Shown here: positions 1 to 64,000 of the stretch, in pieces
Position numbering within the stretch: position 1 is the stretch's first letter
How the letters are laid out: every line of letters begins with the position of its first letter
From: Physcia stellaris
Lineage: Eukaryota; Ascomycota; Lecanoromycetes; Caliciales; Physciaceae
Reading direction: 5' to 3'
Assembly (NCBI GenBank): GCA_018902385.1
Contig: JABSSW010000001.1
Span: 1,364,001 to 1,428,000 of the forward strand
Length of the DNA stretch: 64,000 nucleotides
Notes under the pieces: model-generated
What the model was told of the DNA's origin: nothing
Databases searched by the model: none
The model's input: only the letters and a program-made list of their open reading frames with translations
Translations under genes and position numbers: made by a program

Positions 1-1659
1 CCCCCCCTCCTCTCTCTAGCTCAACATCACAATCCCATCATCCATACCATATTACCCTCCATCTCAAAGCACCAGCCTCCGCGTCCCGTTCACGTACCAT
101 ATCACACCCACACGACACAGCCCCAAGAACAGAGCATGAAATACCCAACCTACCCCATTCACGCGTACCATCCCCACTTACTTCTTGCAACCGCACCCGC
201 AGATTCGCTGGTCCTGTAATCAGATCATCATACAATTAAGTAGACCGACAAGCGCAGCACCACGAAATAGACACAACAAAAAAAAAAGCCCGCCATGTAG
301 CAGATCCAGGAACGGGATGCCCCTGATAGATCGCGAGACCTGCGCTGAAGTTTCTTCTCTGGGGACTGTACCTTGGATCTCTGTTCGCGAGATTTTGCTG
401 GGTAGGTATGACGTGTATGTATCATCAGCGCCTACCTTATCTTTTCAAGGGTTTTCGAAAAATAGAAGGAAAGTAGAAGAAAGGGGCAAGCAGAAAAGAA
501 AAACAAAGAAAAAGAAAAAATCCGAAACCCCTGAACAGCAGATAGAAAGGGTACTCACATCCTACGAATCAAGCAAACCAAGCAGAAAGCATCGTCCCAT
601 CCACATGTACCTGCCCCTGACGTTTACAAAAGTGGAGAACATGAACTGTTGGAGGCCTTGATAATCTATGGAGAGTCTAACACCGGAGAGGGAGGGTGGG
701 GGGCGTTATATTCAAAGAGGATCGAAGTGCTTTTGAAGTTAATTCGCTGTCAACTGGGTACGAGGGGAAGGAAAGGGGAAGTTGAGAGAGAAGAGTTTTC
801 TCAGGCGCGACGCTGCGTGTGGGAGGTAAGGTAAGGGGGTATTCAAGTAAGGAGCTTTTTGATCCCAAGATCAGGAAACTAGGCGTCGCTGTTCAAAGGA
901 ACGACGCGCATAACCGACGATAACGGGTCAAGGAAGAAACAAGAAAGAAACAAGAAGTGAGGCAAAAGGGGATTAAATAAAGGAACGAGATTGCGGAGAT
1001 TACTTATCCAAACACAGTGGCAACAAGACAACTACGCAGTGCAGCCGTGTCCAGGTAATTAGAGCAGTGGCCAGAAAAAGGTTCGAGCATGCTTTGATGT
1101 CAGACCATCACCCCTCATCTCCTCTCACTGCTCCATGCTCAGGCTAAAGCAGTCGAGGTGGTAAAATCCGTCATTAGATGCAAAATTACAAGAAATAGGA
1201 GCATACAGGTCTTCCAGATATTAGTGTAAAAGTAGCTGGGCATAAGCATATCAGAGACCAAGAAAGGCATCAAGCCTTTCGTGTCGCGTGCCGCTCTCGA
1301 ATTAAAGCAAGCCCATGGTAATCCGTACTGACTTCATGGCCGATCAACTATTACCCCTGTCGGGTTTTATATCCTTGAGTAGAATTTTCCAAAGCGCTAT
1401 TGATGCTGTACGCGTCTAGCTTTTAGGGATCCCGCTAGAACGAGAAACCAGATCAGCCAGGTAGGTGCATTAGATTGTGAAAATGACGGTTTTGGTGTTG
1501 GCAGTAATCTTGTGAACATGATTGTATTTCTGAAGGAAATTGGGTCGCCCCAGGGTTTGTGTAGTGGTCTTTCTAGTCATCATCGTGTCTTCGTCGATCC
1601 GTAAACTCGTGGGAAGTCTGAAATATGCTCCGACTGTCCAGATTGATGTCATGTGTTGA
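1..1659. other. No gene seen; left-edge intergenic DNA
   Basis: Opens with a C7 run and a pyrimidine-rich stretch of the kind found in fungal promoters or leaders. Open frames here, including one of 158 codons at 185-661, are lysine/serine-rich, have no recognisable domain and no convincing splice partners. The right end should contain the 3' UTR of the PIN4-like gene, which is transcribed leftward. A gene beginning beyond the left edge cannot be excluded. Confidence 0.6.
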
Positions 1660-3611
1660 TTACTCCACGATGATTTCCACTCCTGAGGATGATCTCAGTT
1701 CGTCACTACCACGTGATTGATGGCCATTGGGTCGGTTTCGAGAAAAGCCGGGGGCACGCTCTGCTGCCGGTCCGCGAGGCTGCCTTAATGGTAGACTTTG
1801 GTTCCTGTCTTGAGACTGATTATCAAAGTTCACGTTGAACGAGCGATTGCTTCCAATGGGAGCAGTGGCAGGTTGTTGGTTATCCTCCCATGAGAACATA
1901 CCCCTCAATCGACGTGGGCTTCCGCCACTTGCTCCCGGAGCAAACGTAGCGCTCGAAGGTCCACTGCCTCCCAAGGACATCCCACCGAAGCCGTTGACAA
2001 GCGCACTGTCGTCACGATGCTGGCTAATATTTTGACCCGAAGCCGTAGGAGTGAGTGTAGGTGTCATAGATGCTGCACTACCCGGACCGTATTCCTGGAA
2101 CCTAGCAGCATTTGATTGCAATGCCGTTGGGAAGCTTGCAGTGGATGGAACAGGCGACGGAGTGTAAGACCGGAGATCTGCGAAAGACTTGGCTGCACGA
2201 AGAGGATTCCCTTGGGTGCCAAAGCTGGGAGAATCGGGAATGCCCAGAAACCCGGATGACTGCTGGCCGCGCAAAGTGTTGTAAGCACCGTTGCCATTGT
2301 TACGAACCTCGTTGAAATCAATTGTAGCTGCTCGGTTCAGCCCACGTCTCGAGTCGACGGCATGAATCGACGAGCCTTGTGGAATTGGCGGACTAAGGCT
2401 AATGCCTTGAGGAGCACGCGAGACATAGACTTGTCGGTTGTCAGCCTCACCGTGAGATATGTGTGCTAATCCCATGTGATGAGCCAAAGTGTGAATGACA
2501 CGGCGCTGGGCTGGAGTCACTGATGTTGGAAACATCAACGCCTCGCGATTATGATCATCTTTAAAAAGCAAAAGCTCCGAGTAGAAGCCAAGAGTGGACG
2601 GGTCGTTCAAATCTACCTCTGCCAAAGCAACGATTAGCTCAGCGGAAGCCTGAGGCTTGTTTGACTTACCTGGTTTACCATCGCGAGCTGAAAGCGGAGA
2701 AGGAGAATTCGCCTGGACACGCGAAGACATTGACGACATTGACGGTTGACTATGCAGTGCGCTGCCGCCCAACGGTCTATGCTGTTCCTCAAGCTGACCG
2801 CGTCGCTCTCGCTTCTCGCGCTCGATGCGTTCTCTCTCCTGTAGAGGTAGCATCTTCTTGTATTCGACGCGCAACTTGCGGCCTTGGAGTTCGAAATGAT
2901 TGAGACCGTCAATAACCTGAGCCGTTTCGTCGGCCGATGTGAAATTTGCAAAGGCGAGACCTCGGAAGACGCCATTGTCGAAATGATAATTAAAAGCGTA
3001 CGGTAAGGGTAGGCCCATGTGCGTCATGATCTCCACAAGCTGCTCTTTCTTCACAGCGAATGGTATATTCTTGATGACGATCGCAGTAGGAATGAGCTCA
3101 TCGTCGGGGTCCGTTGCATATTGTTCTTGGCGTAGCTGAGATCCTCCAAGGTTTGGAGGGCCACCAAAGCCTGGGAATGCATTGGAGGAAGACAGCTGCT
3201 GCTGATCGAGCCAGCCCTGGGTTCATTGTTAATCAGTATTCTGTTGCGCAACGCTCGCAATGCTCCGAGACTCACCTGTGGGAGGGTACTACGACCTCGA
3301 GCCGAAGTCTTCATTCGCCCAGTGCCAAAGTTGGGAAAGTGGTTGTTTCCTCCAAATGCGCTAGGGTTCCAGGTCTGAGCACCGGGATTTTCGTATCCGT
3401 AGCCATTCGGCATAGGGGGCACCATCCTACCGTTTTCGTAACGCATGCTCTGATCTTCCTGGCCGTACACGTTATTCGGCATGGGACCATACGCATCAAA
3501 TTGGCGTGAAGGCTGCCTGTGAAGAGTTTGCGGTTGATGGCGATGGGCTCCTGGAGAGCGAGAAGAAGCTGGATCGTAATACATCTCGTGATGGAGGTGG
3601 TGATTGTTCAT
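1660..3611 (-). CDS. PIN4-like RNA-binding protein (RRM + R3H)
   Basis: Predicted 630-residue RNA-binding protein of the fungal PIN4/Cip type, a family linked to mRNA fate and cell-cycle or stress responses. Exons are 3276-3611 and 1660-3216; the 59-base intron 3217-3275 has a GTGAGT donor and CCCAG acceptor and joins in phase 0. Residues 1-155 are disordered and rich in Gln, Asn and Pro. The RRM is at about 157-235, with RNP2-like IVIKNIPF and RNP1-like FRGLAFANF. A charged linker with an ERERIEREKRERR helix follows, then an R3H domain at about 325-382 with the defining R-x3-H (RRVIH). The last 250 residues are Ser/Gly/Asn-rich and probably disordered. The upstream 2.2 kb has no gene, so a long leader is possible. 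Domains are clear; assignment to PIN4 is by architecture. Confidence 0.9.
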
Positions 3612-5836
3612 GGTGTTTGGATTTTGCTCGACTTATTTTAAGGATAAGTACTCGTAGATATTGGTCGTGTCCGCTGCGCGTCGAGCAGTGTCTAGGTAGA
3701 TGAATTTGGTTCCAAAGTAAACACGGTTTTGTTGTCGTGGAACTACCCGCCTAAGACATGCGATAATAATGACAGTATGATCTTCGAAGGAATGAAGCGG
3801 GATATGGATGTTTTCTTGGTGGTTTCGCTCTGGCGGCCGTAGATAGAAATAATGTGGGTCGTGATCGTGACAAGCGTGGAACTCGTTGGAAAGTGAACAA
3901 AAAAGGACGACAGCAGCCGGAGGAACAGGCAAAAAAACGGAGAGTCTTCGGGAAAAGTGGTGGCCTCGTTTTTGCGAGAAGGTCCTGAGTGAATCAGCTA
4001 GAGGTCAAGGTCGTAGGAGCTCGGGGCTCCAGGGCACTGTACCCAGAACAAGCAACAAAACACGGGATTCCAGAGTCCAATACCCAAGGGTGGCTATTAA
4101 GATGGATGGACAGCAATGGCGCAGAATAGATGAAGAGGATAAGATGACTGCGACATACGGCCGGACAGGGCGATGGGAACAGGAGAGCAGGAATCGCGGG
4201 ATGATGAAGCTTTACCTCTGCTTTCTTGCCCTGGTGATGGCTCTTGCCGAGTCAGGCCTAAATAACAGGCTAAAGTAGCGTATTTCGGTAAGCAACTTAA
4301 AATTGGGGTTTTGGTTTGACGGTTTGATGAGCTCGGACGGTCAAAGACAGCCATGGCAGGGAATCCGTCAAATTGCCAATATCATCCATCCTACAACGGA
4401 CCACGATACGAGCCCGCTTCGTGCTCAAAGGTCAAGGATGACCGCTGAAAGCATCTCACTCATCCTTCTTTGTTACTGCGACCCTTCATGAGGCAATCAA
4501 TTCTATCCAAACGGAGCATTCATCGCCCTCTGCGCCATTTAATTGGCGCGCTGGCGATCAGCGCTACTCCAGGACGACCCGGATGCACGATAATTGGTCG
4601 CTCATCTAAAGCTTCGAGAAGAAAAAAAGGGGACCGTCGCAATCATGAAGCATCGCGTGGCAACCCTGCCTCCCCTGCTGAGTCGCAAATGCCAACCGGC
4701 GGGAGCAACCATTAGGGGCCGGATGCTGGGAAAGGAGAGCCTGGCACAGGCCTGGTGATTAAAGGGATGATCGTCGCATGCCCCACGACATCGAATACAT
4801 TAAGATTTGAGGCTCTCCTAATCTTGCTCTCCAAACCACCGTCGGCTTGATCAGGTTTCGAGAAGGTGGATATCCCACCGTTTGTCACCGTATGAGAGCT
4901 AAGGCTAGGAGACCGAGTCTCACCTATTCGGGCGAGGTGCAGCAAAACTCTCCGCATTGGCTTGCTGCAAGCCCCTCCCCAGTCTTCCTGTCATGTGTGC
5001 CGTTTTTGCGACCGGATGGTCGTGAGAGGCCCTTCTCGCCAGGAGAATGTCATCATGAAGCATCCCGCTTGAACCTGTGTATGCACTCTTCCACTGAAGA
5101 TGCTTTATCGCGAAAGGGTGCGCAACAAAGCTTACAGGCAAAGCCCGCCAGCGAGAGGCCTTGATTCGGTATGACTGCCCCTAAAGCTAGCCACTGATGA
5201 CTGAAGGATGCTCGTTGCTTTCCCATCTAGTAATGGGCGTGCGACGTCAAAGTTTCTCGAGTCAGTGAGTGGCTGGACACGTCCGAATCCTCAACGCCAA
5301 ATGGTCCCGATGCAGAGGTTCGCGCACGGCTTGACCCAGGAAACTGGGTCATTTTTAGTCATGTGACTTGGGAGGCTCAACACTGCTGCAACAGCCTGCA
5401 AGAGCAATCTATTTTTCTGCCAGAGGCGCCCCGGACAAAAAGGAATGCCACAAATAGATTGTTCTTGCTGAGACCAAGCTTCCCCATTGCCCAGCTGTAG
5501 CTAGCTGACTATATGCATCTGAGGGGAATTTGCGGAATGGTCGTTTTTTCAACTCCCCCTACCGTTGGTCCATTACAATTCGGTACCTTACTCTTAGGTT
5601 AATATGCAGCCTGGTCCCCTAATGACCTTTCGAATGCGTCAGATAAGACGAGATGATGGATCCTTTGATGTCGGACCCTTCTCCGACCATGCTGCCCCCA
5701 AGCATTTCCGTGATACCTTATAACTACTATACAGAATGTAAAGGCAAACCCACAATAGACTCCAAATGGATATCTGGAATCATCCAATCACCGTTGCGCC
5801 ATGCATCCATGCATCTAGCTACTTAGTCCCTTTATA
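3612..5836. other. Intergenic: PIN4-like promoter/leader and MINDY 3' region
   Basis: 2.2 kb with no supported gene. A 99-codon frame (3633-3932, minus strand) ends 21 bases before the PIN4-like ATG. It has no domain and would be an upstream ORF only if the transcript starts that far out. The remainder is of mixed composition, without terminal repeats or RNA genes that I can see. Confidence 0.6.
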
Positions 5837-8726
5837 TTACATGAGGATGCAGTCGGGACGCCGATCTGCTTCGTCCCCTACCTTCGCCCCATTATTGCGA
5901 CGGTTTACCCCCGAAGCACCTTCAACTCCACTCGGTCCTCTTCCACTCCCTGGGTTCCTGCTCGCGTTATTCCTGATCCTGCTGCCATCGATAGAGGGAG
6001 AGCCCGAAAATGGCGAGTTGGCAGGGCTTGGTGAATTCCCCAGCCTCGCGGCATTCTGTGAATAGGCACTAGAGTGTCTGTGCGGTCCGGCATTGGGCCG
6101 CGCTGAAATGGTAGGGCTATTAGAAGCAGCATATGGATGAGCTGGATGGTTGGGTGGGGGATGGTATGCGGGCCCTTTCGCGGCTTGCTCATAAGTTGGA
6201 GGGGGTGCCTCGTCGCCATCTTGGGGTGGCACAACGGGTCTGGTCTCGGTTGAGCTCGCTCCACTGCCACGCGCATTTCGTGACCCACCGCGGACTCCTG
6301 CCCCACCTAAACGTCCACTCGTATTGCCCCTGGGAGGGATTGAGGGTCTGATCTCGGGGCCACGCTTAGCTCCATGCCCTCTGGATCCAGGCTGGGAGCT
6401 AAGAAACGCGTGCGATAATTCATCCTCACGTCGCCGTGCCGCCGTCTCTTGACGTTCACGCTCTTCCTCTTCCTCCTGAAGCTGTAAGGCAAGAGCGAGA
6501 TCGTGATCTTCTTGCTCTGCTTTTGGTGACGTAGGGTTTTGTGTCGGACATCCAAGATGAAGCGACGAAATGTTTGGTGGACTGTTTGTAAAACCTGCAT
6601 ATGTGTGATTATGCGATGTGCTGTCGGTATGAGATCTTCCCACAGTCGTCCAACCATCATTGTCATCCGCCGCGCTCATGTTCGGATGAGGATTGTTATT
6701 CCCTACAGGGCGGAAGTCGCCTGCAAAGAACCCACAGCCTTCGCCACTGATATCAACTAGGCTCTCCCAGACGACCTCGTCGTGCCCTGCATAGCCCATG
6801 TCAGTGACGAGAGTGAACAGCTGACCCGAACGAGGATTTCGGTAAAGCGTGCTGAAATGGTCATTACGAAACAATATCGCAATCGAGCCAGGCTTTCGCG
6901 ACTCCGTTATTTGTTTGAGTCCGAAGTCGGTAAGTTGTGTAGCCGATGATGAGAGGAAATACTTGACACTGGCGATATCTTGAAGCAAACTCTGCTCGTC
7001 CTGGTCAAGGCCTCGCCGTGAGAGCTTGTTCTCCAGTTCTTCTTCAGCAAACATAAGGTTTTGAGCATCCTCGTAAGTCTTTGCGGAGCGTCTGAGTGCA
7101 GCGCATGCTGGATGTGTCGTGGATGGAAGCCAACCATGTGTAAGTGGAACCGCGAAAGTGCTGTACAGCTTCATCTCGCGTGTATCCTCAAAGCTACCAG
7201 CGTTTCCGAATTCGGCCAAGCTTCCAGTCTCTGCTGGAATAGGTGCATCTAATAGATGGAGTGTCTCTGACTCCTTGGGGAGAAAACTTGGATTGACATT
7301 CATACCTGTATGGAGATTGATTAGAAATGCATAGAGCTCGCTAACGTCAGGAAGATTCTGTGCGGCATCGCCTCTCCGTCCAGACATGAGCTCGTCAATT
7401 ACAGCATCAAGCAATAAGCCAAGACTGACTTGTTCCCGACGTTCAAGAGTATCCAGCAGAGCTGTATCAAGACCTGCTGGAGTCGAGAGCACAAGTGCAT
7501 TGACTAAAGCCAACAATGGGCATGGTCCGTTGGCATTTTGGACCATGATTGGGCTTCTCCGAGGGTTTATGCTCGATGAAGCATCAAACCAATTGACAAG
7601 TCGTATCTGGTATGTCTCACTTCTTTGTTTCCGGCGCCTGTCTAGCTCAACCTGTGCTCGTGAACTTGGATCGTCGCGATTGATCTCAGTATCTATTTGG
7701 GGTCGTGGGGGTCTTGGCGGAGGTGCTTCCTGTTGTGATGAGGAGTCAGCATTCTGTTCCGTTCTTGGGTAAGATTTCAACAACCTACCTCAAATGGCTC
7801 CGTCCTTCGAGGTGGCAAGGTGGGGGCAACTTCAGCTTGATCACGGGCCGGTAGTGGAGGCAAATCTTTCTCATATTCTAAAGTAGGGAGCGTTGGTAGA
7901 TGCTGATTTCCATCGGTATGATGCTTTTCTCGAAGTGGATGCGACTCGAGTACCTTAGTGACAGGTTCGTGACTATCCGCATTGTAAGAATGGTTCGGAT
8001 TTATCTGTAGATCCGGGGTGCGAGAGGTCGAAAGGTCATTCCACGGATCTTCAAATGGAACCTCCTTCGGATCTTCTGTAGCTGAAGTGATTTCTACTCC
8101 AGCCTGTGAACTGTTGGCTTGTGGTAATGCAGCACTATTTTATCCAGGGGTCAGTGAATCCATTCTCAGGTGGACGTCGGAAGTAAAGAGTATAGGCGAA
8201 AAGCCAGAAAAGGCAAGGAGACCAACCCGTTTGCCCATACAGTTGCGCTACTTTCCCCGCTGGCAGATTGCGTCGAAGTGGACATGGGAGTGCTCATATG
8301 ATTGAGGAAGGGATTGTTCGAGGCGAGCCTTGACAGACTTGGAGGCTGTCCCGGTACATCATCGAACGCCGGACCTGGTGACCTTAATATTTTCGATTCT
8401 TCGCTATCAAGTGATGATCTGGGTGTCATGTCGGCTGGTCTTATCTGAAGCGAAGTTGGGAGTGTGCCTGTTTCTCCATAATTCTTTGCGATCGCACCAC
8501 CACCTACCCTCAATGAAGATGGTATCTGGCTTTCATCCTCCTCAATCGCGTACTCCGTCTGCATTTCCGTTCTCCCTGTACTCTCACTCTGCCAAGGGTT
8601 GATTTCGCTGTTGGCTGTCGTGGCGTCATTATTTTGGGATTGTTGTTTGACGGGCGGAGATGGTGATGTTGGACAGGGTAGGCCCCGAGCTTGAAGTCGG
8701 TCGTGATTAAGCTTGCGTAATGTCAT
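5837..8726 (-). CDS. MINDY-family deubiquitinase with CAAX tail
   Basis: Predicted 912-residue Lys48-chain-selective deubiquitinase of the MINDY (formerly DUF544/FAM63) family, related to yeast MIY1. Exons are 8227-8726, 7789-8134 and 5837-7729. Intron 1 (8135-8226) uses an unusual GTTGGT donor and has a CACTGAC branch site; intron 2 (7730-7788) is canonical, 59 bases. The start at 8726 is set by an in-frame stop nine bases upstream. The catalytic core starts near residue 325. The nucleophile is the Cys in NANGPCPLLA (about 352), preceded by the oxyanion Gln, and the catalytic His is in NDHFSTLY (about 573). A ubiquitin-interacting-type helix, DHDLALALQLQEEEEE, follows the core. The protein ends in CILM, a farnesylation-type CAAX box, as predicted for the yeast relatives. 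N- and C-terminal regions are Pro/Ser-rich and disordered. Confidence 0.93.
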
Positions 8727-11129
8727 GTTGCGCTCTTAGAACCTGTAATTTCCAAGATCTATTTTCGAGCTCACAGATGCCTGCGACGAGTCCTCGAGCG
8801 TTGAACCAGATGTCAAGCTGTGTGAGAGTTGTTGAGGCTAAAAGGTCGGCAAAGCTGGTTTCATTCACGACTCGAGGGACACTCATAGCCAATTCATTCA
8901 AGTGCTTATGACACAAGCCAGACTTGGAGGACGCTGTGGTATAGTAAAATGTATGATAATGCCACAAGAGGCAGACGTAAGCCTGCGAGTTGCAATCGAT
9001 AAGGAAGTGAGGGAAGACCTTACGTAGTTTGACGCTAATGGAAACGGAACGCAGAGCCTCAACTAGATCTTCCTCCACATCCGTGTCCTCCCCGCATTAC
9101 TGCTGATGATATCGCGGTAGCATGGAGGGCGGCTTGAATTAAGGCTGTTGAACGGAGTCAGTAAGTGTGATCTATCTATTGGTCATGTACGATAACTGAT
9201 CACAACGTCAAAACGCAGATGCAGCTCGTCATTGTCACAGCGTCCTTTCTTTGCAGTTGAAAGCAAGTCATCCATCGTCTATGCTGTAACCTATATCCAG
9301 CTATTGAGATTGAGAATTCTTGGGCTAAATACACTGACCACAATTTATCGGGCACTTCTCACTGTAGAGCTGGCGAAGGTCATGAGCTTATGCGATCTTA
9401 TCCCGGTGGTACGTTTTGGTCAATCAATGTACCTCCAAGAGATAAGGTAACTCTTCGCTGATGACATAATGTGTCAGCTATGCAGCTACCAAGGCTGAGG
9501 CGATACGCCCAACCGTTTCGATGCATCGTCAGCCCAACGAAGTCTAGTAGTTTTTACGGGCGAATTCCCACCCGATCGCAGTCGCCGCTTGCCGGCGGAG
9601 AAGACCACCTCGAAGTCGAGGGCTTCTGAACTTTAATACTACTGGAGAGACTCAGAATTCCTCCTGTCAAAGTGTCACATCTGAGGTTGGGTTATCTCCT
9701 TTACTTCCACATCATATTTGCAACTGTCATCTCTACCCCGTAATTTCCATTCTGCTATTTGCGAACAAATATACAATACTCCGCTAAGCCACCATATGTG
9801 TTTTTTAAAACCGTTTCCGACGCTTGCAAGTTGTGAGTCTATCATCTAGGTGCAGATATGGTTAAGATCAAGTTCCCCCATCAATTAGCTATACGGGTCT
9901 AGAATACGGGTATCCTACAGACATTAGGGATTGGATCATGCAGCTCTTAATATCTTCTGACCAGACGGATGGTTGAGAGGTAGACCATCAATTTAATGTA
10001 AATCAGTATCACCTTTCCTATCCCTTTATCTTTACCCTCAATACTAGATCTTGTCAGACCAGGTGTAATTTCGTAAATTCCAGGGTGTCGGAATGTTGGC
10101 AGGAGGCGAACAGCTTGATTAGGATGTTGTGGGCATGGTTATTCCGATATGTTGTTGTTCTCATCGGAAGCATGCTCTTGGCAATTTCTTGGCTCTCCGT
10201 CTTACCTTCCTGGAATGGACCCCTCCGCGCTGATATGCTCTGGATTATGATATTACACTGGCAGTCAATCATGTCGGCGGAGAGCTGCATTACGCACATC
10301 GGAGCGATCCAAGTGACAGTCTGCAGTAGCCAACCTTTTTCGCTTGCGTGCACCAGACCGTTATCTACACTCCTGTATTAGAGCCATCGCTTGAGTCCCG
10401 ACTTCCTGTTTCAGGCATCTCTGTGGATGTCTTACATTGCGGACTAGAATACGGGATGGCGACGAACTCCTGGTCCGAAGCGCCTCTCAGTATTTCAAAG
10501 ACAACGATTTATCTTGAAATTCATAGGATACATTCGGACAATAAGCGAAGCTTCAGACATTTCGAACCTTGAAATACCGTGGAAAAGAGCACCTTGAGAT
10601 CCGAATCTGTAACAACTGAGACTTGGACTCCGTGATAGTCCCATAACATGATATGTCGCGGTTTTTATAAGTTGCAAGAAATACCATGAGAATCGAGTCT
10701 TAATGCGGCTTGTGCAGACCACATATCAAGTACCTACAAAATAAATTACAAGTCGTGGATTTCTAGGTAAGAGAAGGTACAAATTCTTATACCTGTGCTC
10801 TGGCCGAGATGGGCAAGCCGATTGACGGCTGGACGGAGCAAGATAGCACTACTCCGCTCCAAGTCATGAATAGGGAGGATCTCATCGGCTCCGCGCGGAG
10901 TATTGAAGCAAGCCCATTAATATTCCAGCGTGTTCCACCTACTTTTACAAGTCAAGCTTGTTCCTCGGGCTGTCAAGGTGAAGCGTCCACTACATGATTC
11001 GATGTGCTGCTATCGAGAGACGCTTGGCACCTGCCCTTTCCGCTTGGACTCCTAGGCCTGCAGACCTACTTCGTGATAGGACATTTTGACCTTGAACCGT
11101 AGTATACGACAATCCGCGGCCTGCTAGGG
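8727..11129. other. 2.4-kb segment without a supported gene
   Basis: No frame here shows a domain or a consistent exon chain. A 123-codon frame on the minus strand (8707-9078) overlaps the MINDY start by 20 bases. It has a leucine-rich, vaguely protein-like composition, but I recognise nothing in it. It could be an upstream ORF, a decayed gene or chance. AT-rich patches around 9,700-10,050 suggest unconstrained sequence. Confidence 0.5.
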
Positions 11130-11138
11130 TATATATAT
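11130..11138 (+). promoter_or_regulatory. TATA box of the carboxypeptidase gene
   Basis: An uninterrupted TATATATA lies about 55-60 bases before the chosen ATG at 11191. This is close enough to predict a very short leader. Strong TATA boxes are typical of regulated genes such as secreted proteases, unlike the housekeeping genes elsewhere in the window. Confidence 0.55.
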
Positions 11139-11190
11139 AGTGCTTCTCGATGCCTTCTTTTCCATGGTAAACAACTTGGTCAGACACTTC

Positions 11191-12785
11191 ATGATGCATT
11201 CATTTCTTCTCGCGCCACTCCTCTTCGGTCTCGTTGCTGCTATAGTGGTAGATCGAAAGGCCAACTATGATGGATATCAAGTTGTTCGGCTCGAGGTCGG
11301 GAACCATCTTTCTCAGGTGACAAACCTCATAAAAGACCTTTCTTTGTCGACATGGAATGGCGGCCCAAAACCGGACTCTACAGTCGACGTGGTCGTTCCT
11401 GCAGCCGTCGTCGATACATTTGAAGCTAGTACTGCTGGTAAGTTTATTCAAAGTCTCTTCCAATGATCCATAAGTTGCGTCACCATCAACGAAAAGTTGT
11501 TAGGCTAGAAAACAAGAACTTACGTACACTGACTTTTAACTCTTCCAAGATCTCAATCCTCAGATCATGCACTCAGATCTTGGTGCTTCAATCGCAAGGG
11601 AAATGGACTACCCTGTCTATGATCGTCAGTAAAGAAAGTAATGTGTGGCCGCATTCAGTCGCACTGATATTGGGATGCTCCCGTAGTTGGCAGCGCTAAT
11701 GCGACCTGGTTCAATGCCTATCATCCTTATGCCGACCATGTGCAATTCTTGAACGACCTCCGCTCTTCCTATCCAGCAAACTCGGAAATCGTCACGTCAG
11801 GAACTTCATTACAAGGTCGACCAATTACGGGTATTCATCTTTTTGGTAGTGGAGGAAAGGGCACCAAGCCTGCGATTGTCTTTCACGGCACCGTTCATGC
11901 CAGAGAGTGGATTACCACGATGGTTGAAGCTTTCATCGTACGAGTGAGAATGGACTGACGTTTGTTACAGGTTGTGGAGTACTTTGCATACAATTTGCTC
12001 AGCAATTATGCCTCGAATGCGGAGATTCGTGGCTTTGTCAACAAATATGACTTCTATATATTTCCTGTGGTCAATCCAGACGGTACTGACCCTTGTTTTC
12101 GATCTGTGGGAAACGATTGACTTTGAAGCAGGCTTCACATACACTCAAAGTACCGATCGGCTTTGGCGCAAAAACAGGCAGACAAGCTCTGGAAGTTCCT
12201 GTCTCGGCACGGACATCAATCGCAACTGGAACTATCAATGGAGTACACCCGGCGGCTCATCCACGGACCCATGCGCACAGGATTACCGAGGGAGTGGGCC
12301 GTCATCTGCTCCAGAGAACGTGGGCCTGACGGCATTCGTCAACAAGTTGGCTCAATCCGCGACGGGGCTCCAGCTTTACATTGACTATCACTCGTATTCG
12401 CAGCTCTTTATGACACGTAAGCTCCACCCATGTGGAGGGCAGGTGGAATCAAAGCTAACAATATAATTCATTAGCGTATGGCTACTCTTGCACAGTCGTC
12501 TCATCCAACAATGCCGAGTATCAGTCCCTGGCCCAGGGAGTGGTGGCAGCAATCCAAGGCGTCTACGGAACCGTCTTCAAGGCAGGGCCCATCTGCCCGA
12601 CGATCTACCAAGTATCCGGAAGCAGCGTCGACTACGTGACCGACGTTAGCAAGGCCAAGTACACTTTCACTTCGGAATTGAGGGACACGGGGAATTATGG
12701 CTTCGTATTGCCGGCGAATCAGATATTGCCTAGTGCGGTGGAGGCGTATGCTGGGCTGAGATATCTGTTGTTGAATTTGAAGTGA
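11191..12785 (+). CDS. Secreted zinc carboxypeptidase, peptidase family M14A
   Basis: Predicted 421-residue preproenzyme that would remove C-terminal residues from peptides outside the cell. Exons are 11191-11437, 11550-11624, 11687-11922, 11971-12082, 12132-12416 and 12475-12785; all phases agree. The start at 11191 puts a signal peptide first ([17 protein letters not shown]); an in-frame ATG at 11140 would mask it. A propeptide of about 100 residues follows. Zinc ligands are the HxxE in HGTVHAREW and the His in YIDYHSYSQ; the catalytic Glu is in FTSELRDTG, and the substrate-binding Asn-Arg is in DINRNW. Intron 3 (11923-11970, 48 bases) has a weak GTTGAA donor, chosen because it gives [19 protein letters not shown] as in relatives. 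A GTACGA donor 15 bases later would insert five residues. The capping Tyr of bovine CPA (Tyr248) is not obvious in the [11 protein letters not shown] loop. Confidence 0.93.
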
Positions 12786-13265
12786 AGACGGAGTTTATTG
12801 GAGACATTGCCGCTTGCTAAAGACAGGTATCACGCATGGGACGAATGGCGATAAATATCGTTGCTAGTAGACGAATTGTTGAGTTCGTAACAGTGAGGTT
12901 CGTAAGGCAAGAATGGCACTTGTACGAGTAGTGAAATATCGAGGCTATGACGTGGGCTCCAGTACTAAAAGTAATCTTGCTGCACTAATCGCGGGATGTA
13001 AGTTAGGGTCATTTTGGATGAAGAAGGATTCGTGGGGATGAAGGTTTCTAGCATAATGCCAAGCCCTGGACCCTTGCTCCAAGGACAATGTCATTCAGTC
13101 ATGACAAATGCGGCTACCGGATGATCGACAGCGCATATTTGACGGCGCTAATCTACGGCGCGACGTCGGTGCGCGAATGGCGTGTTGTGGGTCATGTTTG
13201 CTTCGCACTTTCCATAATTGGTGGTTGTAGATACATAAAATCATGCTCCTTCCTTCCCCACTGCT
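12786..13265. other. Intergenic, tandem gene spacer
   Basis: 480 bases between the carboxypeptidase stop and the next ATG. They would hold the carboxypeptidase 3' UTR and the promoter of the coiled-coil gene. No frame or repeat of note is seen. Confidence 0.6.
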
Positions 13266-16200
13266 ATGTCGTCCTCGGCAATCGATCAGACGGAAGGTGC
13301 GGCCATGAAAAGACCTGCGCCTTCCGAATTCGAGAGTGCCAACAAATACAAACGATCTCGTCCCCTTTCATCAGATGTCTCCCAGAAAGCAAATAACCAC
13401 ACCATAATAACACCAATCCAAACCTCTTTCCCCGAGCCTAGAAGCCTCGCCCTGAGTCCTCCAACTTCCGCTTCCGCGGATGGACCTCGACCACCTCCTC
13501 TCAGTGATCCTCCCTTGAGTCGCTCTAGCACGGGCAGGACTTCGCCTACTGCTGAGAATTATTCACGTTTCAGTGAGAGTACGTCTCGCCCAATTATGAC
13601 TACTTCAGTTCATCAGACCGGGCTTACTCATTTCTCTAATCAGATAACGCTCGGGATCGATCATCGTTCAGCGGCCGATCTTCACGAGCATATGATTGTA
13701 TGTACCATGTCATTACCTTGTTGTGGCATCGCATTCATCCCGGTAGCTTCTACTTACCTCCGTTCTCATACCTAGCTTATCGGCCTGATCATCCATCATC
13801 ACGCCCTCAATCTTCAGGAGGATTTGAGCGTACGTCATGCAATCATCCCATATCTTTCTTTTCCTCCCTCCTTTATCATCCACTAAGATCTTTTCAAGCC
13901 CCAGCAGATGCAAGACCCATTGCCAGCAGGAATACCAGCATGGAATCAAGACCGCTCCAGAAACAGGACACACGGCGACACCCAGAGCCAGTGCGCAAAG
14001 GCTCCGAAACAGACGTTCAGAGGGAAGGGCCAATGAAAACTGCCATCGCAGGGATCTTCTCGGAGAACTCCACACCGCGAGTCGCTATGACTCCAGCAGA
14101 CAGTGAAGTGCCAAGTCTACCTGGGAATGCATCGGATAGTACTAAGCATCTTGCTCGCATGTTGAACGTCTACACTAAGAGCATCATAAATACCACCCAA
14201 TCAATGTCGCAACATAAAACAGCCAAAGCACGTCTTCGAAGATCCCGCAAGGATGATGAAAAATGGCAAAGCCGGTACAGTGATTTCGCTGCACTGGAAG
14301 AGATGCAAAGTAAAAACCTTGTTGCTTCGGAAAGAAAGTCTTCAAAGTCCGAAAAAGCTCTCGAAGCTGCTAAAAAGTCTCATAAGCTTGCTACAGCTCA
14401 TGTAGCAATTAGTGTTACACAGAACGCGACTAGTGCATCGTCTCGAGCTAGCGAGCTTGCCAACACCAAATTACCAGATATGGAGATTGGCTCTTCATCA
14501 CTAGAAAGAGTAAAGGCGGATTTGACACGACTAAGAGGTGATTTCAGGAAGCTAGAAGACACGCACAAAGTAAAACGTGCGGTCGATCAGCCTGACTCCA
14601 AAGTGGAACAGATTCAGCTTCTGGAAAAGGACATCGAGCGTCTCGGGCTTGATCTCGACGACTTCCAAATATGGATTCCACCGCGGTTAATCAAAGTCGA
14701 AGATGGTCTCGCCGCCTTAGAAGCGCGACTCAAACAGCAAATTGAAGATGTTTCAACAAAGTATGTCAAGATGTCGACTTTCCGGGCTTATGAACAAAAT
14801 GCTGCCAGCTTGATAGTCGCGACAAGCAAAGTGGAGGCTTTTATGGATGAACAAGGGAAACGTGTTATGTCAGAAGAGGAAGTCGATACCTCAATCAATA
14901 ACACAGCACTAGCTGCCAGAATCGACTCGCTTCAAGATAAAGTTCGATTGTTGGAGACTACGGATTTCGACAAAAGGATACTCACACTCGAGAAAATATC
15001 CGAGACATCAACGGAAAGTAATGCAGCACAAGCGAACTTATACGATAAAGCTGTCGAAAAGAATCGGACAGACCTCAACGAAGTGAAAGATCGAATGGTT
15101 GATTCGGAGAAATTTGAAGCTACTAGAGAAAAGAACGACAAGCAAGTCTCTGATATTAAAGAGACTCTTTTTAAGCAGTCCGAGGATTTACGTGAAGTCA
15201 AAGAGGATCTACGTGGATTTAAAGAGGCTATATTTGGTGATTCTTCCGGTGAACCTAGCTTGTCGGACATGATCAACGGTTGTCAGACCGATGGCAAGAA
15301 ATTGCGAAAGGCTGTCGAGACTCTTGATTCCACCATGGATAGCTATGACAGCGGTTTTGCTAGAATTGAAGACCAAATCAAGACTATTGAGGACAAACTG
15401 ACCAGTGTCCGGTTCGAACCCTCGAATGACAACAGAGGTGGAGAGACTGAAGCGGATATCAATCAACTGAAAGCAGACGTTGCGGTGTTAATAGAAGAAC
15501 AGGAACAGAAAGATGACATTGTTAGCCAACAAATTGATCGAGTTGACAACGAGGTAATCAGACACGACGATCTTCTGAAGATCCTCTCTGACAAGGTCGA
15601 TAACGTTCAACCGAGAAACGCGTCTGAGGAGGCCTCTCTCAGGGACCATCTTATGCAGCAGACTACCGAGAGATTTGGACAGATCGACGAGAAGCTGACT
15701 CAACAGGAGAACTCAATATCGAACATCGCCAAAGAGGTCAGCATGTTGAATGATAAGGTCAAAGAACTCCCTTCCGATGGACCAAGCACTCAACAGCCTC
15801 CAGACGCTTTGCAGCGTATCCATGAGCTCTTGGCCCAGCATCGCAATACTGTCGAGGACTTATCCACCAAGATGGAGGGTTTACGATCGCAGACTGATGC
15901 TGAGCGTTCCGCGACTCATTCGCCGCATCTTACCAATGGAACCGTCGCCAAGGGCATGGACTCTCACAAGATCGAAAATCTGGAGAATGAACACCAACTG
16001 ATAAAGCAAGAAGTCCACGGACTAAATTCCAACTTCGAGCGATTCCGAGAGTCAACCACCGACACGACAACCAGCCATGAGTTCTTCCTCGAATCTCTTC
16101 GCCAACGCTTTGACAATCTCACCACGGACAATATGATTGGACACATGGTTCGCCGATTAGAAAGCATGTATCCTGGTCTTCCAGCCCACGTCAACAGCCA

Positions 16201-17058
16201 GCTGCAGGGATTTTATCAACGGCAAATCCATGCCGAGCGACAGTTAGTAGATGTCCAAAAATTGCTCGGTGTCCTGAATGAACAGTTTTCAAAATTGGAT
16301 CAGAAGACAGAAAACAATCGGCAGCAAATCATCTCCCGTGCCACGGAGTATAGCAACCTAGTAGGGAAGACGAATCAAGAGAGGGAAGACCTCTCGCAAA
16401 GGATAAAGGTAGTCAGCGACGATGCGTTGGACAAAATCTCCGTCGTCGAGCAAGACGGCCACGACCACTTGAATCGCATCCAATTGCTGCAGAAACTCCA
16501 CCAGTCTCTACGCACAGAACACACTGAAAGCGTCGCAGAACTCCGGGCCGCCGTCAAAGCCGTCCAAAACATCGTCGAAAAAGCCGGCGTGGACAACAGC
16601 AGCGGGGCTCACGACACCGACATGGTGCAAATCAAACCCACGGTGGAAGGCATTCAAAAGCGCATGGACGATGTGTGGGACACCTTTATCAAAGAAATGT
16701 CAGCCACCCACAGCTCCCTGGCCGCCGTCCGCAAGAACGTCGAGGCCCTCAATCACGCCTGCGGCATCGAGGGTAACGTCTCCCCTCCCCCTCCCACCCG
16801 GGCACCACCCCCATCACGACGCACGAATCCAACAACACCCACGCCTCCCTCTCGCCCGCCCAACAGCTCCATGTAAGAGGCGGCTCCGTGTCTCTGCGCG
16901 CTTCTACGGAGCAGACGCTGAGGCAGGATGAGAGCTCTGATAGCGAACCTATCTCTATACCGATGAAGAGGAGGAGGGGGAGGCCGAAGCGGGGGGAGGG
17001 TGCCAGCGCGGAGAATAGCCCGCGGGAAAAAGTCCGGACGAGTGGGCGGTTGACTTAA
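13266..17058 (+). CDS. Large coiled-coil protein with C-terminal AT-hook
   Basis: Predicted protein of about 1,193 residues, not assigned to a named family. Exons are 13266-13578, 13644-13697, 13776-13829 and 13899-17058. The first three introns are 65, 78 and 69 bases, all phase 1. The N-terminus is Ser/Pro-rich with basic clusters. From about residue 200 to 1,130 it is almost entirely acidic/basic heptad-type helix (for example LQDKVRLLE, LEKISETS), so a long coiled coil. The C-terminus reads PMKRRRGRPKRGE, a clear AT-hook (RGRPK) for minor-groove DNA binding, which suggests a nuclear structural or chromatin role. The main frame and AT-hook frame differ by one base. The switch lies at a C5 run (16787-16791), and adding one base makes the whole CDS divisible by three. 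An intron from GTAACG at 16773 to an AG at 16879 is a poorer alternative. Confidence 0.8.
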
Positions 17059-18079
17059 AGGTCTCCGTGTCCTTACTGCTGTTGTGTCTGGCTTGATGGG
17101 TGGCTTGAGTCTCGTGGCATTGATGGGGGCTACCTAGGCATCTAGGTGTGAAGAGCATGTGTAGGGTTGGGGCGATGGGAGGAGTGGATTATTAACTTTA
17201 TTGTATCATTGCTTTCTCGGCAGCAGCAGCGTTATACCCAGTATCTCTTTGTACGCGGAAACATTTGCTAGATTAGGTGGTGGTGGTGGTGGGGAGCTTG
17301 TATAAAAGGTCTCTGGTATGTAGATAGCTGGATATAGCTTGCTCAACAGGCACATAAGGTACCTTTTGTTCGATTTATCATATACTTAGCTTCTCGCTCA
17401 TGTTAAGTGGACCTTGACTTAACCTTTTCAGACATGGGGGCTTGTTGAATAACACTTGCACTGGCAAATCAAGTACTAACAAACACTTTGGCAAGGTAGT
17501 AGTACTTAAATCGGTTACTTATATTCTGCGATACTGGAGATTTATGGTATAACGGCTTTTTCGGTATTTGATAGCCCCCATCTTTGTTTGACATTATTGA
17601 AGGATAGATTTACTTAACATGAATAGTTAGTTACTTTACGAGATGTGTAAGGAATTGAGTAGGGGGCCGGTGTTGGGCTGATAGTTATTATCTGGGGGGA
17701 ATCCTGCAATTGACCTGTTAATTGGGGATTGGGGATTCGAGGTATAGACGCTTCTCAAGGCCCGCGGTGGACTCGCGAGGGACTCGATGTCTGTTCCTGG
17801 GGACACTGGCTCTTACGTGGAGCAGAAGAAGCATTATCGTCGGGCCAAAAGACCCATTAAGGGAAAAGTGAGACAAGCAAAGTAATAGCCTGGCGGAAAA
17901 ACCGTTCTACATAGCTACTTCCTTCCTTCTCCTCTTCGTATTTGTACACACACGCGGGCCATGCTCATACTTCAGCGCAACCGCAACCCACTACATTCTC
18001 TCTCTCCCTCTCCACTCTCCACCCCACCTCACGCAAGCACTCAACTCAGATGAAAGAGAAAGAGAAGTTAAAAAAATTT
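17059..18079. other. Convergent 3' regions of the AT-hook gene and ATP2
   Basis: About 1 kb between two stops on opposite strands. It contains a short GGT repeat near 17280 and a CT-rich stretch at 17990-18030, which is purine-rich in the ATP2 transcript. No gene is seen. Confidence 0.6.
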
Positions 18080-20014
<1,935 letters not shown>

Positions 20015-20321
20015 TGCGACAGATATGAAAAGAAATTAGAGGATGGGGATGTACGGTAGGACTGGAGATCGAAGAGCTTGACTTGAAGAAGCGAAAGTTG
20101 AGGTTCTCATCGAGGTCGGCGAATCGGGCCGAGAGCAAAATGAACGCTAGAGTTTCTTGACCTCATTTGATGATTTTCCAGGAGAACAAGCACAACAACT
20201 GCCACCAATCATCCCGAGCATAATCAATTGACGTGTTGCAGCTGTCTCGAGCTGCATACACCTGCATATGAGCATTCTTGCTCAACAAAATCTCCAGCCT
20301 TGAACATCCCATTACGTCACA
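20015..20321. promoter_or_regulatory. Shared divergent promoter ATP2/COX5 with CCAAT box
   Basis: 307 bases separate the ATP2 and COX5 start codons. A CCAAT core lies at 20205-20209 in the context ACCAATCA, on the COX5-sense strand. CCAAT is the binding site of the HAP/CBC complex, which controls respiratory genes in fungi. That the box drives both genes is inference from position. Confidence 0.5.
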
Positions 20322-21184
20322 ATGCTACGCTCGCTCCCTCGAGCCGGTAACAACTCCCTGTACCTTCGGCCATGCCTCCGAACCACGAATTCACCCTCCA
20401 TACCATCATCCCAAGCGTGTACGATTAGCACACAGCAGCAACAGACGCGACAAGCGAGCAGCTCGCATGCTATCTCAAACCCCACACTTGCTGGTATCGA
20501 GAAGCGGTGGGAGGTCATGCCTCCCCAGGAACAGGCGGATCTGTGGATGGCATTGAGAGACAGGATGAAGATCGACTGGCATGACCTGACCATGCAAGAG
20601 AAGAAAGCCGGTGAGTATTGCTTTCTCTGGCTGGAGGTTATTCAACTGCTGGCCAAACATGATATAGCTTGACCTGTGTCATACCCACTCTACCGGTGCC
20701 TGAGGCAGTCAATGGGTTGAGAAACCCATCAATATTACTTTTCATGTGAAATTTCAGGCTGATCAAGCCTCTGTTAGCATACTGGATCGCATTCGGACCC
20801 CACGGGCCCCGCTCCCTCCCCCGCCTGGCGAGGGCAAGATGATATTCAAATACGTCTCCATCGCCATCGGCGTCTCGTTTATCCTCTTTGCTTTCACACG
20901 ATCCATGGCGCGACCGGCCCCGAAGACCATGAACGCACAATATCAAGAGATGACGAACGAATATCTAAGAGTACGTCCGATCTTCCTACCCCTTGATCGC
21001 TTAGCCCTATTCGGCCCGATTGCAGGCACTAAGCATAATTGGTGGATTATGCTGACATTCATCACTTCTACAGAATCAAAATACGGAACCAATCACCGGG
21101 GTTTCCTCAGAAGGCTACAAAGGGAAGGGAATGGTGCAAAGCAGACCACGGAAAGGAGGCATTCCCAGCGACGACGACGAGTAG
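20322..21184 (+). CDS. COX5: Cytochrome c oxidase subunit (COX5; mammalian COX4 family)
   Basis: Inner-membrane subunit of complex IV, about 197 residues. Exons are 20322-20610, 20778-20970 and 21074-21184. The N-terminal 45 or so residues are Arg/Ser/Gln-rich, a mitochondrial presequence. The matrix part has the family block DWHDLTMQEKKA-AYWIAFGPHGPR across intron 1 (167 bases). One membrane helix, YVSIAIGVSFILFAFTRSMA, precedes a short intermembrane-space tail ending SDDDE. Within exon 2 the frame of AYWIAFGPHGPR differs by one base from that of PPPGEGKMIFKYV. The change is at a C5 run (20818-20822). One added base restores the expected family spacing and puts the exon 2/3 junction in phase 0, so an assembly error is more likely than a broken gene. 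Confidence 0.92.
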
Positions 21185-21753
21185 ATCTCGAGCAAAGGGG
21201 GGACTTCCCGAGCCTGTACTTTACAGTCGACTCACTCTTCCCGCATGTTGGTGAATCACAGGTACTAGGAGTGAGGTAGTCGTGCCGGTTGGAATTAGCT
21301 AGTTTGAGAGAAGTGGGCTGGGTGGCTTCTCCTTTAGCGGCTATTTTAGCTATGGGGTCTCTTGTACAAACGCACGAGGTTGAGTGAAATTCATACATAT
21401 TCAAAGTTCATCTTCGTGGCTTGCATTCCAGCCCTCAGTCTGTCGATATCTCCTTTTCAATCGCGTAGAATCGCTCTATCCTGTCCTCTTGGCGCAGTTG
21501 CTGGATTCCGCTAGCAAAACCAGTCAGTTTGGGACGTCTCAACCCAGAAATGGTGAGTCGGTTATGGCCGCTCACTCGAAAGCCGCGCCGACGGTCACTG
21601 AGACTGTTGACGCTTACTTGCACATCGAGTGTCATTGAGAGAGCCTAATCATCGCTTAGATACCAGAACAATTTCCTTCTTTATCCTGCCATATACACAT
21701 ATCTCATATCACATTTCCCGCAACCCAAAACGCCCTAATAGTTATTTCACCTC
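21185..21753. other. Convergent 3' regions of COX5 and MCX1
   Basis: About 570 bases between two stops on opposite strands. No gene, repeat or RNA is recognised. Confidence 0.6.
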
Positions 21754-23636
21754 TCAAACAACGCCAGCAGCCGTACTCCTCTTTCGATACTCAACAAAGC
21801 TTCCTTCACTTCCTCTCTCCCCCCCACCACCGCCATCATCATCTCCCTTATCCCCATCCTTCTCCCTCCCCTCTCCCATCCTGCGATCCCACTGGTCTTC
21901 TTCCTCAGCAAGCATAGCATGAAACCTATGCTGCTGGCCCCTCGCCAGATACACAGGGGCACACTCTCTCCTTGCCACCTTATCCGTAACAAGCACATAC
22001 TTGATACTACTGCCAGGCGCCTCGAACATCGTCTCGGTCAACAACCGCTCACACACCGTTCGTAGGCCCCTCGCCCCCGTCCCCATCCCCAGCGCACTCT
22101 TCGCTACTTCTCGCAGCGCGCCACGCGTGAAACGTAGCTCTACGCCCGAAAGCTGGAATAGCTGTTCGTATTGTTTGATCAAGCTATTACGTGGCTCTGT
22201 CAGGACGCGAACGAGCGCGTCCTCGTCGAGAGCGGAGAGCGCAGCTGATACAGGGATACGGCCCACAAGCTCGGGAATGAGGCCGTAGGTCTGGAGATCC
22301 GTGGGCTCGACTAGGTCGAGGGGGTTGTAGTTTGTTGCTTCGCCCGGGGTGGTGGTGGTGAAGAAAGGGAGGTGTTTCTCGAAGAGTTTGCTTTCTTCTG
22401 AGCCGGGGGTTAGGGAGATGGGGAGATCTGCTGAGCCCAAAGATGAGGAGGAGGAAGAAGAAGAAGAGAGGGAAGAGCGGATGGGCGATCCGAAGCCCAT
22501 GGAGCCTTTGGCTATGCGGTTTAGGATTGTTTTCTGGAGGCCGACGAAGGCGCCGGCGAAAATGAAGAGGATGTTGTCTGTGCGAATAGAGTACGTTTCG
22601 GGCTTTGAAGGGCCGCTTGTAGTGTTACCTCCAGAGCTAGAGGAGCGAGAGGGTGACATTACGCCACCTGAGAGAGGACTGTTAGTTGGGTAAGTGCTTC
22701 CTGAGCCAGGACTTCTGGATGCAGAGGACTTCTCCTGTTTGGCTTGTATCTGTAGCGTTGTACCCTCGATGATTTTAAGTAAAGCTTGCTGAACGCCTTC
22801 TCCTCCCACGTCTTTACCGTGGCTGACTTTGGCAGTGGATATCTTGTCAATTTCGTCAAGGCAGATAATACCTCGTTCCGCTGCTGCTACATCATAGTCT
22901 GCGGCCGCAAGAAGTCTTTGGACGCATATCTCAGCATCCTCCCCGATGTAGCCGGCTTGTGTAAAAGGCGTGCAGTCGGACATGCTGAATGGGACGGCGA
23001 GGACGCGGGCAAGGGTTTTTGCCATGAGGGTCTTTCCGACACCTGATGGCCCGAGGAGGAGAATATTTGTCTTGTCTAGAGTTGTGGGAGTGTTGTCAAG
23101 TAGTGGCGGACTGCCGATCGACGTTGAGGGCGGATGTAAAGGAATGGCTTGACGATGACCTGGGAATTCATCTACATGTAGCAATCAGCACTTTGACTGG
23201 TTTGAAGCGGAATCAGGCTAAATGTACCTTCCAATGGATGCCCATCAGCCATTTCTCTCCTCAGCCTTTGCTGTAACATTGCCTCTTCTTCCTCTTCCCT
23301 TCGCTCCAGCTCTTGCACCCTTTGATAATGGTTGTAGACGGCTACGCTCAGGACCTTTTTCGCCCTTTCCTGGCCTACAACGAATTGGTCGAGATGCTGC
23401 TTTAGCACTCTCGGCGTCAGCTTTGGTACGCCAATAACGGATGCATCGCCAAGTGGCCCGTAAGTTTTTGGATCCGGCTCATAGCTTCCTGTGAACGGTT
23501 GGCTGTTGAAGTCGGAACGACGAAACTGTGACGACGACCGAGATGTTGAGGCTGTGCGGAGTGACCGGCATATCGAAGAGAGAGCAATGTAGGAGGATCT
23601 AGCTTGAGGACTGACAGTTACCGCGTAGCTTGCCAT
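21754..23636 (-). CDS. MCX1: Mitochondrial ClpX-type AAA+ unfoldase
   Basis: 608-residue matrix AAA+ unfoldase of the ClpX family. Exons are 23228-23636 and 21754-23171; the 56-base intron is phase 1. The N-terminus is Ser/Arg-rich with no bacterial-type zinc finger, so likely a mitochondrial presequence. The core opens with [32 protein letters not shown]. It has Walker A GPSGVGKT, pore loop GYIGED, Walker [11 protein letters not shown], and the sensor-2 region [16 protein letters not shown] Ser/Pro/Gly-rich insert of about 60 residues follows KIIEGTT, and a second Ser-rich insert follows GSMGFGSPI. That last motif aligns with the ClpP-docking IGF loop of bacterial ClpX and keeps Gly-Phe with Met for Ile. 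The acidic C-terminal tail is low complexity. Confidence 0.94.
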
Positions 23637-24140
23637 GTCTGTGGATCTGATAGCAAGTGCGATGTGGAAGGAAGAGAGACTGCGCGTCTTCTGAGGCTCG
23701 CTATCATCGTCGGTTCGATATAGATGCTCGGGTATCAGACAACCCTAGGGGCATATACCTTGAAAGAAAAGAAATTCACGGGGGAGTATCCTCGGAATCG
23801 TCATCTCCAATATCAACGGTGCATCCAGTCCACAGTCCAAGCACGTGATCTTATCCGAATTCGCTATCGGCAAGGCTTAGCGCCGCACTGTAAAGACCCG
23901 GTGCTGCGAGATGACATCGTCGAGGCTTGAAAATTGTTTTAACGGTGGGGTAAAACCTTGCAAAAACCCCGCTGTGCTCAATCAATCGGCCTTGAATGGT
24001 ACGAGGCACCATGGGCTATGAGAACGTCGCTAATACCTCCCAATTGCTCAATGTTGGGCCTACAAGAGACAGCATCGACCCTTGCCTCTCTGTGTCCGTA
24101 GTCCTACATCTTAGGAAAGTGGGAGAGAAATCTCTTGAAG
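23637..24140. other. Divergent intergenic region MCX1/GLC3
   Basis: 504 bases between two divergent start codons, so it must contain both promoters. No TATA box or repeat stands out. Confidence 0.6.
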
Positions 24141-26558
24141 ATGGCTGCTTCGGCTCTGAACAATGCATCTGACAATTCAGTACTGTCGGGTCCAGCCAGC
24201 GACAAAGTCGCTGCAGATGGGACAGGTATTTATCAATCAATCACTTTTCGTATCTTTCACTGATAAACATAGGCGTCGTACAGCTTGACCCATGGCTTTC
24301 TCCATTCAAGGATGCCCTTCGAAGCAGATACAGCCATGCCCAGAAGTGGATCAGAACGATTGATGATACCGAGGGTGGCATAGAAAAATTTAGTCGCGGA
24401 TATGAAAAATTTGGATTTAAGGCACAAGAAAACGGCGACATTACATATCGAGAATGGGCACCAAACGCTACACAAGCGTACCTGATTGGAGATTTCAGTC
24501 AGTCTGTCAATTGGGCACTGTCTTATGAGCGGCACTAAACAAACATGCTTGAAACAGACGGGTGGAATCGAGAAGCTACTCCTATGACAAGGGGTGACTG
24601 GGGGGTTTGGCAGGTGACCCTACAAGCAAGAGATGGCCAGCCGGCGATACCTCATAATAGCAAAGTTAAGGTACAAAGACCACCCCCAACGGCCCATAGC
24701 CGCCACTGACACGTCGCATAGATTTCGATGATCACACCGTCCGGCGAACGGATAGAACGGATACCAGTCTGGATCACCCGAGTAACGCAAGATCTGAAGG
24801 TATCTCCTGTGTACGACGGAGTGTACTGGAATCCACCTACGGAACAGCAATACACATTCAAGAATCCAAGGCCGCCGAAGCCAGAGAGTGCACGGATCTA
24901 CGAAGCTCATGTCGGCATATCGTCGCCTGAACACCGCATCACTACCTACAGAGAGTTTACCCAAAATGTATTGCCTCGGATACACCACCTTGGATACAAT
25001 GTCATCCAACTAATGGCAATCATGGAACACGCATATTATGCCAGCTTCGGCTACCAGATCAATAGTTTCTTCGCCGCGAGCAGTCGGTTTGGAAACCCTG
25101 AGGAGCTCAAAGAGCTCATTGATACAGCACATGGGCTGGGTATTACAGTGTTGCTGGACGTTGTACACAGTCATGCGTCGAAAAATACACTTGATGGTTT
25201 AAATGAATTCGATGGCTCAGATCATCTTTATTTCCACGCTGGAGCCAGAGGACGGCATGAGTTATGGGACAGTCGACTTTTCAATTATGGCAACCACGAG
25301 GTGCTTAGGTTCTTACTATCTAATCTCAGATTCTGGATGGAGATATATCAATTCGATGGCTTCAGATTCGATGGCGTTACGAGTATGCTATATACTCATC
25401 ATGGAATTGGGACGTGAGTACACCCTGCATCTCAATGGAATCTGGCTTACCAACCAAAGTGGATTTTCCGGAGGGTATCACGAGTATTTCGGTCCTAATG
25501 TTGACGAGGACGGTGTGGTGTATCTGATGCTGGCTAACGAGATGCTTCACAATCTTTACCCCAATTGTATAACTATCGCCGAAGATGTTTCGGGGATGCC
25601 TGCTCTGTGTATAGCGCTATCTCTTGGCGGTATTGGCTTCGATTACCGACTTGCCATGGCCATTCCGGATTTATACATCAAATGGCTAAAAGAGAAGCAA
25701 GACTCGGAATGGGACATGGGCGCTCTAGCATTCACTCTGACCAACCGAAGGCATGGCGAGAAAACCATTGCGTATGCTGAAAGTCATGATCAAGCGTACG
25801 TCAAGCCACCAGAACTCGTACTCATTGCTTATGGGATTTTGACAGACTTGTTGGTGACAAATCACTACTCATGTGGCTTATTGATAAGGAGATCTACACT
25901 CACATGTCCACACTCTCGGAGATGACGCCAGTCATCGAGAGAGGCATGAGTTTACACAAGATGATTCGACTGATCACGCATGGACTCGGCGGCGAAGGAT
26001 ATCTCAATTTCGAAGGCAATGAGTTTGGCCATCCCGAGTGGCTTGACTTTCCTCGTGAGGGAAACAACAATAGCTACAACTACGCACGGAGGCAGTTCAA
26101 CCTACCAGACGACCAGCTACTGCGTTACAAGTTCCTCAATGAATTCGACAGCAAGATGCAATGGACGGAGCAGAAGTACGGCTGGTTGCATGCACCGCAA
26201 GCCTATGTCAGTCTGAAGAACGAGCAGGACAAAGTGATCGTCTTCGAGCGTGGGGGCTTGCTTTGGATATTCAATTTCCATCCTTCTCAAAGCTACACCG
26301 ACTATCGGGTTGGTGTCGAACAGGCTGGCACGTATCAGATCGTCTTGGACACGGATGACGCGGCATACGGTGGTTTTGGCAGGAATGCCAAAGGCACGAG
26401 GTTTTTCACGACCCCGTTCGAATGGAATGGACGAAAGAATTTCGTGCAAGTGTACCTGCCTACTCGCACGGCGATTGTGAGTCATTGACTGAGTCTACAT
26501 GGTCGGTATAAGCTAACTCGGTCGACACTAGGTCCTTGCACTGGAGTCCACCATCTGA
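24141..26558 (+). CDS. GLC3: 1,4-alpha-glucan (glycogen) branching enzyme
   Basis: 702-residue glycogen branching enzyme (GH13 subfamily 8). It cuts an alpha-1,4-glucan chain and re-attaches it by an alpha-1,6 bond in the cytosol. Exons are 24141-24225, 24273-24497, 24558-24670, 24722-25413, 25460-25795, 25846-26476 and 26532-26558; all phases agree and the last exon is 27 bases. The N-terminal CBM48 part has [22 protein letters not shown]13 signatures are DVVHSH (region I), [10 protein letters not shown] with the nucleophile Asp (II), AEDVSGMP with the acid/base Glu (III) and ESHDQA (IV). The C-terminal beta domain ends [12 protein letters not shown], recovered only by splicing out 26477-26531; read-through would end six bases into that intron with a Val-Ser-His tail. 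Confidence 0.97.
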
Positions 26559-27190
26559 TGGATGCATTATTAATGTAAGACGATGGACATAAGAGGATCG
26601 ACGGCATTCTAGATTCGAGTTTGTCGTGTTCATAGATTTTTTAGCCGGGTAGTCATGAGTCTGACAGGAAGGCTGTAAATAAGCAATTGAGGTATTTTCC
26701 GTCAATCGGGCAGTTCCGATGTTCACCTGAAGGTCCCTTAGTCAAGCAAGTAAAGCGGCTTTGACTTTGATTCAACCTCTCGGGCTCCGTAACTGTCAAT
26801 CCAGCTGAGGACCGAGGGTCGTATGCGCTCTTGAGGCATCATCATATGACAGGTAAGAAATTCAACAGGCATGATCAGGGTAGCCAGCAGCGACCTTTGT
26901 CATTTTTGATTGTATGACCTTATCTAAGCGAGGCAAAGGAACTAAACGGACTCTCGGCGGAATGAGATGTGCCAAGGCTCGACATGACGTTCGGTCCGAA
27001 AGATGCCTCGTACCACACTTTCGAATAAGACCCCTCCCATTTTCCCCTGCACTCAATTCTCCTCAACAAAACACCTGCAGCTCTCCTTGAAAAATCCCTA
27101 CATCACCAGAACTCTTCACACATCACACCAATTGTAGGTACCTCTCACAAGCACTAGCAGTATACAGCTAATCGAGTCTTAGCAAACACG
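26559..27190. other. Intergenic: GLC3 3' region and GAPDH promoter
   Basis: 632 bases. The last 150 are pyrimidine-rich followed by CAA-rich sequence, the usual look of a strong constitutive fungal promoter and leader. No gene is seen. Confidence 0.6.
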
Positions 27191-28584
<1,394 letters not shown>

Positions 28585-29624
28585 GGAATAGGGAAGGACA
28601 ACGGGCTCGAAGTCGGCGGTAGCTTGGTGTGTGTTTATGAATCACCTGAAATGCAAGGACTGAAACTCGCGTTCATCTCTCATGAAGGGTTTTGAAGTTT
28701 GGAGGTTGCGAATAAAGTGAATGGTAGCCTTACCTACCCAAAAATCGATTAGATTTTCAACCACATCGTCTTCAATTTTTCTTCAAGACATGATCGTGAG
28801 GCAATGTTGATCGATTTCAGGATGCACATCCATTTTTAGTCGTAGGGGACCTGTTCCCGCGCCCAAAGCGGGCTATCATTAACTCGTAAATGAGGTTCAG
28901 AGATAAAATGTCTCAGACTTCCACGGTCGTCTTAGCAAGAGAGTATAATGAGAGAGGGAGTTGTGTTGAAGAGTTGCATCGTAAGCACTTCAAGATCATC
29001 AAAGCAGCCTGAAAGCAGAATCATTCCTACTGTCCTTCCGGAATGCGGACGCACAATCTTGGCTGCCAAGGCTGATATATTACAAAATTCTAGCGCATAT
29101 CGTATTGTAAACACCATTTGTAGGTCTAATCGAGCCGGAAAGCCAAACAACAGATAGCAACCATGGAAAGGATCTGAGTTTTAGTGTTTGCTGTCACTGA
29201 TATCTCGCTTAGGACGAAGAACCGTTCTCACAATAAGATCAAAGGTTATAAAGAGAAAGCCAGCAGACGAGGTCCAAATCAAAAATATAGACTTTTGGAG
29301 AATTTGTGTCAGTCCAGGTACAGCCATACTCGAGACAGAACCTCAAAGCTACTACCAAATTAACTCTGATCATACTAACTTTTTAATCAAGCAGAGAAGC
29401 CTCTCAAACCTCACATTTGATGCAAATAAACCACCTCTGAGTTGAGACCATTCATGATTTTTTGCATTCAAATTTGTTTGTCTTTCTGCTTGGCCAGAGT
29501 TTTAGATATCTGGACAAATCATGAAAGCTTCTAGGCATTTCTTGGGTACAGAAAGAAGCCTTTGAGGGAACATGTAGTAACAAGGGAAGGAGCGACCCAG
29601 TGCCGATCTAGACAGCCAAGCAGT
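28585..29624. other. Intergenic: GAPDH 3' region and HDA1 promoter
   Basis: About 1 kb, AT-richer than its surroundings from 28,950 to 29,550. Short frames have no recognisable content. An in-frame ATG at 29562, 63 bases before the chosen HDA1 start, could extend that protein. Confidence 0.55.
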
Positions 29625-32358
29625 ATGGATACCACCAATCATGATGATGCAATGCTAGATGCAGTCGAGACATCTATCGAACAGCCAATCTCGCAGGATG
29701 AAAGAAATTTTGGTAGTTTTGCCAGTGATAGTGGGCTTTCAGGAGTTGGGCAAAGTTTGAGAATAGCAAACGGCTTAGGAACCGGTACTCAGAGCCCTAT
29801 CGCTATAAGCCAGGATGAGTCGCTGGCTTCTTCTCCTAGAGCCGGTAGAGGAAGGTCTGAAGACGCCGGTGGGCTCATCACAAAAGTCACGAACTTGCTT
29901 AACATCGATTCTGCCGCCAATACTCCCCCGCCCAAACGAGCTTCAAGCGACGAAACCTCGCACGCCGAAGCTCCAGATAGGCATCAGCTTCAAATAGCCA
30001 TGTTACCTACAGGCCTTTGCTACGATGTGCGGATGCGCTTTCATTGCGAGATTATGCCTCTTAACTCGACAGACGATCATCATCCAGAGGAGCCTAGACG
30101 AATTTATGCCATCTATCAGGAGCTCTGCAAAGCAGGGCTTGTTGATGATCCAATGTCTACTAGACCGCTTGTGCCTCAACCTTTACTACGCATATTGGCC
30201 CGAAAAGCTGAACCAGGAGAGATATGCCTTGTACACGATGCAAGACACTATGATTTTGTCAAAAGTCTCTCTGGTATGGTTTTCTCTAGTTGACACAGCA
30301 GCTGCTAATACATCTTCAGCTAGAGATCTCCTAGAGCTAAAGGACTTGGAGGCTGAATATGATTCTGTCTATTTCAATAAGCTCACCTTTACTTCGGCCC
30401 TACTCTCCACAGGCGGCGCCATTGAGACATGCAAAGCCGTGGTGAGCCGACAGCTCAAGAATGGTATAGCCATAATTAGGCCTCCAGGGCATCACGCTGA
30501 GTTTAATAGACCATCCGGTTTCTGTTTCTTCGACAATGTCGCGGTTGCAGCAAAAGTATGCCAAGTGGACTACCCAGATACTTGTCGGAAGATTTTGATC
30601 CTTGACTGGGATGTTCATCATGGTAACGGAATTCAGCAAGCCTTCGAGACCGATCCGAACGTCCTATACATCTCTATACACGTTCACCAAGACGGAATGT
30701 TTTATCCAATGGGCCCCTACGGCAATCATCTTCATTGCGGCGTTGGCCGTGGCGTTGGGAAAAACATCAACATTCCGTGGCGTGCTCAGGGAATGGGTGA
30801 TGCAGACTATCTTTATGCTTTCCAAAAGGTAGTAATGCCCGTCGCCTTCGAATTCAACCCGGACCTTGTAGTTGTTGCCGCTGGTTTTGATGCCGCCCAA
30901 GGAGATCATCTAGGCGGTTGTCATGTATCCCCTGCTGGTTATGGACACATGACCCATATGCTCATGTCATTAGCCGAAGGGAGAATTGTTGCCTGCCTTG
31001 AAGGAGGCTACAACCTGAAGGCGATCTCCAAGTCGGCGCTAGCAGTTACACGAGTGCTCATGGGTGAACCCCCAGATAGACTACCAGAAACAAAGCCCAC
31101 GTCAAGCGGCCTGGCAACGGTGCGTATGGTAGCTGAGTATCAATCTAGGTACTGGAAATCACTAGGCCCGAAAGCTCTGAACCAGGAGGACGCTCTTGAA
31201 TATGGTGCTGAACGCCTACACGACATCATCCGATGTTATCAGGCTGCACAAATGCTCAACAAGTACAAAATGTTCGAGTTGCATGTCCTTCGTGAGCCGC
31301 TCTCGAGGTCTTTCGAACATCAAATCCTGGCTACTGCAAATTACACCAAAAAGGTACCCCTGGTCGTTTTTGTCCATGATCCTCCCGAATTCCTAGGAGC
31401 ATCAGACCCTTCTATAAAAAACCTAGAGCTGCATAATACATGGCTTGTAAGATCTTTTTCCTCTTTACCTTTTCTGTTTACTGACGGGTAAAAGGCTGAT
31501 GGCTTGAAGCACTACGTTGACTGGGCTGCCAGACGAGGATACGCAGTGATTGACGTCAATGTGCCCAAATTCCTTACAGATATAGACGTAAGTTACAAGA
31601 AATCATCGACGAGGCAATGCTAATCACTGCAGGAGGATGAGAGTAATTATCGGGAAAGCCGAGAAAATCGCCTAGTAGCAGTTGAAGCACTTATGGTCTA
31701 TCTCTGGGAGAACTACATTGAGTAGGCCGAACTCATATCTAGAGAGAGCCAATCTAATACTGACCTCTTATAGCGTGCATGATACGACTGAGTTGTTTTT
31801 CGTTGGAGTCGGAACCGCATATCATGGGATTCTACATCTTCTCGATACACGACGTACGTCTAACAAAAAGCGAGGTTTAATGTAGTTTGCTAATTCGCCT
31901 CGCAACATAGCGCAAATCCTTAAACGGGCTACAGCAGTTGTGAATTTCGTCTCTCAGAGCACCCTTGAGCAAGTCTCAGATCATACCACCTACTGGCTTT
32001 CTAAATGGTATAGATTAGTAAGGCATCCACTATTCCTCCATCTTCAGAATCGTAGAACGTGCTAATCGTTCTGCAGCACTCGATGGTTTTCGTCGGTCGC
32101 ACTCACCCGATTTACACGGAGGCTGATCGGAAAACACCGAAACGGGTGGGAAACCTCATCAAGTCTTCCAGTGCTAGCTTGCACGGAATGCTCATGGCTC
32201 ATAAGGAGGATGTACAGGCTTATATCGGTGGCTTGGTTAAGAGTACAGGTGCACCTGATTTGGTCCACTCTAGTCAGCCTCTCACAATTGCAGGGCCAGC
32301 AACGACTGGCGGACCTGCTATGGTGGCAGACGCCCGTACACTTGGCGTGCGATCTTGA
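29625..32358 (+). CDS. HDA1: Class II histone deacetylase HDA1/Clr3 with Arb2 domain
   Basis: 808-residue zinc-dependent lysine deacetylase, orthologous in layout to yeast Hda1 and fission-yeast Clr3, which act in gene silencing. Exons are 29625-30273, 30320-31446, 31495-31587, 31633-31721, 31774-31853, 31911-32017 and 32077-32358. A disordered N-terminus of about 125 residues precedes the catalytic domain, which shows RPPGHHAE, the zinc ligands in DWDVHHGNG and AAGFDAAQGD, and the transition-state Tyr in LEGGYN. From about residue 515 a C-terminal Arb2-type domain follows, with VPLVVFVHDPPEF and a chain of short exons reading GTAYHGILHLLDTR and AVVNFVS. All key catalytic residues are present. 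The gene lies 2.6 kb from the chromodomain protein gene (stop to stop). Exons 4-7 were built from splice signals and phase agreement. Confidence 0.94.
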
Positions 32359-33182
32359 TCTTTGGGCATCGAATAGGAAGACGATGAAGAAGAAGAAGCA
32401 TTTCAGATGGCGTTGTAAGATATCTGACGCGTGGATCTCGTGGATAATGTTTGTCCTCTGATCAGACGGCTTTGGAGAGGCTGGAAGGCAGCATGCCCCT
32501 GAATGGCTGCGGGGCAGATCATCTGCTTGCGGATTCATTGAGGAGTGATAGAGTAGTCAAGGATAGAATTTCAAGAACCACCGAGCCTTGAAACACAGAC
32601 ACCATCGAATCCCAATTAATTCTTGATGTGGTAGCTCCTCATCTATGAAAGGTACCATAACTTCACGAGGAACGTGCGACGATCGTCGAGCATGTCACTT
32701 CGAACTGGAGAATCATCGAAATTGCAAGGGGTTTTGCCCGCTAGTATTTGTTACCGTAAATTATCAGCTAGCGTGCGGATACTCCCGCCGCTACCGAAGT
32801 GGTCGTAAGAAGTTCCTGAACTTCAGATGACTCCCTCCCTCCTTTTCCCCATCGCAGCCATGAAACATTCAATCACCACCAGCCTTAAACGGCTGGCTTT
32901 GCCTTCCTCCTTGCTATCCCAGAGATCATCGCAAGATGTTTCTCGGACCCTCTATAGCCCCATTCTTGGGGTCTTCAGGAGTTGACCCAATTTGTTTTCT
33001 TGTCGGTCGTGGTGAGGCAGAACCGCGTCGGCATATAAGACTCCAATTTATCTGCAGGGAGATAGACTCAAGGTGAGGGTTGGTGCTCCAAGCCATTGAA
33101 GTCGGATGCTGACCTGTATCGTAGACGAATATAGGACAACAACAAAAAAGAACCTCTAGAAAATCAGTACATCAATTTCATC
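32359..33182. other. Intergenic: HDA1 3' region and F-box gene promoter
   Basis: 824 bases without a recognisable gene. Several short frames occur but none has a domain or a start context better than chance. Confidence 0.6.
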
Positions 33183-34280
33183 ATGCTCCTCACCGACTTG
33201 GCAACCGAACTTCTCCTCCACATATTCCAGTCCCTCCCTACCATCTCCTCCGTCGTTGCCCTGTCTTCAGCCTGCCGACATTTTCGCACCCTCATCTCGA
33301 CTCACCGCCTACCTCTGCTCTACCTCGCGGCTGAAGCTCAATTTGGCCCTCTACCCGACGCTATCAGGCTCGTAACCCACAATTCTACTCAAGCCGTCCA
33401 TATTGATCGCGCTTCACCTCCACAATCTCTCGCTCTCCTGCAACGACTTCTCGTGGTAGGCCGCGTAGCCAACAAGCTCGCCACCCTGTATCCGTCCCAC
33501 AAATGGCACGGCACCGACTTGAGCTCCTCCAGGCGCTCCCTCACCAGCCTCGAAAAACGCCACCTTCGGCGCGCCGTGTACAGACTCTGGCTCTACACCC
33601 TCGCATTCCACAACGCCGCCCACGCCCGAACCACGCGTCAGCAACCGCCCGTCGTGCGTTCGCGCGCGCTGCTGCTACGACCCTGGCCCGCGAGCGAATT
33701 AGCGGAGATGCTGGACGTGCAATATCTGCTTCGAGGCCTGCTGGAGTACCACATCTGTCCCAGCAACGGCACCGTGCTGCGCAGGCACAGAGCGCGGTAC
33801 CCGCACGACCAAGCACCGCTCATCCACAATGCTTACTCGAAGACCCCTTCCAGCCTCCAACAGCAGCTCGATTTCCAGGCCAAATACTTCCACAGCTCCC
33901 CCCAGGTGCCGAAGCTCCTGGGCTGTTCCTCTCGCGACTACAGTCGCTATAGTGGCGTGGTCGAGGGCTGGGGCGACGAGATCGCGCATTACTACGTGCT
34001 GGAGGATATGCTGAAACTCGACCCCGGGCAGATCGTGTGGTTGTATGAGCACGTCACGGGCTCTGGGTTTGGGGGTGAGAGCGAGCTGGTCAATGGGAGT
34101 GCGAAAGATACGGTGCAAGCGTTCGTGAGCGGCTTCGGGGGCGAGTGGTTCGAGAATAATGGCGAGACGTTCGGGGAGACGGTCGCGTTTGTGGTTGGGG
34201 AGAGGGGCGGGGAAATGGAGGAGGTGAGGGCTGGTGTTGAGGAGGGGGTTGAGGGGGTTGTTAGGGGGGCTTTTGGGTAG
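33183..34280 (+). CDS. F-box protein
   Basis: Single-exon gene for a 365-residue protein. Residues 1-45 form an F-box (LATELLLHIFQSLPTISSVVALSSACRHFRTLI), which recruits Skp1 so that the protein acts as a substrate adaptor of an SCF ubiquitin ligase. The rest has no recognised repeat such as WD40 or LRR; it is helical, Leu/Arg-rich and ends in a Gly/Glu/Val-rich tail from about residue 330. GC content is higher than in the neighbours, and long open frames on other strands here are shadows of this bias. The gene sits between HDA1 and the chromodomain gene. Its substrate cannot be guessed. Confidence 0.85.
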   Translation: MLLTDLATELLLHIFQSLPTISSVVALSSACRHFRTLISTHRLPLLYLAAEAQFGPLPDAIRLVTHNSTQAVHIDRASPPQSLALLQRLLVVGRVANKLATLYPSHKWHGTDLSSSRRSLTSLEKRHLRRAVYRLWLYTLAFHNAAHARTTRQQPPVVRSRALLLRPWPASELAEMLDVQYLLRGLLEYHICPSNGTVLRRHRARYPHDQAPLIHNAYSKTPSSLQQQLDFQAKYFHSSPQVPKLLGCSSRDYSRYSGVVEGWGDEIAHYYVLEDMLKLDPGQIVWLYEHVTGSGFGGESELVNGSAKDTVQAFVSGFGGEWFENNGETFGETVAFVVGERGGEMEEVRAGVEEGVEGVVRGAFG

Positions 34281-34935
34281 ATTGGTTGTTCTTTCTTTCG
34301 GCGGGTTTGGGGGATGAAAGTGGGATGGTTTCTTTTACCATATTTATTCAGCTTTGTGGCTCACTACCTAGCTTGTCGTTCTCCGAAGTAGAGATATATC
34401 TTCGGACTATCATATCCTTAGAATTTTACATTTATTAGGGAGATTGGACTCGAAGCATCCTCTCTTCCAAATTTAGTTCATACATACATGTCCCTTCTGG
34501 AGCCCGAGAAAAAAAGGATTAACCAGCAGAACCCTTGATCCCCATCCGTTTTCTTGATCTGGTCGCTCCGCTTCCAATTTAGATATCTGTGCTATTCATG
34601 AAGTTGGGACAGCGCTTCCTTTTCAATACCCATTGTCCTCATCCTATGGCCAGGTACGTGGATTCCGGCGGGTGTGGCCACTCAGAGTCTCGAACCAAAA
34701 TAAACGGTCCGAAACGGAGCGGTACATCGATGATTATCTGCAGAAAGTGGGAACCTTCGATAGAAGCCGACGACACGTTGACAGCCGCCTAGCTAAATCG
34801 CACACAAAGAAATCCCATAACGGCACAGCAGCATTTGTAGATCCTTCGCACAAACCCGGAATAAAGCACCATCGACTAAACATCCGAGTCCCCGAAAAGA
34901 AGACCTTCATATCCGGATCGAAAGCCCCAGTCTTC
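34281..34935. other. Convergent 3' regions of the F-box and chromodomain genes
   Basis: 655 bases between two stops on opposite strands. Nothing gene-like was found. A long plus-strand frame starting at 34633 runs into the antisense of the chromodomain gene and is a shadow. Confidence 0.6.
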
Positions 34936-37900
34936 TCAATCGCTATCACTGCTCCCACCGCTACTCCCATCACTCAACCCCCACCCATCAAGCTCACTGC
35001 TCTCCTCCTCTTCACCCATCTCCTCATCTTCATCCACCTCCCCCATCTCAACGCTACTCCCATCCCGACTCCACTCATCGTCTTCATCATCAGCCTCTCT
35101 CCCAACGACCGCCTCCCCCACCCCCTCGTCCAAAACCCCACTCCCCACCAACGCCTCAAAGCCCTCCTTCAAGCCCCTACTCCTCTCCATCTGCGCCCTC
35201 AAATCCCGATCCATAAGCGCAGCCTCCGCCTCCTCGGCCTTGGCATTGGTCTCGATCTCATCTTCATGCGCCTGCAGTCTCGCCATGACGTGTTTATGTT
35301 TCTTGACCGCTTCCCTCTCCAGCTCCGCTTGGGGCGGGATGTTATACGATTTATTCGCCATCAGGGCAGCCGGCGTGAAGACTTCAAGGTACGACCACTT
35401 CTCGGCCCATTTCTCGCGCTGGGGTTTCCCTTCGCCGTCGCCGAAGCCGGAGATGATGTGGAAGCGGCGGTAGGAATGCATATGGACGTTGGCCCAGCCG
35501 GCGAAGAAGTCGGCGAGGACGTCGTCGTTGCGCGCGATGGCGGCGTGGTCGAGGTCCCTGTCGTAGGCGACCCGGCGGCCGACTTTGGTGTTGAAGGATT
35601 TCAGCTTCGGCATGCAGTAGATGGGCGCTTCTTCTTTTGGTTCGTTTTCTTCCCAGTCGTACAGGTCTTCCGGGTCCAGCATGAATGCGATCTGTTCGTA
35701 GATTTGGACGAAGCGGCGGCCTTCTTCGTCGAGTTTGCGCTCGCGGCAGAGGTTGGTTAGGTAGCGGCGGATGTTGGGGCGGGTGATGAGCTTCCAGGTG
35801 CTGTTAGGCTTTTCGTTGAAGACGCGCAGGCGGTACCAGGTCAGGATCCGGAGGGCTTCGAGCGGCTGCAGGAGGAGGAGGGAGTCGGTGATGAGAATCA
35901 TGCAGCCATGAGGGAAGAGGCGGACGAGGTGAGATTTCGATACTTTTTGAAGGCTTATGCCCCAGACAACGATGGTGCCCCGCATCAATTTCGCAAAGTT
36001 CGGGATGTGATGAAACCTCCAGAACGTGGAATGTACCTTTTCAGGGTCAGTGGAAATTTTCCTTTTCTCCGGTGAGTGAGCATTGATGCTTACAATAATC
36101 ACGCCGTCCCTCACGTTTCGATAGAAGTAATCCCAAATTCCATCATTCTTGTCCTCATTATAAAGGTACACCTCAGCAGCGTTGTTGGCGTCGAGAAATT
36201 GTATAATCAAGTCTTGCTCGGCTTTTTGCTTCTTAGGGAAGATTAACAGAAATGTGATATTTTGCTTGGCTTTATCTTGATTGGGCTGTCGAACAATTCT
36301 TTCGTAGTCGATTCCATAAAGAGTGCGCATCACGGTATTGATGGGTAACTCGTCCATAACAAACGTGAGTTCTTTTCCCTTTTCTTCCAGTCGTTTCTTG
36401 GTTCTCTCCAACCGCTCGTTGGAGCTCTCATTTAAGGGTGACTGCATTGGACTGCGAATGATGCAGCGCAAACCGAGTGGATGCATCTGTGGAAGATGTC
36501 GATCCAAGAATGCCCAATCCTCGGAGTCCGGAGGGTATATCAAAAGCGTGAAGCCTTTGCCGAGAAAAAGTCCTCCAGCGACGTTGAGTCTCAAGGTTGA
36601 TCTTACATCATTGATTTTTTCAAGATTATAGGTGTTAGGCACTATCTGACCTGGGCAGAACAGCGGATCTGACAAGTCCTATCACGACATTATGACTGCC
36701 CTTCAAATAAGACGAACTAGCCTAAATGCATGCTTACCTTGTTGAATTGCGCCTCATAATCGGCAGCGGTACACATTGATGAAAACCAGAAATTGTTCTC
36801 TTTCGGTGCTGTCCTGTTGGCGATCAGAAGCTTCCTGGACTCTATGCTAAATCCTCTAAATCGCGCGGAACCGAGATTTTCACGCTCTGCTCCGATCAGT
36901 AAGTTTCCATAAACATCATGTATGTCATGAGACCTGATAAAGTCTCTAGCTGCTGGTGCTAAAAGGCATCTGGCTCAGCAGGCGCTTTCTCGATAGTTGA
37001 CGGACCTGCCATGATTGTGGCTCGGAGAGTAGAAGGGATTCTTTTCACGAATGGCCGGTTTGACACTATTGCTGCCTTAGAAGCAAGATGGGATCCTTCT
37101 CTTCCTGACATCTCTTCGGCTGGTGAACTAGCGACAGACGACTGAGGTAGCGTAGGTCTAGGGGCAAACCCAGGTGGTAGTGGACGTAAACCCGAGGACG
37201 ACTTGCTAGGGGGCAGGGCATGATCATCCGATAGTGAAAAGGCTTTAGACGATAGTGGTTTCGCTTCACTAGAGATCTTTTCAGAGATACCGTCGTGCTC
37301 GGGAAACTTGAATTTAACATGCTGCTTGCCATTTGGATCACTTTCAGAAGTCAGACTAGTGAGCTTCGAAGCGCTCAAGTCGGTCGAAGGGGTTTCGCTA
37401 GACATCGGTTTCGAACTGGGTATCGCTGTCATCGGATCTGAAGCAGGCCCAACCTTAAATTTTTGAGAGTAGGCCTGCAGGCTTAATACTGGCCGTTTTT
37501 TTGGTTCAGTATCCGACGTGATAGGAATTGTAGATGCTACGTTAGATTGTGTTACCCGATCAGCTGCAACTGAAGCTACGGGCTTCGATCCCACATCGGA
37601 ATGCTCATTGGATTTCACCGCTAGCTCTTCTTCCACTGCTCCTATCCAAGCAGTGTCATCAGGTCCAGTATCAAGATGTATATCAGCGTTCTGCTCCCTC
37701 TTTGGTTGACGTGACTCCAGAATCATCTCAAAAGCTGATTTGCCAGGGGCAGAAGCTGGTGCAGCTACTGTAGTTTTCTTTACAGCTTTTCCATCCTTGG
37801 GATCAATCAACTGCAAGTTGTCCATATTTGGAGCTGGTTCGGTTCGACCCTTTTTCACGGCTCTTCTCATAATTGAAAGCTTGTTGTATCTGTTCTCCGG

Positions 37901-39370
37901 ATTCTCCACAGCCTCTCGAGATTTTTTCGCCAAACTTGAATTTCCATGCACCTTACCCCCGTCCCAATTCCCTAATACGGCGGCGCCAGTAGCATGGCGT
38001 TTTCTTTGTTTCGGAATAAAGATACTGTGAGCAGTTGCCCTCCTGGGACCTCTGCCGGCGCCTCCCATTCGCGACGGAGGTTTGGATGGCGCTTTCTGAG
38101 GCATGGGCTTCGGAGCGCCCATGATGGGCGCAGTTGCGGCCACCAAGTTAGGCCGTGGAGCTACGGATGCCTGTAACGTCTCGGGTCGAGATGCCTGGGT
38201 GGTCGACTCACGCCGTTGTGGTCCCACCAGATCGGTCTTAGGCTTGGACAATGTGCCTGCCTGAAGAGCTTCTGACGAGAAAGATGTCCGCGTCCGATCC
38301 TTAGGCATTTGTGGGGCTTTTTGAGGATTTGGAAGCTTCTTATCGAGACTTCCTTCTCTCGACGTCGTCCTCCTTCTTTCTTGAGGCCTCTGAAGGGCTT
38401 GGACAGCATCAGATCTATGCTCTTTCTTTCTGGCTTTAGCTTCGTGCTTCATTCGTAGTTCTTCGACCAACGAATCATCCGTTTCGGAACTAGCGTCAGC
38501 TTTAGCCACTGATTGTTTTCTAGAAGTACTCTGCTGCTCTCTTATTGTTCGCTTACTTGTTGTCGACGGCTCGTTGATCACTTCGCGTAGTTCCTGAGGC
38601 ATTTCTTTGCCACTCTCACGAAATGAATCTCTGATTCGGCGAGCTTCCTGTTCAAGATCGACCGTGCTGAAACCGATGAACACCTCATTATTCAGGCTTA
38701 TTATGCGTGTCCAGTCAGGCCCCTTGCATACTCTCAGGCCACGCATAAGAGCAGCTTCTTGTCGCGAAGTCCATTGGGGCCGAACAGTAGTCTCATCTGG
38801 ACTTACACTTTGTACCGCTTCGCTATCTCGAGATTCGTCTGAGCTTTCAGAAATCATTTCTGCTCTTCGTTTTAAGCTGGAGCGTCTTCTAACAATTTTC
38901 GTCTCCACTTCTTCCTCCTCGACTGCCTGGCTGTCACTGCTGTCTTCATCACTCTCTATGTTAATAGGACTAACAGGCAACCCCATTCGCTTTCTTTTGG
39001 CGCGCCGACGTAACCTTCGCTGGTGAACACCCTCTAGCCATGCATCAACTCTCTTTCTAAACGCTGGAACATCGAACGGCTTTGCTACGCCTCTGCTGAC
39101 ACGCATCTTCTGAGTTTCCCATTCGTGAAAGGTGCTGTCCTCACCATCTTGAAACATTGATCTCGTCTCCCAAGTGCATTGATTTTCGGGGTAGCCCTCC
39201 CATTTGACCAGATACTTAGTGATGCCCTTAAACTTTTCCTCGGCCAAGATAGCTTCAACGGGGTATTCATCCTTCTTTTCGCTGAGTACGGTAGAGGTGA
39301 TTGAGATGCTGTCATCCTTAGAGTAATCATCACTTAGTTCCGGAGAACCAATCTCAGGTTGGTTTGCCAT
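34936..39370 (-). CDS. Chromodomain protein with Myb-like segment and large C-terminal domain
   Basis: Predicted 1,442-residue nuclear protein. Exons are 37006-39370, 36738-36958 and 34936-36678, joined through introns of 47 (GTCCGT donor) and 59 bases in matching phases. The chromodomain is at about 36-86. The three methyl-lysine cage aromatics are in place (Tyr36, Trp57, Tyr60 by alignment with HP1: YPVEAI, VKWEGY), so binding to methylated H3 is likely. A Myb/SANT-like segment, WTSRQEAALMRGLRVCKGPDW, lies near 200-225. About 500 disordered Ser/Lys/Pro-rich residues follow. Residues 790-1,240 form a folded alpha/beta region (FTLLIYPPDSEDW, ITFLLIFPKKQK, GTIVVWGISL) that I cannot name; it resembles in layout the C-terminal half of Chp1. 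The tail is highly acidic. An in-frame ATG six codons upstream is an alternative start. Confidence 0.88.
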
Positions 39371-40225
39371 TGTTGCTGAGACGCGCAAACATCGGAGTGA
39401 TCAATTACTGCAATGCAACTAGAGCCACATCCCCAATGTCAATGACCGAAGATGAACAAGTAGATTGAATGAGAGCAAAGCAAGTGATTGAAGGCTAAGA
39501 GTTAGCTTAGCGAACGATGCTCGGACCCGGGGAGTTCTTTGCAAAGCAACGTTACTATGATATCTGATGGTCGCTGAAAGCTCGTGCTTTTTTATGGCAA
39601 TTGTCAACAAGGTCTAGGCGCATTCATTCGAAGAATTGTCCTCCAATGAGCGGAACAGGGAAGCATGCACGATGTTAGCAAGGTTTACGTTCGCAGGATC
39701 TCGAAGGTCGCGTATAATATGCACAAACGCAAAGCGAGTCCGACTAAATTAGACAATTTTCATTGACTCTGTTTCTTCTTCGACTACCTGCCATGATACT
39801 AAGTCCTTAACTTCAAGCTTGACGGCTTCTTGTATCTTGTATCCGAAGGAGTGAGTCTCTCACCTGCCAGTGCAGTCAAAAGTGTTGATGCCAAGGCCTT
39901 AGAGACGCGTCCAAATCGAGTCGCGGACTACGGCGGCTTTTTTCTCCGAAACCGCAGTAGCCATTTTGGGGATAAGCGCGCTGATCTGCGGCCAGGTTGA
40001 ATGAGAGCCTCGCGACTGCAACCTGACTGATATCTCAACATAAACTTCAGGCTCCAGGGAAAGTGATTGCTCACTTTTTTTCGAGTGACTTTTTAAGAGA
40101 AGTAAACCCATTTGAATAATACCCAGAGAGTTTTCATTATCCTGCGTAAACGCCACTGCCAACGGCCTTGCGAACCGAATCCTGTCGACAAAGAACACCG
40201 TATCTGAGATATCTTGAAGGCAAAT
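39371..40225. other. Divergent promoter region, chromodomain gene and RAB11
   Basis: 855 bases between two divergent start codons. It includes a minus-strand frame of 127 codons (39899-40282) that overlaps the RAB11 start and has no recognisable content. Confidence 0.55.
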
Positions 40226-41076
<851 letters not shown>

Positions 41077-41468
41077 TTTATTCAGTGCTAGGGGGAGAGG
41101 ATGCATAAGTCTAGATTGGTTTCTTGCTTGTTCTACGGGATGAAGTGGCGGTGCACTACCACCTGGCGTTTTGTACTCGGATCCATACGCCTGCCCTTTG
41201 CAGGTGCAATGTTGGCGGGGCGTATCTTGCTATCAATGAATACGATTACTGAACCATCTGCAAAAATCCCTTGAATTGCAGTGAGGTAAGTATTCGCTTA
41301 CGTCTCATCTTTCCGGTCCCTAGATTATATACCCATAGGAGAGCGTGTCGACACTCCGTGCATGTTGATGTCGTAGGAAAAGTTTCCTGGAGTTTGTGAA
41401 TAACGCTCACAGCGCCTCCAACGCCGATGCTTCCGTGTAGACTCATAATAAACACAATCCCTTTCTAT
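41077..41468. other. Convergent 3' regions of RAB11 and the 41.5-kb gene
   Basis: 392 bases between two stops on opposite strands. No further structure is seen. Confidence 0.6.
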
Positions 41469-42467
41469 CTACAAATCCCTTCTCATCCTAAACCTCCTTC
41501 TCCCGTCTCCATCCTCAACGCAACCCCACGCCAAGCCCAGCTCCTTCTCCTTCCGTCCCCCAAACTTCCCAAGCAACCAGTCCGTAACACTGACCACCCG
41601 CCCGACCTTGTCCCAACTCCCACCCTCCTCCGCATGCTCAATCGTATGACTCAGTACCCTCCCCTCCTCATCAAATTCAAAAATAAACAATCCGCAAAAC
41701 TCCTCATCGTCCCTCACATCGCCCCCTAGCCACTCCGTGATCTTATCTACCTGCTCCCCGGCCCCTATCCCCGATAAAAGGCACCCATGCCTTTACCCTT
41801 GGTCTTGCCGCATGTTTTCCAGCGGACAATCAGCCGCTCGTTGCCTGCTGCTTGCGAGGTGTAGGAGGGGCCGTTCTTGACCATGCGCTCGGAGAGGATG
41901 ATGAGTTTCACGTTGCCGAGAATGGGGACACGGCCGAATGCGATAGGGGCGGTCCAGAGCGCGGCGTGGTAGGCGACGCGGCCGGAGACAGTGGGGAGGT
42001 GCGGGTGCGTCGAAGGGAAGAGATGGAGGGTTATGTGCGGGGAGAGGATCTCTGGCGGTAGGGGAGAGGCGAGGAGGGTGGGGAGACAAGACTGGAGGGC
42101 ACGGATTGCTGAGAGACTTGTCAACTTCTGGGGTGAGCATTCAGGGGATGCAGGCATACATACTCGTTCCTAGCTTGAGCGTTCGCCCATCTGGCGGTTG
42201 AGAAGATGGGGTGGAGCCTTGATCTTGAGGGTAGCGGCGTGGCGGGCTGGTACTCGTGAACCAGATCTCTGGAAATAGTTCGCGATCAGATCGTACTTGA
42301 GCCAGAGAGCGACATTGGGTGTAGAGCGTTGTGCGGACGAAGGAAGGGTACGGGCAGTCAGCGCGGTGTCCGGATTTCGAGACGGCCTGATGGCCGCGGA
42401 GTAGGTCCGAAAGTTTCAACCTCTTCATCTGTTCATATTTTCGGTGGAGGATAGCAGAGCGAATCAT
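41469..42467 (-). CDS. Unidentified protein, probably mitochondrial
   Basis: Predicted protein of about 314 residues that I do not recognise. Exons are 42164-42467 and 41469-42108; the 55-base intron has a GTATGT donor and CTCTCAG acceptor. The N-terminus (MIRSAILHRKYEQMKRLKLSD) is basic and could be a mitochondrial presequence. The rest is globular, with a C-terminal region reading LIVRWKTCGKTKGKG, FCGLFIFEFDEEGRVLSHTIEHAEE and VVSVTDWLLGKFG. Its alternating strands and final beta-bulge look somewhat NTF2-like, but this is a guess. The frame of GAFYRG and the frame of AGEQVDKITEWLGG differ by one base at a C4 run (41769-41772, plus strand). One added base makes the CDS divisible by three and gives a smooth join. 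Confidence 0.72.
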
Positions 42468-43172
42468 GCAAGAATGGGTAGCGAAGCTCGAATTCAGGTA
42501 GTGGAAAGACAAAAGTATGAATTCCACGTGACGTCAGCGTGCAGTAAATGGCATGTGACTACGGAGGCACGAGTAATCGTATGGGATTTCTGTCTCAATA
42601 ATATTAATACAGGAGTACTTAGTAGTACTATGAAGTACGAGCTCAATCTTAATGTATTAGTTCTCTGGGAATCATTCTAATGCATATAGAAACTCGCTAG
42701 GGAGGCAATTTGGACAGCGCAATCGTGCTGGACAGTACCTAGCCTGTCTGGATGCAAATGTCGATCTCTATGGAGCGAATCTCAATCCGTCATGACTGGA
42801 TATATTCGGTGGCATGGGCCTTCGGGCGTTGGAAACATGATATCCCTGTTACTATGGGTATGTGACTCTTGTATGATGCATATATGAGAAGTCTGCTCCT
42901 CTAATGGTCTCGTCAATAATGTTTACTGGCCGGCATCTGCATAGGAAACGCACAAGAGCGAGGCTGACATCCCGGGACGTATGCGGCCACCTGCGCACAG
43001 CCCTTCACATCAATGCCACATGGCGAGGAGAAGCTGATTCGTCTCTCCTTCATCATTTGTTGTTCTCGCTCTTTCCTGTAGCCAACTGTGGAAAAACAAG
43101 AACGCCGCTCACAAAGTTTCTGCTTTTCTTCAACTAGAAGAATTCTCTCTGGAGCATGTAAAGCCTACTATC
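42468..43172. other. Divergent intergenic region
   Basis: 705 bases between divergent starts of the 41.5-kb gene and the STAND-N gene. AT-rich around 42,590-42,700. No repeat or RNA is recognised. Confidence 0.6.
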
Positions 43173-44933
43173 ATGAGCTTCGGATTTAGTACCGGCGACA
43201 TACTGCTCTGTGTCCATTTAGCGCATAAAGTCTGGAGGGAAGCTCGAGATGCTGCTAACGATTTTCGAAATATATCTACGGAAGTAGCAAGCTTCAAGCT
43301 CGTCCTCGAGGAGGTGCAAGTGTCGATCTCGGAGCGTCAAATTGACGAAAGTAAAGAAAAGGAGCTTAGAGAGCTGTTGCATGGATGTCACAATGTACTC
43401 ACTGATCTGCAACAGCTTTTGGGCAGATACCGCAGCCTCGGAACGCAGAGCAGGAGGACTTGGGACAGGATTCGATTTGGGCAAGCTCCTGTCGAAAGGA
43501 TTAGGTCTCGCTTGATCTCTCACACTAGTCTACTTACATCATTCCGGTCTGGATTACACGGGTAAGAGCGTTGCGAAAATCAATAGTAAAAGAAAGGCCA
43601 GCTTGCTAATATGAGCCGCAGTGGCAGTCTTTTTCGAATCGAGAGGCTTCTAGAACAGCTCACACTGGAGTATAGATCAGGTCTCCGAGAGCCTTCAGTG
43701 ATATCGAACTCCACAATTGAATCGGCCGAGCAAGGAGATGAACTGGTGTGGTCTCAAATAAGTAAGGAACTTTAAGACGTTGGGATTACCCCAAACATGG
43801 TCGCGGAACATCAAGATTTCATTATCTCGTGGATCAAGGAAGCTTTGCTCGATGGTGAGTTCGTCGAATCAGACCCAGGTCTGGACAGCGCTGTCGAACT
43901 GCAGCCGTCCGACTCTGGAAGAGCACCAAAAAGCGTTCTCCGTTTAAAATCACTAAAGCCCGATGCGCGCCATAAATTGCTACCCAGTCCTCAGCGCACG
44001 GATTTTTCCGGTAAACTTTATCCAATAAGGGATACGATGCAATTCGAGGTCAATATAGCTTTAACGGACCTATGCATCAGAGGTTGTGAGGCATGCAGTC
44101 ATCGCAATAGGTACACTACCTTCGAGGAGGCACTGAATCATCTATGCCAATATCATCCTGGGGTCACGCAGACGGATAACTGGAATCCAATGCTCGGTAG
44201 CTTAACATCTAATCTAGATACTGATACTTACCTCAACAATGTCAAGGCCGATTACATCAGCGTGATCTACGGAGGTCTACCGTCTATAGACAATCCAAAG
44301 CTCCAAAATTCCGACTATAACAGAACCGGCACCACAGACAGCGAGCGATACGATCTTGGGGCATTTCCCACAGAATTATTACCGTTCATTAACAACTCGA
44401 TTATCCGCGAAGAAGACATCGAACAATATCACGAGCTTAGCATCACCAGAGATAGGAATAACCCTTCTCCATTTCTTGACTTCGCCAGTCATCAAATCAA
44501 GAATATTCATAGCGGCAAATACCTAGGGCTCGATCAATATCCAGACGGCGATATAAATCAATTAAAAGCTACATGTGCGGATGCGAAGGCTGCCTCGTGC
44601 TGGGAGGTCGTCAAAGACTCGGAAAATTCATATCAGATCTTCGCCAACCTCCCAGCCACCGAGGTGCCCCATGGAATCTGCTATAGACAATTTGCGAGGC
44701 CGGAGATTCGCCTAGCCTCACTAGTGCCGGAGCGGAAGCCCTTGGCTTTCGAATGGACTTTGGAGTGTTTAGGCCAAGCTTCGAGTCTGTTCAAAATTAG
44801 GCCAGTGAGTCAGCTTAGAATTGCTCTTGACGTGGACATAAATGGCGAGCTCTGGCTGTCGAAAGAGAAGGATTGTGCTTCTCAGCTCTGGGCTTTCTTA
44901 CCTGGCAGAACAGTACAATTGAGCCAACTTTGA
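43173..44933 (+). CDS. Fungal STAND-N/zinc-finger/beta-trefoil protein, interrupted by one in-frame stop
   Basis: Exons are 43173-43561 and 43622-44933, one frame after the 60-base phase-2 intron. Residues 1-130 match the helical fungal N-terminal domain found on STAND/NLR-like proteins (MSFGFSTGDILLCVHLAHKVW, then DFRNISTEVASFKLVLEEV). Further on is a block common in these fungal proteins, DVGITPNMVAEHQDFIISWIKEAL. A candidate zinc finger follows (CEAC...HLCQYH). The last 150 residues look like a ricin-B-type beta-trefoil (IKNIHSGKYLGLDQY, SCWEVVKDSENSYQI, QLWAFLP). No NACHT/NB-ARC ATPase is present. A TAA at 43773 interrupts the frame just before DVGIT. It lies inside a 54-base GTAAGG...CAAG segment that could be a frame-neutral intron, although splicing it would remove part of the conserved block. 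It may be a pseudogene, a nonsense allele or a spliced gene. Function unknown; allorecognition or defence is suggested only by the first domain. Confidence 0.65.
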
Positions 44934-45733
44934 TGGGTTCTGAGATTAACCAACGTCCGTTGAACATTGCGATAGTCGACAAGAATCTTAGTCTGTTTTC
45001 GTCGCCTTTGAGGACGATAACGGCTTGGAAGCAGCGGGATAGCCCCTTAAATTCCAAGCACGAACTCCAGCAGCCCTTGAAACAAGCCCGAGCAGTTTAG
45101 AAAAGAACTATATACAGATACTCTCTTGCAAACTGACCAAATCCCAAGAGCGGGCAACCGATGGCGCGCACACCCCGGAGTCGTGCTGTAGTTCTAGCCA
45201 CTACGCCAGGGCACGAGACAACAAGCTTGCCATTCAATCGTCCGTCCATAAGCTGTACATACCTGAGACGTACATTAACAACTATTTCAACACAGCGGAA
45301 GTCGCTGCTCGAATCTTGGCGGTCTGTGACTGTGGTAGTACTTAGCTACCCCTTAGGCTAGTATGGTGCAATTGTGCTACACTCGTTGTGGCAAGACCTA
45401 GGTGTGCTCGCTCCTTGGCTCAAAGCATAACAATTTGATATGGAAAAGGCTTCTTTTTCAGATCCCATCTCCCGCCAAAGTCGCGTCGGTCTATGAGGAT
45501 GTGGGATACGGAATAGAGCGTGTGGGCTTTTGAAGCGTACCGCGCAATTCTCGTGAACGTACCATTTAAATCTTAACGACAATGCACGCAATATGATACC
45601 GCGTGATCCGAAAATAGTAATTACAGTTCTCGAGACTCTTTAATCGGTGATCATCATCATAGATCCCGCCATGATCCTATTTTGAACCATTCACCGCAAT
45701 TTTTGAAATGTGCAAAATCCCCGACCAATGCCG
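44934..45733. other. Convergent intergenic region
   Basis: 800 bases between the STAND-N gene and RPC82 stops. The first 165 bases remain open in another frame with no domain. Nothing else is recognised. Confidence 0.55.
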
Positions 45734-48040
45734 CTAGAAGTCCCTCAAAACAGCCACTAAATCATCCAACCTCATCAACTCCCCCAGAAGCCTCTCCTCC
45801 CTAGCCCTCCAACCAGCCAGCGCCTCCTTCTCCCCCTCGCCCAGGAACTCATCTTCGTGGCCCTGCACATCGACCCTCTCGCTCTTCTCCACTGTCTCCT
45901 TCACCTTGGCCTTCTCCACGCTGATCTTTTGCAGAATGCGACACATGGTCTTATATGTCATGTCCAGGACCCTCTTCCTACACCTTTCTTCATCGAAGAA
46001 CCACAGAAAGAGGGTCTTATTCGGCGCATGCTGGGTATCCTTCGGAACATCCTGAAGCTCGAGGAAACCTTCCCTATTCATCGCAGACAGCAGTTGACGC
46101 GCGGTTTTCTGGTGGATGAGACTGTACGAGGCTAGGTTTTTCTCCTCTACTTTGCCCTTTTGAATTAAGATCCGGACAAGCCGCGCGGCGAGCGGGCCGT
46201 ATTTGGCGGTTATGGTTTGCAAAAGTGTGTGCGTGAGAAGGTGCTTGGAAAGTGCGTGGACGTCAGCGGACCAGCGTTCGTCGCTTGCGAGGGTAGCGGG
46301 GAGGTGGTAGAGAAATTTGTAGGGATGATGGGCTAGGAGGAGGAGATGCTGGCTTAGGGGGCTTGGAGGAGGCTTTGGTGGAGCAGAGCTGTGAGAGCGG
46401 CCGCGTTTCCGGGGTTCGCATTTACTGGATGGAAGTCGTCCAAGGCCAGGAGGTCTTCAGGGTCAGTGTCGACGCCTGAGACGTTGCCGTCACCGTCGTC
46501 TTCTGTGTTTTCTTCTTCGTCAGGGCTTGCGAAGCCAGCGACTTGGACGTCGTCGCTGTCATCATCAGCTTCGTGTTTTGATTTTTTCCTACGACGTTTC
46601 TTGCGATGCTCATATTGAGTCATGCTGATCTCGCTTTCATCGACGTAGCCAAGGTTGTCGGCTAAGTCGGTTGATCCGGGGAAGAAGGACTTTTTCAAAT
46701 TGGAGTCGGACGAGGAACTTATCTCCATGTTCAAATCGTTGGTTGAGAATTGGGGTAAATCCTGTGGAAGCGGGTCGCCTTCGACCGCGTTGACATCGTC
46801 TGAGAATAGCGTTCGTTTTTTGCACTCCAATTGATCTTTTTCGAGTATACTCAGCGCTACCGCGTATATCTGGGAGGTAAGAGTGCCGATGCTAGCTTCC
46901 GCCATATCAACCAGATGCTGATTCCTGTCTAAGACCAAGAATTTGTCATGATTAATGCGTAGCATGACATTCTCCTAAGTAGAAGTCAGCATTTTCTTAA
47001 CTGCTACTAGAGCTTGCAGAACATACACGTAGATCGTCGCCATTTGCGATGCTTGATTCCGTAGATAAGCGCGGGCGCTTTCCGACTTCATTTGAGAGAC
47101 TGCGAGCCTTTCGCTTTTTGCTGCTCTTGAGGTTGGAGAGCTCAGCGCGTTGAGCCTCTGTACCATGCTTCCAGCCGTGAAGCCGATCAGAAATTGCTTC
47201 ATTGTAGACGAGGGCTTCGGCCTGCTTCATCTTGGCTTTGAGCGCATCCCGGTGGGGTTCCAGTTTCTCCGCTTCGATCCTATTGTCGGCAAAAGGACGG
47301 AAATCTGATTCATGGGCCAATTGAATGACTCCAGCCTGGATCAAGTCACAGAGCGTGCCTTGAAGCGAATCAAACGAACGATCTTCCCTTTCTGCACGAA
47401 GTCTGACTTCGGCGTCCGCAGATTTGTAGCCATTAGCCAATGACTTTTTCGGAAGTGGTCCATCATCCGAGAACAAATGAGTCTGGATGAGAGCACCAAC
47501 AGAACTATACCCCTGAGCGATCAGATCAGAGACCATCTTAAAAGCCGGCTCCTCCAGCCGATCCTCCACAATTGTGAGATATTTGCCGGAGCGGAGCAAG
47601 GAGTAGCAGGTATTTTGATTGGCCTCGTACGATGTAGAGCCATCTTCAGCAGATGTATACCAAAGAACGAGATTCTCTTGAACCAGCACTGCCAAACTAT
47701 GCTTAAGCTGACGCGGGGTAAGGACGGTCTGGCGGAGTAAGGTTGCAAAATTTAGACGTCCGGAGAGGAATAGAGCTTGGAGTACACGCTGGGCACAATT
47801 AGCGATGTGTCCGAGCTTGTAGGTAACTCAGCTATCACGAGGGGCGCATTCGTTGCTTGAGCTCGAATATCAAAGTCTGCGGAAGTATTCTGAGCCAGAG
47901 AGAGACCTACAGATGAAAGGTCTCCAAGAAGGTAACCTACGATCAAGACACACAATTTCGAGGCATGCTACTCCCCCCGTGGTCAGTGAGAAATCCTGGA
48001 AGTAGAAAGCTTAGATGGATTCTCCACGTACCTCGGACAT
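45734..48040 (-). CDS. RPC82: DNA-directed RNA polymerase III subunit RPC82 (C82/RPC3)
   Basis: Subunit of the C82-C34-C31 heterotrimer that pol III needs for initiation at tRNA and 5S genes; about 689 residues. Exons from the start: 48032-48040, 47911-47967, 47027-47788 and 45734-46974. The first exon encodes only Met-Ser-Glu. The N-terminal winged-helix reads LCVLIVGYLLGDLSSRVLQALFLSGRL, then LTPRQLKHSLAVLVQENLVLW. An acidic linker lies near residues 400-450. The C-terminal winged helices and coiled coil include AARLVRILIQKGKVEEK and NKTLFLWFFDEE. The frame ending LLHQSLLQAP and the frame starting SQHLLLLAHHPYKF differ by one base at a G5 run (46357-46361). One added base gives a continuous family match and a length divisible by three. 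Divergent from QCR2. Confidence 0.92.
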
Positions 48041-48338
48041 ACTGCAACATCCGGAGAGTATGCCAAATTCTCCAGATGTTGTAACACTATTGTCACCGTA
48101 GAATCGTCATGGGGGCAGCTATGAAGGAATCTTCGTGATTCCTCCCAACGAATTTATGGTGGGGGACAGGCGAGTCATATTCACGCTGAGCCATGTCTGC
48201 GTTCGGTCCGTTGTTTCGCCGCCAGCCGAGCTTCTCAACCTCCAAATCGAATGACCAGCGACTACGGTAAACTTCTTTAGCCATTGAGGGTTTCATGATA
48301 GTTGGCGTCGCTCGTCACTCGTTCATAATCCATCGACC
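48041..48338. promoter_or_regulatory. Divergent promoter RPC82/QCR2
   Basis: 298 bases separate the two start codons, so both promoters are here. I see no clear TATA or CCAAT motif. Confidence 0.45.
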
Positions 48339-49930
48339 ATGATCGCTAGGGCGTCGCTGGGTCGAAACGCACACCGCGCTATACTACGGACGCAATGCCA
48401 ATGCCAGTCCCAACCCAGCAATCGCCGGGGTCTGGCTGCCGCAGCTTCAGGATCCTTTACTTACGAAACGGGAGAAGCAGCGGGTGTCAGATTCGGTAGC
48501 AGAGATCTTCCTGGGCCTACCACACACGTTGCCGTGGTCGCCAAAGCTGGGACTCGGTACCAGCCAGCCCCGGGGTTCACAGACGGCTTGGAAAAGTTTG
48601 CATTCAAGGTTCGTATTTATGTGGGATTGTACTCCGATGCTGAGACCATATGGGATGGAATATTACTCTTCGTTCGATGCTTACTCCTATTGCATTAGAA
48701 CACGAATAAGCGCTCTGCCCTGAGGATAACGAGAGAAGCAGAGCTATTAGGCGGGGAGCTTCACGCATACCATTCAAGAGAAAACCTCATCGTTGGTGCC
48801 AAATTTCTACGCGATGACTTGCCCTACTTTATTGAGCTGCTCGGAGAAATTATTTCGAATACCAAATTCACACGTACGGTCAATGGAGAATCTCACTGTT
48901 ATATCGCTAATCGGTGCTGAAGGTCATCAACTCCAAGAAGAAGTCCTACCCATTATCAAGCTCGCTCAAAAGACAACACTCGGCAACACAACTAACCTGG
49001 CAAGCAACTCCGCCCATGCTGTTGCGTTCCATCGCGGTCTCGGGACGCCTCTCCATCCGATGTCATCCAGCCCTTTTACGAAATACCTGAACGAGCAGGG
49101 ACTTGAGGCATTTAGTCAGGTGGCCTATGCAAAAGACAATTTTGCTGTGGTTGCAAACGGGGCAAGCCATTCGGAATTGTCAAAATGGGTTGGGGAATTC
49201 ATTTCGGACTCACCAGCCACAGCATCCTCTGATCTTCCCAAGCTTGATGGCGGCCAAACAAAGTACTACGGCGGTGAAGAAAGGATTGCCCATGACTCCG
49301 GCAATGATATGATCTTGGCCTTCCCAGGTTCCGGATCCTTCACGGGCGGGTTCTTCAAGCCAGAAATAGCAGTTCTTAAAGCACTGCTTGGAGGACAAAC
49401 CACCATCAAATGGTCCCCGGGCTTCTCCTTGCTATCAAAGGCGACAGAAGATTTCCCGAGAGTCCATATTAACACGGTCCATCATACGTATTCGGATGCT
49501 GGGTTGTTGTGCATTTCGATGTCCGGTGATGCTTTGCAGATGAGACAAGCTGCTTCCGCCGTAGTGAAGACTCTAAAGAGCGTAGCTGCTGGTGAGGTGA
49601 ACAAGGAAGATATCAAAAAGGCTGTTGCCACAGCAAGATTTCAAGCACTTGAATCTGGGCAGGCTATATCTACCGGCATCGAATTGACTGGGGCTGGATT
49701 AATAACAGGGGGAAAGCATTCCAGATTGACGAAGTGGGGAAAAGCATTCAAAGCGTCACGGAAGATCAGGTAAAAAAGGTCAGTAACACCCCCGTAAGTA
49801 TTGCTATCTTGAACTAACTCGATATTGCACGTAGGTTGCCAAATCAATGTTAGATGGCAAAGCAACGGTGTCCACGGTGGGCGACTTGTATTTGCTTCCA
49901 TTTGCGGAAGAGATGGGCCTTCACGTTTAG
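48339..49930 (+). CDS. QCR2: Ubiquinol-cytochrome c reductase core protein 2
   Basis: Core protein 2 of complex III, an M16-fold protein on the matrix side; about 465 residues. Exons are 48339-48608, 48699-48873, 48923-49778 and 49835-49930. The N-terminus is Arg/Gln/Ala-rich, a presequence ending near RRGLAAAA. The HxxEH zinc site of active processing peptidases is absent (HAYHSRENLIVGAKF aligns there), as usual for core 2. The frame of ELTGAGLITGGK and that of FQIDEVGKSIQSVTEDQVKKVAKSML differ by one base. The change is at a G5 run (49708-49712); one added base restores the family sequence and makes the CDS divisible by three. It is followed 288 bases later by ATP15 on the same strand. Confidence 0.94.
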
Positions 49931-50218
49931 CATAGATCGTACGCACATAGTGTATCAATATTTTCGGCGGGAGAAATTAGGATTACCCAGCATCGAAGTA
50001 TGATTCGGACCCGTCCGAATAATACTTTCAAATACCATAGAGAATATTGTTGATGAAGTGACTTTTTGTAAAGGCTCGGAGATATATTGATTACTCATCC
50101 AGATCTTGGCACAAAACTCCCGGTAGAAGTAATTGGACGGTGACATTTTGCTGTTGTAGATACGATTGTCGACATCCACTTACAGTCTCAAACATTGCCA
50201 TTGCCCATCGATCCCAAA

Positions 50219-50558
50219 ATGGCGTTCGCTTGGAAAGCTGCAGGCTTAACGTACGGAGGCTCTCTTTCACACAGTCCTGTCATATTACTGACAAGGCACA
50301 GCTACAATCGCTACCTGGCCGTTGCAGCCCGCGTTGTCCGAAGATCCCTCAAGGAACAACCACGTCTACAGGCAGAGCGAAGAGGGGAGATGGATTTGCG
50401 ATTTGCGAAATGGCAGGTCAGTTCTTAGCATTCGCATGGGTGGAAAGTGTCAATTGACTTGAGTGGATGCGCAGAACGGCAAACAAGGCGAGAACAAGAA
50501 CTTGGCAGACGCGAATGCCAGCGCGATGGCGGAGGGAGCAGGCCAAGGACAGCAGTAG
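50219..50558 (+). CDS. ATP15: Mitochondrial F1-ATP synthase subunit epsilon
   Basis: 76-residue epsilon subunit of the F1 central stalk. Exons are 50219-50250, 50302-50416 and 50475-50558. Intron 1 splits the Thr codon of AGLTYNRYLAVAARVVRRSLK, the hallmark of the family (fungal relatives read AWKAAGLTYNRYLA). The chosen ATG gives MAFAWKAAGLTY, as in relatives; an in-frame ATG eight codons upstream would add residues not normally present. The C-terminal part is Asn/Gly/Ala/Gln-rich. It lies between QCR2 and MAK10 in tandem, with only 191 bases to the MAK10 start. Confidence 0.94.
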
Positions 50559-50749
50559 AAAGCCTGGAATGGAGTCTTGGGAATGGGAGATCATGATTGT
50601 ACATACAGTGCTGGGGATGGCTTCAAGCTCTAGTCAATTCATACACTAGACCCCTCATCTTCTTCCCACTGCATGTCTACCGCTATTTTTCCGCAATGCA
50701 TCCTCCTGCAACAGATCACGCCCATAGCACACACAGAGGAAAGCTAGAG

Positions 50750-53687
50750 ATGAGCACAGGTTCTATTGATCATGCCGTGCACGGTACAGCTGCCCCTCCT
50801 ACGATGAATGCTCACATTCTAACTTCGGCAGGTGTGTCAAAGGTCCATCTTGAAGACAACTCCGAAGAGCCGGCGCATTGCCATCAATATCAAAACCAGC
50901 TCAAACGTCCATTGAGGATGATGTCTTCCGCGGGACCCCCTGCGAAAGATATCACCGCCGATTTCACAGGTGCGGCGTCGAGTATGCCTTATATGTCCCG
51001 CTTTCTGCATCCTCCGGCTAATGACTACAGCTTTGGAGACCGGGCAGCTTGTCAAGGATGCCTACTTCACACTGTTCGAGTCTGTAGGTGCACTAGAGGT
51101 ACGATAGCAAGATCGGTTGAGGGTGGCATGAGAAGTGACGACTAAAATCTCCTGGACACAATAGATCATGGATCCCAAGATGGACAGTGGATATCTACAG
51201 CCAGGAGAGGCGCTGGAAGATGAATACGACGTTCTCCGAAGCTTGCTTCCCGACGAAGTTTTAGGGATCATGGATCAGATGCTGTGCTACGAGGTGGGGA
51301 TTCTCGCCGACTCTTACAGAAGATAGAAGGCATATCTGATGCTGATACAGGCCTGATAGATGGCATGGCAGATGGGCAATCCTCTTTCTCAGACGCTTTT
51401 TACGTCTTTCTATCTTGATCACATGCTCTGGCCAGAGCCTAAGACGCTTGATCAAGCCAGATTCGACCGAAACAAGCCTGCAGTTCCCGGGAACGAATTA
51501 GTCCATAATGTGCTCCGAGCATACTGTGTGGGTCTGATCAAGAGCTGCGACTTAGTACATTGCACCATAACTCGAGAGCAATACTACGAAGTAAGCGGCA
51601 CTAAGATGATACGTTCAGAGCCGAGACTAATCTTAGATTCATTCCCTTACCAACCCGCTAACTCGTAGCTAGGAAGAAGACTTTGTTACAAATCTGTATC
51701 ACCGGCCTCTGCTCACCAATATCCAGACAGTAGTAGTTGAACATTTGCTGGAAGAGGCTATAATTTGGTTAGAAGCTGCACTCGATATACACCAGTCCCT
51801 CAAAATCGCCATCACCAGCCGCCTTCGCTTCCGAAAATTAATTCTCATAGCATTGGATTTTCAGCGAGGCGTTACCGAAGCCGAGCGACCACGTGCTTGG
51901 GAACAATGCTCTAAGATCTTGACCGAGATCCTGGAGACCCAGAGCTTAGGTACCGTAGTAGACGCATCATTCAGCGGAAAGATACAACGTCGTCTTGCTA
52001 GCAGTGTGCCTCCACGACCTGTTGTTAGCATCAGCTTCGATGACGCTTATTCCTTCCTTGGACGACTCTGTGCTCATGGAAAGGAGGCTTACACCATTTT
52101 GCAGTACGGTGGACCTTCATGCGCAATGGTATCTAACTTCAAACCCCAACGAAAAACCTAGTTGACATGAAGATAGAACTATGTCTGGCATTTTCAGGCT
52201 CGCCAACCCCAGCCTTCAGTCTATATTCGATGCCTTATTCAATCGTTGCTTCTTCATGACATGATAGTGCTTGATCAACGATCCGTCAAGCGGTTTGTGT
52301 TCGATAATCTCCGGGAAATCATCTTACCCGGGAGTATCCTTGTCGATCCTACAAACGACAATGTCGAAGCTCCTCAAGATCCGAGGTTTCGGATCGTACA
52401 GAAGATGGACTTTTTCATATCAAGGGCTGCTGATGTGAGCTTGTCATTCCGTGTGGTTATACCGCCAAATTGACTTCATGTAGACATATTTCGAAATCTT
52501 CCGAGCAATATGTATGAATCGCTCACGCATGCGGCGAATGCTCTGCCACCTCGCTATCGATTGGGACAATATCCAACTTGATGTAAGCCAAACCGCTTGT
52601 GTATTCCGCTGTCAACTGAAATTAGCAGGCCGAGGCCATGGATGTTGACCTTCGAGCTCTCACCAAAGAACAGCCGGTCGTTGATCCGAAGGCTCCGGAG
52701 GGGGAGATCTGGGCTTTTCCGCTTTCTTCCTGGGCGTACTACCACAAGCTGCAGCAAATGGAGTGGATCGTTCAGCTTGGGTTCGAACTAAACATCTACC
52801 GCGTTGACGAGCTTGGCGGTATGTATTGGTAAGTAGTTCTTGCTGATTACCAGTACGCTGAAAGACTAAGAGTCTCCTTGAGGTATCTCCAACATCTGGC
52901 CAACACTCGGATACAGCATATCGAGCGAATGCGAACGTTCATTACACGCCGGATTCCGAGTCCCAAGTCAATGTACAAGGATAAGGACAAGAGGGAAGCC
53001 TTCACCAACTGCTTTTCTTGGATAGATTTTGCAATGCTTCAAGCATCTGCAATCCAGTCCTTCGCTGATGGCCTTTCATGTGTAAGCTCTAAGTTCCGCT
53101 TCTTTATCTTCATCTCTTACCAAAGTCAATAGCTATTCGCCTTCTTCGCCCACACCTCTGTTCTCCCCGCTCCTTATGGCCAGTTCCCATACAGTAATGC
53201 TTCTTTGCGATACGAGCTTCGTATGCGTCCTTTTCTTGGCTTATCGATCCCGGAAGTCCCAACCTATACTGAATTCGCCGCTTTGGCTTCACTCCCCATC
53301 ACCGAGGAAGGGTTGAAAACAAAAAGGACCTCGCAGTCTTCCTTAACATCCGCTAAGCCCACTGGCGAAGCCTTGGCCCTACTGGATTCCGCTGCTGATG
53401 CGTTGAAGAATGCACGCAAGGAATGGGAAGCCATCAGCAAAGCCTCACCAACTATGGCGAGGACTACGAATTGCGAGGAGTGGTGGCGGGCTGATGTCAA
53501 GAATGTACTGAGGGCCTGTATCGCAGCGAATATTGCGGTCGGCAGTACGAAAAAAGCGATGAGTGGGCTGGGTAAGGGAAAGGGGGTCAATGATGCTTTG
53601 AAGGTGGCAATCAGTACTGGTGAAGGTGATATTGGTCAAGGCAAATACCACGCCTTCTGGGTTGTACCGAGAGTCACTGCGCTGTAG
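50750..53687 (+). CDS. MAK10: NatC N-acetyltransferase auxiliary subunit MAK10/NAA35
   Basis: 797-residue large auxiliary subunit of NatC, which acetylates the N-terminal Met before a hydrophobic residue and anchors the complex on the ribosome. Exons: 50750-50969, 51031-51098, 51165-51293, 51360-51590, 51673-52128, 52198-52434, 52484-52582, 52629-52828, 52883-53081 and 53133-53687; nine introns of 46-82 bases, all phases agree. The family core starts at DITADFTALETGQLVKDAYFTLFESVGALEIMDPKMDSG and continues with CYEMAWQMGNPLSQT, SCDLVHCTITREQYY and FVTNLYHRPLL. The first 65 or so residues are poorly conserved; an ATG at 50696 is an alternative start. The C-terminus carries a lysine/serine linker and ends AFWVVPRVTAL. 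An inverted-repeat element starts nine bases after the stop, so lies in the 3' UTR. Confidence 0.95.
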
Positions 53688-53695
53688 TTTCTCTT

Positions 53696-53911
53696 ATCCC
53701 ATGGTATGGTGTGGCATCGCCACCAATACATCCATTATGACAAGACGCGTACCTGTGTTTGGCACAATGCATATGTAGATGATATGAAGATGACATGAAA
53801 AGATATGAAACAACCTGAAGCATCAACTTCTGACTCCGTCCTAAGTCGGGTAATCGTAGACCTCTCAGTATATCCAAAGAATTAGCACCACTTGCTACCA
53901 GACCATGAGAT
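53696..53911 (-). mobile_element. MITE-like element, diverged copy (family with copy at 57551)
   Basis: 216 bases bounded by imperfect inverted ends: the left end begins ATCCCATGGTATGGTGTGG and the right end, read in reverse, ATCTCATGGTCTGGT followed by GTGGTGCTAATT. Read on the minus strand, it matches the element at 57551-57781 at both ends and internally, for example ATTACCCGACTTAGGACGGA against ATTACCCGACTTGGGACGGA, and TGTGCCAA...GGTAC...CG. It has no coding capacity, so it would be a non-autonomous DNA element. It sits in the 3' UTR of MAK10. Its ends are more decayed than those of the other copy. Confidence 0.65.
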
Positions 53912-54924
53912 ATCTCTGTATCACTCGCCCTCGACACAGTGAGCGCCGACGAACCGACTACAGTGGGGTATGAGGTTGCGGTCACCTGATCTGGGAATAC
54001 AGAGCTCCTTTTGAATTGAATTCGCCATCCGCCTTTCAAGACTGACTCTCGGCAAATGAGCCCTGTGGGGTGTGAACGTGTGGTCACCCGAGGTGAGAGT
54101 CCATACGAGTATTGAAACCAATACGGAATGAGACTGAGACTGAAGCACCCTGCCACGAAGAGTCGTTCTAGTTGCGGTACCCAATTCTGTGCGAGACGAG
54201 TAAAGTCATGAACGATTACTAGTACGACACCGTGTGCTCTCTTATATTTGCTGGCTTGCATTTCAATCCAGAGATACACAAACGGATACCCGAGTCTGGA
54301 TTATATCCCGAAGAGAATGCTGGTTGGGCAGGCAAAGTCAGACAGCGTTTCAACAACCTCCGAACCATCAAAATGACAATTTTCGCACATTTTCTGTGGA
54401 CAAAATGTATCTTACCCGTAGAACTACACGGACACTACCCTAAAACTTGGTTCCACGAGACCTAATCTTATCGCGTCGTGCCCTGACGTCAGCCCTACAA
54501 TATTTTCTCTGCTGTGTCCAGAGATTGTTGTCTAGCCAGTCGCAAGGATGAGTATGACTGATTAGACAGTATAGGAAAGAGAGTTCAGCATCAAGTGAGT
54601 CCTCGGAATTGTGATCGTGGATGTGACAACATAGTTTGGGATTGACGGCTGAATCGAAGCGTCTAGTGGGCGACGGAATGTGCGAGAAAGTTAGCCGAGC
54701 TTCCATGGGTATCTTTGAGATTCCACTCAGAGATTTTGTAGCCTACATAAATCTCCCACACGGAAAACTGCAACTTTCTTTACAATCTCCCACTAACATA
54801 ACCTTTACTACCCGAACCACTCTGCTCACTTAGTCTTTGAGCAAGTAACCTCCGTTACCGACCCTGTTTCCCTACTCACTGAGCCAAACCCTCAGCCTCG
54901 CGTACTTTCACAACATCTTCCACA
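53912..54924. other. Intergenic: MAK10 3' flank and HSP70 promoter
   Basis: About 1 kb with no supported gene. Two similar 26-base stretches (starting at 53961 and 54063) are direct but imperfect copies. The last 250 bases must contain the HSP70 promoter; a TACATAAAT stretch near 54744 could serve as a TATA element. Confidence 0.55.
54676..54703 (+). promoter_or_regulatory. Candidate heat-shock element upstream of HSP70
   Basis: GAA at 54676 and 54686 and TTC at 54701 are spaced by 10 and 15 bases, multiples of the five-base unit of heat-shock elements, 220-250 bases before the HSP70 ATG. Intermediate units are missing, so this would be a gapped element. The match could be chance. Confidence 0.25.
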
Positions 54925-57096
54925 ATGGCACCAGCCATCGGTATTGATCTAGGCACGACCTACAGCTGCGTGGGCATCTTCCGTGATGACCGCATTGAGA
55001 TCATTGCAAATGATCAAGGGTACGCATGCCAGAAAGAAATATTCAATCAGCTTGTCATACTGACCTTTCCACAGCAACCGCACCACACCCTCTTTTGTTG
55101 CTTTCACCGACACTGAGCGCCTGATCGGCGACTCGGCAAAGAATCAAGTCGCTATGAACCCCACAAACACCGTCTTTGACGCAAAGCGTCTCATCGGGCG
55201 TAAATTTGCGGATGCGGAGGTCCAGGCCGACATGAAGCACTTCCCTTTCAAGGTTGTCGACAAGGGCGGCAAGCCGGTTATCAACGTCGAATTCAAGGGA
55301 GAGGTCAAGTCCTTTACACCAGAAGAAGTCTCCTCTATGGTTTTGACCAAGATGCGAGAGACCGCCGAGTCCTACCTAGGCGGTACTGTCAACAACGCGG
55401 TCGTCACTGTTCCGGCCTATTTCAACGATTCACAGCGTCAAGCCACCAAAGACGCCGGTCTCATTGCCGGCCTCAACGTTCTCCGAATCATCAACGAACC
55501 TACCGCAGCAGCCATCGCTTACGGTCTCGACAAGAAGGCCGAGGGCGAGCGAAACGTGCTCATCTTCGATTTGGGTGGAGGAACGTTCGATGTCTCCCTC
55601 TTGACCATCGAGGAGGGTATCTTTGAGGTCAAGTCGACTGCTGGTGATACTCATTTGGGTGGTGAGGTAGGTTCTACAAAATAACTCCACGCTTACCCCA
55701 GTCTGGAAAAACACTGACACCGTTAATAGGACTTCGACAACCGTCTAGTCAACCACTTCGTAAACGAATTCAAACGAAAGCATAAAAAAGTGGGTACCCG
55801 ACATTGGAAAGGAAACCGGTGTAGCAGCTACTGACATTTTTTTAGGATCTGTCCTCCAATGCCCGTGCCCTCCGTCGTCTCCGAACCGCTTGCGAGCGAG
55901 CCAAGCGCACTCTCTCCTCTTCCGCCCAAACCTCCATTGAGATCGATTCTCTCTACGAAGGCATTGATTTCTACACCTCCATCACCCGTGCCCGATTTGA
56001 GGAACTTTGCCAGGATCTCTTCCGCTCTACTATGGAACCTGTTGAGCGTGTCCTCCGTGACGCCAAAATCGATAAGTCCTCCGTCCACGAGATTGTTCTG
56101 GTCGGTGGCTCCACTCGTATCCCCAAGATCCAAAAGCTCGTCTCCGACTTCTTCAACGGCAAGGAGCCCAACAAGTCAATCAACCCCGACGAGGCTGTCG
56201 CATACGGAGCCGCAGTCCAAGCTGCGATCCTTTCCGGCGATACCTCCTCGAAGTCCACTAACGAGATTCTCCTCCTCGACGTTGCCCCATTGTCTATCGG
56301 TATCGAAACCGCTGGTGGTGTCATGACCGCCCTCATCAAGCGCAACACTACTATTCCTACCAAGAAATCCGAAGTCTTCTCCACTTTCTCAGACAACCAG
56401 CCAGGGGTGCTCATCCAGGTCTTTGAGGGCGAGCGTGCCCGCACAAAGGACAACAACTTGCTCGGCAAATTCGAACTTTCTGGCATCCCTCCTGCTCCTC
56501 GTGGCGTTCCCCAGATTGAGGTCACTTTCGATGTTGATGCCAACGGTATTATCAACGTCTCCGCTCTAGAGAAGGGCACTGGCAAGACCAACAAGATTGT
56601 CATCACCAATGATAAGGGCCGCCTTTCCAAGGAAGAGATTGAGCGTATGTTGTCGGAAGCTGAGAAGTACAAGGCCGAGGATGAGGCCGAAGCTTCCCGT
56701 ATCTCTGCAAAGAACGGCCTCGAGTCCTACGCCTACTCATTACGGAATACCATCTCAGACTCTAAGATCGACGAGAAGCTCGATGCTAGTGACAAGGAGA
56801 CCCTCAAGAAAGAGATCGACACCACGGTCGCGTGGCTCGATGACAACCAGACCGCCACTACCGAGGAGTACGAATCAGAACAGAAACGTCTTGAGGGCGT
56901 TGCTAACCCCATCATGATGAAGATGTATGGTGCTGGTGGTGAGGGTGGCATGCCTGGGGGTATGCCAGGTGGTATGGGCGGCATGCCTGGCGGAGCTGGT
57001 GGCTTCCCTGGTGGTGCTGGCGGCTTCCCTGGTGCTGGCGGCCCAGCTGGTGGAGCCGGTCACGATGACGGTCCTACTGTGGAGGAAGTCGACTAG
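54925..57096 (+). CDS. SSA1: Cytosolic HSP70 (SSA type)
   Basis: 665-residue cytosolic/nuclear ATP-dependent chaperone. Exons are 54925-55019, 55075-55666, 55730-55789 and 55846-57096; phases agree. Signatures are [27 protein letters not shown] and [14 protein letters not shown]. The substrate-binding domain starts after [17 protein letters not shown]. The C-terminal lid is followed by Gly/Met/Pro repeats ([10 protein letters not shown]) and the tail EEVD, which binds TPR co-chaperones and marks a cytosolic member; there is no signal or mitochondrial peptide. It is slightly longer than most SSA proteins because of the Gly-rich linker. The gene symbol is by class; other SSA paralogues may exist. 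Confidence 0.97.
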
Positions 57097-57550
57097 GCGC
57101 TTCCTTGAACATAATTACTTAGACATTGTGTTTGCAGTTAGGCGTTGTCGGTTCCGACTGGCTTACCAGGGCATATGGGCTTGTTGAAAAGTTTGCGACC
57201 TTAGCGATGAGCATAGATAGATGAATGCAATGAACATGTTCAATTTCATTAAATATCCTGGCTACACTGTACTCTACTATCTGAGCCAGAATCTGCGAAC
57301 GATATACTGCTTATATATACTAGAGTGGGTATGCCTCAACAAAGCCCTTTGCCAACAGCTTCCAGAAGGCACTGCTATATCCTTTCCATTCCTCAGAGAT
57401 ACAATCATTTGACAAAGACCTTGCCGCCATCTTCTCTGAGACCCTTTCTAAGTATATTATTTCAGTTGTTCGCCAAGAGGGAATTATTGGAAACCGTGCA
57501 AACGTCGATTGCGAAACCGTAAACCGGTAGCTCTAAAGGAAGAGAATCGT
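57097..57550. other. HSP70 3' flank
   Basis: 454 bases with no gene; it probably contains the HSP70 3' UTR. AT-rich from 57,220 to 57,330. Confidence 0.6.
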
Positions 57551-57781
57551 ATCCCATGCTCTGGTGTGGTGCTGATTTTTTTGTGACACATCTTTCTTAT
57601 GATACTCTCGTATCCCCAACAGACCTTCGATTACCCGACTTGGGACGGAAGCTGCGGATGATGTCTTCTTCATCTTATATTCAATCAATTTGTGCCAAGG
57701 ACGGGTACACGTTTTGTTGCATTGAGCGTGTAAATGGTGATGCATGAGAGGCAAAATTAGCACCACACCAGAGCATGGGAT
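57551..57781 (+). mobile_element. MITE-like element with well-preserved inverted ends
   Basis: 231 bases. The left end (57551) starts ATCCCATGCTCTGGTGTGG and continues GTGCTGATTTT. The right end, read in reverse from 57781, starts the same way and continues GTGCTAATTTT, one mismatch in about 29 bases. The interior resembles the copy at 53696-53911 in opposite orientation. No open frame of a transposase is present and I cannot define a target-site duplication. It ends 86 bases past the annotated EMI1 stop, or 10 bases past a possible longer EMI1 C-terminus. Confidence 0.75.
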
Positions 57782-57867
57782 GCCTATAACTTCACGAAAC
57801 CCCCTCATAACTCCCCTCAAGACTCTTCCCCAAGCTCCAAACCCATCTCAATCCCCATACAAACTCC

Positions 57868-58614
57868 TCATCGTCCCCCTCCTCTCCCCCTCCCCCTCTC
57901 CGGCTCCTCAACCACCCCCAACCTCCTCATCTCCTCCACCCTCTCCCTCTCCCTGCCCTCCACAGCCTCCAAATCCCCCTCAAACCTCCCTCCCCTCCAT
58001 CCCCCCAACCATCTCCCCCTCAGCGCCCAAACATCCTCACTGCTCGGCCCCTGCCTATACTTCTCCTCCTTACGCCAATAATGCTCTCTCACCCGCTTCT
58101 GCTTCTCTTCATCCCCCATGAATCCCCGATTCGTCCGCATACAGAACCAGAAACTACCCCAGTGCTCCGAGCAGGAGCGCATCCCGCCGTAGCGGTACAG
58201 GCTGTTGAATTGGCCCCCGAGGGATTGGCAGTAGAAGGCGGAGTCGAAGGCGGCGCGGCAGGAGATTGTGGCTGGGTAGATTGTGCGCGGGGTTATGGCG
58301 GTGGAGTGGGTGGGAGAGGTGGAGGAGGGCTCCGGGGGGATGGGGGTGGTGAGGTCGGTGCGGTATTTGGGGGGTGGGGCGGTGGGGGGTGGAGAGGAGA
58401 GGGAGTGGAGGATGGTGTTGAGCTCTTCGTCGGCGAGGTCGTTGCGGGTGGGTTGGGGGCTTGTTGGTGGGAGTTCCGGTGGTTGGGAGGAGTCGGGTGG
58501 GAAGACTGGCGGTGGTGGTTCGGATGGGTCTAGGGGTGTGTTCGAGGGGTTGTTTTCAGGTGCAGGGACGATGGGGGTCTTGGGAGGTTCTGAGGAGCTC
58601 CATAGCCAGCCCAT
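57868..58614 (-). CDS. EMI1: EMI1-like DUF3128 protein
   Basis: Single-exon gene, 248 residues as read. The core at about 105-165 is the DUF3128/EMI1 signature: ISCRAAFDSAFYCQSLGGQFNSLYRYG followed by RSCSEHWGSFWFCMRTN. Its paired cysteines suit a twin-Cys protein, probably of the mitochondrial intermembrane space; yeast EMI1 is needed for respiratory and meiotic induction. The N-terminal 95 residues are Pro/Ser-rich and disordered. The annotated tail, ERGRGRGGGR, lies over three G5 runs. In another frame the DNA continues as DDEEFVWGLRWVWSLGKSLEG to a stop at 57792, and this may be the true C-terminus if these runs are mis-called. The gene is flanked by the 57551 element. Confidence 0.85.
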   Translation of the reverse strand: MGWLWSSSEPPKTPIVPAPENNPSNTPLDPSEPPPPVFPPDSSQPPELPPTSPQPTRNDLADEELNTILHSLSSPPPTAPPPKYRTDLTTPIPPEPSSTSPTHSTAITPRTIYPATISCRAAFDSAFYCQSLGGQFNSLYRYGGMRSCSEHWGSFWFCMRTNRGFMGDEEKQKRVREHYWRKEEKYRQGPSSEDVWALRGRWLGGWRGGRFEGDLEAVEGRERERVEEMRRLGVVEEPERGRGRGGGR

Positions 58615-58925
58615 CTTTGTTACTTCTGACTAGAGAGTTTGTGGGTAGAATTGTTCGGTGCTTATTGGAAAAACTTTTGTTGATTTGATGCTCTGAAGAG
58701 GCCTTGGCATGGATCTTGAATTCGACGTCACCGGACGCGCTACGCGATGCCTGAAATATTTCCAACTCTCCAAAGGCCTGTCCCACGGTTGGACAGTACA
58801 CTTTCCTGGTGAGGCTATGGCCAAGCATAATTCGACTAGAAGTGTTCCCGCTCACCTAAAATCGACACACTGAGTCTTACTTGAAGAATGGGGCGGTAGA
58901 CGATCGGCGTGGAGGCCTCCAAGGC
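58615..58925. promoter_or_regulatory. Divergent promoter EMI1/YME2
   Basis: 311 bases between the two start codons, containing both promoters for two probable mitochondrial proteins. No TATA or CCAAT motif is clear. Confidence 0.45.
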
Positions 58926-61900
58926 ATGTCTTTCCTCGCCAGAACCGTGTTCCAGGCTCGCCCAAGGTTCCAACCGGCTCTGCGGGCTTATCCAAGGTTG
59001 AACATAGTTCGAGGCCACGGACACTGCACAGTCGGGATTGCTCGAAAGCCTACGCCGATCCTGACTGCGATCAATAGACGATATGTCACCACAGAAGCTG
59101 GCGACGACAAGTCCGGACATATCAATGCGGGCAAAAACGAGGGGATCTTCTTCTTCTATAGTAGGTCAAGCTCCTTCAGAACGCTGATATTGTTACTGAA
59201 GTAGGGGTGTCATCACGTCGTTTACTGACGATTTACAGATGTTTATCCCCTGAAACTCAACAGCTCATTCTTAACGTTTGTCCTTCGCAATCTTGATAGC
59301 CAGATTCCACAACTCAAACGACAGTTCCAGAAGCTGAACCAAAACATACAAGCCGCAGACCCTAAGTCTATCACCACTCGGGCTCTGCCAAGTTCATTAC
59401 CTATCCAAGTCGAAGAGGTTGTTCCTCGTTATAAGGAAGGCGGTGCTTTTGTGAAATTCTCCTACGATTCTCAAGCAGATGTCATCGAAATTGAAAGAAC
59501 CCTACGAAAATACCTGAAGGAGAATCCCATCAAACCATGGTTCAATCCCTTCAGCAGAGTCCGGACATTCTTAGTCCGGGGCCGTCCATGGGTGGAGGAC
59601 CTCGTTCGCTATCCAAGTACGATTTTAAAAGTGGAGTTCATCCCATCTACTCCCGAAGGTCAAGCTGCCGAGTTGTCTCAAGAAACACTGTACTCCCTGT
59701 TCCGCAGGTATGGAAAACTCGCAGACATCGAACCGCAGCCACAGGGATCTAAAGACCTGCCAAAATTCGCGCTCCTAAAGTTCATGACCGTCAGGCATGC
59801 AATCATGGCTAAAAATTGTATGCATGGCTATAGAGTCAGCGAGAGCGAAGGAGGTGGCGCTTTGGGGACGGTCTTGAAGCTCGTGTATCAGCAACGAATC
59901 AAAGCGCATTGGATTAAAGATTGGCTATTTAGTCATCCCAGAATTGTGATTCCGGCTGTGGCAGCATTGGTTGCAACCTTGACAGTAGCCGTTTTCGATC
60001 CGTAAGTCTCCTTCCTTGATGCCTCAGCCACTAGAATTGCCCCAGTACCGGCAGATGCTCAGCAGACATCGTCCCAACTTTGAACCAAATACCACCTGTC
60101 TTTTGACATGTATACCCGCTGACCTACTATAGTATACGGACTTTCTTCATCAAGGCTCACGTGACGCGAACCTTCCATATCAATGACAACAAGGTTTACA
60201 AATGGCTACGATCTCAGCTGATGCGAGCGAACGATCTCCTTTCTTTCAGACATCAAAAGATCGATGACCCTGGCCTGGCTGCCATTTGGGAGGATAGAAA
60301 AGATGCAATAGAGCAGATCCGAGCCTGGCTCATTGAGACGGCAGACACTTTCATTGTCATCCAAGGGCCTAGAGGATCCGGTAAGAAGGAGCTCGTCCTT
60401 GACCAAGCACTCAAAGACCGTATTTCTACCCATAACCCACCGTTGGTGATCGACTGTAAGCCAATGCAAGAAGCCAGGGGTGATAGTGCCACAATTGCTG
60501 CGGCAGCTAACGAGGTTGGGTATCGACCTGTCTTTTCTTGGATGAACAGCATAAGCAGCTTGGTTGACTTAGCAGCGCAAGGTACTATTGGTACCAAGAC
60601 CGGCTTCTCGGAAACGCTTGACACTCAATTAGCGAAGATCTGGCAAAACACTGCTACTGCTTTGAAGGAAATCGCACTGGATAGTCGCGGTAAGGACGAT
60701 AAGGATGCTAACCTAAGCGATGATGAGTACCTTGAGGCTCACCCGGAGCGTCGCCCAGTAGTCGTCATTGATAATTTCCTTCATAAAAGCCAGGAGAGCG
60801 GGGTCGTCTACGACAAGATCGCAGAATGGGCTGCAGGACTCACGACAGCCAACATAGCCCACGTCATTTTCCTTACAAACGACGTCTCGTTCTCAAAGTC
60901 GCTCAGTAAAGCTCTACCGGACCGTGTTTTCCGTCAGATTCAGCTGGGTGACTGCACGCCCGAGGTCGCTAAGCGTTTTGTCATCAAACACCTAGATGCT
61001 GATGTGGACGATGATCCGGTCCCGAAAGGTGAAGCGAAACCGGCGCCTCCGTCACAAACGCGGGAAGACCTGAGCGAGCTAGACGAGTGTATTGAGGTGC
61101 TCGGTGGCCGTTTGACTGATCTTGAGTTTTTGGCTAGGCGAATCAAGACAGGCGAGACGCCGAAAAGTACGTATTTCCCCAGAACTTGCTCATCTGTTGC
61201 ACGTCTATCCGCGATTTGGAGTTTCCCCAACCGACACAACCCATGACCTTGTACTGGATACATCCTTACATATCGATGCTTACCTGACACGGGACGACTT
61301 CAAAAGATTATGGCCCCTTCATGTCATATTCATATGCTTTCTGGTAAACACCGTCCCACGCATTTCAATGCTAATTCTGTCTACCTACCACAGAAGCCGT
61401 CCGCGAAATCATATCCCAATCCGCCTCCGAAATCCTAAAAATGTACATCCTCGACCTGTCCCCCTCCGCCCATCCTTGGACGCCCTCCCAAGCCTGGCTC
61501 CTCATCAAATCCCTCGCCGCCTCGCCCTCTCTCCGCTACAACGAGCTTCTCCTCTCCGACATCCTCAAATCTTCCCCCTCCGGCTCCTCGGGTGATACCA
61601 TCCTCCAGTCTCTCGAGCAAGCCGAACTAATCACCATTCTCTCTTCCCCCAACGGACGCCCATATGCCGTCAGATCCGGCAAACCAGTCTATCAGGCAGC
61701 CTTCAAGCGATTGGTGGAAGACGAGGTACTGAGAGCGAGGCTGGACTTAGGTATCTTGGGCGAGCTAACGAAGATCGAGACGGCGGCTATCGACAAGTGT
61801 GAGCAGGAGCTGAAGTTGCTGGGGGGATTGCCGGGACAGCCGAGTGAGATTCGACCGCGGGTGAAGTCCCTGTTGGGGAAGATTTGGACGAGTCAGGAGA

Positions 61901-61962
61901 AAGTGGAGGGGTTTGAGCGCGAGAGTGCGGTGCTGAAGAAGGTGCTTGGGAGGGAGTTTTGA
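58926..61962 (+). CDS. YME2: Mitochondrial escape protein 2
   Basis: 866-residue inner-membrane protein of the YME2/RNA12 family, involved in mitochondrial nucleoid structure and mtDNA maintenance. Exons are 58926-59160, 59239-60001, 60133-61166 and 61394-61962; phases agree. The last intron (61167-61393, 227 bases) is the longest found here. The chosen ATG gives an Arg-rich presequence (MSFLARTVFQARPRFQPALR). An RRM-like domain lies at about 190-300 (ILKVEFIP, LPKFALLKFMTVRHAI). A single membrane helix is at about 312-331 (VIPAVAALVATLTVAVF). The C-terminal part is an AAA-like ATPase with P-loop GPRGSGKK near residue 410 and Walker B-like PVVVIDNF. No frame break is seen. Confidence 0.96.
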
Positions 61963-64000
61963 ATAGTGTGGGTGTAGGGCATGAGGGAAGGAAAGGGGAA
62001 AGGGAGAAGGAGCGCGGAGGTGTGTATATAGGCGGGCGGGTAAGATGTCGATATGGCTACTTAGGCGTTGGGGTCTGGCTTCGAGATACCACTCTGCACG
62101 AATTATTGTATTGATATCAATATAGACCCTGTAAGATTACATCACCCTCTCCAACATTCAGCACATCTCACTACCCAACTCACCCCTCCTTATCTCCCTG
62201 CACCCCACCTCCACCACGCTTCCCCCTCCCCACCATCCCGCAGCTATTCCCCAGCTCAACCCTCACCACGAGAACGATACCACGGCGACAAGCTCAAAGC
62301 CCTGCTCCACACCCCTGGCTTCCGGCGTCTCGGCTAACGAGTTTCTTTGCCCAGCACCCCGGACGCTGTGATGCAGAAGCGGGATGCTGCTGCCGCGAGA
62401 GGCGTGTGGAGTTGAAGATGATGGAGGGGACGAGGAGAGGATTGTGTGAGGATGTGGTTCGGAGAGGCTGGGACGTGGGCGCCTGGTGATGATGCGCGCT
62501 TGATGGTGTATCGGTTGGGACTCGGGAGGAGATGCACGGAGGAAGGATGGATGGATGATGCCCGGCGCAGCTTTTGAGATCTCTGGCACATGCAATGGAT
62601 GGAGAGAGATGCATTTCTCACTCATTTCTTCGCTTGTGCATGGGTAACAGCCATTTTTACTCCATTTCTTCCCTCTCCACTTCAGCATTATCACGAGCCT
62701 TCTCGAAACACGTCTTCAGCAATATGAAGTCTAGTCCGATCGTCCAATAGTCGAACCACTCAACCATCAACAATGGATAAGAGACTAGCGCACGGATATT
62801 CATGGCACCGTTTAGAACCCATAGATGGAAAGATAATGTCCGTGGCTACCCTGATCAATCCCGATGGCATTGGTGATGATGATGATCGTTCTCATGGTTT
62901 AGCGAAAGAGAGAAAGATGAAAAGCATTGACGGAAGATTGCAGAGTAGATCCTGGGAGCCTTTTGCTTGCTGTTCATTGTATTAGTGCGGAGGAGAGCGA
63001 AGGGGAGAGAGGAAAGGGGGAGGGCGGAGGGGGAGGCAATTTGGGCTGGTGACTTGGAGGGATATACTATGCTGTGTTTGGGACTGAGAGAAAGGACTGG
63101 GTGTGATGTGAGTCGAGTGAGCCTGAAATGTCATTTTTGTTGCCCGTGTAGATCCCTGTGGCTTAGATTCGGGGATTGCAAGGATTGGAAGATAATCTAG
63201 ACGATATCAGAATTCTTGCTGTGCTCGCGTTGTATGGTCTAGGATCATTGGGAGCATTCACGAAGATTGAGAGAAAATTTGGTGCATTGGCGAAGGGGGA
63301 GAGTATTCCCCTTTATCTAAGAAATTGAGTCCGAGGAAATAACTTTTGCATGATCGTCCGACTCGGTGACTCATTAATTATTGAGGCTGCGCAATCAAAA
63401 TATCATCGAATGATCCGAAGCCACACTATGAACTTTGGCAAGCCCCGAACCATCGTCTCTGATACTGATATTAGTATTGATAAGTTTGAAAGACCCAATT
63501 CGCGCACGCGCTTGCCCTGTATCAGCCTTTTCGGCGGACGTTATGGCCTGGAAGTGGCTTTGGTGGTTGGCAATAGTCCCTGAGATCGGAACTAGGTCTC
63601 GGAAGGGGCAGACTGCTGTTAGATGATTGCTGTGAGATGGGCGCTTTTCGTTGTGTAGGATGGAGGCGCAGTACTATTCCATGAGTAAGAGGCGTGAGGA
63701 GCAATACCAGGAGGGGTATTGCCCTCTAAGGTTGGTATTGAAATTGGGGCGGCGCGAGAGAACAGCTGTCGTACTTCGCTGTGTTTGGCCATCGATCATG
63801 GCGGCCAATGAAGCTTCTAATTGACGTGAGCTTCCAAAGCCTCCAGGGAGGTTTAGAAATGGCGTGTCGGCGTGCTCTGATATGAGTAGGCTCTCAACCT
63901 GGAAGAGTATTGCAATGCCTCATTGCTTTCGCAGTCTCATCCCGGTTCCTGCAGCCGAATACCACATTTTGTCCTTTAGGCAAGACACCCGCTACTGTAA
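61963..64000. other. 2-kb right-edge segment without a supported gene
   Basis: It begins with a purine-rich stretch (61,980-62,040) and a C-rich stretch (62,150-62,250), and has another purine-rich tract at 62,985-63,045. Frames of 60-143 codons occur on both strands but are low complexity, with no domain or exon chain. A gene starting beyond the right edge could have its promoter here. Confidence 0.55.

Follow-up and report, generated by a model that had tools for sequence, protein, structure and literature searches.

Two conserved genes in the window (the whole 64,000-nt stretch of DNA analyzed here), and probably two more, shift out of frame by one base. We consider it very probable that these breaks, in COX5 and QCR2 and probably also in RPC82 and MMU163, are errors in the sequence record, that the genes themselves are intact in the organism, and that a fifth frame change, in an AT-hook gene, is either another such error or an ordinary intron. 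A record error is the best explanation because the shift is of one base and always one way, each of these housekeeping genes has a single break and is open elsewhere, and all four break zones contain a C/G run. Under this explanation, a homopolymer run would have been recorded one base short in each gene, the affected base would belong to the run that we name for it, and the cause would be a base-calling or consensus error.

An initial annotation of this stretch had described five unrelated genes that each lose frame by one base at a C or G run, with the right protein read on either side. The five run positions are exact as it gave them, and the shift (read from the open frames for RPC82 and MMU163) goes in the same direction in all five genes, with flanking frames that differ by one. 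The loss of frame itself is firm for two genes and probable for two more, and the AT-hook gene may be the fifth. We infer, for each gene, that the named run is the exact site of the break. The right protein on both sides is likewise firm for COX5 and QCR2 and probable for RPC82 and MMU163; the AT-hook gene lends this part of the claim no support, as it has no homologue and a rival 71-nt intron gives the same frame.

Table 1. Positions of the affected genes, their frame changes, and the candidate AT-hook intron
Feature	Position	Strand	Details
AT-hook gene	13640-17058	+	Frame change between 16776 and 16944
Candidate AT-hook intron (GTAAGA..GATAG, 71 nt)	16873-16943	+	From lenient model; would explain the frame without an error
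COX5 (cytochrome c oxidase subunit IV/5) gene	20322-21184	+	Exons 20322-20610, 20778-20970, 21074-21184
COX5 frame break	within ~20812-20836	+	C5 at 20818-20822
MMU163 gene (the "41.5-kb gene", Pfam PF17119)	41469-42467	-	Exons 42164-42467, 41469-42108
MMU163 probable frame break	41767-41783	-	Zone with C4 at 41769-41772 and an A4
RPC82 (RNA polymerase III subunit C82/RPC3) gene	45734-48040	-	Exons 48032-48040, 47911-47967, 47027-47788, 45734-46974
RPC82 probable frame break	G5 at 46357-46361	-	RPC3 homology begins at run
QCR2 (bc1 complex core protein 2) gene	48339-49930	+	Exons 48339-48608, 48699-48873, 48923-49778, 49835-49930
QCR2 frame break	~G5 at 49708-49712	+	Core protein 2 match up to run, tail in other frame

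Frame breaks in conserved genes

With a GC content of about 50% and numerous short introns (mostly 45 to 80 nt), the window looks like fungal nuclear DNA and appears ascomycete-like. Searches of the window for tRNAs and Rfam families found none. Of the 140 open frames with at least 100 amino acids, 68 entered our Pfam scan, along with 2 shorter pieces. Codon bias is a weak signal by itself (0.13 nats per codon), and we therefore relied on homology instead. Possible introns at the breaks were ranked against modelled introns that come from our own gene models with hand-set splice scores, so that these ranks are partly circular. In the ranking against 52 introns the members were scored leave-one-out and the rivals were not; in the ranking against 55 all were scored alike, and the rivals rank lower. 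The shortest modelled intron is an apparent one of 33 nt in an M14 carboxypeptidase gene (11938-11970), the next shortest being 45 nt.

In COX5, the Pfam COX4 domain is split between two frames, with profile positions 1 to 50 in exon 1 and positions 65 to 116 after the run. With the exons joined as far as the run, the protein aligns with seven fungal Cox5 chains through to GPR (E values of 4e-15 to 3e-9), and beyond the run the same seven chains continue more weakly in the other frame (two at 9e-6 and 1.4e-4, the remaining five at 0.14 to 0.15). On one of them, 6t0b_e, the upstream and downstream matches meet at residues 62 and 63. No GT donor was found in 20778-20853. An intron proposed by the lenient gene model (20615-20708) would bypass the break, but it outscores only 1 of the 55 modelled introns and puts the conserved AYWIAFGPHGPR stretch, which is matched to Cox5 chains, in the wrong frame. 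As the two frames meet on homologous proteins and none of the possible introns is both well supported and fitting, the sequence argues firmly for a break in COX5.

The evidence for QCR2 is of the same kind. The best match of its upstream frame stops at residue 320, whose codon lies inside the run, and some other chains reach 3 to 12 residues beyond the run. The tail, in the other frame, is matched weakly by chain 3cwb_B (E = 0.11) from residue 400, with seven further tail residues ahead of this match; the upstream match to this chain ends at residue 394 and so adjoins the tail match. Within 49690-49740, GT occurs once, at 49734, and the intron that the lenient model starts there (49734-49783) outscores 1 of the 55 modelled introns and would delete matched tail residues. 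The frames thus adjoin on homologous proteins here too, no well-supported intron fits, and we regard the predicted QCR2 break as firm. One scan of viral contigs with QCR2 found no relative.

The RPC82 break is probable, judging from the two frames in which its homology is read. The Pfam RPC82 domain and POLR3C_WHD lie in different frames, and the downstream frame matches a human RPC3 chain (2xub_A), beginning at the codon with the run's final base. On the upstream side, Pfam homology extends only to ~46513, about 156 nt short of the run, and PDB adds just a short match with a weak E value (0.003); the open frames confine the break to a zone of about 100 nt. Since the upstream homology ends there, a 53-nt intron at 46373-46425 (GTAAAT..CAAAG) is a possible alternative. 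Codon scores mildly prefer the continuous reading (+2.47 over 21 codons).

For MMU163, Pfam profile positions 25 to 139 and 192 to 251 are matched in different frames, and a break is again probable. The 52 profile positions between the two matches are unmatched, so that the residues next to the break lack profile support. The break zone, running from the last matched residue to the stop, spans 17 nt. A rival 71-nt intron outscores 1 of the 52 or none of the 55 modelled introns, and its branch score lies under all 52.

The modelled spliced coding sequences of these four genes are 593 nt (COX5), 1397 nt (QCR2), 2069 nt (RPC82), and 944 nt (MMU163), each leaving a remainder of 2 on division by three. 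The claim that one added base would make the spliced coding sequence divisible by three is thus borne out in four of four conserved genes. Agreement of all four in a single direction has a chance of 0.125. A C/G run of at least 4 is present in each of the four break zones; the chance of such a run is 0.135, 0.139, 0.100, and 0.361 per zone, and the product of ~7e-4 is to be read with C/G having been picked after the fact, without correction, and with one zone also holding an A4. The zone chances, zone limits, and codon scores were all computed with draft exon borders.

Two pairs of genes in this region stand head to head with starts about 300 bp apart, namely ATP2 and COX5 (20017-20322) and RPC82 and QCR2 (48040-48339), and each pair possibly shares a promoter. 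Between MMU163 and RPC82, open reading frames at 43038-44930 show a sub-threshold SesA-like N terminus and a weak ricin-B-lectin-like match; they may be of the fungal incompatibility type.

Gene survey and the choice of base

The survey of C/G runs in conserved genes that had been suggested was done on 20 genes of the window, where 3 of 58 C/G runs of at least 5 fall at breaks. Eighteen of these genes have a Pfam match above the cut-off, QCR2 was included through its PDB matches, and ATP15 is a gene whose identity we assume from recall alone. Sixteen are intact, with ordinary introns, over the parts that were modelled, and four are broken, which amounts to 4 breaks per 31,652 coding bases. HDA1 was traced as far as 31853, and for GAPDH the intact reading covers the two main exons, without the first and last. 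Neither a break by an inserted base nor a nonsense substitution was found in the 20 genes.

A base-count error in the record, as first proposed, is the best explanation of the breaks, but "systematic under-calling of C/G" overstates the case. In the survey, 55 of the 58 C/G runs of at least 5 lie away from breaks, and the excess over A/T (0 of 41 at breaks) is not significant (P = 0.20). For runs of at least 4, the counts at breaks are 4 of 176 for C/G versus 0 of 167 for A/T (P = 0.07). Nine C/G runs of 6 or 7 sit in open frames (four in the PANTS-like gene, two in the F-box gene, and one each in ClpX, GBE, and YME2), where "intact" means an open frame and the YME2 run alone touches a Pfam match, at its end. 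Should each of the three broken runs be one base short in the record, 3 of 12 C/G runs of at least 6 would have been miscalled, a length-dependent error that would spare most runs. Neither "systematic" nor "C/G-specific" under-calling is established. Over the whole window, C/G and A/T runs number 76 versus 84 at length 5, 13 versus 17 at length 6, and 2 versus 11 at 7 or more; at face value, this table has no clear C/G deficit at 5 and 6 and few C/G runs at 7 or more.

One further frame change was left out of the break count. A chromodomain gene stops at 36959, and an open stretch (36738-36968, minus strand) lies beyond the stop with its frame shifted the same way, beside a T4. No Pfam match was found in that stretch. 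A 47-nt intron (GTCCGT..TTTTAG) would explain the frame and outscores 20 of 54 modelled introns. Taken as an error, the change would belong to an A/T run.

Gene-model HMMs were of little help in locating the breaks. A lenient version called zero frame shifts, placing doubtful introns instead or, for MMU163, truncating the gene, and was useless as a test. A stricter version, run at two settings that gave the same five sites, called 5 shifts, of which only the one in RPC82 is at a claimed site. Of the other four, 25391 in GBE is a normal intron, 58591 merely extends the PANTS-like gene past its real start, the sequence around 13881 has no homologue, and a 47-nt intron is possible at 36960.

Introns, mutations, and recoding as alternatives

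We hold it quite possible, though short of likely, that some of the frame changes are overlooked ordinary introns, the one in the AT-hook gene above all; this would be compatible with errors in the other genes. The AT-hook gene matches no Pfam family at its cut-off, and its frame change may be either a break in a C-rich stretch (16776-16873 contains a C4 and two C5 runs, including C5 16787-16791) or an ordinary intron. The candidate intron has a good score, outscoring 28 of the 52 or 19 of the 55 modelled introns, but its branch score of 3.6 equals the lowest among the 52, and codon scores prefer the continuous reading (+6.8 over 50 codons versus -1.2 over 26). The RPC82 intron scores tolerably (9 of 52 or 5 of 55), and AAG acceptors occur in other models here as well, for example, at GAPDH 28274-28328; against it stands the mild preference of the codon scores. 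Introns are poor for COX5, QCR2, and MMU163, as their ranks indicate.

That the breaks are real inactivating mutations, in pseudogenes or mutator alleles, is very unlikely. Homopolymer runs are natural hot spots of slippage mutation, which would suit this reading, but COX5 and QCR2 encode core subunits of the respiratory chain and RPC82 one of RNA polymerase III, and all three are essential. Decay as pseudogenes also fits poorly with the single break found per gene and the open remaining coding sequence, and the Pfam scan of 70 pieces gave no second copy of the broken gene families.

Programmed -1 ribosomal frameshifting at the runs strikes us as highly improbable. A -1 step is the direction needed, and a published case exists in YIP3 of filamentous ascomycetes, which, according to the portion of PMC3777964 that we draw on, is made by -1 frameshifting at a site without a consensus heptamer. 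As in that case, the genes here have two frames of one protein that a -1 step would join. At 49705-49715, QCR2 has an in-frame heptamer of the form X XXY YYZ (GGGAAAG) suited to a -1 slip, but it is the only one among the five sites, and such a heptamer is also expected there if the run was recorded short; the QCR2 heptamer is probably a by-product of this kind. Its absence at the other four sites counts only weakly against recoding, because the YIP3 site, as described in that portion, lacks a consensus heptamer too. No downstream RNA structure stands out at any of the five sites (z = -1.18, 0.45, -1.01, -0.41, and 0.57 in simple folds against shuffles, with no pseudoknots). By comparison, the same portion of PMC3777964 gives YIP3 a possible downstream pseudoknot and recoding conserved in most Pezizomycotina, and simple structure was not found here. 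Frameshifting at YIP3 is put there at ~1% in yeast, which would be a poor route to major subunits. It is barely conceivable that in QCR2, and possibly in other respiratory genes, the run is truly short and -1 frameshifting (on G GGA AAG in QCR2) controls assembly of the respiratory chain.

Relation to published assembly artefacts

As biology, the frame breaks are most likely without importance; as a quality flag, they are important. Automatic annotation would truncate or split about one in five of the surveyed genes, and false introns in gene models can mask such breaks, as in the lenient model here.

Taking the breaks as record errors, the preferred reading, we compared them with artefacts described in the literature, in each case from part of the source. 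Pyrosequencing offers one parallel. In the sections of PMC5822529 used here, mean homopolymer accuracy is 95.8, 87.4, and 72.1% for 4-mers, 5-mers, and 6-mers, respectively; those miscalls differ from ours in coming from plasmid tests, and 6-mers of C (71.5%) and G (68.3%) were no worse than those of T (63.4%).

Homopolymer indels of long-read assemblies are closer. Direction and base preference differ among chemistries and polishers in the published excerpts. In PMC5466710, R7.3 errors are mainly deletions and R9 errors mainly insertions; the indels of a bacterial assembly in PMC12007338 are mostly false deletions, those at A/T outnumbering those at G/C about two to one; and the part of PMC7500977 consulted has run length over-predicted more than under-predicted and describes PacBio-only fungal genomes as free of the problem. 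In filamentous ascomycete assemblies, such indels drop as coverage rises, to judge from the text drawn from PMC9453082. What these reports (PMC8486125, PMC7500977, PMC5466710, PMC12007338, and PMC9453082), as far as their cited passages go, have in common with the present window is one-base indels at homopolymer runs that break otherwise intact genes. The broken share is also alike: PMC7500977, in the passage cited, has about one-fifth of single-exon genes in nanopore-only ascomycete assemblies still wrong after long-read polishing, and 4 of 20 genes are broken here. Our analysis thus suggests, as the best explanation, that the breaks are an already known kind of artefact, with a pattern that fits the class without identifying the sequencing machine.
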